Origin: Fistulifera solaris
Lineage: Eukaryota > Bacillariophyta > Bacillariophyceae > Naviculales > Stauroneidaceae
Direction: 5' to 3'
NCBI GenBank assembly: GCA_030295235.1
Contig: AP026152.1
Coordinates: forward strand, 784,470 to 848,469
DNA length: 64,000 bases
This document shows, in pieces, positions 1 through 64,000 of the stretch. The translations under genes were made by a program, and so were the position numbers. The notes under the pieces were generated by a model that had not been told where the DNA came from, made no database searches, and saw only the letters and a program-made list of their open reading frames with translations. Each line of letters opens with the position of its first letter. Position 1 is the stretch's first letter.

Positions 1-2
1 TC

Positions 3-182
3 AAACGCTCTTCGTCCGCCAAGGGTAGTATTGGAGAAATGGCGCGCATGGCGCCTATTCGAAGGCCTTCCAACAGTAAACACTCGATCAAACGAGGAGT
101 GCTGCCGCAATCGTCGCAGCACAGCTTGGATGGCTCGAATCATGTTTTACAAGTAGATGGTCGAACTATCGCACATTTTTAG
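3..182 (+). CDS. 3' end of a truncated gene, product unknown
   Basis: An open frame enters from the left edge, with codons starting at position 3, and ends at TAG 180-182. The roughly 59 visible residues are basic and rich in Ser, Arg and Lys, with no recognisable domain, so they probably form a disordered C-terminal tail. The stop lies 68 bases from the 3' end of the convergent gene on the minus strand, so the two genes end tail to tail with a very short shared terminator region. The start and most of the protein lie outside the window, so no function can be given. Confidence 0.5.
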   Translation, partial: KRSSSAKGSIGEMARMAPIRRPSNSKHSIKRGVLPQSSQHSLDGSNHVLQVDGRTIAHF

Positions 183-250
183 AAGGTAAAATAAGGAAAG
201 CATTGTTTCGAACATTTCGGACTACGACTTAACACGCAAAAACGGCACTT

Positions 251-3113
251 TTATACAACTCGTTTTTCAATTCGGTCCATTTTTCGCAAGACGGTAAGAG
301 TTCGCTCTTGTTCCGAACTAGACGTGATAAGAGATGTTACTTCACTGGCCGTCATCAATGTAATGTCTTCTCCATTCAGCGCGACTGCAATATTTAGAGT
401 AACAGGAAATGTTGTTAGAGTGTTGATGAAACATCTTTTCGTAAAAAATGTAATGAAAACTTACCCAGTTTATCACCCGATGAAAGCAAGCCCCTCATAC
501 AGCTTGTAGGACGCACTTTGGATACAAAAGTTCCAGGACCACTAGATCGATTAGCAAGAACAATTCCCAATTTACCGGAAGGGATTGTGACGACCACACG
601 ATAACGCTTGCCGAGTCGACTCGAGTGTGTGGAGACGCTGGCGAAAGAAACACTAGTAGTATCCGTGCCATCACAACCACTATCCGTGACGTGCAAATCG
701 TCATCATATTGCTTTAAATCCTCGTCCAGCCAGCGCGGCACAATCCCGTGATCAGCCGATCTTGAACGCAGGATCGACCTGTTACTCAAACGCTTTTCAA
801 AATTGTGGCTACCGGTGGACTGCAGTGACATTAGATCTGATGCATGGGATGCATCTGTGTAGTCTTCAAAAATCAACGGACCAGTGGATTCGATTTCGTC
901 CAAAATCCCCGCGTTAAAACTGTCTGTGCCGCTTTTTGGTTGAATCGAATGATGTGCTTTCTCAATGGTTATATCGTCCTTTAACTCTGTTACAAGAAGC
1001 TCTGTTGGAGAGGCAGCGCTATGTAGGATTCCTTCGGACGCATGGACACGTGGTGAATCGGATGATACTGTTAGAGAAGTTTCCGTTTCTGATGCGAGCT
1101 GCGGTTTAAGTATGCTCGCTGGATCAAGTGATTCCGCTGTAGTCTCTGCTTCTTCATACATCTGACGGGCTTCCCAAAGTACACTCCACAGCGGTCCGTC
1201 AGACGCATTTTGTCGTTGCCGAGGAGCAGTGGCCGTACCTCCTTCCGGGACAGAACGCTTCGACGTAAGACGAATCTTGAGCTCGTCTGACATATTTGGG
1301 GATGTCAATGGCTCCAAACCTTCTCTCAAATCGAAACTGTTCGAACGAGGCAAATTCGGAAACTCTCTCATCATGATTGCCTTGATATCACTATAGCCGG
1401 AAGCCTCCATAGCCACATTCAAACTATTCTCTCTAGTTTCAACGATGTGATCATTTTCGTTGACATCATGGAGCTCGCCAGAGCCGACGATAAAAGTAGA
1501 CGTAACAGGAGCACTCAGTGGGACTTCCTGTGTAGCTGCATTTTCACAGGGAACGCTATTGCCATCTCTGCCTACAATCAATGAAGCTGCTTTCTGTATG
1601 TTGTCGCCAACCGAGGGGTTCGAATTTTGGCTAGCAACGCCAGGCGACTTAGCCTCCGCAGGTACTGTCGACGAGTCGTCGTTTGTTGCACATAAATCAC
1701 CATAAGAAACAGTATCAGCGTCGATATCAGTCAGACTTGACGCGCGCTCGTGGGCTCTGTAGGATCGCAGTAGCTCTGAAGCCAGATTAAACGTTGAATT
1801 TCGCGGCTTTGATTTAATTGTCTGAGGTCTCGAGTTGTAAACACCGACAAACAGGTCTTCTTCTTCGTCGTCACTATTTTCCACTGATCCCTTTCGCGAA
1901 ATCATATTCAGTGCGCTTTGATACAAGTTAGGATAAATCTTGGCCGACCTGTTTTCATTCCCCGGTCGAGATGAGACCATCAATGAGCTGTCGTGGGGAT
2001 CACATGGGACTCTAACCCCAGGATCCCATTCGTTATCGACCGTGCTTTTCTCCACAATTTTCGTAATGCGAATTGCAGTACCTGTTCCACTCTGAACAGA
2101 ATTGCCATCGTGGATATGTATTTGATTTTGATCTGTTTCGACGGTAGAAGTAGCAGTTGGACCGTTCCGGATGCAGAATAAGTAGACTCCAAGAATCAAC
2201 AGGCCCGTAATTAGTGCTGTCAAGCCGACAATGATACCAGTAATATGCGGTTTCTTCTCTTTTCGTCGCGTTTTTCGATCGTTTCGGTCGATTCAAACGT
2301 TGGAAAGTCGACTGGGGTCGGGATATCAAACGAAGGAATATTGGACGACAGGTGCGGGTTTGTCGAAGGGGTTCTCTCCAGCAACGACGGCGCGAAAGAC
2401 GGTTGCGACGACGGCCTAGTAGAGGGAGAAAGCGAAGCCTTGGTTTCTTCCCAAACAATTGGCGGTCTCTCGTTCAGCAACTCTACTTTCACAACGTTAT
2501 TGAACGCAGGATTCTGCACCAATAAACTGCGGAAGCGTGCTCGTCCACCAGTGGTTCGCATAAACCCATGCTGTACCAAATCTGACACTTCCTCCTGGGA
2601 AATTTTCCACGCACTTGTAACGTAAACAGCTTGCTCTACGGTGACTTGCAAGATAACAGACCCGGGCACTACCACGGATTTCATCTCATCTTCGTTCGGA
2701 AGCTTCCGCCGCACACGAATTACAGAGCATTCCGTATCCAAACTAAATGTAGAGCTTATTTTGGTATCGACAGTAACTCCCAATGGAAGAGCAACCACAT
2801 TTACTTGATGACTTGTAGCCTAGAAGCAAAAGAAGAACCAGCGTTAGGGTTTCATAGAGTACGTAACGAAACTCGCGTTTCAAAACATAATAGACGCACC
2901 TGCTTATTAACACTTTTGCAGAAATGCTGCACGGCTTCCAAAGATGACGAATCACCAGCGAGTGATCCTCGAGTAGCCTCCACAAACTGTTCTTCCAGAG
3001 TAGAATCGGCGTAGAAGAGAGCCACGACAAGCTCCACCGTGAAAGGAGCAAGACTCTCGAGTTGACGATCCACTCTACTTCGCAAACGGCGAGCTTCCAG
3101 AGGTTTCAATACG
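251..3113 (-). CDS. single-pass membrane protein with C-terminal PDZ-like domain (5' end unresolved)
   Basis: The reading runs 3113-2900, intron 2899-2820 (80 nt), 2819-465, intron 464-385 (80 nt) and a last exon 384-251. The N-terminal part is unrecognised. It is followed by a Ser/Pro linker with the STRPSSQPS-type repeat common in diatom surface proteins, a hydrophobic span (ITGIIVGLTALITGLLILG, about 2250-2170) and a long acidic, Ser-rich region of about 500 residues. The C-terminus begins with a GKLGIVLANR strand and continues in the last exon as LVALNGEDITLMTASEV, the order of a PDZ domain. Between the linker and the membrane span the frame changes by one base in A-rich sequence near 2260-2275, probably an indel. 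The likely role is a membrane receptor or scaffold with a cytoplasmic PDZ end. The start is not identified; a further exon upstream of 3113 is likely. Confidence 0.6.
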
Positions 3114-3876
3114 CTGAAAAAGATGCAGAGTAAGCATCTAAAAAGTTTCTGTGGTTCTCTCATCTGTTCCGGCGTCTTTTTTTGATTGATGCTTGGAAAA
3201 GTAATTGCTTGAGTGTCAACAAACGAAAGAAATGATTTCGTTCGAAGGCTTTTCGAGGGTAAACAACATGATTTTGTTCGTCGAGTTCCACGCTGAGCAT
3301 TTTTTCCACGCTGGCGCACTGCTTATACTTATGCACCTCTTTCGCTTCTCCGTAACTTGTTCATTCTCTAGCGTCTTTGTTTCGCAGTTATATACGTCGC
3401 CTTCCAGCGTAACAACTCCGACATGACCGTTGCACGACATTAAATTGAGCTTCATCAAGAGCCTTTCTTTCCATTTTGTAAAAGCTTGCAATTGTGTTGC
3501 ACAATTACAATAGTCACATCTATAACATACGCAGCCTTATTGCGGCGCTGTTTTTTGTGTGCGCGAATGCGGCTGGTTTGCGTTTGCTATTCATTCATTC
3601 CTTTGATGAGTGCCGCATCAGCAGTTACTATCTCGTAACATGTAGATTACCTTTTAGCGACGACTCAAAGTATTTCAGTCCCGGGAAAGAGAAGGAACGC
3701 ATCCTTTTGCCCCTAGAGTCTAGTTCTCAACGTCTTAACGGGCCTAATTTGTACGGAGTAATAAATTCAATGAGAACTTTCTAATTTCCTTGTATTACGA
3801 CCTTTATGTTGATCATGGTTTGACTTTAACTTGCTGGCCTGCCGCACAGCCACAAAAAAGATGAGAGGAAGCAAAA

Positions 3877-4458
3877 TCATAACTCAAGAACAAAGATTCC
3901 TTCCTCGGGGAAAGTATCGTGTTCCTCAGAATAACCATTGTTTCGGGAAGGTTGGGCCGGGTCATGAGCTATGCTTTGACCATATGTGGTGACATCATTA
4001 TCCGTTTGACATGACAGAGAGGATCGACCGGTTATACAAATACGCTTGTACATCAACAAAGTGTCTCTATCATATGCTTTACGCAAGTCGTCTTGAGAAA
4101 TGGCGGCAAAACTCTCGCGGAAACGGAGCCGACGATTAGCGCCAAAGGTGTAATCCAGCTTACCCAAATCTTCGGGGTAAGCATCGTCGTTGTGTTTAGA
4201 CGATGCAGCCATTGTGTGCGAAAAGTCACGTCGTTGCTGCATGAAATGAGCACAGTCTCTCCCGTCATCGCTTCGATGCGTTTGTTGCAGAAGCAAGGAT
4301 AGTCCTGACCTTTGTCGCATGCATGACTGTCTCTGGCGTGTTTCATTGCCGCAAATTGCAACGGAAGAGGAGGGAAACATGAGGCCAGAATATTGTATCG
4401 GTGATTTAGAATTTGAATCGATCTGGTAAATACGCTTACAGCTGCATTGGCGATTCAA
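3877..4458 (-). CDS. hypothetical protein
   Basis: This open frame of 193 codons has no family that I recognise. The first third is rich in Cys, Arg and Gln. The more protein-like part starts near the internal Met at about 4212 and contains a Tyr/Arg-rich stretch (LDYTFGANRRLRFRESF) followed by an acidic, Asn-rich C-terminus. The shorter start at about 4212 would give roughly 111 residues and may be the real one. The 200 bases upstream, on the coding strand, encode a CAN-repeat (Gln/His/Asn-rich) stretch in another frame. There is no clear signal peptide or membrane span. It could be spurious. Confidence 0.35.
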   Translation of the reverse strand: MNRQCSCKRIYQIDSNSKSPIQYSGLMFPSSSVAICGNETRQRQSCMRQRSGLSLLLQQTHRSDDGRDCAHFMQQRRDFSHTMAASSKHNDDAYPEDLGKLDYTFGANRRLRFRESFAAISQDDLRKAYDRDTLLMYKRICITGRSSLSCQTDNDVTTYGQSIAHDPAQPSRNNGYSEEHDTFPEEGIFVLEL

Positions 4459-5108
4459 AAGTGGAAAGGAGAACTAATGTGCTGAAAGATTGGCTTGGCT
4501 GATCGGATCGAGATGATAGAAGATGCATTTGTAACGAATCTTGCAGAGGTCGAATCAACGTAAACGGATGGTTGCAGTTGCAATTGTGAGTGTTGTGATT
4601 GTGATTGCGGGTCATCGGCTTGGTCATTTTGCTTAGTCATTACCAAAACATGCTTGTGTACATTAAAATCGATAGCACGGACTCTTGAGTTCAATCACAG
4701 TTGTCAGTCGTCATTGAAGTAAGGTTGCTAGTGGCGAGCGACCCTAGACCCTGCTTGGAATCTCCTTGGTCTAAATTCAGTCCGTCTGAGTTAAACTCTA
4801 GCAAGCAAGAAATTGACGGTAAGCACAAATGGCGTGGTATCAGAAACTATGGGCAAACGACGCATAGCGAATTCTTAGTTTTGAAGGCATTTGAGACTAT
4901 AGCATGCTAACAACAAACATTTTAGAGTGATCCCTTCGTTCGTAAGGCTGAATCTCGATGATGAGAGCAATTGGCTTCCAAATAGCGCTTAAACGAGTAA
5001 TGAGTGCTGAGAAGTGCTGATGCGCTTCTTCGTAGCGTAGATGGAAGAGAAAGTGAGATCGACCTAGGCCATCTTTGAGAGCACATGCATCCGTTGGCCT
5101 TCTACGTT

Positions 5109-7212
5109 TTACGAAGTCTGGGAACGATTACTCGATCGATAACTTTCCTGTAGGTGCGGATGCCCTTCTGTACTTTCAGTCGACCATTGGTATCGTTTGA
5201 GGGCTAGACCTTCTGAATCATCTACTGCTGTCCTCCTTCGAAAGCTACCTTGATTAGATGATGTCCCATTCGATACTCGGTTAGATAACGCCTCTCGTGA
5301 GACTTCGTCGTCGTCACTCAGTTCGGATCCGTCTTTCATAGAATCGTCTTGCACAATCAACGATCCAAATCTAAATCTCACTTCCATTTTAGCTTGTATA
5401 GTTTGTTGTAAATGATTTGCGGCACTTTCTTTCAATCTCGCTTTTTCATTTTGGGCGGCGCTTATCTTGGGTACGAAGATGAGCAATATGATCGATAGAC
5501 AACACACGGACACAGTCATGCAAGAAACGACGTAATGAACGAGAGGCAACTCCATTGTCAAGAACAACATTGGCACTGCCGTCAGAACCGCCTGCAGTAA
5601 ACAAACCATGCTGAGGGCAATGTATTTAGACTCTGAAAACTCGGATTGAATGTGCCGCGCCTCGTAGGCTTGCCAGTTCGCAATGATTACCGCACTTAGA
5701 TTGATGGCAACCAAAATAAACCCAAAGGCCTTTGATTGGACTTCACACACTCCATACGTGGATATGACGCGATTCCATTCATCGGTACCTGGGTGCGCTT
5801 TCCGCACGTACTGAACTGGATCCCAAATCGTCCAACAAGTCAGACAGAAGATGTTTGCGCCAAGTAAGCCGAAGAGCGGTAGATAGAGATCTCTGGGGAG
5901 AATCTTCAATCGCGCATTCGGAAAAGGATTGCGAAAGATTTGGTTTATTCTCCATGTTTTTGAAAACAAGGCCGAAAACATGAGGGTAAAACCGACTGAA
6001 GCCAGCCACGGAACACTTTGACATGCCCTGTCGGCCCGTGTCCCATCAAAGCTCGGATCTGAATCATCCAGTGAAAGTGGAATGAGCGCACTGCCACAAA
6101 CCAATGCTCCGAGACAAATGAGTAGCAAAAATTGAGGCTGGGACGCCACCACCACACGGACACCCGACATGCGACAGGTCCACGCCGCGAATGAGATCGC
6201 CAGCACGGCAATCACGGCAAACAAAGAAATCCCGAGAAACCGCAAATTCCCTAAATGATTGCAATTGACATTCGGCGGTGGCAATTCGATGGGCACTCGC
6301 ACCATTTCCATGAATGCTGTACCGTAAATGGAGTCTTCCGACGGGGGAGGGTTCTTGTACAACAAGTTGATTGCCTGAACCCCCATTTGGTAGGGATCTT
6401 GCCCCACCAGACCATTAACATGCCCCGACGCTAACAAATCAATTTGTACCGGTAATGTATCCGCAATAACGTATGTAATGTTCTTCCCGATTGTAGATAC
6501 AACGTATTCCCAACGGGTTGTATTAGGACGATACATTGGCCATCCCCCCACTGCAATGATGGCATCTAAATCCGGCATTTTCGAAAAATGTTCAACTTGA
6601 TCCAATGCTCTTTCGACGCTGTCCTGTGTATCACTCGGAGAGCTCTCAATTTCCACCCATTCACTGTCTTTCAAGAAATTTCGAACTCCATTGTTCCGCT
6701 CCAGTATATTGGGTGAAATCGCACTGACGATTGCGTAATTTCCGCCTTTTGGTTTTAATTGAAGCAGTATTTTCCCTAACGTTTCCCCAAAAGCAAAATT
6801 ATTGGTGCCGACGTATTGTAGACGACCCGAGAAAGGAGCATCGCTATCAAATGTAATGATAGGAATGTTTTTCGCTAGCGCTTCTTGCACAGCAATTTGT
6901 GTGATATTGTCGTCTAATGAGCTGATGGCGATTCCGTCAACATTTTCATCTATTTTCTTGCGAATAATCTCGAGTTGATCGAGGGCAACCGGATGAATAG
7001 GTCCTTCAAAGTCGCAAATCACTCCGAGATCGTTTGCACGGGCAGCGCATCCTTCGTGAACGATGGCGAAAAAAGGATTAGTGGTTTCTCGTTGCTTCGG
7101 TATTACGGCAAATCGCTTCGTAGTCATTTCTTGCGTGAGTTGCTGCTTCAACTGAAAGTCTCATGCCTTGCTGCAATAGCAAGACCGTAAATAGCGAATG
7201 TGCAACATCCAT
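5109..7212 (-). CDS. class C G-protein-coupled receptor with periplasmic sugar-binding-type ectodomain
   Basis: The ectodomain of about 300 residues has the type 1 periplasmic-binding-protein layout: KRFAVIPK first strand, GIAISSLDD, NIPIITFDSD, then LDAIIAVGG and GLVGQDPYQMGVQAINLL. This is the ribose/autoinducer-binding class. It is followed by seven hydrophobic spans carrying GABA-B-like (7tm_3) landmarks: PWLASVGFTLMFSALFSKTWR in the third span, a TIWDP loop, SKYIALSM before the sixth, and a final FVPK after the seventh. An acidic, Ser-rich cytoplasmic tail ends the protein. The main frame opens at 7151 on a TTG. An ATG at 7212 in a neighbouring frame begins MDVAHSLFTVLLLQQG, a good signal peptide, and joins if one extra base near 7130 is ignored; the span then holds exactly 701 codons. 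It probably senses a small extracellular ligand and signals through G proteins; the ligand is unknown. Confidence 0.85.
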
Positions 7213-8934
7213 TGTGCTGTGCTGTTGCTCTTCAACTCCTCTCATCGATGGTAGTTTGCAGTATCGAAGAAGCAGTGTGGAAGGGAGGCTTTTGGCTTCT
7301 GGTTATTACTCGACGTGGCTCAAAACTCAGAAACTACTTAGGGCATGTCGCGCTTTGCATGTCGCAATTCGCAATAGCATATCGCTGTATAAAATTAGTA
7401 TCAAATCATGGCCATGACAGCTGACATAGAGCCCTTGTCTTATACGAAAAACATCCTTTTGGAAACGCGAACCTCGATTTACGAAAAACGTCGTTTCGAT
7501 GACCGTGATTGGTGGTGATACAGTAAAAATTAGTGTACTATGGTCAGAAGATAGATGGAGGAGTGTGGGGTTTTCATTATTTTTCATCCGTTGTCCGTTG
7601 AGGGTTGAGCATCAAAATGGCATTGACTCGTTCCTATTCGCTTTCTCCCTCTAGCCCTCTAGCCCTCTAGCTTTCTCTAGCTGGAAGGCTCTCTAAGGGA
7701 CAAGGCGTGTTCAAAAGCAAGAAATCGTTTCAGCGGATGGACAGTGAAGCGACGCACGCTCTCTCGTATTTGTGACGCCTCTTGGGTTCCAGCGCCCTCT
7801 ATCAGAATCGGAAAGCTATGAGAGTCGCGAAGTGCTCTAGCTTACGCCCATTGGCATGGTGCTTTACTAATTTATTACCAGGTATTCAGGGAATATACAC
7901 CGCTGCCAAATTTTTGAGTGTGTCAGATGCTAAAAAAGACTTTGAGCTATCGGCAATCCCCACAATTCCAACGAGAAAACAAGCAGTATACATGGTATAC
8001 CTCGTTTTTGTTTTATCGCTAAATATTTTTTGGGATTTGCTAAGGCTATGCCAAGGATGATGGCTCGTTCAGCGTGCATGGATCATAAATACGGCCTCTT
8101 TTGTCTTTGCCTCACCTAAACGACTGTCACTTTCATTTTCATTCGCATGCGAAACCCCAGATTTTAGAAGTCTAAGGTGGAAAAGATTGCGTTTTCTGTC
8201 TTCGAAACATGAGTGAAGATTCCAACTCATCACCAACTAAACTATGGCCAAGCGCTAAGCACTATCTTTAGACTTTAGAAGTGTGACTCGACATGATCTT
8301 GTAAAGACCTATGACTCCGACACTTGCCCTTCAAAATTGTTGTAACAAACGATTGATTGTTGGCTGTTGGCTATCTTTTTGAAATTAAGCATTGAGTTCG
8401 AAACACGAACCTTCTCCTCGTTTTCATTCTCCTGATTGGAGCTGGAGGCTCTCTTTCTACTCCGTACTTCTTTCAAAGCTCGCCTCTCTCTAGGAGCCAT
8501 GTTCTTGATGGCTTCGTGCAGTTTCAATAATATGATTGTGTGAGAGAGGTGAGCCGTGTACGATGCGTGATGCGTGCGACTTGCGACGTGCGACCTGCAT
8601 CTCGAACTCCATCGAATGCCAAAGTTCCGACACCTGTTATGACTTTCTCATCATAACTTTATCATATCACTTGATGTTTGTGAAGGGGTCTTTCTTTCTA
8701 ACTTTCAACGAAATGACCGTACTTCATATCTTATAGATTGGGTAAGTGACAACTTCGTGAGAATGTCCGATGTCCCTTTGCCATGACCTTCGCTCTTCGC
8801 TCGTTTCTCACACCAGGCCACCGAAAATCGTTTCGTGCCAATCTTTCTCTTCCATTTTTGATGCAAGCCATCAACTCTTCTCCAAAGTAACTCGCCAAAC
8901 ATAAACGAAGATCTAAATCAAGATACAAAATACC
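7213..8934. other. intergenic spacer between divergent receptor genes
   Basis: No convincing gene was seen in this 1.7 kb. It separates two genes that point away from each other, so it should hold both promoters. It contains a short CTCTAGCC tandem run at about 7650-7680. A small Arg/Lys/Glu-rich open frame on the minus strand at 8309-8527 (72 codons) is too short and compositionally biased to accept. Confidence 0.5.
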
Positions 8935-11900
8935 ATGAAGTCACCTGACAGTGAACTGTTCGTTTCTGAATTCGAACGAGAAAACATGCTTGAGAAATCA
9001 AGCACTCATGGCTCGGATGCGTCGCTTTCCGAAGGTATCGGCCGAGGAGAAGGCCGCCTTGTTAATCGATCGAAAGTCATACTTTACGTCACCCTGTGCC
9101 TCGCTGGTGTTTGTATTTCGTTAGCTACGTTCTTTTCATCAAGAATCAGGAAGAAGCGACGTTTGAAAATGAGGTATGCGCAAAATCGTCGACAAAGAGG
9201 AGCACAGAATATGATTGGAACATCCTAACATCGATATTCTATCGTTTTCACAGTTTCGTAATCTTGCCAACGAAATCATCGGCGTCGCCACAAGCAACAC
9301 GGAAAACACCATTGGTCAAATTCGCAGTATATCGACGGCGTACGCATCCTACGCCGGCGAATCGTCAAGCCGAAAGTGGCCGAACATCACCTTGCCCCAC
9401 TTCAAGCACCAAGTCTTCGAATCAATCCGTCTCACTGGAGCGGAATGGGTGGCTTTTCTACCCAGGGTTTCCAAAGAGCAAAAAGCTGAGTTTGAAGCGT
9501 TCGTACAAGAAGAATATTCTCGTCTGGGCATGGCGAACACCTCTGCTAGTTTGCCCAAGGAAATTCGCAGCACGAACGGTAATTCAATTGAAAAAGACTA
9601 TTTCGCGCCAATTTGGCAGATAGCTCCTTTGGGTTCGAGCGCGGATGTTCTCCTCATTGACATGGACTCTTTTCCGTGGTTCAAGGAAGTCAAAGCCGAT
9701 GTGCTACGAACCAACCATGCTATCATGTCGCGGGTCATCGATATCGATCCTACTGTAGAAACTGAAGATAAGCACGAGTTCGATGACTTCCATCCACATA
9801 CCGTCATTTTGAATGGAATCCCACGATTCGATGGCGACGTTATAGTAGAAGACTATGAGAACGACGGATTCGGCTTCATCATGGCCGTCTTGCCTTGGGA
9901 AGTCTACTTTACGGAGGTTATACCTAGCGACACCTATGGTTTTCTCGTCGAAGTTGATGACCACTGTGGGAGCGTATTCACGTACGTAGTCAACGGCCAC
10001 TATGCTCAAGTGCTCGGAGAAGGGAAATTGCATAACAGCAAGTACGATTACCTCCATCAATCTGCTGACTGGTCTATGATAGCATCAGAGGGGAATCTTA
10101 TCGAGGGAATCGATAATCCAGAGCAGCTGACGTGCTATTATACCATTGATGTATATCCAACCGACGAACTGAAGGCGGTTTACACCAGCGGCGATCAGGT
10201 TGTGTTTGCAATTGCCATCCTAGCTGTCTTCGTTTTTATTGTGGGTATCTTCTTTGTTTACGACGTGGCTGTGCAGAGGCGACAGGACAGAGTGACGCGG
10301 GTTGCACGACAAACAGCGAAAATCGTCAATTCGCTTTTTCCCAAGAATGTACAACGTCGCATCATGGAGGAAGCTCAACAGGCTGCAGAAGCTGATGAAG
10401 AGAAGCAGCAAGGTTTCCGGTTCAGCGCAAAAGATCGTATCAAGAAAGCGTTGCTGAATAATGGTGCAGACGACCAACAAGGTCTCAAGAATGCTCCACC
10501 TATTGCCGATCTGTTCCCTTCCACAACCATTATGGTACGTGAACACGCAAAGCTACTGCCCTAACAGTCAGTTGAAAGTCTTGTTCAGGTGAACTCAACC
10601 TTGCCATCCGCCTTTTTAATAATGAATGACATGGCAGTTTGGAGATTTGGTTGGTAAGTATACGACCGAGATTGTATGACGTGCTTTATGGAAATACTTC
10701 GCAGGGAACTCACCTTTCGGCGGCATTTCTAAACATAGGATTTACTGCATGGAGCTCGATGCGAGAGCCGGCACAAGTATTTCAACTTCTGGAGACTATA
10801 TACTCCGAGTTCGACGAGATAGCTAAAAAACGACGCATCTTCAAAGTGGAAACAGTAGGAGATTGCTATGTAGCCGCCTGTGGTATTCCAGATCCTCGAC
10901 GTGACCATGTTGTAGCCATGGCTCGCTTCGCGCGTGATTGCAGAAATCGAATGATGGCTCTCATGACAGATTTGGAAACGAAGTTAGGACCCGATACAGG
11001 TGAACTTGGCCTTCGAATCGGTTTGCATAGTGGTCCCGTCACAGTGAGTGCCATATTTTGATTAAAAATTATTGTTGATCAAAACTTACATTTGAGTTTC
11101 ACAACAGGGAGGTGTTTTACGTGGCGAAAAGGCGCGCTTCCAGCTGTTTGGAGACACCATGAATACGACGGCTCGTATTGAAACCACTGGCAAGAAAAAC
11201 ATGATTCACCTCTCCGAGGAGACGGCCAATCTCTTACAAGCTTTCGGAAAAGGTCATTGGGTAAAGTTGCGCGAAGATAAAGTTAACGCCAAGGGCAAAG
11301 GCGAACTGACCACGTACTGGCTCATCAAAGATGATGGACTACGTTCAACAACATCCTCTGGAAATTCTCCAAGCGACGGGGAAGAAGATGCGGCTGCCAG
11401 TGACGAAGAAAATGATGGCGGCACACCAATTTGCTTAAAATCGACTTTTGCCGAGAAAAGTGCATTGACAGAGAAAGTACAACGTCTCGTGAAGTGGAAT
11501 GCCGAAGTTCTCGGCAGAATATTGAAAGAAGTGATTCAAAGACGAAAAGCGCGCAATAACCCTCCTGATTTTACTGCGGTTCGTCGCCTAGAAGCAGAAA
11601 CCAAGCTGGGTAGGGTACTTGAAGAAGCCACAGACATTCTAGCACTTCCGATTTTTTGATGCAGAGGCCGCGGCTCGTCAGGACGCGCTACCCCCTGTCA
11701 CATTGGACGAAATGGTCACCCAACAGCTCGAAGCCTTTATCCATGCTATCGCAATGATGTATCATGACAACGCATTCCACAACTTTGAGCATGCTAGCCA
11801 CGTTACAATGTCTGTTACAAAGCTTTTTTCGCGCATTGTTGTCCCTGAGGTTTCCGGTGATGAGCGCACCCTACACGATCACACCTACGGCATTACATCG

Positions 11901-12659
11901 GATCCTTTGACGCAGTTTGCCGCAGCCTTTGCCGCGCTAATTCATGACGTCGATCACCAAGGAGTCACGAACGCGACGCTGATTGAAGAGAGTAGTCCCA
12001 TCGCTGCAGTCTACAAGAACAAAAGCGTAGCTGAGCAGAATTCGGTCGACATTGCCTGGTCACTTCTCATGGACGAGTCTTTCATTGACCTACGCAACTG
12101 CATTTACACAACCCCCGCCGGATACCACCGGTTCCGACAGCTGGTTGTGAATTCAGTCATGGCGACAGATATCATGGACAAGACTCTGAGTCAGGCTCGT
12201 AAGGATCGTTGGGCCAAGGCATTTGCCGAGAGCGAAGTTAACGATAACAGTCCACCGGAAGATTATCAAAAACAAATCAATCGCAAAGCGACCATTGTGT
12301 TGGAGCACGTGATTCAAGCGTCCGATGTCTCTCACACGATGCAGCACTGGCATATCTATCGCAAATGGAATGCTCGTTTGTTTGAAGAAATGACTGCAGC
12401 GTATCGCCAAGGGCGTACACAAAAGGACCCCGCAGATACATGGTATGAAGGCGAGATCGGCTTCTTCGACTTTTATATCATTCCTCTAGCAAAGAAACTG
12501 AAGGAGTGTGGTGTTTTCGGGGTTTCGAGCGACGAGTATTTGAATTATGCAGAGAAGAATCGCAAGGAATGGGAAGCAAAGGGCAGAGAAGTTGTGGCAG
12601 AAATGGTAGCAAAGCTGCAAGCTGCACCTCCTTCGGTCGAATATCAGCTTTCAATGTGA
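8935..12659 (+). CDS. receptor-type guanylate cyclase fused to a cyclic-nucleotide phosphodiesterase
   Basis: Exons: 8935-9173, 9254-10534, 10638-10653, 10739-11043 and 11108-12659. The order is a first membrane span (VILYVTLCLAGVCISL), an extracellular sensor of about 330 residues, a second span (VVFAIAILAVFVFIVGIFF), a class III cyclase domain, a linker, then a class I phosphodiesterase. Both cyclase metal Asp residues are present (FGDLVGFT and VETVGDCY), as is FGDTMNTTARIE with the transition-state Asn and Arg. The Glu in KVETVGD is the purine-selecting residue of guanylate cyclases. The phosphodiesterase has HNFEHASHV, ALIHDVDHQG and IQASDVSH, covering the metal ligands. It therefore can make and destroy cGMP in one membrane protein. 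Two single-base breaks occur in T runs, one missing near 9130-9137 and one extra at 11652-11657; with both corrected the coding length is exactly 1131 codons. Confidence 0.9.
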
Positions 12660-13364
12660 AATTTTTCGTTGATTGATGAAGCGGCGCGCAGTCCAGCATA
12701 GTTAGTCTCTCAGCGAACATCTCTATATAACAATTAAGTATTTCATGCTTTAGCAATCGAATGAATAACATGCACAAAGAGGACATTATTATGAAAAAGC
12801 ACAGATGAGCGCGAAGTTCATTGCGGCAAGGGAAAAAGGCAGTGACTGCGAATAGTACGGTACCAGCACAGTCTTGTAATAGTGACGGTACCGATGCGAT
12901 GACTATTTAACAAGGCTCGGGACTGCTTTTCATTATTTGAGTCAAATTATCGTTCCTCCTACACATTATCTTATAGAGTTAACCTAGTTCTGATTTGTTG
13001 AAAATTATTAGCCTACCAAACTCCAGAAAAACTGTGAACAGTCAGGAATGCGAAGGTGGTATGCGGCAGGCACTAGTTTACATAATAGGAAATGCGAAGA
13101 TTATCCTGCTTTATTGAAAAACGGCCTTGGACTTCGGCTTACTATTGCTGGGACTGGATTTCATGGAGTCATGATCAACGTGAGAATACACTATACCTCA
13201 TAGTAATCGAAAGATTGCGATAACCTTAAGCTTACTGTAAGTTTCGCAGCGATCCTCGTCCGCATTCCGCATTGTTTCATCAAACATGGCGGCCGCAAGC
13301 AAGGAGCGACGCTGTGCATAACAAGTCATATCATTGCTCGCTTTGTGATCTTCTTTCTTTAACA
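12660..13364. other. intergenic region
   Basis: This 700-base stretch lies between two plus-strand genes. It should hold the 3' end of the cyclase transcript and the promoter of the DOCK gene. I see no open frame, repeat or RNA gene in it. Confidence 0.4.
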
Positions 13365-16300
13365 ATGGCAGATGATCAAGCGGAGACGTTAAGCGGAGAA
13401 TCGCAAGAAATCCGGCAATATCCTTTGCCTACTCCTCAGAGAGCTCTTTCACCGCTGCGCGCTTCCGCTTATGACACGGAAACACCGCTACGCCGCAACA
13501 TCAAGAAACCTTCCATACCTCCATCGACGAGTAAATCTCGCAGCAAAAGTCGCAACAATGATAAAACAAGAGTGCGACGGAAACGTCGTCTTCCCGGAAG
13601 AGATTTTCAACATCCGCAAGACATGATCGCCGCTCATTGCATATCTGTATCATTGCCGCATCGCGTCGCTTTTGAACGGAACACGCTTTCTCTGGACGAA
13701 AAGACATACAATTTACATGCAAAAAACAAACGGTCTCCTTCTTTAGGTCACTTGTACTGGATTCAGAGGTTGCAAAGTGTCACAAAGATTCGGCAAGTGC
13801 AGTTTCAAAATGTTTTGCCGGAGCAATATCAAGCCATTTTACCAGATACGAACGAATTACCATCACCTGCTCCCACACTCAGTCACAAAAGACACGATTA
13901 CCACACCGTGCAGATGTGGGCTTTCCGAATGCGACGCCGGAGGAAATTGAGAGCAAACAAATCGAAATTCGTAACGAAACCGTGCAGGAAGAAGCGAGTT
14001 TGCGATTGATTGCTCTAGTGCCCGACTTAGGACGACAAGTCGGGGACGAAAAGACGCCTCTTCCATCAGCTCCTCCGAAATCAAAGTTTAGCATACTGAC
14101 GCCCCCGCTGCAGTCGATTCCGTCCGCCAGTCAAGGTTGGCGACCGCGGCTGTTTCATGATCGTCCTTCTTATTTAGAGTATCTATATATTCATTGCGAA
14201 GCACCGGATGGATGTCTGGCACTGTACAATAGTGAGCTGCAAAAAGTTAGCGAGAATTTTTGGTATTCTAAGGGTCAAAAGGGATCTTTGGTATTCAGTC
14301 GGGTTGCGAAGAGACTTTGCCTTTGGTGTGGCGACCACAGCAAGCTGCTGATGAATCGTTTGGTGTAGTGACGATTTCGTATCGACATTGGCCGGATTTA
14401 CAGGAAATTGATATGCCGGTTTATCCAGGCCGTTTCTCTTTGGAGAGATTGCAAAGCACAGTGTCCGGATCGGATGTGACGGATTCGGAAGTAAGCGTTG
14501 CCAAGAGAAAAGGAGTCATCGGCCGCATGTTTCGCACTCCGCAAAAGCCAACCAAGACGACTTCACCAACTCCCGGGTATGCATCGACTACTTACAAAGT
14601 GCGGATTTCGTTTTTGGGTGGAGATTTTCTTCAGCCATTGCTATCAACGCCGGAACACGACCATGAAACTACAACAAACAGACTGCTGGCTGATGTATCG
14701 GGCGACTTTGCTGTAGCCCTTGACAAACAAGACTCCGAGCCACCAGTCTCATCTGTGAAAAAACGATCACATTTGCTTCGGCTCCCGAAAGCTACGCAGC
14801 CTGCAGGCTATTTCGCGACTGCGGAGTTTCGTGAAGTGTTGTATTTGCCAGCTTCGTCACGCTACGAATATGATCGACCCCTCTCGTACTGGTCGTTGGT
14901 GAATCTGATGTTTCTTTACCCGCGTGTCTTGCATATCACCGGTAGTACTCTTAAGCATGAAGAGGGGGTTTCCGTTCGCATTCGAGCATGTAAGATTGAG
15001 GGCGAGCATGCTGTAACAATTGCCAATTCATTTTACAGCTCATCCTCTCAAGCGAATTTGCTTGATGAAATATATTTCGACGTTACTGCCGACAGTTTTT
15101 CTTCTGGTAACAGCGTCGTCTTGCAAGATGAATATAAGCTGAGACTACCGGCTTCTCTTGATAAGCGGTTTGTATTGCAAGTGTTATTGCTTAGCTCAAG
15201 TAAGGAAATACAAGGTGAGGTCCAAGTACCTCTATGCAGCTACTCATCCACAAAGTCCGGTAAAATCAAAGCGCTGACTCTTATTCCGAATGGTATTCAT
15301 AGATTAAAACTGGGCGACTTTCAGCTACAGCTCGAAAGTCGTCTTGTGAGCGCAGTTCACGTTTCCGATCCCTCCGTGGCCGCATGGCTTCGTGATTGTC
15401 CCCAATCATACACCGAATCAAGCGATAGGAGCCAAGCACCGGTTACAAAGGAAGGTCAATCCGATTCAGTTTTGTCTGAAGCTTCAGAAAGTGCAGTTAT
15501 AGCTCATTTCATGCCGCTCTTTTACTCTCATTTGTGGAACTTTACCCAGGGCAATGTAGAACCGGGGCTGTCGCAGTTATCCAATTTCTTTGAACTGCTT
15601 GATAAGAGCAAACAAGCGCTGGGCAAAATTCGTCTACCTGATTTTATTAAAAGCGTATTGGACGAATATGATGAAGTATTCATGACGAATAAGGAGGAGC
15701 CGATTCCCGACAACGAAACAACGGACAAATTTCACACCACTCAGGAAGACATCGTTGAAGATGATAATTCCAATGCAAGTCGGGTACCATTTCGTAGCAA
15801 CAAGAAAGGCCCTGTGTTCGGCAGGTTGGATAAACGTAGAAGAGAAACCATGAGAGCTCTGGGGCCTTCGGGAACTCCTTTTCCAGAACTGCTTTTGGGG
15901 CGTCGAAGACTGATCGAATGCGCTTGGAGGCAGAGTTACAATTGGGAAGCCAGGGTTTTGCGCTAACACCGTTTTTTGAAGACGATGAAACTATTGCAAC
16001 TATGCCATCTGTGCTTACCGACTCGCGGTCTTTTATTGATTCCAGCGCTGGTCATTCGGAACGTTTCCTCTTGGCTGGATCTAGCAACAGGAACATTATA
16101 AAGACTTCCTTCCCTGTATCAACAGGCTTACAAAGCGATAACAACGAAAACGAGTTTGCTGCGCGCGTGAAAACAGTTGCTAAAGTCATATTAGCCCCAT
16201 GCGTGGGTCCTTCTTTTCGAGCATTCTTTCAAGCAATATGACGTTGGGTGCTGCCGGCTGCTTTGAAACGCAGTCTGCAAACGAGGAATTCAAAGAAGAC

Positions 16301-19300
16301 GGCCCTGATAAAGAGTCGACAGCAATATGTGCGTATTCCGGATCTGATGACGACCAGTGTCGTGAGCTCATTCAGGACGGCGAACACCACCTCATGTCCA
16401 AGAGCTCTTTTCGTGGGGTCATCGATAGCCCTTTGTTCCGCTTTTCGCTGAGTTTTGAGCAAGAAAATCAGATCCCTAGCGGAATCTGCGAGTACGTTTA
16501 CGAATCAATTATTGTCATGTGGCTCCGAGCATGGTTGGATCACGTCGAGCTGATCTTTCGTGAACAAGCAGGCACGGTGAAAGGAGCTGCGACCTTTTCA
16601 ATTCCTCCCTACAAATATGCTGGAATGAATCTTCGGACAATTTTCCGTTTCTACGGACACATGGATTTGCTTCTTCCGCTGTGTCTCAAATCATTCATTT
16701 TTCGGTACAATATCAACGTCGAACGCGTTTTCCCACCCGCTACCAAAGTTATTGTCGACCATAATCACATGCTGTTATTGGAGCCGTTTGTTGAACTTCT
16801 CGCTCGTGGACTCGTTGGGGAGGTGCTTTCTGGCCTCGGGTCTTTTACGAGTCGGGAGGAGTCGCTTCAACGAGCAATTCGGAGCTCAGAGATCGTACTC
16901 GACTTTCTCATTGGTTTGGTCTCATTTTTACACACTGAGCATATTCGAATACTTGTGGCAAAGTTTCTTCATACTTTGCGTAATGGTGAAACGGAGCATC
17001 TTGGAAGCGACATATCGGACATCAACTTTCAATGGGACGAGGAGAGTATCCATCGGGTTCGGTGTTGCCGCGAAATCCGGATTCACACATTGGAAGCATT
17101 GCTTATCTTGCCTGCATTTGTTAATCTAAATTATCCCCTCAAGTATTCTGGCCACGCAGATTATTCACCCGCACCAAAAGCAATATGGCTCCAACAACAC
17201 CAGGATTGTGACATGAAATTCGGAAAATTAGTAAGCAATGAAGAGTCAACTAGTAGTCTGAACAAACTGCCACAGAGCGGCTGGCTTGCTGAGCTACTCA
17301 TTGGAGAGGGTCTCTCCATATCCTCGTTGTCTAGCGAAGCAATAGTTGCGGAAGCGATCGCTCAACTTGAAGTGACCTCTACTGGAAGCACAGCGAGCAC
17401 TATGTCACTCATGAAACGTCCTGGTGCCGCTTTGAGTAGAGATGATCTCTTGATGTTTCAATCCCTCGGACTCAAAGCAATCAGTGTCGTGTATGAGTTT
17501 GGTTTACGACGACACGCTCTCGATCGACGGTATCAATCTAATTCTGCTAGAGAACGCACTGCCGCGCTCTTTGCCCCGGTTGTTTTAGACAAATCTTTAT
17601 CAAGCGTAAAGTGGTTATCCAAAATGGATCCTACGCAGAAGATTAGATCACTTTGGCTCCTGTCGTTCATTTTTGTTCTCCAAGAAGCCCCAGACGCTCT
17701 TCTTCGTCATTATTTGCGGCGCTGCTGCGATCCCCAGGTAAGCGAATGTCTCATATGGTGTTTTTCAATCTCGTCAACTTAATTTATTGTTTTTATCAAG
17801 AATTTACGCATACATAGATTCGTTCGATTGCTCCGGCTTTGCAGTGCAACTTTTCAGTCTTTTACAGAAAGCCACGGCAACTCGTCACCCAGCAACTTCG
17901 ACAATGTAGTCGCACCGTGGCTTCTACAAGAAAGTTTTAACACAATTTGCGCTAGTGCTATTATAATATTTGAGGAATGCGTTGATCTCATTTCCAGCGA
18001 TCCTCCTCAACAGGTGAAACTGCTGCAAGGGATTCTTGATTTGCTTTTGAACGTTCTCACGTCGCCGCAATCATCTGTGACTCATTTACGAATAGTTGGC
18101 GGAGCCTTGCAAGTCCTCGAAACTTTTGGCGCCGCCCAGTTCGTAGCTTTTGTAGGCCAAAATCTTCAACACTGGATTCGGGTTTTGATAAGCCTCATGA
18201 ACAGTGTTTCTTTGAGCGTAAGATCTATTGCAGTTGATTTCTTCGTTTCTCTGATGGGCAGTGTTTTCGATCTTGAGGGCAGCTTAGATAGTATTTCTCT
18301 AGTATTTCTCACTGTCCTTCCAGAAGTGGCCGCTCGAGAAATAGGAATCTACACCGTGAGTGGGCATATCAGCGATATTGACCATGTTTCAAAGGCTTTG
18401 TGGCCTCTCCGACGTGCTCTTGCTGAATTAGGAGACGCAAGTCCACTCGACGACGATAGGGTTGACCCAGCTCTCCCTTACAATCTACATCCCTTCTGTC
18501 GGGCAAGTCAGGCTGTCCTTGATGGAGTATTGATTGAACTGAAATTGAAATGGGAAGAAGTATTGGGGTTTAAAATTTCTCGGAGCATACCGCGCGAATC
18601 CCATTTTGACGCCGACGAGGAATCTCTTTTTGAAGCGATTTCTTTTTTCTTGCCTGAATCAGGCCCCCTGCAGCGAATCCGCTGGCTGACGACATTATCA
18701 CATCTTCACGAGTCGAAAACACATTGGGTGGAAGCAGCAGAAGCCATGTTTCTTTGCGCCCGCACCGTGGCAGATTCGCTCCGACATTTGCAGTATGTCT
18801 GGCGGCCATCTCGGTTTGTGTTATGGAGTGACACAAAGCGCTCGCTTTGGCTTGAATCGGTTGGCGAAGAAATTGGACATCCGGACAGAGGAAATGCTCA
18901 AATCATGGATTTCGCAAATCAGTTTCTGGAGCCCTCATCTCTCCAAGGAAATCAATCCAGCAGTAAACTCACTAAGCTTTCTCAACCAACCCTACCGATG
19001 ATGTGCAAAAAACTCATTGAATTTTCAAAACGCGCAATAGATCTATATCTAAAAGGTGACGGGTTGGTCCGATTGGCATACGCCCGATTAGAAGAGCTAC
19101 AAGCGTCGTTGATTTCCGCACTGGGTGGTACCTCGTTTTTGATACCTACTCGAGGCGGTCTTTCGACCTCTGAGCGTAACTTTGAGGACGATGCTGCATT
19201 GCGAAGGGTTATTGCTAGCCTCAGCGGCGATATGGCAAAGCTTGCAGAGCGATTACTTCTGGACGTAAAGGACGACGTATCGAATGGAGGAATTCTGCCC

Positions 19301-19795
19301 TACTCTGCTGGATCCCATATTTCGAAGGCAAATGAATCTTGCTTCGTTCTGCTTCGTTTCTCCGGTACGAATAAACCTCTTCGTTTTCAGGAAAGCACCA
19401 CACTACCAACATTTGTGGACTGGGATACTGATTGCATTTGTCGAGTATCGCGATCTATCGTTAACAACCCTTCAACCGATCCAGTGGAGTTCTCGAGACA
19501 ACTGTGTAGCGCATTTGTACAACCGTTTGCTTCTGCTTTGAAAGAATCCGGCAATGTTATTGTTCAAGTTAATAATTCTTCCACTGAAACAACTACGACA
19601 GACGCCGACATTGTGATTCATGTTTCCATGCTGGAAGCAGTCGGCACCGCCGAAAACACACGGCGCTTCCTCCAATACCGAGCCGATGGAACATCCGTAA
19701 CGGAGTTCACTGTAGCACATCCCTTTCCTTGCGCTCTCTCTCGACAACGAATTTTGCTTCAATCCGAGATTGTCCCGAGTACGTACACAGTCTGA
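13365..19795 (+). CDS. DOCK-family (zizimin-like) Rho/Rac guanine nucleotide exchange factor
   Basis: A very large protein of about 2120 residues with one intron, 17738-17800 (63 nt). At about 14820-15380 there is a C2-type DHR-1 domain: VNLMFLYPRVLHITG, LRLPASLDKRFVLQVLLL, then QLQLESRLVSAVHVSDPS, matching the 'SSVHTQDP' element of DOCK-C/D proteins. The DHR-2 exchange domain begins at about 18670 with RIRWLTTLSHLHESKTHW and EAAEAMFLCARTVADSL, and a later element, RRFLQYRADG followed by VAHPFPCALSRQRILL, matches its middle. The protein stops shortly after that, so the last DHR-2 lobe seems short or missing. Four one-base losses are needed to keep frame: about 13880-13920, 14306-14312, 15893-15900 and 16194-16199. 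Adding these four bases makes the length exactly 2124 codons. The role is activation of Rho/Rac GTPases and the cytoskeleton, by family knowledge. Confidence 0.75.
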
Positions 19796-19884
19796 GATGT
19801 TGCCCGTCAACTTTGGTTACTGCGTTGATAAAAGTTCTATCTCGTCTTAAGTTTCAACACTATATGATTTCTTAGATATTTGTA

Positions 19885-20415
19885 TTAAACAGTGTAATTT
19901 ATCTTTATGACCTTGTGTTCACAAAGAAGCGCGACGCAAATAGCATGGAGGGTGCCTCTAGCGTCGCAAAGAATGAGCGTGCTGAAAGTTGGGAATCTTT
20001 CGAAGTTCCGCTCTCTTTTCCAAGCTCGATCAATAATATCATCATACGAATGCTTTTGAACCGCATTACTAGATTTCCTTTCGTTTTTTAGTTGAGAAAT
20101 GCTGCAAGTCAATAGAATCTCCGAGTCATCTTCTTCATCATCCAACGTTTCTTGTGACACGTTATTCGCAACACACCATGCTTGAATAACAGAACGTAGT
20201 GCACGATTGGAAACCAAATCTTTCACGGTGAGTATATTTCGTGTCATAGGACACGTATTGTTCTTTTCTTTGAGCCATTTGAGGATCGCTTTCCGTTCGT
20301 AATTGTGGCCCGATCGCGTCATGACCGGATGCATCATGATACACTGCGAAATCGGGCATAAGAAATGCGAAGGAGTAATCATCTCATCATGTTCTAATAC
20401 GGTGAGGGATGACAT
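19885..20415 (-). CDS. U-box domain protein, probable E3 ubiquitin ligase
   Basis: A protein of 176 residues. Near its start is a U-box: SHFLCPISQCIMMHPVMTRSG, then YERKAILKWLKEKNNTCPMT and SNRALRSVIQAW. This fold binds E2 enzymes and passes ubiquitin to a target. The C-terminal 90 residues are charged and match nothing I know. The ATG at 20415 is chosen because it lies just before the U-box; the frame is open upstream to 20760, but that stretch resembles untranslated sequence. It converges on the DOCK gene, with 89 bases between the two stops. Confidence 0.75.
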   Translation of the reverse strand: MSSLTVLEHDEMITPSHFLCPISQCIMMHPVMTRSGHNYERKAILKWLKEKNNTCPMTRNILTVKDLVSNRALRSVIQAWCVANNVSQETLDDEEDDSEILLTCSISQLKNERKSSNAVQKHSYDDIIDRAWKRERNFERFPTFSTLILCDARGTLHAICVALLCEHKVIKINYTV

Positions 20416-23069
20416 GATTTTGCTTTGAAAAGAAACAGAGTAAACGTTTATCAATCGAATGAGATATTCTCGGTGGCTTACGATGGCGAAAAAGCGGATG
20501 AATGGGAAGCGGAGGAATTTTGTGGGAAGAGCGGAGAAACGAGAGAAGTGTGACAAAGTGAGACATGACGTGGGCCACCCAGTTAGTTCTTGTCTACGTG
20601 GTATACCGAATGTATGGACTTGAAAGAAAAGGAATGTGGAGCAAAAAGTACCTAGGTGGCATCTGCGGGACATTGTTCTGCTTTGTTCGTGAGTTGAGTA
20701 CGTGGCAGCTCGACAGAAACAACAAACAAGAAACATGACCAGAATTATTTCACGACTCACGACTCACGACATCGACATAGAGACATAAAGGGCAAAATAA
20801 AAATAAGTCGATTACCGGTACGATTACGGTTGTTATGATTGTGGTTGAGGATCTTGCATAACCTCACCCTATTGTAAGAGATGGGCACCGCACAAAACTT
20901 TTGCATGCAAAAGACTTCCGCAACGATAGCACGACCATAATGAACGAGTGAATCAGCGAATAATAAACCTACAAGCAACGCGAATAATAACGAAATCTTG
21001 CCAACCAGTCGATATAATGAAGACAATTACAGCAACTAAGCCGCAGCAAATAAAAGGTTGTGTTAAAAACAAGACGGACGATGATTCGCAAAAGAACTTC
21101 TCTTTTCCGCACCGCAGCGCTGTTTGCCTCGAAGATCATTTCGATGCTTTCGAGTCCACGATAGTTCCTTTTACACCATTGATATAAAAAAGAAAAGAAG
21201 GAAACTTCAAAGAGATCAATTTGCTGCAACGAGTAGAGGAAAGGCTTTTATTTCAGGAAAACGAAGCACACGACCCACGTCCCCTAGTATTAGAACGAAG
21301 TCAAGCTGTATGGTGTCTGCACGATTGCTTGCTAGAGGATGATAGCGACCAAGAAGAAGAATAACTTGTCTTCTCCGCGAATCCTTGTTTTGCAGTTCAC
21401 AAAAAGCGTCGCCTCAGATGGAATCATAGAATTTAGGTCGATGATGCAAGATCGCTTTTTCTTCTTTTCGATATGAAAGAGAGTGTTTTCAAGTGTGAAG
21501 TACAAGTAGCTATTGCAAACGCTCATGAACGTTTGACGCGGCAATAACAATACATTTCATTTGGATGGGGATCTTCAATCATGCAGGCAAAACACGGAAG
21601 GAACCCGAAAATTTGATGCATCGCAAAATGTATTCGATAAGTAAATCAAAGTCAATCTATAAACAAGCACCTCAGAACTATGATTTCAACACTGTCGCAG
21701 GTTTGGGCAATGATGTCGAGGATAATGATTGAGCCCCGGAAAATCTCCTGCCATGGTCTCTCAACATTCGGATGAAGAAATCGACTCACTTGCGGTGCTT
21801 GTATAATCGTGTCGAACCAAAGGATGCGGTTATGGAGGTCGATACTGTGTCAAGGGTTCCCCTGATCGTTCAGAATTGCGTTGTGCTTGTTTTTCTATAA
21901 CGCGCAAACTATCGGTCTCTTCGCTATTCGCCAATCGAAACACCGTTGGTTCGGGCGAGCGGCGCATGCCAGATGCTTCTTTGCGGCGCATGAATAAGAA
22001 CAACCCATGGTGCTAAGCAATTGCAATAACGAACGTCTCTGCGACCCATAAACCGGGAAAATGTGATGACGAGTGGATGTGCAACGTCCTTTGATCGAAA
22101 GCATTTTCGTATGCAGTTTCGGTGTCCAGTCTCGAGTCGCGTCATCGCAGACGGTACACCGTGCGCTGTTGTCAATCAGAAACATCAGTCACAGAGGTAG
22201 GGGACAGAAACAAAAAACGTAACTTGGAGACACTGGGCAAAGTGTTAGAAAAGAGAAAAGTCGACACTCGAAAGTTCCGGAAGTATATAATCGTTCAGAA
22301 ATTATCGGCTCAAATTCGTTAGGCTTTGCCGCAAGCCGCAAGCCGCAACCGCAACTCTCTCCAGCAACCAGCAATAGCCATTCGCAGACTCTATCTAAGA
22401 GAAGAAGGTATTTTCATAATTGTTTTTTGGAGTTCTGAAAGTCTGAAAGCATAGCCTCTGTAGACCAAGCCGTTCTAAAACTTTGCGGTTAATCATGACT
22501 GAAGTCCAGTCCTGGAAAATAGACCTCCACACTTGAGGCTACAGTAAAGTTACAGTCGACAAAGAAATGCGGAGTAGTAATTGAATGCTAGGCAACACGC
22601 AAATGAATGTAATACTTGCTAGCACCTCCATTCATGCATTCTCAGCCATCAGCACTCAGTTTTTGTAATGTAATTAGGCGGATATTATTCAGCGACACTT
22701 CAAAACCAAAGGCATGAAAGATAATACTTTCTCCACACGACGCACGGTCAATAAACCTCGGCTTCAGTAGTTTGCTTATTAGCTAGCATGTTGACCAGTC
22801 ATCAATCATCAATTGAGAATCATAGGTACTTGATCGCAGTGCACCAAGCAAATTATAATAAAAAATTAAGATTGTTCATAACTCATGACTGAAATTCAGT
22901 CGTGACGAAAGGTCGCTTACACTTTGGATGTACAGTTCTATTTCAGGCGCAAAAGATGAGCCATAATGAAATATTGCGAGAGGAGACAGATGAATGATTG
23001 TGGCGATAAAACAACGACTTCATTTGACCAGTTTTTATCACAACGATATCTTTCAGTCTTCTCTAGAGT
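20416..23069. other. gene-poor intergenic region of 2.6 kb
   Basis: Open frames here are short, overlapping on both strands and without family features, so none is accepted. The stretch at 22330-22375 is a short AAGCCGC/CAGCAA-type low-complexity run. Two copies of a dispersed repeat built around GACTGAAnTTCAGTC lie at about 22494-22560 (diverged) and 22882-22942. Confidence 0.4.
22882..22942 (+). repeat. dispersed repeat with GACTGAAATTCAGTC palindrome
   Basis: The sequence starts TCATGACTGAAATTCAGTC and continues through AAAGGTCGCTTACACTTTG. A clear relative lies inverted at 27921-27975 and a more diverged one at 22494-22560. This may be the end of a small non-autonomous mobile element. 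Confidence 0.5.
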
Positions 23070-24065
23070 ATGCGTCTCCCTGTCACTGTGCCTGTTTTTC
23101 CATTTGTGATACTTTTATCACAATTCGTTGCTTTGTCTGCGTTTAGCAGCACGAGAATACCTGAAAATGTCAAAATACTCATTCTACCCGGATTTGGGAA
23201 CGATATGAGTGACTATTACTTATCGCAATACCCCGAGGGATCGTTAGTGCAGTCGTTACGAAAACGCGGCTGGAACGAAGAGGTAATTCGTGTTTTGCCG
23301 TTACCCAAGCGCTCCGATTGGCTACAAGTATTCTGGAAGGGAGCTTTCGATCCGCAATTTTGGGCCGGTCAAGCTCCGCCAATTCGTCCGGCTTTTGCGT
23401 GGTACTTACAACGAATTGCCAATACTATTCAAGAGATGAGAAACAGCGAAAGCGAAAGCGGCAGCGAATCGATATCGACTACTTCACCCAAAATTATTCT
23501 AATAGGTCATAGTGCAGGAGGATGGTTGGCTCGAGCGGCATTGGGATATTTAAGTCAGTCAAATGGAAAGAAGAAGCTTCTCCTGCTATTCCGCTCGAAT
23601 GTATTCTCGGACTAGTCACATTAGGAGCGCCCCATCTTCCTCCGCCTCCGCAAATCATGGACATGACACGAGGTGCATTGCGGATTACAAACGAACAGTT
23701 CCCCGGGGCGTATTATCAATCATCCACAAATGAACCCGACTCGTTGTTTTACTTGACGGTCATGGGAGACGCCGTTCGGGGTGTGCAACAAGTACGAAAG
23801 AGTCCGTGGGAGCCGACGGTGGTGTCTGGATTCGCTTACAATTCGTACGAAGCGGTTTGTGGGCAAGCACCGGAAACAATTAACCTTGCCTGGGATCTTT
23901 CATTCTATCAATCGACCGGATCAATGGTACGGCTCCGATAACGTTATCGATTCGTGGCACGACGTCATGCTAGAGCTCGTCGGACAACAACTCGAGCAAG
24001 AGGGTAGCAACAAAAAACAGCCGTGGAACTTTGATTTTTGGAATCTACCCATCAAGATTCGGTAG
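23070..24065 (+). CDS. alpha/beta hydrolase (lipase-like), probably defective
   Basis: The protein starts with a hydrophobic signal sequence (MRLPVTVPVFPFVILLSQFVALSAFSS), so it enters the secretory route or plastid. KILILPGFGND is the first strand and loop, and IILIGHSAGGWLARA is the nucleophile elbow with the catalytic Ser. The end contains FHSINRPDQWYGSD, which should carry the catalytic His. The frame changes by one base in the AAAGAAGAAG stretch near 23570. It changes again near 23880-23890. At that second point homologues I know from plants have about 17 residues around GDGVVP, which include the catalytic Asp; here YEAVCGQAPETINL runs almost directly into PGIFHS. That segment therefore seems deleted, and the enzyme is likely inactive or the assembly is wrong here. 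Confidence 0.65.
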
Positions 24066-25247
24066 ATTCAATGCCATTTTTTGGATGGCAGACGTTCGCG
24101 ACGCGTATGATTCACGACCATTGAGATTCGTTCCTCTTAGACTAGCTTGCTTGTTCAAGATTCTGGAGTTGTAAGATAAGAGAAGATTCACGCGATAGCA
24201 ATGGTTGCCTGCTTCAGATCAAGCACCGTTCCGCTCTCTCTAAAGTACTTTTCTTTGCCTTCCTAGCTAGACTCAAGCAACCCTTGACTCCCAGAACTGT
24301 AGCTCTAGAAAGGTGTTGACTGTTGACTGGCCATTATTAGAGGTTCCAGCGAATTCGTTGCGCAACTCTGTGAGAGCCAGATTGCGGTTTGCGGCATCTG
24401 CTTTTGAAATTTACTACGAGCAGCAAGAACAACCATGATCACGATTACCGATTACGTCTTACCTTCGTGGTCGTGTCTGGTGTCTTCGGTCGAGTGTTCA
24501 TCAGCGTTTAACAACTCAAGAGAGTGCCACGAATACGTGCCAAAAAGTCGTGGGCCACAACTCAGAATTCAGAATTCATTCAGGATCCTTTCGAGTGTAG
24601 AACAAATCTGGACGTGGCAACCCGACTAATCTACATTCTGCATGATACAGCAAGCTAGATTCAACAACCTATTATAAAAATGACTACAGGCTAAGACTTG
24701 AATGATGCATCATAGACTTATTACGATCATTACAAAAGAATGAATCACGAAACACTCAGTTTGTGAAAGCTTATGCAAGATGCGAATTGCGTGTTTAGCT
24801 CCGGCATTCGAATCTCAGACATTTATTACTCTCACTGCGTTCTCAATCATGGCCCATTCGACTTTCGAATGACCAATGACCGGAAGAAAAGATGCCACGA
24901 TCGAGAATTTGTAGTCGTGATCACTCCCAAAGACACTCATCATCAGTGTTTCAGACAAAAGAAGGACATCAGGCACTAAAGGCGTACAGCATTTATCAGA
25001 GCGGATGATAGTTTGGGATTTTGGGCCCAATTAGTCAAATCTAGCACGTATCAGCAACCTTGCACCTTGCAGCAACCATGCCATAAAGAATCTGTAAGAT
25101 TCACGATTGAGCGGCGGATCGTTCGGCCTTCATTGGCCAGCCAAACTGGATTACACGTTCTTGGCTCTTAAGACTTGCTGGTTAGAGAATTATCACCATT
25201 TTTTCATTTGACCGACTCTCAAGTCAAACAGAACACAAGGTCGCATC
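24066..25247. other. intergenic region
   Basis: About 1.2 kb between two plus-strand genes. Only short open frames without family features occur. No repeat or RNA gene was recognised. Confidence 0.4.
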
Positions 25248-25899
25248 ATGTTCCTGGTAAGCAACTCGGTTGCCACCACAACCAAGAAGATCGGCATTGA
25301 GCAAAAACGCCGTGATGAGAAGATCAAAAGCAAAATAGTCAATTCGAAGGCAAAATGGTCCAAGGATATAACCTACACCGACAGCGAATCGCTCCGATCA
25401 GGGGGGTTCGGAGAGCCTATCGATCACGAAGAGAAGCGCCTCCATCAAGTCGGGTTCACCTCGAGAAGAGTCGGATGGATGTGAAAGAGTTACGAAAGAA
25501 ATGAGAGCAAAGGCATACGCCATCGCGTTCATTGAAGGTCAGCTCGACAAGTACCATGCTGATATTGAGACATGCACCAAGAGATACGAGGCTTGCAAGC
25601 AAATCATTTTAGCAAGAATGCAGAGTCGCTCGGCTGTTGGGATCATCCTCGCCATTAATGAATACAAGAAGCTTTTGGCCAAAGAAGCAACCGCAAGAAG
25701 AGTCGTTGAGCAGCTGGAGTCGCTTTTGTCGGAAGTTGTGGACTGCATCGAGCTTCCTGGAACAATTGCACAATACAAAGCCAAGGCGAAGGAAATTGTC
25801 GAGGAAGCGCCGGTTGACCCTGAAACCTTGCCGCTGGCGGGCGTAACAGGAAAGATGGTGTCAGATGAACTAGCGAAGCTCGGCATCGCTCGAAACTAG
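25248..25899 (+). CDS. conserved protein of unknown function, copy 1 of 2 (one-base break)
   Basis: This is the paralogue of the gene at 31857-32507. The N-terminus (MFLVSNSVATTTKKIGIEQK) is basic and likely disordered. The C-terminal 130 residues are helical and carry the shared core RSAVGIILAINEYKKLL, then ATARRVV, QLESLLSEV and a PVDPETLPL ending. The two halves sit in frames that differ by one base. The join is at the run of six G at about 25399-25404; dropping one G gives 217 codons, the same length as the intact paralogue. No enzyme motif, membrane span or targeting sequence is visible, so the function is unknown. The helical core suggests a protein-binding role, which is inference. Confidence 0.65.
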
Positions 25900-26691
25900 A
25901 GACACCCGGCGATGAATCAATGTTCATATTAAGTCTTTCTATACTTGTAAACAATTACTCTTTCAAACTAATTTATTTCTCAAATGCTTGAATTCATTTC
26001 ACCAATTTGTGAACGCATTATCACGATGTTGGCCTCCTTACTAGTAGTCCGTACTTTATCATACCTCAAACCTCATTGCTCATGTTCATGCTCATGGACC
26101 ATGGACAGATCGCAGGATCGCAGGGCTGTAGAAGGCACAAGACACAACTCAAAACTAAATGCCTCTCTCCGTCCCCGGTCTCCGTCTTGGTGCGGTTATT
26201 AAGGTTGAAGGTTGATAGTCTACGTTCTACGTGGGCACGGTCACAGTCACAGGTCACAATTTCATTCACAATAGTTGCTGTGTTGCTGTTGATCATTGAG
26301 GATGGGGTTTAGGAGTTACCCGGGTCTCATTTTGTGATTCCCAATCACGCTTAAAGCTGAGGGCGATGACGTAACGCGCATCATCAGCTTGAGCGAATGA
26401 ATACTGTGACTTGAAACTGTACTCAATAAAGATGTCAGTTGTTCTTTGACCGAGATTTTCTGACAAGACTACATTAACCAGTATAGTGACATCGGAAACG
26501 GAAGATGGTGTTTGGTGTTTCGTCCTTTTCTCCGTCCGCCGTGAACTTCTCGCTTGCGCACGCATTTTCCCATTGCATTCCACTAATAAATCTGCTTGTC
26601 GGTTCTGATCATTCTTTTCATTCGATTGACAGAAGCGAATTCATTTATGAACTTTTTCATACTCAGAATAATACGCTGTAACAATTTTACG
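25900..26691. other. intergenic region
   Basis: About 790 bases with short overlapping open frames on both strands and no recognisable gene. A CATGCTCATGG short-repeat stretch lies at about 26079-26105. Confidence 0.35.
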
Positions 26692-27407
26692 ATGAACGAC
26701 TTCGAAACGATGAACAATCCATATCGTGCCGCCATTTACCTGAATAATGTTTCCGTCACCCTTTCTGTGCTCTTCAAGCACTGAATACACTGAGAGATGC
26801 TGTTCAGATCGTGTCCAGTCTTTGCTCTAGAGATCTACCCGAGTCATCTCTTGTGAACGCTACATTAGTGAAAGCCGCACAACGGCTCGCAAATCCTATC
26901 ACCGATGATCCCCCCTTTTCGACGAAGGAGGTTACAGTAATCGCCGAAGACACGCTGGTGTATTCGAACTTCAAATTTGCTCTTCACGGTTACTATGTTG
27001 TTCATATCGACAGCCTCGATCAGTCAAGGGGTTGTTACGACCAAGATCAGGCGATCGAGTGTGCCACAATTCTTTATAACTTGGGCATGACTTACGAGCT
27101 AGTCAACAAGCAATGCCCAATCGAAGCGCTTGTTAGTTTCTCTTTGGCGTATTCACTGCTAGAGCCAACGATACAAAAATGGCTCGAGGGCACTTTACCA
27201 CAAGACAAAAATCGCATCGATGAATGCGACTGGTGTCGCATCTTACTGGTCGGATTTCTTTCTTTGCAGAAACTGAAAGAGTATGCGTTACAAATAGGGA
27301 TTGACGAGAATCACGCCACCAGTATCCTGGAAATTATGGAGTTTGCTATCATCTTGTTTCAGAGGACGGATAGTACAGTGGGCGAAGTGGTAGCTGCAGC
27401 CGCTTGA
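26692..27407 (+). CDS. small helical-repeat (TPR-like) protein, function unknown
   Basis: About 238 residues, rich in helix. YRAAIYLNNVSVTL, followed by ALQALNTLRDAVQIV, and later ECATILYNLGMTYEL, then EALVSFSLAYSLLEPTIQKW, look like degenerate TPR helices of a family frequent in diatoms. The ATG at 26692 precedes the first helix. A base is missing in the CCCTTTCTG stretch near 26759-26765; allowing for it the length is exactly 239 codons. There is no signal peptide. The likely role is a protein-interaction adaptor, which is inference. Confidence 0.55.
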
Positions 27408-28330
27408 CGTTCACAACATTGCTGGTTAATGGTAAGTACAAATGTATTTGTTGCGCTTGCTAGCTCTTGCTCACCGGTTGTTTTGAAAGAGGCACATTAC
27501 CAGCTTTGAATGAGGAGGCCTCATGTCGAACGCAATGTTATTCAAATCACAGCGAAACACGGTAAGAAAACTATTGCATTTGTGTTGTACGTAGAACTTT
27601 TGTAAGCATATAAACATTCGTTAAAATACAACTTTTCACTATAACAATCAAGTAATTAGTGTTGTTCCGGGATATGAGTTGTTTTCGAATCACGACGCTC
27701 TTCGATATCATGTTATCTTGCGAGAAGAAGAGCGTTCCGAATTCCGACCTCATTCCAGTTGTGTCATCCCAATGCTTGTTCGCTTTGCAAACTGAGACAC
27801 CTTTATCCTTGCGGTCATAGCAATGCAAACGCTTTCAACAGGAATTGCATTGCACGCTTTGAATGTTGATGTTGAAAATATCTTTTCGATAACGAATAAA
27901 TAATATCCTTTTACACGATTTAGTATAGTCTCAAAGTGTAGGCGACCTTTTATCCGACTGCATTTCAGTCATGAATGCGTTATCTTACGAGCCAGCATTT
28001 GCAACCTGATATCTCCGTTCCGGCCTGTCCATTTGTACTAATGAAATGTGATAAAAGCCACATCTGTATGTCTGTCAATGAAATTATCGTCAGCGGCGTT
28101 TGAAATACACTATACACTCCATGAATGTTTATGCCGAAGATGTTCGTGGAATTCATGAAGTTTACACTCAACTGTAGGGGGGAGTCACGACTGGTTTTCT
28201 TCGCAGTCACGAAACACATAAAGTCGTTGGCGGCGACAACAAAACACTTCCCTGATACTACATACTACTCTTTCAAACTACTTTCATAGTACTGGTACAG
28301 TAACTATTTATTAACTCAGTGAGCAACGCA
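27408..28330. other. intergenic region with one dispersed repeat
   Basis: No gene was recognised. The stretch is AT-rich at about 27590-27660 and 27880-27930. It contains an inverted relative of the palindromic repeat listed at 27921-27975. Confidence 0.4.
27921..27975 (-). repeat. dispersed repeat, inverted relative of 22882-22942
   Basis: Read on the minus strand it gives TCATGACTGAAATGCAGTC, then AAAAGGTCGCCTACACTTTG, matching the copy at 22882 over about 50 bases with few changes. Confidence 0.5.
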
Positions 28331-29828
28331 ATGAGCAACGAAGGAGAAGAGCCACAACCGTCCTCGTCCTCGGAATCGCAACCGATCGTTGCCGATCCGT
28401 CGCAACAAAGCACATGGCCTATTTACAGGATGCGGGAGACACCGCAGCATCTGCGAGATCTCTATTCAAGTGAACAAGCGACTCCTATTGTGTTGAAAAG
28501 GAAAAATGGAGTCCTTCTGTATCTGTGGCATCGTTATTAAACGACACAAACGCGTAGGAGCGAGTTCAAGATGAGCTAAGCCTGGGGGCTCAATAACATG
28601 TTCATTCATTGCGATATTATAGGTCGCTCGAAAGAAGCTATCTTCGAAACCGTTAAGATGATCTGGGATTTACCAGCCACGGGTGTAGAAAGGATTTCTA
28701 CTTACAGCGAAACTGCATGTTCACCGGACGATCTACTTCGTTTGTTTCAGACAAAATATCCTGATGAATCGATGGAGTTGTGGTTGATGTTAAGGTCAGA
28801 TGAAGAATATGCTCATGTCGAGCGACATTCAAATGGTTATTCCATGTATTACGATGGGAATGATCTTGAAAGGTTTATAAGCGGCATCAGTGAGATGCCA
28901 AATGTTCGGGAAATTTACTTTAACCATATGAAATTTAAACTCCCCCTCGAACTGACACGAAAAGCGCTCTCAACACCGGTTCATTCGATACGCATCTGTC
29001 TTGATGATAAAGACTTACAAGGACATGATTTCAGATCAGTGAACATTGTGGCGAAAGAAGTTTCTTTTGTAGTCTTAGCAGACTGCCTTTTTCCGAGGCA
29101 ACTAACGGCTAACCTTCTCCGCCAAATGGGACGCTCGGGGCAGTTAGAAAGCATGGACTTTGCGTTTTGCTGGAATCGTCGACCCCAGAATTGCAGAAGA
29201 TGTCGTGACAGAGCTTATCAGGATTATTGAAACAAACCAAAATCTTAGAGTGGTGAAATTGCGATCTCGAACGTTCAAAGTCTGTTGGGGCAATCACGCC
29301 GAGAAGATTTTGGCTGCAATGAAACGGAATCGAGGACTGTGTTCTGTCAACATGGATGCAGAATATAAGAGACATTATGTGTTTCCCATTGATATCGATC
29401 CAGAGATTAATCGGCGCTTCCTTGTATTTAATCGCATCTTTCGTCTTACCCAAGAACCTCAGTCAGCTCGACAGCCATTGCTGGTACTTGTGCTCAACCG
29501 GAAAATGAGAGATAAATTTCGAAGCCATGCGTCGCTGTTGGAGCAACATACCGATACTCTCTGCGAGCTACTTCAGGAATCCTTGGGTAGTTCGCTAGTC
29601 GTCGCGAATCAGAGCTTGGGCGACGCTACCTCAACATCGATTTCTGACATACCAGCACCTATGAAGAAAGCGCGGCAAAGGATCAGGATACAACCAGCAA
29701 GGACTGCAAAGACACAAGAATCAACTCGTGAGCAGCTGACTGCAGGTTCACGAGGTATCACCGCGACGACTCGTAAACGAATCACTCGAAAACAACCCGC
29801 GCGAGCCGCAAAGCGTCGAAGACGATAG
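28331..29828 (+). CDS. LRR-like (RNI-type) repeat protein, copy 1 of 2, frame broken
   Basis: It starts MSNEGEEPQPSSSSES with a Ser/Pro-rich disordered head, then STWPIYRMRETPQHLRDLY. The middle has repeating Leu-rich segments (MPNVREIYFNHMKFKL, LTRKALSTPVHSIRICL) like ribonuclease-inhibitor-type repeats seen in diatom proteins. The C-terminus is very basic (RKRITRKQPARAAKRRRR), suggesting a nuclear or nucleic-acid location. Three frame problems occur: around 28537-28597 (stops in every frame over a short stretch), and one extra base in the TTTT run near 29165. The gene is either mildly decayed or affected by base-call errors. The decayed relative at 33841-35230 shows the same order of segments. 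The function is unknown. Confidence 0.55.
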
Positions 29829-31033
29829 ATAGCACGATGTTCCCTCGTAACGATTTTGTATCAGTAGTAGCAATATATAACTAGTTGTTCCCAAATCAAT
29901 GATACGGTTCGAGGTAATGCAATCTTTTGTCAATTTTGTGATTGTACGTGTATCGATAGGAACAGTCAAGAGTTGTTCAGTATTAATAACGGTGATTGGG
30001 TAGAACAGAATCCGATAGCTCTAGGTCAGCCAACGCATGTGAGGAAAGCTGCGTAGTGTAGCAACTGTGATATTTTCCGCAGGAATTACGTATTGCTTTG
30101 TCAAGGACAAATTGAATTTGAATCTGATAAAGAATTCCGAAAAGTACCGCACCCATCGAAGTTGAGACGCCGCAGCAACGATTTGCAAGTAGGATGCCAA
30201 TTTCTTCCCTGATAAATCGGCTCCAGTTTGCACGCTACTGAAGTAAGTCGAGAAACTGACGTTGTCGCTTCTCAAATGATTTTGAGCGCTTGTATACCGA
30301 ACGCAGAACTATGAGAAGTCAGCATCGACGCTCTAGTGAAATGTATTCGAGCGCTAAAAACGACCCCCAAATTGAACCGTCTACCATCTCTTGATGAAGT
30401 AGCCATTGTTTTTATCTCGGCATTGAAAGGACCATTCTCTTCCGCAGTACGTTGGAATTGTTCATTGCTGCTTCGCCCTCCGGGTAAGCAAAATAATCAT
30501 CATCCTTACGATAATGACGATAATAAAGACGTGGGAATGTGAACTGACGCGCGGGGCCCAAACCATTTCGTGACGACGTCGAGAATTTTGCGATTCTACT
30601 CGAGCCAGACAACGCCATGATCACCTCGCTGTAAGCATCAACAAGAGGAGCGCGCGTCGATGATCATTCATTGTTAAGTCAGATATCCTGTTGACCATTA
30701 TTGATTGACTGCCTGACCAGATTAGCCGCCATTGTCATTCTGGCAAAATTTTTTTATTAATAAAATTTTTTGCTCCGCGTTCGCGATAATAAAGTCGGTC
30801 AGTTGTCTTCCGAATTTTACTATAAACCAATGTGTTAGTTTACGCAAAAACTTATACCAGTGCGACTCGCGGCGGTACCATTAGTTGTTGTTCGTCTCTA
30901 TCCATTTTTCGACTATGTTTGACTGCAATGCCATGATACAATGAACCAACATCGCTCATTCGCATCGATAAGCAATGTTCACAGTCCATTCGAAATCGAA
31001 ACGCAAAAAAGTGCTAAGATAGAACGCACCAAA

Positions 31034-31080
31034 TGTCTACGTGAAATTCACGTAGGCCTTGTAGGAATTTTATCGATGTA
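31034..31080 (+). repeat. dispersed palindromic repeat (ACGTAG type), copy 1
   Basis: The core at 31038-31056, CTACGTGAAATTCACGTAG, is a perfect palindrome. It is followed by GCCTTGTAGGAATTTTATCG. Relatives lie at 31253, 33697 (inverted) and 47372 (inverted). Confidence 0.55.
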
Positions 31081-31252
31081 GGTAGCATTGGGCACTCTAG
31101 CGAGTTCGACCTCATCCATTTCACGGGTCCGACAGCGACAAATTTCATCAGAAAATTCCTCATCATAGCTTCATAATCACAATGAGCAAGCCTCGACATT
31201 CATTGGAACGCCAAAATATGAAAAAAGCCAACAGAGGCAGTGTTGCTGAAAA

Positions 31253-31298
31253 TGTCTACGTCCATTTCACGTAGGCCCCGTAGGAAAATTTATCAACA
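31253..31298 (+). repeat. dispersed palindromic repeat (ACGTAG type), copy 2
   Basis: GTCTACGTCCATTTCACGTA followed by GGCCCCGTAGGAAAATTTAT aligns with copy 1 over its full length; the palindrome is imperfect here. Confidence 0.55.
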
Positions 31299-31856
31299 GA
31301 GGGGGCACCCGGATATTATGAAATTCGACATCGCAATTTCGCAATCGTCGGCCAAGCAACATGAATCTAAACGGTAAGCAAGGAAGGCAACAAATAAAAG
31401 CCAATTCGCTGTTGCAAGCGACTCAAACTTACAGGAGGGTATTATTTACTGAGTCAAACTATCATCGACATGAATACTGGTAAGGTTATAACAAAGCCGT
31501 GCGCCCACTAAAGTTAAAATACTACTGTATCGTTAAGGTTAACGATGCAGCTTCCTTCGGAACAAAACGAATAATGCGCAAAAAGACGTCCGAACTTTTT
31601 TTTGATTGAACGTGATACGAAAGATACAGTATGGATGATAACAAAAGCGGCCAGGAAGTCGAACAAACAGCTTAAGATGAGAACTGACTTGCGAAATAGA
31701 CTGGTGAAGACGATTGCGCAAAGTCGGCGCGGCACCCACCTGTGACCAAGAGAAGGATAACAACTCGCTTTGTCAATAACTTAAGCTACGGAGTAATGCA
31801 ACAAGAACGATTTACGTAACATATTTACATGTAATCAACGAATTACGTCTACGCCT

Positions 31857-32507
31857 CTAGTTGCGTGAGATCACGAGCTTTGTGAGCTCATCAGACACCA
31901 TCTTCGATGTCACTCCTGTCAAAGGCAGCGTTTCTGGATCGACAGGCGCTTCGTTGACAATTTCCATTGCCTTGGCTTTGTATTGTGCAACTGTTCCGTG
32001 AAGCTCAATGCAATCCAAGACCTCCGACAGAAGAGACTCCAGCTGGTCGACGACTCTTCTTGCGGTGGCTTCCGCTGCTAGAAGCTTCTTGTACTCATTG
32101 ATGGCGAGGATGATCCCAACGGCTGAGCGTCTCTCTAGTCGGATCAGAATAACCTGCTTGCAAGCGTCATACGATTTCACCACCAGATCAATGTCAGCTT
32201 GGTACTTCTCAAACTGATTTTCAATGAACGCGATTGCGAAAGCCTTTTCTCTCATCTCCTTCGTGACTTTCTCACAATCGCTATACTTTTCTCGAAGTGA
32301 ACCAGACTTGAGGGAGGTATTCTTCTTCAAAACCGAATAGGAATCGGAACCACTCGATCGAAAGGACTCGCTGTCGGAGATAGAAGGATCCTTGGACCAT
32401 TTTGCTTTCGATCTCGATATCTTATTCTTGATCTTGTCGTCGCGGTATTTCTGCTCAATACCGATATTTCTGGTTGTATTGGCAACTGAATGGCTGAGGA
32501 TGAACAT
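31857..32507 (-). CDS. conserved protein of unknown function, copy 2 of 2 (intact)
   Basis: An uninterrupted 216-residue protein starting MFILSHSVANTTRNIGIEQK. The start at 32507 is chosen because it matches the start of the paralogue at 25248, although the frame is open to 32705. A basic, Ser-rich N-terminal third (SKAKWSKDPSISDSESF) leads into a helical C-terminal part with the core RSAVGIILAINEYKKLL and the shared PVDPETLPL ending. It is on the opposite strand to its paralogue. The two copies share length and most of the helical core, while the Ser-rich linker has diverged. No catalytic motif or membrane span is seen; the function is unknown. Confidence 0.7.
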   Translation of the reverse strand: MFILSHSVANTTRNIGIEQKYRDDKIKNKISRSKAKWSKDPSISDSESFRSSGSDSYSVLKKNTSLKSGSLREKYSDCEKVTKEMREKAFAIAFIENQFEKYQADIDLVVKSYDACKQVILIRLERRSAVGIILAINEYKKLLAAEATARRVVDQLESLLSEVLDCIELHGTVAQYKAKAMEIVNEAPVDPETLPLTGVTSKMVSDELTKLVISRN

Positions 32508-33840
32508 GTTGCAACTGGCACGCTCTCTTGGTTGACGCAGAGGAGATAATTCAAATTTATGAGCAGGAGCACTTGAGATTCGAAAGGAAGGCCCAAGCAA
32601 CAAGTTACGAAGAAAAAAGTGTTTCGTAATTCGTAAGAATGATTTGACGAACAATAATGTACAGTAGAATGAATCTGGTTGATTCCCAGCATCGCTGAAG
32701 TACATGCTTGAAGTTCAAATCACACTTGGAAACAAATAATGTAAAGATAGAAAATCTTCATCCTTAGATTTTTGATTGTCTGTTGTCCATCACCCTTTTG
32801 TCTATTCGATCTTTGATAAAAAAGCGTGAACCATAATCCGTGCATCAACTGAGTCAGCCTACATCGTCCTCCACACAAAGCAACAGCTGAATCAACCTGA
32901 ATCTTGAAACTTCGATGGGTAAGTTTTTCGGGCGTCTTCTTCTCAATAGAGACTTTGTCTTTTGTCTTTGTCTCTGGTCACTAGTCAATTAACATTTATG
33001 GCTATTAATGGGTCACTTGGACATTTTCAGAAGTTAGTCCCTGATAATACTCCGTACATTGTACATTGCACTTCTTGATACTTGGCACTTGGCAGTCCTT
33101 AACCGTTTTGAGCTTCCCATCCTAAGCTTTTTTATGTTCGTGATTGCACTACAGACAAGATTTTTATTTAGGGTCTAGGGAGCGTGTTAGGCACGGGGCT
33201 TGTGACGTGAGGCGTGAGGCGTGTGGCTTGTCGTTTGTGGTTTATTTTTGTGGTTTCGGGCTTGTTGCTTGAGTGGCAACTTGAGTCTTAGGGTGGCGTC
33301 GAAAGCAAGGTCGAAAGGACAAGAGCTCCTAACGAGGCTTGAAACTTTTGAATGTTGAAAGGATAGGGCCTATTTGCAAGATTCTTGAGCTCGTGGTCGA
33401 GCAAGCACTCTGGGGTTTTCAAGTCAAAAGAATTCATCAATTATCAATCATCACCGGATCAATGATCCCAGAGCCCAGCTTCAATTGACTAGCCCGATCA
33501 CAAATACCCACCATGTACATACATTCCTTGGCCTCGTAACTCAAGCTACTAGAGACACAGAAAATATAGTAAGGTGTTTTCCTTTTCGAAACGAAGGACG
33601 ATCAATTTGTGAGCAAGCTAGGGATTACACTTCAACTCTTGTTTAGAAATGCAGGGTAAGATGCAGGGAAACAACACCATATCCGGGTTCGCCTCTGTCG
33701 ATAAATTTCCCCAAGGAAAGCTACGTGAGACTACGTAGACATTCGAAGCGCTGCGTTTCAATTTTTTCATGCGTTATTTTTCCACGAAGGTCGTAAAGCT
33801 TTCACGCAGTCAATCATATTTAAAGCATTCCTTGAAAGGA
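32508..33840. other. intergenic region with low-complexity GT-rich stretch
   Basis: No gene was recognised. About 33180-33290 is GT/GC-rich with repeated GGCGTG and TTGTGG words on the plus strand. A TACTCCGTAC motif occurs at 33048-33057 and an inverted ACGTAG-type repeat at 33697-33743. Confidence 0.4.
33697..33743 (-). repeat. dispersed palindromic repeat (ACGTAG type), inverted copy
   Basis: On the minus strand it reads AATGTCTACGTAGTCTCACG, then TAGC and GGGGAAATTTATCGAC, aligning with the copies at 31034 and 31253. It lies just upstream of the decayed LRR-like gene. Confidence 0.45.
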
Positions 33841-35230
33841 ATGAACGGCAAAACAGACTTACTGAAACTTATTGTTCCCCAGGAGGAAGAGGGCAAGCGG
33901 CGTTCGATTATTTCCAGTCGTCAAAGCACATGGTCCTTTTACCGGATGCTCCGAAGTCCTTTGCATCTTTAAGATCTTTATCAAGAACATTACGCTCATC
34001 CTATTATTGTTCAAAGTGCGGTACTAAGATTTATCTTTGGAAAGACAGATTTAACGTGGATCATCAAGCCGATCATTTAATCGAGTTGGACTGGAAAGTT
34101 GATAAAACAAATGTGTACTGTAAAATTGTGGGTAGACTACTAAGACGGAAGATGTATTAGAAACAACCAGCTTGATTTACAATTTACCAGCAACACACTC
34201 GCAAAAGCTTTGCGTTGATTCTTGTCACAATCTCCCACCGGCTGATCTCCTTCAATGGTTCTACGCAAACTATTCTTCAGAGCCCATCAGCTTTCACTAC
34301 CATTCGGCACGCGGCTCAGAAAAGGTTGTATTTTGCATTACAAAGGAAAATTTACCGAATCATTTTTGCCAATTGTCGCGAGAACGTTAAATCTGCAGGA
34401 GGTATCCTTCAAATTTGCTGCGCTGCCTCCAAAACTGGCGATTCTGGCTCTCGCAGTACCGGCTTATAAGATGTCTCCTCTTCTTAACGAAGCTGCCTTC
34501 AAGCACGATACTATTGGACCAGTGGAAATTGTGGCAACAGACATTTTTGTGATCATTCCTTTTCGTTCACTCTTTCACGGCGTTTGATGGCATCGCTTCT
34601 ACGACAAATCGAGCAGTCGGGCCAACTGGAAAAGTTAAAGTTCGATAACAATTGGAGGCCAACCCCTGACCGTCCTGTCATAAATACATCAGAAAGCATC
34701 GCTACAGAGATCATAACATTTTGCAGTTTGGCCACATGAAGTGGGAGGGACACGCCAAGGAAGTTCTCGCAGCTATGAAAGACAACAATGGACTTCGCCG
34801 CCTCAACATGGACGATCCATACTTTCGGTTCAGGGACTACCCGGTATCTTTTGATGCGAGAATTACTGTGCATTTCTTCACTTCACTCGCTTCCTGCGCC
34901 TCGCGCAAGAACCACCGGATACTCGTCAATCCTTGCTGATAAACGTTCTCATCGGAATGGCGGACGGCAAATTCCAGTTTCGTGCGTCCTTGCTAGGACA
35001 GCATGTCGACACTCTTTGTGAAATTCTTCAAGTGGTACCTTACAGTATCGGAGAGCCTGCTTTGAAGCGAGCTCGGACGGGATAAAGATCAGCGAGCAAG
35101 AAAAATAGCCAAACGAGTGCAGCAAGAAGAGGGAGCATTAATTGCAATAACAACAAGGAAAACGCTGAGTGTCATTGATTTAACTGGTAAACAACGGAGC
35201 GAGAGGAGGCCTATTGTGGTGGGTCAATGA
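33841..35230 (+). pseudogene. decayed LRR-like protein gene, copy 2 of 2
   Basis: Pieces in several frames follow the same order as the gene at 28331-29828: QSTWSFYRMLRSPLHL, then IYLW, then IYNLPATHSQKL with PPADLLQWFYANY, then RQIEQSGQLEKLKF, then HAKEVLAAMKDNNGLRRLNM, and FRASLLGQHVDTLCEIL with a basic end. At least five frame changes or stops interrupt it. Sequence identity to copy 1 is modest, so the duplication is old. This is more damage than the single-base breaks in neighbouring genes, so a true pseudogene is the best reading. ATG 33841 is the matching start; the last matching frame ends at TGA 35228-35230. Confidence 0.6.
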
Positions 35231-35389
35231 GTTTCTTTTTTCAAATAAAGGTCGCTTTTATAGGCAAGATACAGAATCTTCATGTTGCATTGAGATACTT
35301 ACAGCATCCCACACCTCCTCCCGCAATGTCAGAAATCTGGAAGTGGTGTTTGGATTCAAACAAGAAGCCTGTGGCATTTCCTTCAGTGT

Positions 35390-36715
35390 TTTGGGTCGTG
35401 CAGACATTCTGTGAGACTTCCAGACATTCGGGATAAGGTGTTTTGCGTCGCACAAAGAGTTTATGCTCGTACCAGAAAGTTCTGAACCCGGTGTTTCGGT
35501 TTTAGATATCCTTTTTCCGTATTCCAGAAATTCTGGAATTGGTACTTCGTTCACACAGAAATTCTGCAATGGGTCCAGATATTCTGGACCCGGGTGTATT
35601 GGCATTTACAGAAGTTCTGAGAGACTTTCAGATATTTTGGATAAAGTGATTGGGATGACCTAGAGATTCTGTGCACGTTTCAAATAGTTCACGGTCGGGG
35701 CTTTCCGTCCGACAATGACTTTGTGCATTTTCCAGAAATTTTGGAATCGGTGTTTTGGGCCGTGCAGACATTCTGTGAGACTTTCGGACATTCTGGATAA
35801 GGTGCTTTGCGTCGCACAAAGTGTTTATGCACGTTCCAGAAAGTTCTGGACCCGGGGTTTCGGTTTTAGATATCCTTTTTCCGTATTCCAGAAATTCTGG
35901 AATTGGTACTTCGGTCACACAGAAATTCTGCAATGGGTCCAGATATTCTGGACCCGGGTGTATTGGCATTTACAGAAGTTCTGAGAGACTTTCAGATATT
36001 TTGGATAAAGTGATTGGGATGACCTAGAGATTCTGTGCACGTTTCAAATAGTTCACGGTCGGGGCTTTCCGTCCGACAATGACTTTGTGCATTTTCCAGA
36101 AATTTTGGAATCGGTGTTTTGGGCCGTGCAGACATTCTGTGAGACTTTCGGACATTCTGGATAAGGTGCTTTGCGTCGCACAAAGTGTTTATGCACGTTC
36201 CAGAAAGTTCTGGACCCGGGGTTTCGGTTTTAGATATCCTTTTTCCGTATTCCAGAAATTCTGGAATTGGTACTTCGGTCACACAGAAATTCTGCAATGG
36301 GTCCAGATATTCTGGACCCGGGTGTATTGGCATTTACAGAAGTTCTGAGAGACTTCCAGATATTTTGGATAAAGTGATTGGGATGACCTAGAGATTCTGT
36401 GCACGTTTCAAATAGTTCACGGTCGGGGCTTTCCGTCCGACAATGACTTTGTGCATTTTCCAGAAATTTTGGAATCGGTGTTTTGGGCCGTGCAGACATT
36501 CTGTGAGACTTTCGGACATTCTGGATAAGGTGTTTTGCGTCGCACAAAGAGTTTATGCACGTTCCAGAAAGTTCTGGACCCGGGGTTTCGGTTTTAGATA
36601 TCCTTTTTCCGTATTCCAGAAATTCTGGAATTGGTACTTCGTTCACACAGAAATTCTGCAATGGGTCCAGATATTCTGGACCCGGGTTGATTGGCTTTAT
36701 CAGAAGGTCGGAGAA
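35390..36715. repeat. tandem satellite, 364-bp unit, about 3.6 copies
   Basis: The phrase GTGCAGACATTCTGTGAGAC recurs about every 364 bases, near 35399, 35763, 36127 and 36491. Copies are almost identical, differing by scattered substitutions (for example GGGTCG versus GGGCCG). Inside each unit are many short related words such as CCAGAAATTCTGGAATT and CCAGATATTCTGGACC, most of them small palindromes around TTCTGGA. Long open frames in the array repeat with the unit and are by-products. The last unit is cut short near 36715, where the sequence becomes unique. Confidence 0.9.
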
Positions 36716-36888
36716 GTTTTGAGATAATCCGCCACACGAAGCGTGCTTTTTATTTGCTATCGAGCTAATTTTTGCATGATAGGGTTGAATAACAGCTGAG
36801 CGATACAAGGTTTTCGATTTAGAATAGCAACGCGTGCAATGGTTACTGAAAACATTACTTTAATAGTTGATCTCGCTGAGGAGCCGCC

Positions 36889-37995
36889 TTAGCTTTGAGA
36901 TTGAATACAGGACCGAAGCACGTCAACAGCTCCAGGCACACGAAAAAGCACGCGGGCGCCGTAGAAAAGCATAACATCTATAGGGAAAGGATGTAAATTG
37001 CTAGCCTTTTTCCAGGCGGAGGATCTTTCCCTTTCGTACAACCTAAACCCATAAAGGGCACTTAATGAACGAGGATCAAAATTGTCCAGCAGCATGTCCA
37101 GCTGTCGGCGTTGGCTAGCAATGTCATTACAGAGGAGCATCTCTCGCACAATTGGCTCTGCTTCTTGAATGCGCTTTGCGTATGTAGCGTCAAATGCAAC
37201 ACTAAGTCCACGCGCGGTATCGTCGTGATACGCAACAATACGTAGTTTGATGATAATGAGCGCAAGCAAATATGGATCTTCAACCCCGTCCCAGTCCATG
37301 TCTGGATACTCCTTGAATATGTCACTGTATCGACAATTCATTTCGACAGGATAAACCCAGTCGCCTTCACGCGATCGTGCATGTCGTGAAAGAATTTCAT
37401 TGCTGTCTAGGTTTTCAACGTTTATCACGTATCGGACAAACGCATAAGCATCGTCATCTCTATTTAGATAGAGAAGCGCCAAGGGAACATAATAACCGAC
37501 CTCGCAATGATACTCAGGATCCAATCTAACAAGCTCCAAGAAGTGATTAAGTGCCATTTCCCAAACTTCTTTCACTTCATAGTCGTAAGCTACATCCATA
37601 TACGAAATAGCTAGGTTGGCACGGACGTCTAGGTATACCCGTGTCTCATCGGGCTCTCCAAACCGTCCTACATGTGTCTCAAACAAATTGCCTGCTGCTC
37701 TACTCTCGCTCCCTTCCCCCTACAGCAGACGAAGTTCCTCTTCTTTATAACCGTTTCTTTCTTCTGCAATCGTTTTACAGATATCGCGATGTTGCTTCAA
37801 ATGCTTCTTCTGACATTCAACACTGCAATACCAGGCTACGCTGCAACGCGAGCACTTTTTCAGCTCGGCTGTGGGATCCTTACACGTATAGCAGTATGGT
37901 TGTTCATTCAAATGAGTATCTCTTCCGTCGTAACATGGTGTTTTCCACGTCTTACTGTTCTCATCAAACGAATTATAGTTTGCTGCTTGCGACAT
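36889..37995 (-). CDS. MYND zinc-finger protein, tandem copy 1 (in-frame stop)
   Basis: The N-terminal 90 residues contain a MYND finger: CYTCKD, then CSRCSVAWYCSVEC, and KHLKQHRDIC, giving all eight Cys/His ligands. The rest is a helical region shared with the next gene (LELVRLDPEY, LALLYLNRDDDAYAFVRYV, RIQEAEPIVREMLL). MYND fingers bind proline-rich peptides in partner proteins. An in-frame TAG at 37720-37722 separates the finger from the helical part without a change of frame. The paralogue reads through the matching place. This could be a base substitution, a base-call error or a true nonsense mutation. The ATG at 37995 starts both the frame and the domain. Confidence 0.7.
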
Positions 37996-38521
37996 CTTTT
38001 CACCGGGAAGGATAGCGAGTTTTTATATACCTAGACGCTCACTGCGATCTCCGCTAACGCATCCAGACCAGTACACTTTTTGAAAGGATAGGATAGAAGA
38101 AGATGCGCTTGTTCTTAATAGTCCAGTTAACAAATAGTATACCAGGTAATGGACCATTTTTTTGTGATGTCGCGTTGTTTCGTGGACGTCAATGCAGATT
38201 TTCTGGGGACATAATGACAACAAAAGATTTTTCGATCTTTTATTGCGGGGGCGTGACAAACTCAGATATTCCGTCTGATATTCGAATAACGAGAACTGTC
38301 TACTATAGTCAAAAGTGTAAATTCAATTTATCCACGAATGTGCCGACGTATTGCAAAGAAATTAGTCAGAGATGTTGGACCTAAGCGAAAGTATTATGGA
38401 GTATGAAAACTATAAAAGCGCCTGACAAATGGAGGAGCACAAGTCGTGATTTAGAGGCCATAAAGTGCTTTCATTCGATGCCGTGTCTAGAGCATTCAGT
38501 TCACGCAACGCAGTTTCCACC

Positions 38522-39688
38522 TCATTCGTTTTCTTCTTCATCTTCACCATCGTCGTCCTCATTATGTTCTTGTACGATCTGTTGGAGTAGGTCGCTAGAT
38601 CCAGGTACGCGGAAAAAGGAACGGACACCATTCATAATTGTAACGTTTATCGGATAAGGATGGAAACGGGTAATTTCTTGAAGTGCCGAGAACCTTTCAA
38701 ATCCTGCAAGCTCCTCAAAATCGTGCATGGCATGCAGCACATTGTGGTCGATAGCGTCCAGAAGTGTATCAAGCTGTTTTCGCTGTGGAGTAATGTCACG
38801 ACAACAACCAAGCATTTCTTGCACTATCGGCCGCACTTCTTGAATTCGATTTGCAACTGTTTCGTTGAACGCAAAATCAAGCGTTCTTGAAAGAGTGTCG
38901 TGCGCTGCAACAGTACGCAGCTTGATGATAATCAGCGCCACCAGATATGGCTCGTCTACGGCTATCGGACTTCGATTGGGGCATTCTTTGAAAATGTCAA
39001 GGTATCGGCATTCGTGCTCGACCGCAAAGAAAAGGTCACCTGCAGTAGTCTGTGCATGCCGCGAGACTATCTCGTCCCTGTGCAGATTTTCAAATTTCAG
39101 CCAGTATCGAATAAACGCAAATGCATCGTCATCGCGATTTAGGTAAAGGAGAACAACGCAATACGAAAGTGAATTTCGCAATCATACGAAGGATCCAATC
39201 GCAATATTTCCAAGTAGTGAAAGAGTGCCTTTTCCCAAAGTTCTTTGATCTCATATTCGTAAGCAACATCCCAATAAGAATGTGCGAGGTATGCGCGAGC
39301 GGTAAGATATTCCTGAACTTCCTCCAGCTCTAATTCACCGAATTGCCCTACACGCGTTTCAAAGAAGTCTTCCACCTCGTCGTCATCGTGTTCACCCCAT
39401 TCCCAGCAACAAAGCGGATATTCCGTCGTTTGTAAGTCTTCAATTTCCCTTGCAACTTGTTTACAGAGTATGCTGTGCTCTTTGAAATGCATCTTTTGAC
39501 ATTCGCTACTACAATACCACGCTACCTGACAGCGCGAACATCGTTTGAGCCTCAAAGTGTCTCCAAGATCATTACAAGAATAGCAATAGGGCTGTTCTTT
39601 TAGACACGTATCCTTCCCCTCGTAGTATAAGCTTCAAAAAGGTGTTATACTCCTGGAGGAAGGTGGGATCGAGCAGCCAATTCGACAT
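38522..39688 (-). CDS. MYND zinc-finger protein, tandem copy 2 (frame breaks)
   Basis: Same layout as the gene at 36889-37995. The MYND finger reads CYSCND, then CSRCQVAWYCSSEC and MHFKEHSILC. The helical part includes LEILRLDPSYDCEIHF and LLYLNRDDDAFAFIRYWL. The C-terminus is a short acidic run of Glu and Asp. A start at 39688 (MSNWLLDPTFLQEY) joins the finger if one base change near 39626 is allowed, and a second one-base loss occurs near 39165-39180. The two genes are 526 bases apart on the same strand, a tandem duplication with substantial divergence. The function is likely protein interaction; the partner is unknown. Confidence 0.65.
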
Positions 39689-40109
39689 CGTCTTGTCGGC
39701 CGAATAGTCCACTCTGGTTGATAATCTTGACCTTTAGGTGTACTGCACCGCTTTTTGGGAAGATTACAATGAAAACAACTTCTCGCAGGAGAAGAGAGGC
39801 AATGCAACTATTGATTCGCATCTTTTGGCGGCGATCATCATCGTTTGCGCGTCTTTCCCGTATAATGTCGTAGTGTGTCTCATTGCCTACATTCCGGAAT
39901 ATATGGTATTTTCACTCTGAATTGAAGTGTAGATTACTTTTTTCGGCGCGCCTTTCGGCGATAATAAGACGTTCGGCGTTCTGCGTTTGCGAAGAGAAGA
40001 AAGAGAGACCTGCAACAAAAGAAAGGCAAAGACTAATTACAAGTGCCTTGCTTATCTCTATAAGCGTACTATTACAGGCTGAAACGAAAAGAGAATAGAG
40101 AATTACAGG
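39689..40109. other. divergent intergenic region
   Basis: The region lies between a minus-strand and a plus-strand gene and should hold both promoters. A short hydrophobic open frame at 39738-39920 has no support. No repeat was seen. Confidence 0.35.
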
Positions 40110-40520
40110 ATGGAAGTGACACGAAATCGTCCTGAACCTTATTATTTCTCCTCGGAACCATCACTGCATTTGAATGAGACCGATTTCGAGGTTCAACCGC
40201 CCACCAATTCTCAAAAGAAAACTTGGTTGTCCCTGGGAATTTCGATCTTACAAGGCTTCTGTAAGCCGAGGCGAAATGCTTTTGCAAGCGATGAGGACAG
40301 TGATGAGGACGACGATGATACTGGACTTGCCAGCATCACAACATTAGTAACTCGTCAACATTCGCCGAACTACTTGAACTACTATTTTTATGGCTCCACA
40401 CAAAGTATATTGGAGATCTGGGTAGCTGCATGCGTGCTCCTCGGATGGACGATACGCTTTCTTCAATACAAGGACAGCTCTTTGGCTTTGACAACGGCTG
40501 TCGTCGGAAACAAGTTATAA
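40110..40520 (+). CDS. small single-pass membrane protein, family with 46842-47180
   Basis: 136 residues. An N-terminal polar part leads to WLSLGISILQGFCKPRR, an acidic run (DEDSDEDDDDTG) and one membrane span near the C-terminus (ILEIWVAACVLLGWTIRFL). The element LQGFC-P, the spacing and the C-terminal span also occur in the gene at 46842-47180, so the two probably belong to one family. No signal peptide is visible, suggesting a tail-anchored protein. No known domain was recognised; the function is unknown. Confidence 0.5.
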   Translation: MEVTRNRPEPYYFSSEPSLHLNETDFEVQPPTNSQKKTWLSLGISILQGFCKPRRNAFASDEDSDEDDDDTGLASITTLVTRQHSPNYLNYYFYGSTQSILEIWVAACVLLGWTIRFLQYKDSSLALTTAVVGNKL

Positions 40521-40868
40521 CGTTTCTCCGGATTAGTTCGGTCTCAGCAAAGCACCCTTCTACTGAAAGAATTAAATACTCTTATCAAGTAAAAAGTTAG
40601 TAATTTTCCAACATTACTTTTTTACGATAAAAGCACTGTTTCTGACGACCACCGTGAATTCACCCTTCGACTCGTACGCTTGCTCGCCTATAAACTACAT
40701 TTGTTCGATCACCATCACCAAGCCAAGTTTCTATTTCGAACATTAAGACCCAGTATTAATTTACACTAACAAAAAGGTACGGAGTACTCCGTATTCTAGC
40801 TATCAAACAACATCGAGTCCAACAGCGGCCACACTTCGACGTTTCATGTTCTGTTTATCGGGTAACCG
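40521..40868. other. convergent intergenic region with a 16-bp palindrome
   Basis: No gene. TACGGAGTACTCCGTA, a perfect palindrome, lies at 40778-40793 between the ends of two convergent genes. Confidence 0.5.
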
Positions 40869-41561
40869 TCAAGTCATTTCCGCTTGAAACGATCCAGTCG
40901 TCGTCTCTCCTCCATTTAAAGCAGGGCTCATTGAAGCAGTCTCTTCCTTCGGTACTTTGACACCGTCCTTGCCGACGAACAAGCAGAGTGCATTCGTCAA
41001 CAGCGCTGCAATCAACCAGAACATACAACTGACTAAATCTGTTTTCATCGCCGTAATAGATGTCTCTTCGTCTTTGCGCACAATATGTACATAGCTCAAG
41101 CAAATATCTAAAACAGCCCCGAGAAAGAACTCGACATCCGCAACTAATCGCAACCCTCGAATAGTCTGGCTCTCGTCTTTTCTCTTTTTTACGTTGCGAT
41201 ACAAAAGTTGCAGGGCTTCCAGCAGATAAAAATGCGTCGAGGCCCAGTTAAACGCAACACTGGTATTACTTTTGGGTTCCGCAACGGCACTAATGCAACC
41301 AAAAACACCCGCGAAAATGAGAGTGAGATGTAACCATGTGCGCGGTCGGTGATTGTAATAATCGAACGCCCCCACAATAACGAAACAAAAGGCCCCCGCA
41401 AATAACAGCCCTCGACTATCACCCGACTCGATGGTTTCATCATTGTTGTTGATATTCTGTAGCTGCAAGCCGGAACTGATGCAGTACAAAATCGACGCGA
41501 GAAGAAAGAAAAAATTGGAGGCCACGAGAAGGCGGAACGAATTGGGCGCCGATTTCGTCAT
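40869..41561 (-). CDS. multi-pass membrane protein of unknown function
   Basis: 230 residues with about six hydrophobic spans: LLVASNFFFLLASILYCISSG, GLLFAGAFCFVIVGAFDYY, LTLIFAGVFGCISAV, a weaker span near FYLLEALQLLY, FFLGAVLDICLSYVHIV and CMFWLIAALLTNALCLFVG. Charged loops (KKRKDESQ) lie between, and a Ser/Thr-rich tail follows. No family motif is recognised and no plastid targeting sequence is visible. It is intronless and uninterrupted, which supports a real gene. It converges with the gene at 40110. Confidence 0.65.
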   Translation of the reverse strand: MTKSAPNSFRLLVASNFFFLLASILYCISSGLQLQNINNNDETIESGDSRGLLFAGAFCFVIVGAFDYYNHRPRTWLHLTLIFAGVFGCISAVAEPKSNTSVAFNWASTHFYLLEALQLLYRNVKKRKDESQTIRGLRLVADVEFFLGAVLDICLSYVHIVRKDEETSITAMKTDLVSCMFWLIAALLTNALCLFVGKDGVKVPKEETASMSPALNGGETTTGSFQAEMT

Positions 41562-42105
41562 TGCGCTTGTAATTGATGGCTCTTTTCAATTGTGTGACTG
41601 TTCAACGACCAATTGTAGTTGCTGCAAGCTTCAACACTTTCGAAACAAGCAATGACAGGGTGAAAAAAGACCGCGAAAAAAGCCGATAGGTCATTGTCAC
41701 CGAATGGAAGAAGTAAAAGACTTCGAGAACGTCGCTAAACTGCGCTACACAATGAGGTATAGTACCTGGTACTTGTCGATGACGTTGTATATCGTCGGAA
41801 TCAGAATCCGTGAACGAATTACGTTGTGTCCCGAGTCCCGAGTGCTGAGCCTATGACTACTGTATGAGTGATAGAGTGTTGAGTGCAAAATTTCAAAGTC
41901 TCATCGTGACTCTCGACTATCGACAAAAGTTTCGGCGAACATGGCTTCTCTCGCGTAATAAAAAGTGTGCGATGATCGCGATACATCGTGTTGATGAGAA
42001 AATAATAAAGGTTTTTGCTGGCATTATAGCGCAACCAAAGGGTCTTTCTTCGTCTACAACATTTTACATTGCTCTTCACTCTATAAATCAAACCGATATC
42101 GTACC
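41562..42105. other. divergent intergenic region
   Basis: Promoter region for the two genes pointing away from it. Only short open frames without family features occur. Confidence 0.35.
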
Positions 42106-42666
42106 ATGGCAACCGCATCGACATCAATGACGCTCACAAACAGCAGAGGCAGTCCTAACAAGTCGCCTCGAAAACATCTCATGCCTCCTGTTCTCAGGCG
42201 TTTCTCATCGGATACCGAATTTGATGATCTCATGTCGAATGTTGATGCCGGAGATATGTGCGAGAACCTCGAGCTGCTTCAGTTAGATAAGAATGAGGAG
42301 GCAGAAGAAGAAAATGATAAGACGGACGGTTCCATGAAACACAAACTCTCCGCGTTTAAGGGAGAAAAATCGCGTGGCCACAAACAGCATTCATCGAACT
42401 GGTCCTTCTCGTTAGGTTCCTTCGACGACTCCTATTCCGAAGACGTTACCGCAGCGATGGAAGAGCTCTCGATCGGAACATCGGTGCGAGATGATACAGA
42501 CGCAGTAAATTTGTCTGGTGATTTTCTATTGAATCTTCTAAAACGTACGAACAGCAACAGCAGTCAACACAATACTACTATAAGCAGCATCCACTCAAAA
42601 TATCAGTCGTCCTTGCATGATGTCGACAGCGACGCCGACGACGGAGAAGACGATGAGCAGAAATAA
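42106..42666 (+). CDS. acidic, Ser-rich protein of unknown function
   Basis: 186 residues, intronless. The composition is strongly biased to Ser, Asp, Glu and Asn. It has possible phosphorylation-type segments (PRKHLMPPVLRRFSSDTEF), a central aromatic patch (SNWSFSLGSFDDSYSEDV), then DFLLNLLKRTNSNSS and an acidic end. No domain, membrane span or signal peptide is visible, and most of it is probably disordered. The RRFSSDTEF segment resembles a basic-directed kinase site, which hints at a regulatory protein; this is inference only. Confidence 0.5.
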   Translation: MATASTSMTLTNSRGSPNKSPRKHLMPPVLRRFSSDTEFDDLMSNVDAGDMCENLELLQLDKNEEAEEENDKTDGSMKHKLSAFKGEKSRGHKQHSSNWSFSLGSFDDSYSEDVTAAMEELSIGTSVRDDTDAVNLSGDFLLNLLKRTNSNSSQHNTTISSIHSKYQSSLHDVDSDADDGEDDEQK

Positions 42667-43073
42667 CAAAAGCAGCGTCAGCAAGCGTAAGATTCGATCG
42701 AAGATTCCGAGCAGCAACAACGAGATTCAAATCAACGCTTGATTGATAAAAAAAGCCACAAAGTTGGAGCAAAGAATCGCCTATGATGATCCGAAGAATA
42801 GAGAATGTGTTTCTCGCGATGGGGGTGGCTGTGTAAGTCGACGAATCATCAGACATTGCCGCCTTTCAACTTTCGCTTGCGAGACTTCTTCATTGAGTGA
42901 AGACTGTGAGATTGTTGTATGCAGCGAGTTTGAGTCTGTGTGTTGCTTATGCATTTTGATTCGAAACGGCGAATAGGCGCCACCAATCTTTCCGTTCTAC
43001 ATGCACAACGAGGAAGTTAGGTTTTCGTAAAACAGTGGTCATTCTATGGCGACGTTGTTGAGGTTATATCTAT
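42667..43073. other. convergent intergenic region
   Basis: About 400 bases between the 3' ends of two genes. Nothing recognisable. Confidence 0.35.
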
Positions 43074-45622
43074 CTAAAACTGAAGGCACGCTGGACACTT
43101 GCCCACGCATGTTTCCCAGGCACATCGCTCCTCCCAAGCTATCTCGGGGTTATTCTTACAATCATCAGGACAAGTTTCGTCCGTAATACAATCGGAACAT
43201 TGCGCACACGAATCCCACCCGCACTTCGTAGACCACGGATCAGGGCTTGTGGAGCACCAATCACGACAGTTGCCGTATTTTGCCATCAAAAAGGATCGAA
43301 TTCAATGAACTTTCGTGTATTGGGCCACTTCTCCCAGTCAACCTTGATCGGCGTGCGTGGGTGACACAGGTGCACAACGTACAGATCTCGCAACACGTTC
43401 ATGGCGTATCCCGCTCGATGTAGCTCGTGAAACCATGAAACCTTGTCGTACCCGTATCCGCGAATGGCGGTCCAAAAGCGTGGAATGCCGGGTAAATAGC
43501 CGATGACATACGGTTCGTATGCCAGCTCCCAGTCAATAGGATAGTATGGCGCTTCCGTGAAGTTGTACCACATCTCTGATTTTGTGGATCCTTGGTTTTT
43601 AGGTGTGACATCATGATAGATAACCCAAGCTGCATTCTTCTCGACCATCTTTATGAGATCGTGTTTGGAATTTGGCAAGTCGCTTTCGGTTGCCGACTTT
43701 TCTGGGGCGTAATTAATCCCACCCGGGCAAACTTCGAATGCAGGTAACACAAACAGGGTTCGTTTGCGGCGCATCTTGTCGACAATTTGAGGATCTTTCT
43801 TCATTAGCCCTTTAATGGTGGCATGAGAATTCGGAGTGACAATGAGGTCGACATCAAGCAACAAAAAATAGTTGCTACCCGTGTTTTCCAGCGCCAAATT
43901 GCGAAGAGCGTTATATGGATAAGTCCACTGTATAGACGCTTCTGGATACGGCGAGAAATCAACAATCTTTTCCATCAGGACGTGAACGTTACTTTCACGC
44001 AAATACCAAGCAATTGTGTGATTTGATAGCCACGACGATATCAAGTCTACATCTTCAGAGCTCTGAACGTAAAGCGCAATCGAACCGGGTCCATTCCATT
44101 TTCGCAGGTTCAAAATAACATTATCAAGCTTTGCGAGGCTTGCAGAAGCCTGCATCGTTATCACGATATGATCGTCATCTTGAAGCTCGACTTGTCGATG
44201 AATGAAATTGACAAGGGTTTTACTTTGAGGCTTGGTGGAGTTTAGCGACAGGGCATGACTCTCAAGTTTCTCCCATTGTTCTAGTAGCTGATCTTTGTAC
44301 GTTCGAGGAGTCCATACCTTTTCGATCAGCATCTTTTCACGCCACCAGATTTCCCAGTCCTTGACTAAGCTTCGATTGGTCAAGTCGTGAATGGTTTTCT
44401 CCATTGCCTTCGCCGAAGCAAGTGTCATAGATTTGCCACTTTTGTGAGCCTTGCCATTGCTGTCGAGTCGGCTGCTGCAGGTAGCGCGGGCCCACCAATA
44501 TTCGGTCTCATACTTGATTTTTATCCCTTCATGCTCCTGCCCACCAGCAAAAAAACCATCTATGACAAAAGAAAAGCGTTTAGGAAAGCTCTCATGGATG
44601 TATCATCTGATACATCAAGAACAATCGAGGCTTGAACGTTAAAATGACTTTGACTTACATGGAACGTCACCGGTTCGGCGCATATCGCCATCTTTTGCCA
44701 TGCATGTGAACATGTTACGCGGAGTACGATGCAATTGCAAATTGTGATGGTTCCAAGCTGCTAATAGCAAATGCTCGGGAGATTCAATAGCATGAAATGT
44801 CTCATTGGAATACTCATTTCGAAGGAAAGGCGGGAGCACATCCAGCGCGTCAAGAATGGAATCCTTGCTCACGGTGAAATGCCGATCGTTGATGGCTCCC
44901 CAGTCCTCGCCTTCCGGGACGACAATTGCATTCTTCGGGAAGTCGGATATGTCATACGGGCACATGTAGAACTGGTCCGTTCGAGTAACGATGAACCTGT
45001 CGTACTTCTCGGTCAGCTTCAATTCGCGGATGTGTTCCGCCAACCAGTATCGCATCATGTTCTGAATGGCACCAGACGTCTTGTGTCCTTTCACGCCGCC
45101 AAGAACACCTGCTTCTCTAGCTAGTCCTTGGATGCGAGGCTCAACAATTTCTCGCCACCCGTCGATGCGCAACGTGTCTGTGTTTGAGTTAGCCATGAGC
45201 CATGAATGTTGACGCTGCTGTTATCAAATGACTTGTCTGACCTCAAAATTCACGCTGAACTTACCGAGTGCATCTCCCCAATCCTTGTACTCCTTCTCGC
45301 GAAAAATGTACTTGGCTCGTTTCCAAAGAGACGCGTCGTTGTATTTGTCATCACTCGCGCCCACCACCAGGCCCAAGTCGGCTTGATTATAGTCAAGAAC
45401 ATTTTTGTAAAGAGATTCCCATGCTGGTTCACCGCAACGAAGATTTCCGATCAGGAATACAATAGTGCGATTCCCTTGTTGTGGTTGCAGACGAAGTCCT
45501 TTTGGAGCAAAAATCATGCGCCTCATCAAAAATGTATTACAAAGCCAACTTAAAATCATTGCGCCGATCAGAGCCAAAAGGAAAATTCCTTTGTGTCCGT
45601 ACTTTAGCTGAGAAGAACGCAT
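43074..45622 (-). CDS. GT49-like (LARGE/B4GAT1-type) Golgi glycosyltransferase, tandem copy A, with 12-Cys tail
   Basis: Exons 45622-45265, 45177-44659 and 44559-43286, with introns of 87 and 99 nt. The start gives a short cytoplasmic head and one signal-anchor span (GIFLLALIGAMILSWLCNTF), as in type II Golgi enzymes. An N-terminal domain has FLIGNLRCGEPAWESLYKNV and KYDRFIVTRTDQFYMCPYDI. The C-terminal domain resembles GT49: LENTGSNYFLLLDVDLIVTPN with a DxD metal motif, FVLPAFEVCPGG, EPYVIGYLPG and VVHLCHPRTP. It probably transfers sugars in the Golgi; donor and acceptor are unknown. The frame ends at TGA 43286-43288 after EFDPF. A second frame starting at the overlapping ATG gives MAKYGNCRDWC and a tail with 12 Cys, ending at 43074. 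Copy B has the same arrangement. The joined three exons hold exactly 717 codons. Confidence 0.75.
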
Positions 45623-46841
45623 TTTGTGAATATCTCGATAACATTTATCGAAAGCATCTATGCAAGGAAGAAATGTTTCGTCGAGGGATGAGTCAAATTT
45701 TGCTTTCTCAAATGCATGTTAACAAAAGTTCTTCGGTGGGGAGCAACGATGATGCCGATGATATGTTACGTTCCTAAATCAGTTGCTAGTCCTTCTTGTT
45801 GAATTCATTATTTGTGAGCATCTAGTGGGCGATAGGAAATGCTCACATCAATGCTGATGACGCTTGGAAGCGACGAGCAGGTGACCTTGTTTGGTGAAGG
45901 GCTGTTGTAAAAGAGTCAACGTATCTTATGCAGAAACGATGACGCCAAAGTGACCAAAGCAAACGTCTTACTACTTCTTTCGTAATTGTGATTGCTTCCT
46001 CTTCGTCTCTGATAATGATATTGTTCTGATTTATAACAGATTTAACAATATTTTCGAGGCTGACTCGTCGCAGCGTTTGATTTCGCGACGAGACGCTGTG
46101 AAAAAATGCTCTTTATAGATAGGTACATGAGTTAAACCACGACTGTATACTCCGGATACCTTAATTGTAACTGGTTGTTAAAAGAGTCACTGTCGTGAAG
46201 GTGAAATGCACGACCAATACCGTTCCGTTTCGTATGGAATTCATTCTCGTGTTAGCATTGAACCCTCCACGCAAGCCAATTTCAGTGCTTAGCTGCCGAA
46301 AGCAACACATTAGGACGTTGGTAGATATCTTCAATTTCACATTAGTCCAAACGAGCTCAATGCTCTTGTCATTGAATAAGAAATCAACAAAAATTGTTCG
46401 CACAGCTCAAAAATCGCTGGAGGGGTGGAGGGCTGCAACACCGAAGAAGAGTAGTCCCGTGCAATCGTCAGCGTTCTTCTCCAAATGAAGAGCTGAGAAC
46501 TAGTCCCATTTGACAGCGGCAAAATATTAAGGATCTTCGCTCGATGTTCATTCATTGGTTCGCTTTTTCGATAGACGGCGTCATAAATTGCCCATGCAAT
46601 TACAGAAGCCGAGATGAGTGGGATACGTAGCATTCGTTGTGCTATAGTCGCTGATTATTGCTGCGTAGACATAGCTTTGCTGATAGATTAAGACGTCAGC
46701 TTTGTTTTGACAGCGGCGCTTTCTGCTGTGCTGCTTTGCAGGAATTCATGACACGGCTCTCTCGCAAGCCTTGAACGGAAAATATGGATATCGCGGCAAC
46801 TTAATTAGCAATTTTCCGTGAAAGAAAATATCGTCTTATCG
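45623..46841. other. intergenic region
   Basis: About 1.2 kb without an accepted gene. Overlapping open frames of about 97 codons occur on both strands at 46195-46633. The minus-strand one starts with a possible membrane span (IPLISASVIAWAIYDAVY) but has no other support. Confidence 0.35.
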
Positions 46842-47180
46842 TCAATTTTTCTGCGAAAGCTGAACCGATTCGCCCAGTTGATACAAAGTCCACACGAGAA
46901 GGAAGAGAGCTGATAGAAACAGCTCAAGGCCCATTGCTACTCGACTGAGCCGTGCTACGCCAGGCTGTGCCGTCACCACAACTAATCGTGATTGTAAAGC
47001 CTCGTCGATTTCACGATCGTTCTCCATTGCAACGAAGGAATCTGTTACATTATTTAGTCCTATCGGCGCACAAAATCCCTGGAGGAGCGCAAGTCGGAGC
47101 TGCTCAAATGGATGCTGTCGTGTTGCTTCGACATTGCCGTCGCCTTCTCGCTGACTGTCATCATCATACAAGTCGTTCAT
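46842..47180 (-). CDS. small single-pass membrane protein, family with 40110-40520
   Basis: About 112 residues from the ATG at 47180 (MNDLYDDDSQREGDGN). The upstream part of the frame, to 47303, is less protein-like. The acidic head leads to HPFEQLRLALLQGFCAPIG, then VVVTAQPGVARL and a C-terminal span (LELFLSALFLLVWTLYQL). The LQGFC-P element and the C-terminal span match the gene at 40110. It lies between the two glycosyltransferase copies. The function is unknown. Confidence 0.5.
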   Translation of the reverse strand: MNDLYDDDSQREGDGNVEATRQHPFEQLRLALLQGFCAPIGLNNVTDSFVAMENDREIDEALQSRLVVVTAQPGVARLSRVAMGLELFLSALFLLVWTLYQLGESVQLSQKN

Positions 47181-48785
47181 CGTTGCTGATTTAAAGGTGA
47201 CTTGATGGAAAGTATACATCATATAGCTTCTACTTTCATTTACCATAACGCACCATAGGACCATATAGGTGACGACGACGACGCTCGCATCATCGTGTTT
47301 CATTTTTTCGAGGTTTTTGTATTGAGAGCCGTCACTAGCTAAATACTATAGCAAAAACTGTACTCGGTTACCTACATCAATAAAATTCCTACGAGGTTTA
47401 CGTGAAAGGCACGTAGACATTCAATGCGACGCATCTCTCCTCATTTCTAGGATTTCAATCAAGTTGATGTCGACATCTATAATAAGAACTGATATAAGTT
47501 TGCTACGGCGGTGAAAAGATGACGGTATTTTTTGCAAAAAGACTCCAGAATAAGGATCATAAAATTTTAAATATTTAATTCCTAATTTTCCTAAAATGCG
47601 GATGCATTTTTGACACTCAAGTGAATTTTCCATTGTAATTTTATAAATAAAAGTAGACAAGTTTCGTATATCCGGTACCCCATACATTGATGAATTTCCT
47701 ACGGCGTTTACGCGCAAATCTAATAGAATTTTTTTGCGTTGCAGCTTTCATAGTTTCTGCCTATCGGTCAAAATTGAAGTTTACCGTTGCTCTCCAACTC
47801 AAATTATGATGAATAATCACCATAAAAGTAACTTTGGTGCAGATCCGGCTTGATATTGGATAAATACTTGTTATTAAAGTTGACTATCACTCAGAATGTA
47901 GATCACCTTTTTCACGACTGCCTATTTCTGTCACGGATCTATTTTTCGTCCGACGAGCCGCTAAAGCATACTTGTAACAGCTGCATAATCAATACTTTGT
48001 TATATTTCCTGTTTCCCTCTTATTGCTTTTGCTATTTATCTTTTTGATTGTTGAATGGATCACCTGTTACCGTAAGCGCGCGGCAAGAGCCATCTGGGAG
48101 TTTCGTTTTCAAAAATTGCTGCGATTGACGACGCACAAAGTGAAGGATATTTTACGGAATTCTACGTGATATCGATAACATAACAAAGTGATGGGTGATG
48201 GGTGATGGCCCTGCAACTTAATGGTGGCGACGATTTCGATGAAGTGGGCCCATCCATCAAGTTTTCCATCAAGGTTAGGAACCGATTAACGTTTCATTGG
48301 CTAATGAAAAATCGAATTTTCGATCTATCCGCTTTATTGACGGAGTGCGGAAAAGCATGACCTTCAAGAAAAGAAGCAACGGGCGGGAGAGCTGATTCGT
48401 CGACAAATCGCAGCACCGAGCCGCCAGCAACGGATTTTTCAAAGTCAGCAAAAAGGCCGCGATGATTGCGATGGAGGTTGCGCTGGCATTCATTTTCAAT
48501 AAATTGCAATTGTCGCTTCCGTGCTATCATGGATTCTGATTCCCTTTCGTATCACATTTCAACGCCGCACGGGTGCGCCTTCTTGGTTTTTGTTTAACGC
48601 ATGGTCTCAAATTCGGTTAAATGCCATTCAGAGATCGTCACTATTATTGATGTTGCCTTGAAACGAAAGGCGATTAGGTAGTGATGGTATGGTGCCTACC
48701 AACAGAGGAATAGTTTTGATACTATGCGAGATGCGAGCATCGAGCGAAATGGAAGAGTGTTTACAATAAGAGATTGCTATGAAAA
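47181..48785. other. intergenic region with palindromic repeat
   Basis: About 1.6 kb, AT-rich at about 47560-47680 and 47800-48050. It carries one clear inverted ACGTAG-type repeat (47372-47420) and a weaker one near 47686-47725. No gene accepted; the short frames at 48275-48530 have no family features. Confidence 0.4.
47372..47420 (-). repeat. dispersed palindromic repeat (ACGTAG type), inverted copy
   Basis: On the minus strand it reads AATGTCTACGTGCCTTTCAC, then GTAAACCTCGTAGGAATTTT and ATTGATGTAGG, closely matching the copy at 31034-31080 including its GATGTAGGTA end. Confidence 0.55.
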
Positions 48786-51456
48786 CTAATAAAATTCAAG
48801 ACACGCCGGACATTTGCCAACACAGAGGCCCCATGCACACCGTTTTTCCCACGGTACGCTGACGGTTTCTTTACAGTCCTTAGGACAGGTTTCATCGTTG
48901 ATGCATTCTCTGCATTGAGCACACGAATCCCACCCGCACTTGGTAGACCACGGATCAGGGCTTGAAGAGCACCAGTCGCGGCAGTTGCCGTATTTCGCCA
49001 TCAAAAAGGATCGAACTCAATAAACTTTCGCGTATTTGGCCACATATCCCAGTCAACTTTGATCGGCGTGCGTGGGTGACACAAGTGCACGACAAACAGA
49101 TCGCGCAATACATTCATTGTATATCCAGCCCGGTAAAGTTCGTGAAACCATGAAACCTTGTCGTATCCGTATCCACGAATGGCGGTCCAAAAGCGAGGTA
49201 CGCCCGGCAGATATCCAATCACGTAAGGCTCATAATTAAGCTCCCAGTCGATTGCGTAAGAGGACGCGTCCGTAAAGTTGTACCATTTCTCAGACTGAGT
49301 AGAGCCTTGGTTCTTCACATCTACATCGACGTAGAAAACCCAAGCAACGCCATCTTCAACTTTCTTTACCAGTTCAGCCTTGGTTAGAGGCAAGTCATCC
49401 TCGGTCGCAAACCTCGTGGGTGATTGAGTCATTCCATCAGGGCAAACTTCGAATGCTGGCAAGACAAACATAGTCCTTTTCCGGCGCATTTTATCAATAA
49501 TTTGAGGATCATTCTTCATTATCTCCCTCACTGTGGCATGAGAGTTAGGAGTGATAACCAAGTCCACATCCAGTAATAGGAAATAATCACTACCGGTGTT
49601 CTCGAGTGCTAAGTTGCGAAGAGTGTTGTATGGATACGTCCACTGCATTGTCGGCTCGGGGTAATCAGAAAAATCGGTAATCTTCTCCATCATGATGTGG
49701 ACATTGCATTCTCGTAAGTAGTACGCAATTGTGTAATTTGATAACCACTCGGAGAAAAACTCGACATCTTCCGCGCTTTGGATGTAAAGCGCGACGGATC
49801 CTGGCCCGTCCCATTTACGCAGGTTAGAGATCAAATTGTTTAGCTTCGCTTGGCTCGCAGAAGCTTGCATCGTAACAACGATATCATTTTCGTCCTCCAG
49901 TTTTGTTTTGCGATGAATGAAATTCACAAGTGTCTTACTCTGAGGCTTGGTGGAATTTAGCGACAAGGCATGGCTTTCGAGTTTCTCCCAGTGTTCCAGG
50001 AGCTGATCTTTGTACGTTCGAGGAGTCCATACCTTCTCCGTCAACATCTTTTCACGCCACCAGATTTCCCAGTCCTTGACTAAGCTTCGGTTCGTAAGAT
50101 CTTGGATGGTCTTTTCCATGGCTTCTACCGATGCCATGGTCATAGTCTTGTCTTTTTTGTGCGCGTTCCCATCGCGTGTTAGCCGACTACTGCATGTTGC
50201 CCGTGCCCACCAGTACTCGGTCTCGTACTTGATCATAATACCCTCATGCTCCTGGCCGCCTGCAAAAAAGCCATCTGCCATGCATTTCGACGATATTGTG
50301 TGAGTTATAATTGACGACGTATTACGCATTACCGATTGCTTCGAGGCGCAACGATTCTCACGAATTTTACTTACAAGGAACGTCACCAGTTCGGCGCATA
50401 TCGCCGTCTTTTGCCATACAGGTAAACATGTTACGCGGAGTACGATGCAATTGCAAATTGTGATGGTTCCACGCTGCTAATAGCAAATGTTCGGGAGATT
50501 CGATCGCATAAAATGTTTCGTTGGAATAATCGTTGCGGAGGAAGGGCGGAAGCACATCCAGAGCGTCAAGGATGGAGTCTTTGCTCACGGTGAAATGTCG
50601 ATCGTTAATGGCTCCCCAGTCCTCGCCTTCAGGGACAACAATGGCATTGTTCGGGAAGTCGGAAATGTCATACGGGCACATGTAGAACTGGTCTGTTCGA
50701 GTAACAATAAAGCGATCATACTTCTCGGTCAGCTTCAATTCACGGATGTGTTCCGCCAACCAGTATCGCATCATGTTCTGAATGGCACCAGACGTCTTGT
50801 GTCCTTTCACACCTCCAAGAACACCTGCTTCCCGCGCTCGCCCTTGTACGCGAGGCTCGACGTTTTCTCGCCATCCATCAATATTTAACGTGTCTGGCAG
50901 CCTATGGTGAGAGAAAAAGTCACGATCATACAAAATGTTTACTAAAAATAAGAAACGTACCGAGAGCATCTCCCCAGTCGTCGTATTCTTTCTCGCGAAA
51001 AATGTACTTGGCTCTTTTCCAAAGAGATGCATCGTTATATTTGTCATCACTCGCACCAACCACAAGGCCCAAGTCGGCTGAATTAAAATCAAGAACGTTT
51101 TTGTAAAGAGATTCCCATGCTGGCTCACCACAGCGAAGATTTCCGATAAGGAAAACGATCGTCCGATTTCCTCCTTGTGGAAACCGAAGGCCGCTTTGAC
51201 CAAGTTTTATGCCGTTTTCCAGCAACAATCGACAGACCCAAATCATGTGAATGCCTCCGATGAATAAGATGAGCAATAGAAGCACTCTGTGTGCAATTTT
51301 TCCTGGAGAAAATCGAACTTTCGGTGCGTCTCGAGAACATTTTTCATTCGAGTCGTCAAGGCACGGTAAGAAGGGTTCTTCCAGCCCGATTTCTTTTCTT
51401 GGTTTTCTTGTATTCATCACCATCTTAGGCGGACTTCGACTGGAAGAGCGAAGCAT
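48786..51456 (-). CDS. GT49-like Golgi glycosyltransferase, tandem copy B, with 12-Cys tail
   Basis: Exons 51456-50961, 50893-50375 and 50274-49001, with introns of 67 and 100 nt at the same places as in copy A. Exons 2 and 3 have exactly the same length as in copy A (519 and 1274 nt); exon 1 is longer, with a cytoplasmic head of about 50 residues before the span (IAHRVLLLLILFIGGIHMIW). The catalytic domain shows LENTGSDYFLLLDVDLVITPN (DxD), FVLPAFEVCPDG, EPYVIGYLPGVPRFW and VVHLCHPRTP. The three exons total 763 codons. As in copy A, the frame stops after EFDPF at TGA 49001-49003, and the overlapping ATG opens a frame with 12 Cys (48786-49004). An uninterrupted frame through all three exons supports a functional gene. 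It likely arose by tandem duplication with copy A. Confidence 0.78.
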
Positions 51457-52697
51457 GGATCACAACTTGCTAATGAAACGATTTGCTTGTTGCTTTTCGT
51501 TTACTTCGTGAGAAGAAGTTGTGTTTGCGCTCTGCGGAGTAGGCGCTGTTTTTGTTCTTCCGTCGCGCGCAAATCCAGGATGGGCAATAATATTTGCAAC
51601 CAGCAAAATTCTAAACCGAATTTCGACCTGTGTTTCGTTGTTTCGGAACATCTAAAGTAGAGTGTACCCTGTATCGCTAGCATCTATAACGTAAAACGTA
51701 ATACTCGGTGCTTAGTACACTCTGGCTTTGACTTAAAACCCATGTAAATACCCAAGACAGCGTTTTCCATTTAGTATAAAGTATAATGTAGAGTCCTTGA
51801 TAGCTAAAGCTCAGCCTTGTACGTAGTATGTAGTATCTGTATCGCTTTTCGTTCACGCTTCAAGCAACCAGCAACCAGCATTTATCGCATTGAAAAAATA
51901 CTACCTAAGACCTAATACTCAAGCTCTTAGTCTATCAACTACATAGTGAGTGGATCATTTTTTCTGTACATCTTTCTTCATATGTCCTGGAGGGCTAATA
52001 TATTTGTAATTTCTAGTGTAAACTGTTAAGTGGGAGAGCTTCACTATTGCCTTGAGCCTCTCGGGTCGCTGTGAACATACTGGGGGCAATAAAAGCGTCG
52101 TCCATCATTTATCTCTCTCCGGCGCCGACGTCGACCGCTTTTTTCTTTTTGCAGTTTATTTGTTTTCAGGAGGACTTTTGAGGTGAAACTTCTTTCTTGA
52201 ATGTGCGAACGAACAAGAACAAAGGACGATACGGTACCTGGTAACCTTACTCCTGCAGGCGTCGTTCCGAACAAGAAGACACGGAGTAGATCAAACAACA
52301 AGTATAACAAGACGGCAAACGTGTTTCGCAAATACACCTTTGAATCACTGAAACATCTCGCTTTCGTCGCATCTGACGTTCAAAGTATTAGCATTTTGTG
52401 ATCGTCACATCACCTTATTGCCCTGCACATCACCAGGTGACGTTAAGCAGTTTTAAAAGAATCTCTGACCATCGTGATTCGAAGACGGCAGAATTATTTT
52501 GGCTCTCAAAAGGTGACCATTGCAATAAAAATGAATCAATAGGCGCCGCGACTCGCATTTCTCAGTTTTTCGAGGAAACAACAGTCAACATGGAAGTCTC
52601 TTCAAACGTTTCTCCGGTACGATAACGACATCAGAATAGAGTTGCATTTTCTTCCCTTCTCGAGGTCATCTTCTCATGCAATAAGATTCCACAGAAT
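51457..52697. other. intergenic region, divergent promoters
   Basis: About 1.2 kb between genes pointing away from each other. An upstream exon of the deacetylase gene, carrying its signal peptide, may lie here, for example in the open frame at 52398-52625, but I cannot place it. A near-repeat ACCAGCAACCAGCA lies at about 51866. Confidence 0.35.
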
Positions 52698-53890
52698 ATG
52701 GATCGCTTTCCGCCGAGTCGATATCCTTTCTCGGACGTAATGAACACGAGCGATATCGTTCAATTTATTACCCTTACTGTAGATGATAGCATCAACTCTC
52801 AAGCTGTCAGTCTCTTCAAAGAATATTTTTTTTCTCTTCGAGTTGACGATAAATGTCGTCGTGTTCGGTTCACTTGCTTTGTATCGTTCGATGCGAGCGA
52901 ATGCGACGCAATTCAATTCTTAGTCGGCAAAATGTGGTCGAATTTGGACATCACACGTTAAAACATACACGTCTTCCTTCGAAACAAGATATCCAAGATG
53001 CCATCGATAGTTTGCTACAATGCGGAGTCCCGAGACGCAGCTTAGGAGGTTTTCGGGCGCCCTATTTGCATTACAATCAATCTACTTTTGACTTCTTGTA
53101 CGAGAATCAAGTTCCCTACGACTCTACCATCATTCCGCGCGACGATGACACATCGCAGTTCGGTCGGGAAAACCAGTGGCCGTTTACTTTAGAACACGGC
53201 TTTGTGAACAGTAGCGTCAAGTGCGGCAATACAGGTACCTGTGTAGCCGACAAAGCATATCCTGGCATGTGGCAGGTTCCTCTCTATCGATGGTATCACG
53301 TGAATAATACCTTTCTAAACGATGCTATGGACTATCGAACGTTCGAGGAGGATGTACAAGCCAACTTTGAGCGAAGATACTATGGAAATCGGGCGCCGTT
53401 TGGTATTTATTTGCACGCAAACTGGTTAGAAGAGAACGGCAGCGCTCTTAAGAAATGGATTCAAAAGACGCTTGACACTTACGACGATGTATACTTTGTT
53501 ACCAATATGGATTTGCTGCAGTGGATGAAAAACCCTGTTCCCAAGGCCAAATATAGACCACCGTCTTGTGAAGTGGAGGATTATCAGCAATCAGGTGCGT
53601 TCCATACCGCTGGCCCTTTGGCTCAACCGTTTCCTTTTGCTCCCTCTACCCTGTCACCGTCAGCAACACTGAATAACAATGATCAAAGCACCGTCTCGAC
53701 ATACCCAAAATCAATCATTCAAATCACCGACACGAGCCCCGACGAACCGACCATCGCCAATCTTCGTTCGCCAACTGAATTGGCGATTTCTGCACAACTC
53801 GTTGCCGCGATTGCACTTGCAATCTTCGTCTTACGAAGGATTCGACGTCAGTCAACAGGTTCGATCCCAGAGCCTTTGGTATCAAACTAA
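52698..53890 (+). CDS. chitin-deacetylase-like polysaccharide deacetylase, membrane-anchored
   Basis: It shows the NodB/CE4 order: QFITLTVDDSIN with the catalytic and metal Asp pair, then GHHTLKHTRLP with the HxxxH-type metal ligands, GGFRAPYL, and PYDSTI. The C-terminal half follows animal chitin-deacetylase-like proteins closely: APFGIYLHANWLEENG and DDVYFVTNMDLLQWMKNP. A Ser/Pro/Thr-rich stalk and a C-terminal span (LAISAQLVAAIALAIFVL) follow, with basic residues after it, so the enzyme is probably tethered outside the cell or in the endomembrane system. It should remove acetyl groups from chitin-like polysaccharides. One A is missing in the AAAA run near 52930-52933; with it the length is exactly 398 codons. 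The ATG at 52698 has no signal peptide behind it, so an upstream exon is likely. Confidence 0.8.
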
Positions 53891-54018
53891 TCAATTTTAA
53901 GTGACAGGATGATAATTGTAGTAAGAATACGTGCGTAAAATAATCAAACCGGCTTTTAGAATCTTTAGAGTGGTCGTATGATAGTTACGTTACAAAACAT
54001 TACAGCTCGAATGTATTT

Positions 54019-54985
54019 TTAGAAGTTGACGTCACGTTTGATGCTGACATTCGCACCATTGACATTTGTTCCGTCGATGGGCATGTTGACATTGGCAGTC
54101 CAAGCTTGGTCGCGCCACTCGACGTTCAAGCTGTCGTTGGGACGAAGGTTGGCTGTGAGGCTGGAATCGTCACCGAGACGACGTTCCCATTCAACACTCA
54201 AGTCACCATTCGAAGCGATGGTAGGAGCAATGCGGTTGTCACTGTCGACTTGCTGGCTCAACGTAAGTTCTTGAGAGTCAGCGCTTGCGGTCAACTTGAC
54301 ATTGGTGCGATCATTGCTGTAGTTGATCACCACATCACGAGTATCGTTCTCGAGATTGAATCTTGGGTTTACAGTCACACGGCCTCCATTCGCGTCGAAG
54401 CCCTTCGTTGCTTCGATGCTGCGAACACTGAATTGATTGCCTGCACTAGCGACCAAGTGCAAGCTGAGATCAGCGTCTTCGTTGTCGGCGTCGATGTCCA
54501 AGTTGACATTCGAAAAGTCGGTGCCTTCGACTTCGGCGCGAGCCCTAAAAATTACAAGCAGGTGATGTGTGAGTAATCAAAGGGAGAAGGGAATAATGCA
54601 AACAAGTTCACAAGTTGAGACTTACGAAACACCCCAGCCAGCAACATCAGTGTTGGCGCGTCCCCAAATCGAACGAGGAAGACTGGCGATATCGGTAGTG
54701 GGCCGGGCAGATGCCTTTACACCGTAGCTGATATCCAAATCACCAGCACGGCCTTGGTTCTCCCAACTGAGTTGAGGGTCAAGTCCATCAAGGCCGTCGA
54801 ACTTTCCGTCGCGAACAGAGATCTGCAATATTGAGAAAAGAGAGCAGTGACGTGAGTTTTCGATTCAACGGTCGGGGCAGCGATTCAGCCAATAAATCAG
54901 CCCGATCCGAACTCACCGAAAGTTGAGGCGCTCCGGCACAAGCGTATCCGAGACTAGCAATAAGAGCAGCAGCAGTGAACTTCAT
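54019..54985 (-). CDS. secreted or organelle-targeted beta-rich repeat protein, function unknown
   Basis: Exons 54985-54917, 54822-54626 and 54544-54019, with introns of 93 and 81 nt; 264 codons in total with exact phase. Exon 1 is a signal peptide (MKFTAAALIASLGYACA). The mature part consists of repeated short strands with alternating polar and hydrophobic residues (TNVKLTASADSQELTLSQQ, NGDLSVEWERRLGDDSSLT, DSLNVEWRDQAWTANVNM), acidic overall, ending IKRDVNF. Such a pattern is typical of beta-barrels or beta-sandwiches, and a porin-like outer-membrane protein is one possibility. There are no cysteines in most of it and no enzyme motif. The coding sequence is intact with no indels. It is divergent from the light-harvesting gene, with 674 bases between the two start codons. 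Confidence 0.75.
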
Positions 54986-55659
54986 GGTGAATAATAGTTG
55001 ATGAAAGAAGTCGAAATAATAGTAACGAGAAAGCGAAACGAGATACGATTCGACGGCGTTGCGTAATTGTGAGAAAGTTCTCGGCAAGGATGAGATCCCA
55101 GCCACGAAAGTTCAAATGAAAGGTGTCACCGTTGGCGAGTTTGTCTTTGGAAGAGAGTCGAGAATCGAGAAGAAAAGATCTTTGCTGAGCCTCACTCGTG
55201 TCAACAGTCAAAAAAGGTGATGTTTTTGGTGTCAAGCCGACGGACTCAACTCCGCGCCGCGCCGCTGCTGGCGCTTTCGAGTGACTACAATCAAAGCCAT
55301 ATAAACTCCGCACCTACGTCAGCCACATCGAATGAATCTCGAATTGCCCTTTTGCTATCGTTGAAAGAGTACAAAAAGATACCCATCCTTCCGACCGCGC
55401 GATTTTCGAATTTTCGCGCGAAAATTTGATCACGAACACGATCACTCGCGACTCGCAAGGTCCACGAGATTTGCACGAGTTGCACCCATGCAATGATGAC
55501 GTGTCGTAGTAGAAAGCATTCTGAAGCGCGCGATGACTCACGATTTTCACGCCAACACATCACATTTCCATCATTTTCGCACGCACGAAGCGGATGGAAA
55601 GAGCACGATCTTTCGTCATAATTTCGTTCTCGCTGTTGCTTATACAAAAATATAAAACA
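54986..55659. promoter_or_regulatory. shared promoter region of the beta-rich gene and the light-harvesting gene
   Basis: Two start codons point away from each other across 674 bases with no repeat and no accepted open frame. The stretch just before the light-harvesting ATG is AT-rich (ACAAAAATATAAAACA), where a TATA-like box could lie. A shared, light-responsive control is possible but only inferred from the layout. Confidence 0.4.
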
Positions 55660-56382
55660 ATGAAGTTGTCTCTTGCCTTTTTCGCTGCTACCGCAGCAAC
55701 TGCTGCTGCATTCGCACCCAGCTCGTCTTCCTCTGCAAAGACTGTTCTTCGAATGTCGGAACCCGTCAACACGGAGTCTGCCGTTGAAACAGCGGCTCCT
55801 GAGAAGCCCGCTGCTCCTGCCGCACCTGTCGTTGCCCCTATCAACGGATGGGTCCCTGATGCATCCAAGCCTGCCTTCGGTCTTCCAGGAGCGATTGCCC
55901 CTCTAGGATACTTTGATCCTTTGGGTTTGATGCCCAAGAACATTCTTGGTGCCAAAGCGTTTCCGTGAGGCCGAGATTATGCACAGTCGTGTCGCCATGA
56001 TGGCTACCGTCGGTTACCTTCTCGCCGAAAACACGCCTACCATCGCGTACGGCTTCGATCATCCCGTTATCGCCAACGATATGGTTCCTGATGTTCCAGG
56101 AACTGTCCTTTTCCCTTTTTCTTGGCCATCAACATTGCTGAAGCACTTCGTGCTAACGCTGGATGGGTTGAGCCCGGACTTGGTGCTCTTTTCACTCTCC
56201 GAGAGAAGTATTACCCCGGAGATCTCGGCTTTGATCCCCTCGGCTTGAAGCCCAAGGATGCTCAAGGCTTCGCCAACATGCAAGCCAAGGAATTGAGCAA
56301 CGGTCGTCTCGCCATGCTCGCCGCCGCCGGCATGTGCGCACAAGAACTGGCTACCGGAAAGCCCCTTTTGGATGCATTTTAA
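55660..56382 (+). CDS. fucoxanthin chlorophyll a/c light-harvesting protein
   Basis: A plastid protein of about 240 residues. It starts [20 protein letters not shown], an ER signal followed by the AAFAP cleavage motif of diatom complex plastids. The first chlorophyll-binding helix reads [16 protein letters not shown] and the third [15 protein letters not shown], giving the conserved E-H-R and E-N-R ligands. [18 protein letters not shown] lies before the last helix. It binds chlorophyll and fucoxanthin in the thylakoid antenna. The subfamily (Lhcr, Lhcf or Lhcx) cannot be decided here. Two one-base changes break the frame: an extra A near 55952-55954 (CCAAAGCG) and a missing T in the run near 56113-56117. 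With both corrected the length is exactly 241 codons, so base-call errors are more likely than decay. Confidence 0.85.
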
Positions 56383-58373
56383 GTTATTCTTTAGCGTTTA
56401 CAAGTAAATCTCTATAGTGTTCAGTTTCATTCAATCGGTGAACTAAATCGAGCACTTGCAGACGACAGCCTCATTTATAACGAACTTAGTAGTAATTGAT
56501 ATGAAGAGGACAGGCGAGTACTGTACCATATACCGCGAATGATTTGACAGATCGAATAAAAACAAATAAGTCTATAAAATGGATGACCACTTTTTGAAGT
56601 CGTTTTTCGTTGAACAGCAGCAGAAACCAAGCATTATTTCCCTAGCTGAATACCGAACAAAAAGTGCGGGTAAGAAAATCAATGCTCGTCATGGTGGATT
56701 GTTGTAATGAGTACAAAATAGAATATCGGTCACCTATCCGGCCAACAACAATTTCAGCTAAAAACACAACCGCGCAACGATTCGAGTGCTGCTGTGAATG
56801 AGCGAAAAGTCAACCATAGGATCGCCAAGGATATGCCAACTACCAGTAACACTCGGTCGACTTGATAGAAATTTCGCATCCGAAAGCCCTTCTCAATCAT
56901 TCGGTACCAAACCAATTCGATGACGTGCCCAGCCGCAGATGTCGCCTATAGTCCAAACGGATTGTCTCCTCATCCTTTTCCGCCAAAGCATCTTAAAACA
57001 AGATTCCGCTCGTCTTCCCTTCTCATTATCGACAAGATCGTAAAGCTAAGAGCCTTGGTAATGATAGTTACCTCGGTTAATGAACAAATCGCCCACCTTC
57101 AACCGAGTTGATACATGCGCGAAAAAAATTTGATGCATGTGATCAGCAAGTTCCGAAAAGCTATGAGTCGATACTCCAGTTGCCAGCGCCTTTTCCACAA
57201 GTGTTGCTGAGAACTGAAAATCAACAGTCTGCGAGCGGTAAATTGACCCGGAAGAAAGTTGTTGGTCCTCTTGCGAAAATTTCCCATTCTAATGAAACCA
57301 AGTCTTGACTGATACTCTCTTTTTCAAAGCAAGCTTTCCGCAAAACGTAAATTGAAGTGTTCGTAGCTGTAAAATGCGAAGTAGAAGCAACCAACTAACA
57401 TAGGTCCTCGCAATTTACGGTACCGTAGCTGGATAATCATGCGTTTCGACATATCGGTGTCCAAGTCTTCCCTAATTCTATGCAAAAAAGATCAATAATG
57501 CAGATTGTTAACTGAATTGTCAATAATAGCAACAAACGTTATTGCTGTAGTTGATTGTAAAAACGCATATGGTATAAAAAACGCAACAGGCAACTCTTTA
57601 CTCGTGACTCCCGAGTCACATTTACAGCGACCGCTCGCGTCTTTCGCATAACAAAAAAAAGAAAAAAAACGCAAATAAAAGCAGCTCGAAGTCATGCAAT
57701 GATCAACAATAAAACTTATTTCATCTGACAGAGAAGAAGCAATTAGATTTATTAATGCTGCGATTAAGCGAACAGAGATTATTCCCGCTTTATTTCTGCA
57801 GGTTAAAACGAAGCCTTCATTTGCTGGGGATATTACTGTTGGAGAAAATCCAGTACCGGTCGTGACTGAAAAAGCGACTCCCGGTCGGGCGAAACTAGCA
57901 GAGGGCCTTGAGCATCTAAGTCCTCGTACAGTCGGCGATATTGGCGAGTCAAGTAAAAGCGGTAACGTGGGCTGATCGAGTGGCAGGGAGAGGAATGACC
58001 AAAGGCACGTCCTAATCAATGAACTCATTGATTCGGGGATGAATCCAGTAGACAGTAACAACTAAGACTAAGAAAGGACAAGAAAAAGACTATTGATCTA
58101 CCTATTCACTATAACAAGCTCGGAGCTTAATTGATCTACAAGTTGTGACAAATTATATTTAGTTCTGGTCATGAGTATTCGGGACTCCTAGTGTGTGTGG
58201 AGTGTACTTACTGTCTTTGTGATAGTGAGTTTGTGTATCCGGTACTCATGGTATCTTTTGGGGTTCGCTTCCGCACACGTCATCGGAAGTTTGGTGCATG
58301 CGCAAGTTCTTCTCTTGACACGTCGCAGAGGTGTGCGTAGTGTGTGGTATAGTGTTCTACGTGACGTATAAGT
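56383..58373. other. gene-poor region before the retroelement
   Basis: No firm gene. A possible last exon lies at 57802-57975. The last few hundred bases before 58374 should contain what is left of the element's 5' long terminal repeat, but I could not delimit it because no second copy is present. Confidence 0.35.
57802..57975 (+). CDS. possible last exon of an unidentified gene
   Basis: A splice-acceptor-like TTTATTTCTGCAG precedes an open frame of 57 codons ending at TGA 57973-57975. It contains PSFAGDITVGENPVPVV and LEHLSPRTVGDIGESSKSG. The composition looks protein-like, but no matching upstream exon was found and no family is recognised. Confidence 0.2.
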   Translation, partial: VKTKPSFAGDITVGENPVPVVTEKATPGRAKLAEGLEHLSPRTVGDIGESSKSGNVG

Positions 58374-58385
58374 TGGTACCAGAGC
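58374..58385 (+). other. retroelement primer-binding site
   Basis: TGGTACCAGAGC is close to the usual copia-type binding site for the 3' end of initiator Met tRNA (TGGTATCAGAGC). It marks the inner edge of the 5' long terminal repeat. Confidence 0.55.
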
Positions 58386-61300
58386 TAAGGAAGTTATGTT
58401 TAAGTCTACGACGGCATAGTACTGGTCAAGTGTCGACGTCGACAAGATTTGGTTCAAGATCACAAGATCTTGACTTCATTTCCGCCCTCGTTTTTGCAGT
58501 CTCACATGAATAACAATAGTGAATTTGGTTTGCCTCGACTTTCCTTGTTAAGCTCTATTCTATCGCATCTTGTCTCTTGAAGACAAGCTTTCTTTCAGTC
58601 TCGCTTATTGTTTTGAAGATTCGTTTCGGGTGAGCTATCTGTGCGCTCCCGGAATTTGTCAGATTAACAGTCGCAGTTTCGCTTTCAAGTTTCGCTTTCC
58701 GTCCCGCCATGGTTCTCTCTCGAGCTCAATCGCGGGCGCTTTCAACCACGTGATGGACAATGTCCTTGGCCGTGGTGATGATTCTACTCTTAAGCAAGCG
58801 TTGGTGTCCGCAGGGTTTCTGGACATCTACTTGCTCCTCGAGTTACGTCCTTTGGACATCGGAAGTCTTGAGTTTCGCAACGAAGCCGGCGAAAACCTCC
58901 CAGTCGCTCGTGGTGATAAGACTTTGTTGTATGCCTTCCTCGAGTTTGTGTCTCATCGTGGTCGTTCTGGTGACCCGATCGATGACTGGTTGGCGGTCAC
59001 TGAAGACGGGTTCAATGAGTTCCGCCTAAGCCCGAGCAGCGTTTTTGATCGCAACAACCTCGAGGCCCCCGGGGTTCCTGTTCCCCCTCCTGTTGCACCC
59101 CGTGCGCAGGGAATGTCGCCATAGCTCTTTTCAAGCGTGGTATCAAACGTGATCCTTCTCTCTTTCCTACTCTCAAGGACGAGAGCTTCAACGACGCCCT
59201 GGCATCGTTCTTTTGTCAATCAGGCCCGAGCTCAAGATGTGGAAGAGGTGCTCAACGAGGATTATGCCCCTACTACTGAAGGCGAAGAGAGTTGTTCGAC
59301 CGAAAAACAGAAGTTTCTCTCGCCCGTCTTGGAGAGTAAGGTGCTTACGGACCAAGGAAAAGCCCTTATTCAGCGACCTCACGAAGACACAGCGTTGAAG
59401 CGCCATCACCTACAGTCTACCAAGGCCCAGATGGATTCGACAGCGATTCTATCCTACATTACTTCCGTTCGTTATGGAGAAGGTCATGCGTGGAGGTACT
59501 GCATCTGGATTAGGTGCATGATTGGATTGAGCAAGTTCGTCGTTATGAGCACATGTCCGGTGACCCCTTTTCCGATAAGCACAAGTGAATCCTACTTGAG
59601 AATGCTGTTAGTACTGTCGCTGAGTTCCGTCAGGTCAAAACTAGTGCTGATTTGGAGTTGACCAAGAATGGAGCGGAGTTAACTTTCGAGCAGTACTGCG
59701 CTCTCTTGATTTCCCGCTGTGTCTCAATTGAAGAACAAGCCAAAGCGCCAAGTCTCGCGTCGGTACTGTTAACTTCCATGAGACTTATGCTTCCGATTTC
59801 TATGATGAGGCCGGTACTGGGGAAGTTGACCTTTCTGGTTATCTTGTGGACTCCGATGTTCCTGTTTCTGAGTGGCAAGTTAATGCTACTGACCGGCGTT
59901 CTGTTGGATTCCGTGGTTCTCCTTCAACTGGGTCTGCTCCTAGAGCGAATGCCGCGCGAGCGTTGGTTCCAGTTGAAGGCGATGGCCAGCGTCAAATTTG
60001 GGATTCTTTGGGGATCGCGATAAGGCCATCATTCTTGGTTTGCTTTCCGCTCCCGGACGTGATGTCAATGGCGGAAATCGTGACCGCATTCCATGACTCA
60101 GACCGGTCGTCCGTCCATCCTCCGTCGAGCGGTGCAGTTTCACGACCTTGACCCTACTCGCATCTCACGACTCTTCCCCTCTGGAACCTACTGAAGAGTT
60201 TCATGATGCTGCTCAAGATCCTCAAGTGCCGTGCTTGATGGTGAGTCTACCGTGCTTGTGAATGCCGCTCGCTCTAGTTCTACTCTGGCCCGCACGATAT
60301 TAGGTAAGCCTTCTGTCTCGTTCTTTGCAGAACAATTCAAGTCGTCAAGTTAACACTTTGATGACGTATCGCGTGTCCCTTCAACACGTTTCTCCTGTGG
60401 ATTCGCTACTTTCGATCGCGGTGCCAACGGTGGTGTTGCCGGCTGTGGCGTCCGGAGTCATTCACAAGGATTTTCCCCATCGGCGTGTCAACATTCAAGG
60501 CATCGACAACCATCAGATGACCGATCTTGAACTTCCGGTACTGTTGGCGGCGTAGTCGCGCCGCAACGGACCGGTCATAGCTGTTTTCAACCAGTACGCG
60601 TTGTATGGAAAAGGCCCTACCATTCAAAGCACTACGGACAGTTGGAGCACTTCAAGAGCGTTGTCGATGACAAGTCTATCCGCGTGGGGCGGGCGGCAGT
60701 GCATCGCGACTCTCGGCGGTTACGTGATCCCTCTTCAAGTTCAACAGGGACTCGCTCGCCTTCCTATTTGTCCGTTTACCCGGCGACGAATGGCGTTCTC
60801 TCCCGCCGCGTCATTATGACGAGCTTTCTCGATTGGGATCCTTCTGTTCACCGATCATGCTAACGATCAAGATGATTGGTTCCGATCGCGTCAGCGTACG
60901 CTTCGATCTTGAAGATCCTCGTCCCCTCTTTGACGAATTCGGCGACTACCATCGCGGGGATAGTATGGACATCGAAGATAAACCCGTTTTTGCCCACGTC
61001 ACCCTTCCTCCGATCTTTCCGGCCCTTGGCGAAATCATCGAGTTAAGCCACGAACCTTACGGTAATGAGCCCGCCGCTTTCCAGGCTATTGCCCGCCACT
61101 TCGAGGTCTACAACAACGAATTTGTGGCACAAGGCCATGTTGATGGCGACGACGTGACTGGACCACCCGTGAAAGCCCTTCCCGTCCATACGTACTATTC
61201 AGCGCCAAGACCGGATCTAGGTCGACCGTCCTTACTTTGGCTGGATTTCCAACGATCTGATCAAGAAGACGCTTGAAAATACCACCCAGTATGCTCGCCT

Positions 61301-61610
61301 TCCTCTCCCTGGAAGCACTCTTCTCAAGCGCGCCTTCAAGTCTTCAAATCAGGCTCACAATGTTCATCGCCATTCCGAAGCCGTCGGCGTGTGATATCGT
61401 CTCGCCAATACACCGGCTATTGACAATGGGTCCAAGTCTGCCGTTATCTTTGTTGGCTATGATACCATGGTTACCAATGTTTATGGTATCAAGACGGATA
61501 GCCAGTTCATTCGGACCTTGGAAGACAATATTCGCGAGCGGGGAGCTAACTTCGTCTCCTTAGCGATCGCGCCCAAGTTTTGATCAACAGCGCGGTTCAA
61601 GGCGATTCTT
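58374..61610 (+). mobile_element. truncated Ty1/copia-type (CoDi-like) retrotransposon
   Basis: After the primer-binding site, a gag-type region starts at about 58570 with DNVLGRGDDSTLKQALVSAG, then WLAVTEDGFNEFR and FDRNN, and continues in shifted frames to about 60050 (HHLQSTKAQMDSTAILSY, FEQYCALLIS). At 60414-60434 is DRGANGG, the aspartic protease motif. Downstream fragments include HEVYNNE-like and ARLP-containing pieces, IVSPIHR and VIFVGYDTMVTNVYGIKTD in other frames. The element ends at about 61610, where telomere-like TTTAGGGTTAGG begins. Integrase, reverse transcriptase, RNase H and the 3' repeat are absent. More than ten frame changes occur, so it is inactive. The described parts are labelled by resemblance to diatom copia elements. 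Confidence 0.75.
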
Positions 61611-61611
61611 A

Positions 61612-62165
61612 AGTACTTTAGGGTTAGGAATTTGGAAATTGGGATCACGGAACTTGGAACATGGAAAAAGGAACTTAGAACTAGGTAAATAGGAAGCTGG
61701 AACCAGTAGCGAGGGAGTAAGGAAGATGGAAGTGAAGGAAATAATGAAAATAAGGGAAAATATAAAAGGTGACGGAAAATGCAAATCAAACTATCTTTTT
61801 TTATTTTGTGGTGCAACAGAGACAATTGCAGTTCTGCGTGGAGTGCGTTCGGGTCCTTTTAAGCAGACTTTGATCAATGTTGTACCAACATGAGCGGTGT
61901 CCTCTTTGTAGATTTGCTGGGTGTGATGGTAGAGCTTTGTTGTAGTGAGTTGGACCACCCGAAGCATCATTCACGGAAGGCGATTCCTTGTAGTGCATCC
62001 AAAACAAGCTTGGCAGCAATTGTCAATGTCGGGGAGCATCGTGACAAACTTTGGGGCATTGCTTTTCAAAGGCCATGGTTCTCCAGCGGGCCTGACCATG
62101 AAGTGGTGCTTTGGACGTGGAAAGTAGAACTTGGCGGTAATGGCGCCCGCGGGTTGCCATTACCT
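61612..62165. repeat. subtelomeric repeat, copy 1
   Basis: It begins TTTAGGGTTAGG, followed by a purine-rich stretch of about 150 bases (GGAATTTGGAAATTGGGATC onward), then a mixed part including AGACTTTGATCAATGTTGTA and GTAATGGCGCCCG. It matches 63047-63596 nearly base for base, apart from small insertions and deletions. Read on the minus strand, the mixed part has pieces resembling a protein (ASGGPTHYNKAL), so it may derive from a gene. Confidence 0.85.
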
Positions 62166-63046
62166 TGGCGGCGATTTGGTTAGATTTTCATCGAGTTGTG
62201 AAGTCGGAAAGATTACCATGTGTGAAGGCACAAAAAATGTGTCCTTTTTGAGTACTCCGAAAGCATTCCTGGTAAGCTCATTTCAATTTCAACGACCTGA
62301 ATCAAATCTTCATATTATAAAAGGACCTGGTGTGGAGTTTTGTGGGAAGATTGGCATTACAACCACCGAAAAAATGATTTGGGAAAATGGATGAAGGGAT
62401 GACACAAAGGGTAAAAGTGCATAAAACGACGGCTTTTAGTCAGAATCGCATCGCGATTTCTTTGCAATATACATTCAATAATATTTAGCAATCCGATGGA
62501 GAAAGTTTGAATTGAATAAAAAGTGATTTGATTGACTTATAGCCTTTTGAAGTTTGGACGGGGCACAAAAACCTGATGCCCGTTCTTTCGCTCATATCGT
62601 TTTCGTACGTTGTCGGATAACATCCGAAATACAACAGAAAGCTCTGCGGCGAAGAGAAGGTGCTGTGAGCATGTTGAACGGGGAAAAAAGATTGACTTTT
62701 GATAAAGTTGTGTCACATGAAACTTTTATTGTTGAGTGATTGGTTCTCAGAAAGAACTCTCAAAAAGGGGCGGAGACGCATCTTTTGGCTATTCGGATGC
62801 CGCGACACAATTTTGGACATTTGTTCCCAAATCAGGTATTGTGACACAATGTGTTGACTTTTCCTGCAAAATTTGCATTTTTGACATGCTCAGCGGTGAT
62901 TTCGGAGGGTGTTGTGACATTATCTTTTACCTAACTACTACTAACTATGTCCTACTAGGTAAATAAATAATTAACTAAATAATTAAATGGAAATGATGAT
63001 GGTATATAGTACTGTCCGAAGGACAGAGAAATAACCTCGACTGGTT
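62166..63046. other. subtelomeric spacer
   Basis: About 880 bases unique within the window, AT-rich towards the end (ATAAATAATTAACTAAATAA near 62960-62985). No gene was recognised. Confidence 0.5.
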
Positions 63047-63596
63047 AAGGGTTAGGGTTAGGAATTTGGAAATTGGGATCACGGAACTTGGAACATGGAA
63101 AAAGGAACTTAGAACTAGGTAAATAGGAAGCTGGAACCAGTAGCGAGGGAGTAAGGAAGATGGAAGTGAAGGAAATGATGAAAATAAGGGAAAATATAAA
63201 AGGTGGCCGGAAAATGCAAATCAAACTATCTTTTTTTATTTTGTGGTGCAACAGAGACAATTGCAGTTCTCGCGTGGAGTGCGTTCGGGTCCTTTTAGCA
63301 GACTTTGATCAATGTTGTACCAACATGAGCAGTGTCCTCTTTGTAGATTTGCTGGGTGTGATGCGTGAGAGCTTTGTTGTAGTGAGTTGGACCACCCGAA
63401 GCATCATTCACGGGCCGATTCCTTGTAGTGCATCCAAAACAAGCTTGGCAGCAATTGTCAATGTCGGGAGCATCGTGACAAACTTTGGGGCATTGCTTTT
63501 CAAAGGCCATGGTTCTCCAGCGGGCCTGACCATGAAGTGGTGCTTTGGGCGTGGAAAGTAGAACTTGGCGGTAATGGTGCACGGGTTGCCATTACA
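63047..63596. repeat. subtelomeric repeat, copy 2
   Basis: It starts with TTAAGGGTTAGGGTTAGG and repeats the sequence of copy 1, diverging after GGGTTGCCATTA. On the minus strand the frame at 63408-63626 reads FYFPRPKHHFMVRPAGEPW then FVTMLPTLTIAAKLVLDALQ, which looks like a piece of a real protein, followed after a one-base shift by ASGGPTHYNKAL. This may be the remnant of a gene spread with the subtelomere. Confidence 0.85.
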
Positions 63597-63664
63597 GCGA
63601 AAGATACCAGCAGGGGCTTGCATCAATGCCTCCTGAAATGCCTCACGGAACGAGTTCTGATTTG

Positions 63665-64000
63665 TTAGGGTTAGGGTTAGGGTTAGGGTTAGGGTTAGGG
63701 TTAGGGTTAGGGTTAGGGTTAGGGTTAGGGTTAGGGTTAGGGTTAGGGTTAGGGTTAGGGTTAGGGTTGGGGTTAGGGTTAGGGGTTAGGGTTAGGGTTA
63801 GGGTTAGGGTTAGGGTTAGGGTTAGGGGTTAGGGTTAGGGTTAGGGTTGGGGTTGGGGTTAGGGTTAGGGTTAGGGTTGGGGTTTGAGGGTTGGGGTTAG
63901 GGTTAGGGTTGGGGTTGGGGTTAGGGTTAGGGTTAGGGTTAGGGTTAGGGTTAGGGTTAGGGTTAGGGTTAGGGTTAGGAGTTAGGGTTAGGGTTAGGGT
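63665..64000 (+). repeat. telomere, (TTAGGG)n with TTGGGG variants
   Basis: At least 50 TTAGGG units run to the right edge, so the chromosome end lies at or just beyond 64000. The G-rich strand points outward, as expected for a right-hand end. Variant units (TTGGGG, TTAGGGG, TTTGAGGG) cluster at about 63765-63925, while both ends of the array are nearly pure. Confidence 0.97.

Follow-up and report, generated by a model that had tools for sequence, protein, structure and literature searches.

Reading frames and the homoeologous control

Many genes at one chromosome end of the diatom Fistulifera solaris appear broken by single-base shifts of frame, which raises the question of whether these genes have decayed in the cell or only in the record. 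The window analysed here, a stretch of 64,000 nucleotides on contig AP026152.1 (C32 below), covers a telomeric chromosome end of an allodiploid species and yielded no tRNA and no Rfam match. The record fits the published nanopore assembly Fsolaris_ONT_v03 (61 contigs and 51.7 Mb versus 62 sequences and 52 Mb). The homoeologous contig C33, which is 88% identical, served as the control sequence, and a second chromosome pair, C38/C39, was compared in addition. Exact matches on C38/C39 were obtained for all 15 apt-gene oligos tested (PMC13276009), in support of the species and the assembly.

Gaps were assessed by a flank test, a codon-phase check based on the third-position share of substitutions on either side of the gap, and those that passed are termed validated. 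The 387 isolated gaps with lengths indivisible by three comprise 49 that passed, 281 in non-coding sequence, and 57 in open frames that failed and were left uncounted. The features of the window are as follows.

436..493, minus strand, 861-codon gene with a frame break close to its 3' end, one-base gap at 440, frame unbroken in C33, tblastn passing from frame -2 to frame -1, not flank-validated
2253..2274, minus strand, second one-base break of the 861-codon gene, gap at 2263, flank-validated
5112..7130, minus strand, intact GPCR gene with Peripla_BP_4 and 7tm_3 domains (Pfam), 673 of 673 residues aligned to C33
9129..9140, plus strand, cyclase/phosphodiesterase gene, frame change common to both homoeologs, at TTCTTTTC
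11650..11656, plus strand, one-base break of the cyclase/phosphodiesterase gene, C33 uninterrupted for 520 codons, tblastn passing from frame 2 to frame 3
13886..13903, plus strand, DOCK gene, frame change at CAAAAG found in both homoeologs
14255..14325, plus strand, second frame change of the DOCK gene found in both homoeologs, CAAAAG within the interval
15870..15900, plus strand, one-base break of the DOCK gene, gap at 15879, five-T run in C33, flank-validated
16190..16235, plus strand, DOCK gene, one-base break with its gap at 16214, tblastn passing from frame 3 to frame 2
23534..23570, plus strand, gene with a one-base break, gap at 23567, seen by tblastn, not flank-validated
25400..25406, plus strand, one-base break adjoining a six-G run, flank-validated
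26765..26766, plus strand, TPR-like gene (below-cut-off match), 10-base difference from C33
28580..29828, plus strand, broken gene with a 16-base gap near 29165
43289..43292, minus strand, Glyco_transf_49 gene (Pfam), one-base break with loss of 72 C-terminal residues, flank-validated
49004..49007, minus strand, neighbouring paralogue of the Glyco_transf_49 gene with the same one-base break, flank-validated
52868..52931, plus strand, deacetylase-like gene (Polysacc_deac_1 below cut-off only), one-base break, gap at 52929, flank-validated
55952..56119, plus strand, light-harvesting gene, two compensating one-base breaks, both flank-validated
63664..64000, plus strand, TTAGGG telomere array that ends the contig

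Frame breaks in the window

The original prediction had placed one-base breaks at 13 sites, eight of which correspond to one-base differences from an open C33 frame: 2265 (gap at 2263), 11654 (11650), 15897 (15879), 16196 (16214), 25401 (25400), 52932 (52929), 55953 (55952), and 56115 (56119). Six of these eight passed the flank test, and the remaining two, at 11650 and 16214, failed narrowly (third-position share on one side of 4/9 and 6/13, respectively). In tblastn comparisons with the C33 proteins the change of frame is visible at 2263, 11650, 15879, 16214, 25400, and 52929. The light-harvesting match, in turn, is a single gapped piece because its breaks at 55952 and 56119 compensate each other, and the evidence for this gene consists of the DNA alignment and the frame length (143 codons in the window versus 282 in C33); the C33 copy matches Chloroa_b-bind at 4.9e-37, and the shortened frame of the window has no Pfam match. 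Introns at the one-base sites were ruled out, C33 being continuously open there.

At two further predicted sites, 9132 and 14310, both homoeologs change frame with no gap between the copies; in the cyclase/phosphodiesterase gene, for instance, the substitutions switch codon phase over a distance of 11 bases. The other three did not fit the expected pattern: 7130 is merely the start of the GPCR frame, which aligns to C33 in one frame starting at a conserved ATG; the gap to C33 at 26762 is 10 bases long; and the gap nearest to 29165 measures 16 bases, in a gene whose C33 copy is decayed and carries many gaps of other lengths among those listed. This last gene is perhaps truly decayed. The prediction had also argued that corrected lengths are exact multiples of three, which is circular, because a frame that has been opened by correction necessarily has a length divisible by three; moreover, the cyclase and DOCK lengths span candidate introns of both copies.

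The comparison added breaks near 440 and at 13886-13903 (shared), 23567, 43290, and 49005, which gives 12 window-specific one-base sites and 3 shared ones (9129-9140, 13886-13903, and 14255-14325). The 72 residues lost from the Glyco_transf_49 gene are 93% identical to C33 in another frame by tblastn, as are 73 residues of its paralogue. Opposite 23220, the C33 copy of the gene at 23534..23570 bears a break of its own, flank-validated as a C33 break. The DOCK name comes from a marginal DHR-2_Lobe_A match (cut-off 26 bits; C33, 26.8; window, 25.7), and the 861-codon gene, a 309-codon gene, and the large DOCK frame gave no Pfam match at E up to 0.001.

Gap spectrum over two chromosome pairs

Over the two chromosome pairs, one-base gaps make up 47 of the 49 validated frame-breaking gaps versus 146 of the 281 non-coding ones (p = 3e-10). 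A looser count without the flank test (isolation by at least 20 columns, lengths 1-9) gives 72 one-base gaps out of 82 in open frames. The validated one-base events are distributed as 35 on C32/C33 and 12 on C38/C39, every copy of each pair being hit, and at least one of them is present in 29 of the 59 gene-like units sampled. None of 33 candidate premature stops passed the same flank test, whereas neutral decay predicts approximately 18-33; the upper figure is an overestimate because clustered gaps are missing from its denominator, and rescaling to 272 one-base non-coding gaps instead of the 146 isolated ones gives approximately 18. Decay-like mixtures of gap lengths are absent from the validated coding breaks, the exception in the window being the gene at 28580-29828.

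These observations bear on fractionation, in which one redundant homoeologous copy decays after hybridisation and the breaks are true mutations. Outside a dense 6-kb stretch upstream of the window, 15 events fall on C32, 3 on C33, and 1 on both, an imbalance that speaks for fractionation, as do the lesion-like gene at 28580-29828, the 10-base gap at 26765, and the unequal gene content of the two subgenomes described in PMC5935921. However, it accounts poorly for the near-exclusive one-base length and the lack of validated stops, for codon phase conserved on either side of the breaks, and for breaks in both homoeologs, four of them common to both. In addition, the copies with more breaks (C38, and C32 outside the dense stretch) are the higher-GC ones, yet it is the high-GC subgenome that is published as retaining more unpaired genes (PMC5935921). 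We therefore regard fractionation as an improbable general cause of the breaks.

The prediction that breaks lie at or beside runs of one base is borne out for 31 of the 47 validated one-base events, which are in or beside runs of at least three (background 25%, p = 5e-9); 17 are at runs of at least five (background 2.2%, p = 8e-17), and the other 16 events of the 47 are at runs of one or two. Such an enrichment, together with the lack of stops, could also arise from real one-base slippage mutations acquired in culture, e.g., by a strain whose mismatch repair is weak; being recent, they would have left no time for anything else to decay. This reading appears extremely unlikely, since it leaves the 16 events at the shortest runs unaccounted for, would break almost half of the sampled gene-like units simultaneously, and needs a change at the same place in both copies of four genes.

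Thus, the frame breaks are most probably, at a rough probability of 0.9 judged from sequence comparison, mainly residual one-base consensus errors of the nanopore assembly, and the original preference for consensus error over chance decay stands on the gap lengths, the homopolymer enrichment, the occurrence in both homoeologs and in a second pair, and the lack of validated stops. Base-calling from signal would miscount runs of one base, particularly in C-T(n)-C/G contexts, and a miscount in a coding region would shift the frame in the record and not in the cell. The C-T(n)-C motif was picked after inspection of C32/C33, and C38/C39 is therefore its sole independent check; there, 5 of 12 events have the C-T(3+)-C context (background 3.8%). 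Consensus error is also favoured by a near-identical repeat of 546 bases within the window, whose copies differ by 8 gaps and 7 substitutions.

Several observations count against consensus error. A deletion bias is often reported for nanopore homopolymers; the validated events comprise 25 insertions, 21 deletions, and 1 assigned to neither, without the deletion excess that is typical of, though not strictly defining for, long-read error. The events at runs of one or two and the imbalance between C32 and C33 point the same way, as does the dense stretch, where 16 one-base events are crowded (14 ascribed to C33) and which may represent local true decay. Finally, not a single gap accompanies the 23 mismatches present over 968 bases of the tandem array at 35383-36714.

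Breaks shared by both homoeologs

At least four breaks, three in the window and one in a C38 gene, are shared by both homoeologs; this is a lower bound, because the scan works on gap-free stretches, in which it yielded two places, and it missed the changes at 9129-9140 and 14255-14325 known from the original prediction. Coding is conserved on either side of the shared breaks. In the C38 gene the change is visible from substitution phase only, because one frame remains open across the switch. The shift, derived by hand from the alignments, is in all four cases that expected from the loss of a single base, and each break includes CTTTT[C/G] or its reverse complement. These common features would also suit a bypass of the breaks in the cell by frameshifting, programmed or tolerated, at four-base runs. 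Against such a bypass, the motif is blind to strand, the sense strand reading CTTTT once (cyclase) and AAAAG three times (twice in DOCK and once in the C38 gene), and at 15879, in the same context, the frame is interrupted in just one of the two homoeologs; we give this explanation hardly any weight. As a general cause of the breaks, programmed frameshifting was ruled out by the same indifference to the sense strand. It is likewise very unlikely that the shared frame changes are real, are bypassed by ribosome or polymerase slippage at runs of four, and show a diatom tolerating breaks in conserved genes. Under consensus error, identical miscounts would occur in both homoeologs because these share their sequence context, and the same site would sometimes be miscounted twice. 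Homoeolog agreement thus looks like independent confirmation of a break and is not proof that it is real.

Comparison with known systems and consequences

In bacterial assemblies, one-base, homopolymer-linked breaks likewise turn intact genes into apparent pseudogenes; the control in those cases is provided by reads and reference sets, whereas here it is the homoeologous chromosome, with some errors shared by both homoeologs. For nanopore assemblies of diatoms, PMC8147415 states that indels affect gene prediction and are corrected by short reads; that work shares the technology and the group of organisms, but concerns two other species in which polishing was done and measured. According to PMC5935921, the F. 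solaris subgenomes differ in the presence or absence of whole genes, the high-GC subgenome keeping more; in the same species and the same kind of homoeolog pairs, we find one-base breaks, and the sampled high-GC copies are worse outside the dense stretch. One annotation of F. solaris holds 26,808 genes (PMC12159174) versus 20,455 in the earlier work (9007 pairs and 2441 unpaired genes, PMC5935921). This difference is in line with the splitting of genes by breaks, with other causes possible.

Pseudogene counts, measures of gene loss between subgenomes, and gene annotation drawn from this assembly are therefore misleading. The use of homoeologs as a built-in control, together with the stop-codon test, is transferable to other allopolyploid assemblies, with the warning that agreement between homoeologs is insufficient to prove a break real. 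The apparent gene breaks are most probably an ordinary artefact, though one of practical consequence. Most of them would be sequencing mistakes of the assembly, and we infer that reads would display unbroken frames and that the cell itself probably carries undamaged genes.

Assembly and homoeologous contigs

The window corresponds to C32:784470-848469. The assembly holding it (51.7 Mb, 61 contigs) is taken to be the nanopore assembly Fsolaris_ONT_v03, and the 2022 paper by Maeda behind that version is said to describe an assembly based on one MinION run. Fsolaris_ONT_v03 is named among the references of PMC12159174, a table of which has a Fistulifera solaris entry of 62 sequences and 52 Mb. 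The homoeologous contig C33 is collinear with the window contig, C32, with 88% identity over 65.5 kb of aligned blocks. For the second homoeologous pair, C38/C39, each of the 15 tested oligonucleotides published for two F. solaris apt genes (PMC13276009) matched the expected pair member exactly. The window end is telomeric:

63664-64000, (+) strand: telomere array of TTAGGG units, interspersed with variants such as TTGGGG and TTAGGGG

Consensus error versus decay

The comparison of C32 and C33 covered 114 kb of the former and 136.5 kb of the latter; for C38 and C39, 40 kb of each was used. To be considered validated, a frame break had to be a gap whose length was not a multiple of three, set apart by 12 or more columns, in a coding-like frame that stayed open for 100 codons or more in one copy. 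Each flank also had to pass a codon-phase test (at least 60 aligned bases and at least three substitutions, at least half of them at third codon positions). The 387 isolated gaps comprised 49 validated breaks, 281 non-coding gaps, and 57 gaps in frames that failed the flank test and were excluded from the counts. One-base length characterizes 47/49 validated breaks vs. 146/281 non-coding gaps (Fisher p = 3e-10). Neutral decay is expected to add premature stops, computed as 33 beside 49 frameshifts, a number inflated by the omission of clustered gaps (about 18 is fairer); none of the 33 candidate stops in the C32/C33 and C38/C39 comparisons passed the flank test.

Runs of at least three identical bases contain or adjoin 31 of the 47 one-base events (background 25%), and runs of at least five are the site of 17 (background 2.2%). 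The motif C-T(3 or more)-C on either strand, first noticed on C32/C33 (7/35 events, background 3.5%), recurs in the independent check on C38/C39 (5/12, background 3.8%). Two near-identical copies of a 546-base subtelomeric repeat (61618-62163 and 63052-63595) differ by seven substitutions and eight gaps, six of them one-base, in contrast to about 0.055 one-base gaps per substitution in homoeologous non-coding DNA. Other observations fit consensus error less neatly, namely the 16 events at runs of one or two and the similar frequency of insertions (25) and deletions (21, with one event unassigned), while a tandem array at 35383-36726 (364-base units, 3.7 copies) counts against it, having 23 mismatches and no gap across 968 bases of 35383-36714. 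The one-base excess, the run enrichment and the lack of validated stops among 33 candidates support the original prediction of consensus error as the cause; we consider it about 90% probable that the frame breaks are mainly such errors, present in the assembly record but for the most part not in the living organism.

Breaks in the window

The original prediction listed 13 one-base breaks, which we read against C33 as the second copy. Eight are indeed one-base gaps, two (9132 and 14310) are frame changes common to both copies, and three are of another nature.

2263, 11650, 15879, 16214, 25400, 52929, 55952, 56119: one-base gaps with C33 open, by DNA comparison
About 440, 13886-13903 (shared), 23567, 43290, 49005: further breaks, absent from that list

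Six of the eight passed the flank test; 11650 and 16214 failed narrowly, and their change of frame is visible by tblastn. The supposed break at 7130 is the frame start of the GPCR gene, with a conserved ATG and 673/673 residues aligned in a single frame. This gene (5112-7130) fuses a bacterial-type sugar-binding domain, Peripla_BP_4, to class C 7tm_3. At 26762 the gap is 10 bases relative to C33, and at 29165 it is 16 bases; in C33, the gene containing the latter site shows gaps of diverse lengths. The argument that corrected genes give exact multiples of three carries no weight, since any opened frame guarantees this result and since the cyclase and DOCK lengths span, by our reading, candidate GT...AG introns that the two copies share (around 9173-9253, 11044-11107 and 17758-17817). 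The cyclase (8960-12656) is fused to a cyclic-nucleotide phosphodiesterase; its C33 copy matches Guanylate_cyc and PDEase_I, with CHASE below the cut-off.

Some differences may be real in the organism:

26765: 10-base difference from C33 in the TPR-like gene, candidate true frameshift
28580-29828: gene whose C33 copy, probably a real pseudogene, has many gaps not divisible by three

Two neighboring Glyco_transf_49 paralogs (breaks at 43290 and 49005) are each missing one and the same base at the corresponding position, a base that both C33 paralogs have, reflecting either a repeated context error or a single mutation spread by gene conversion.

Breaks shared by homoeologs

Four known frame changes occur in both homoeologs with no gap between the copies:

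Window 9129-9140, 13886-13903 and 14255-14325; C38 stretch 20886-20900

Substitutions switch from one codon phase to another over a span of 11 to 70 bases, and one extra base, worked out by hand, is needed at all four. In the three window cases, coding is conserved to either side of the change. CTTTT[C/G] or its complement, a motif picked after the fact, occurs in 4/4 intervals vs. 4% to 19% when coding intervals of comparable length are drawn at random. Because its sense strand varies (CTTTT in the cyclase, AAAAG in the other three), the sequence argues for a putative strand-blind reading error over a ribosomal mechanism. Since the shared breaks point to such an error, the same break in two homoeologs is no proof of a real one.

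Imbalance between copies

A 6-kb stretch that lies upstream of the window (C32:746170-752070) and its C33 counterpart hold 16 validated one-base events, 14 of them counted against C33. The breaks there are mostly at short runs. This stretch may be poorly covered or truly decayed. Excluding it, 15 events fall on C32, three on C33 and one on both. Coding GC is higher in C32 and C38, and the high-GC subgenome of F. solaris is reported to retain more unpaired genes (PMC5935921); thus, biased gene loss would predict the opposite imbalance.

Rate and consequences

With the aligned open frames of both copies totaling about 128 kb, the 47 validated events correspond to one in every 2.7 kb. Were every event an error, the error rate would be no lower than this, about Q34. 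At least one validated break affects 19/40 and 10/19 gene-like units. The C33 copy of the light-harvesting gene matches Chloroa_b-bind (4.9e-37), whereas the truncated window frame is without any match. A like effect is reported for other long-read assemblies (PMC12007338, PMC8147415). The phenomenon is ordinary in kind, and its value is as a warning.
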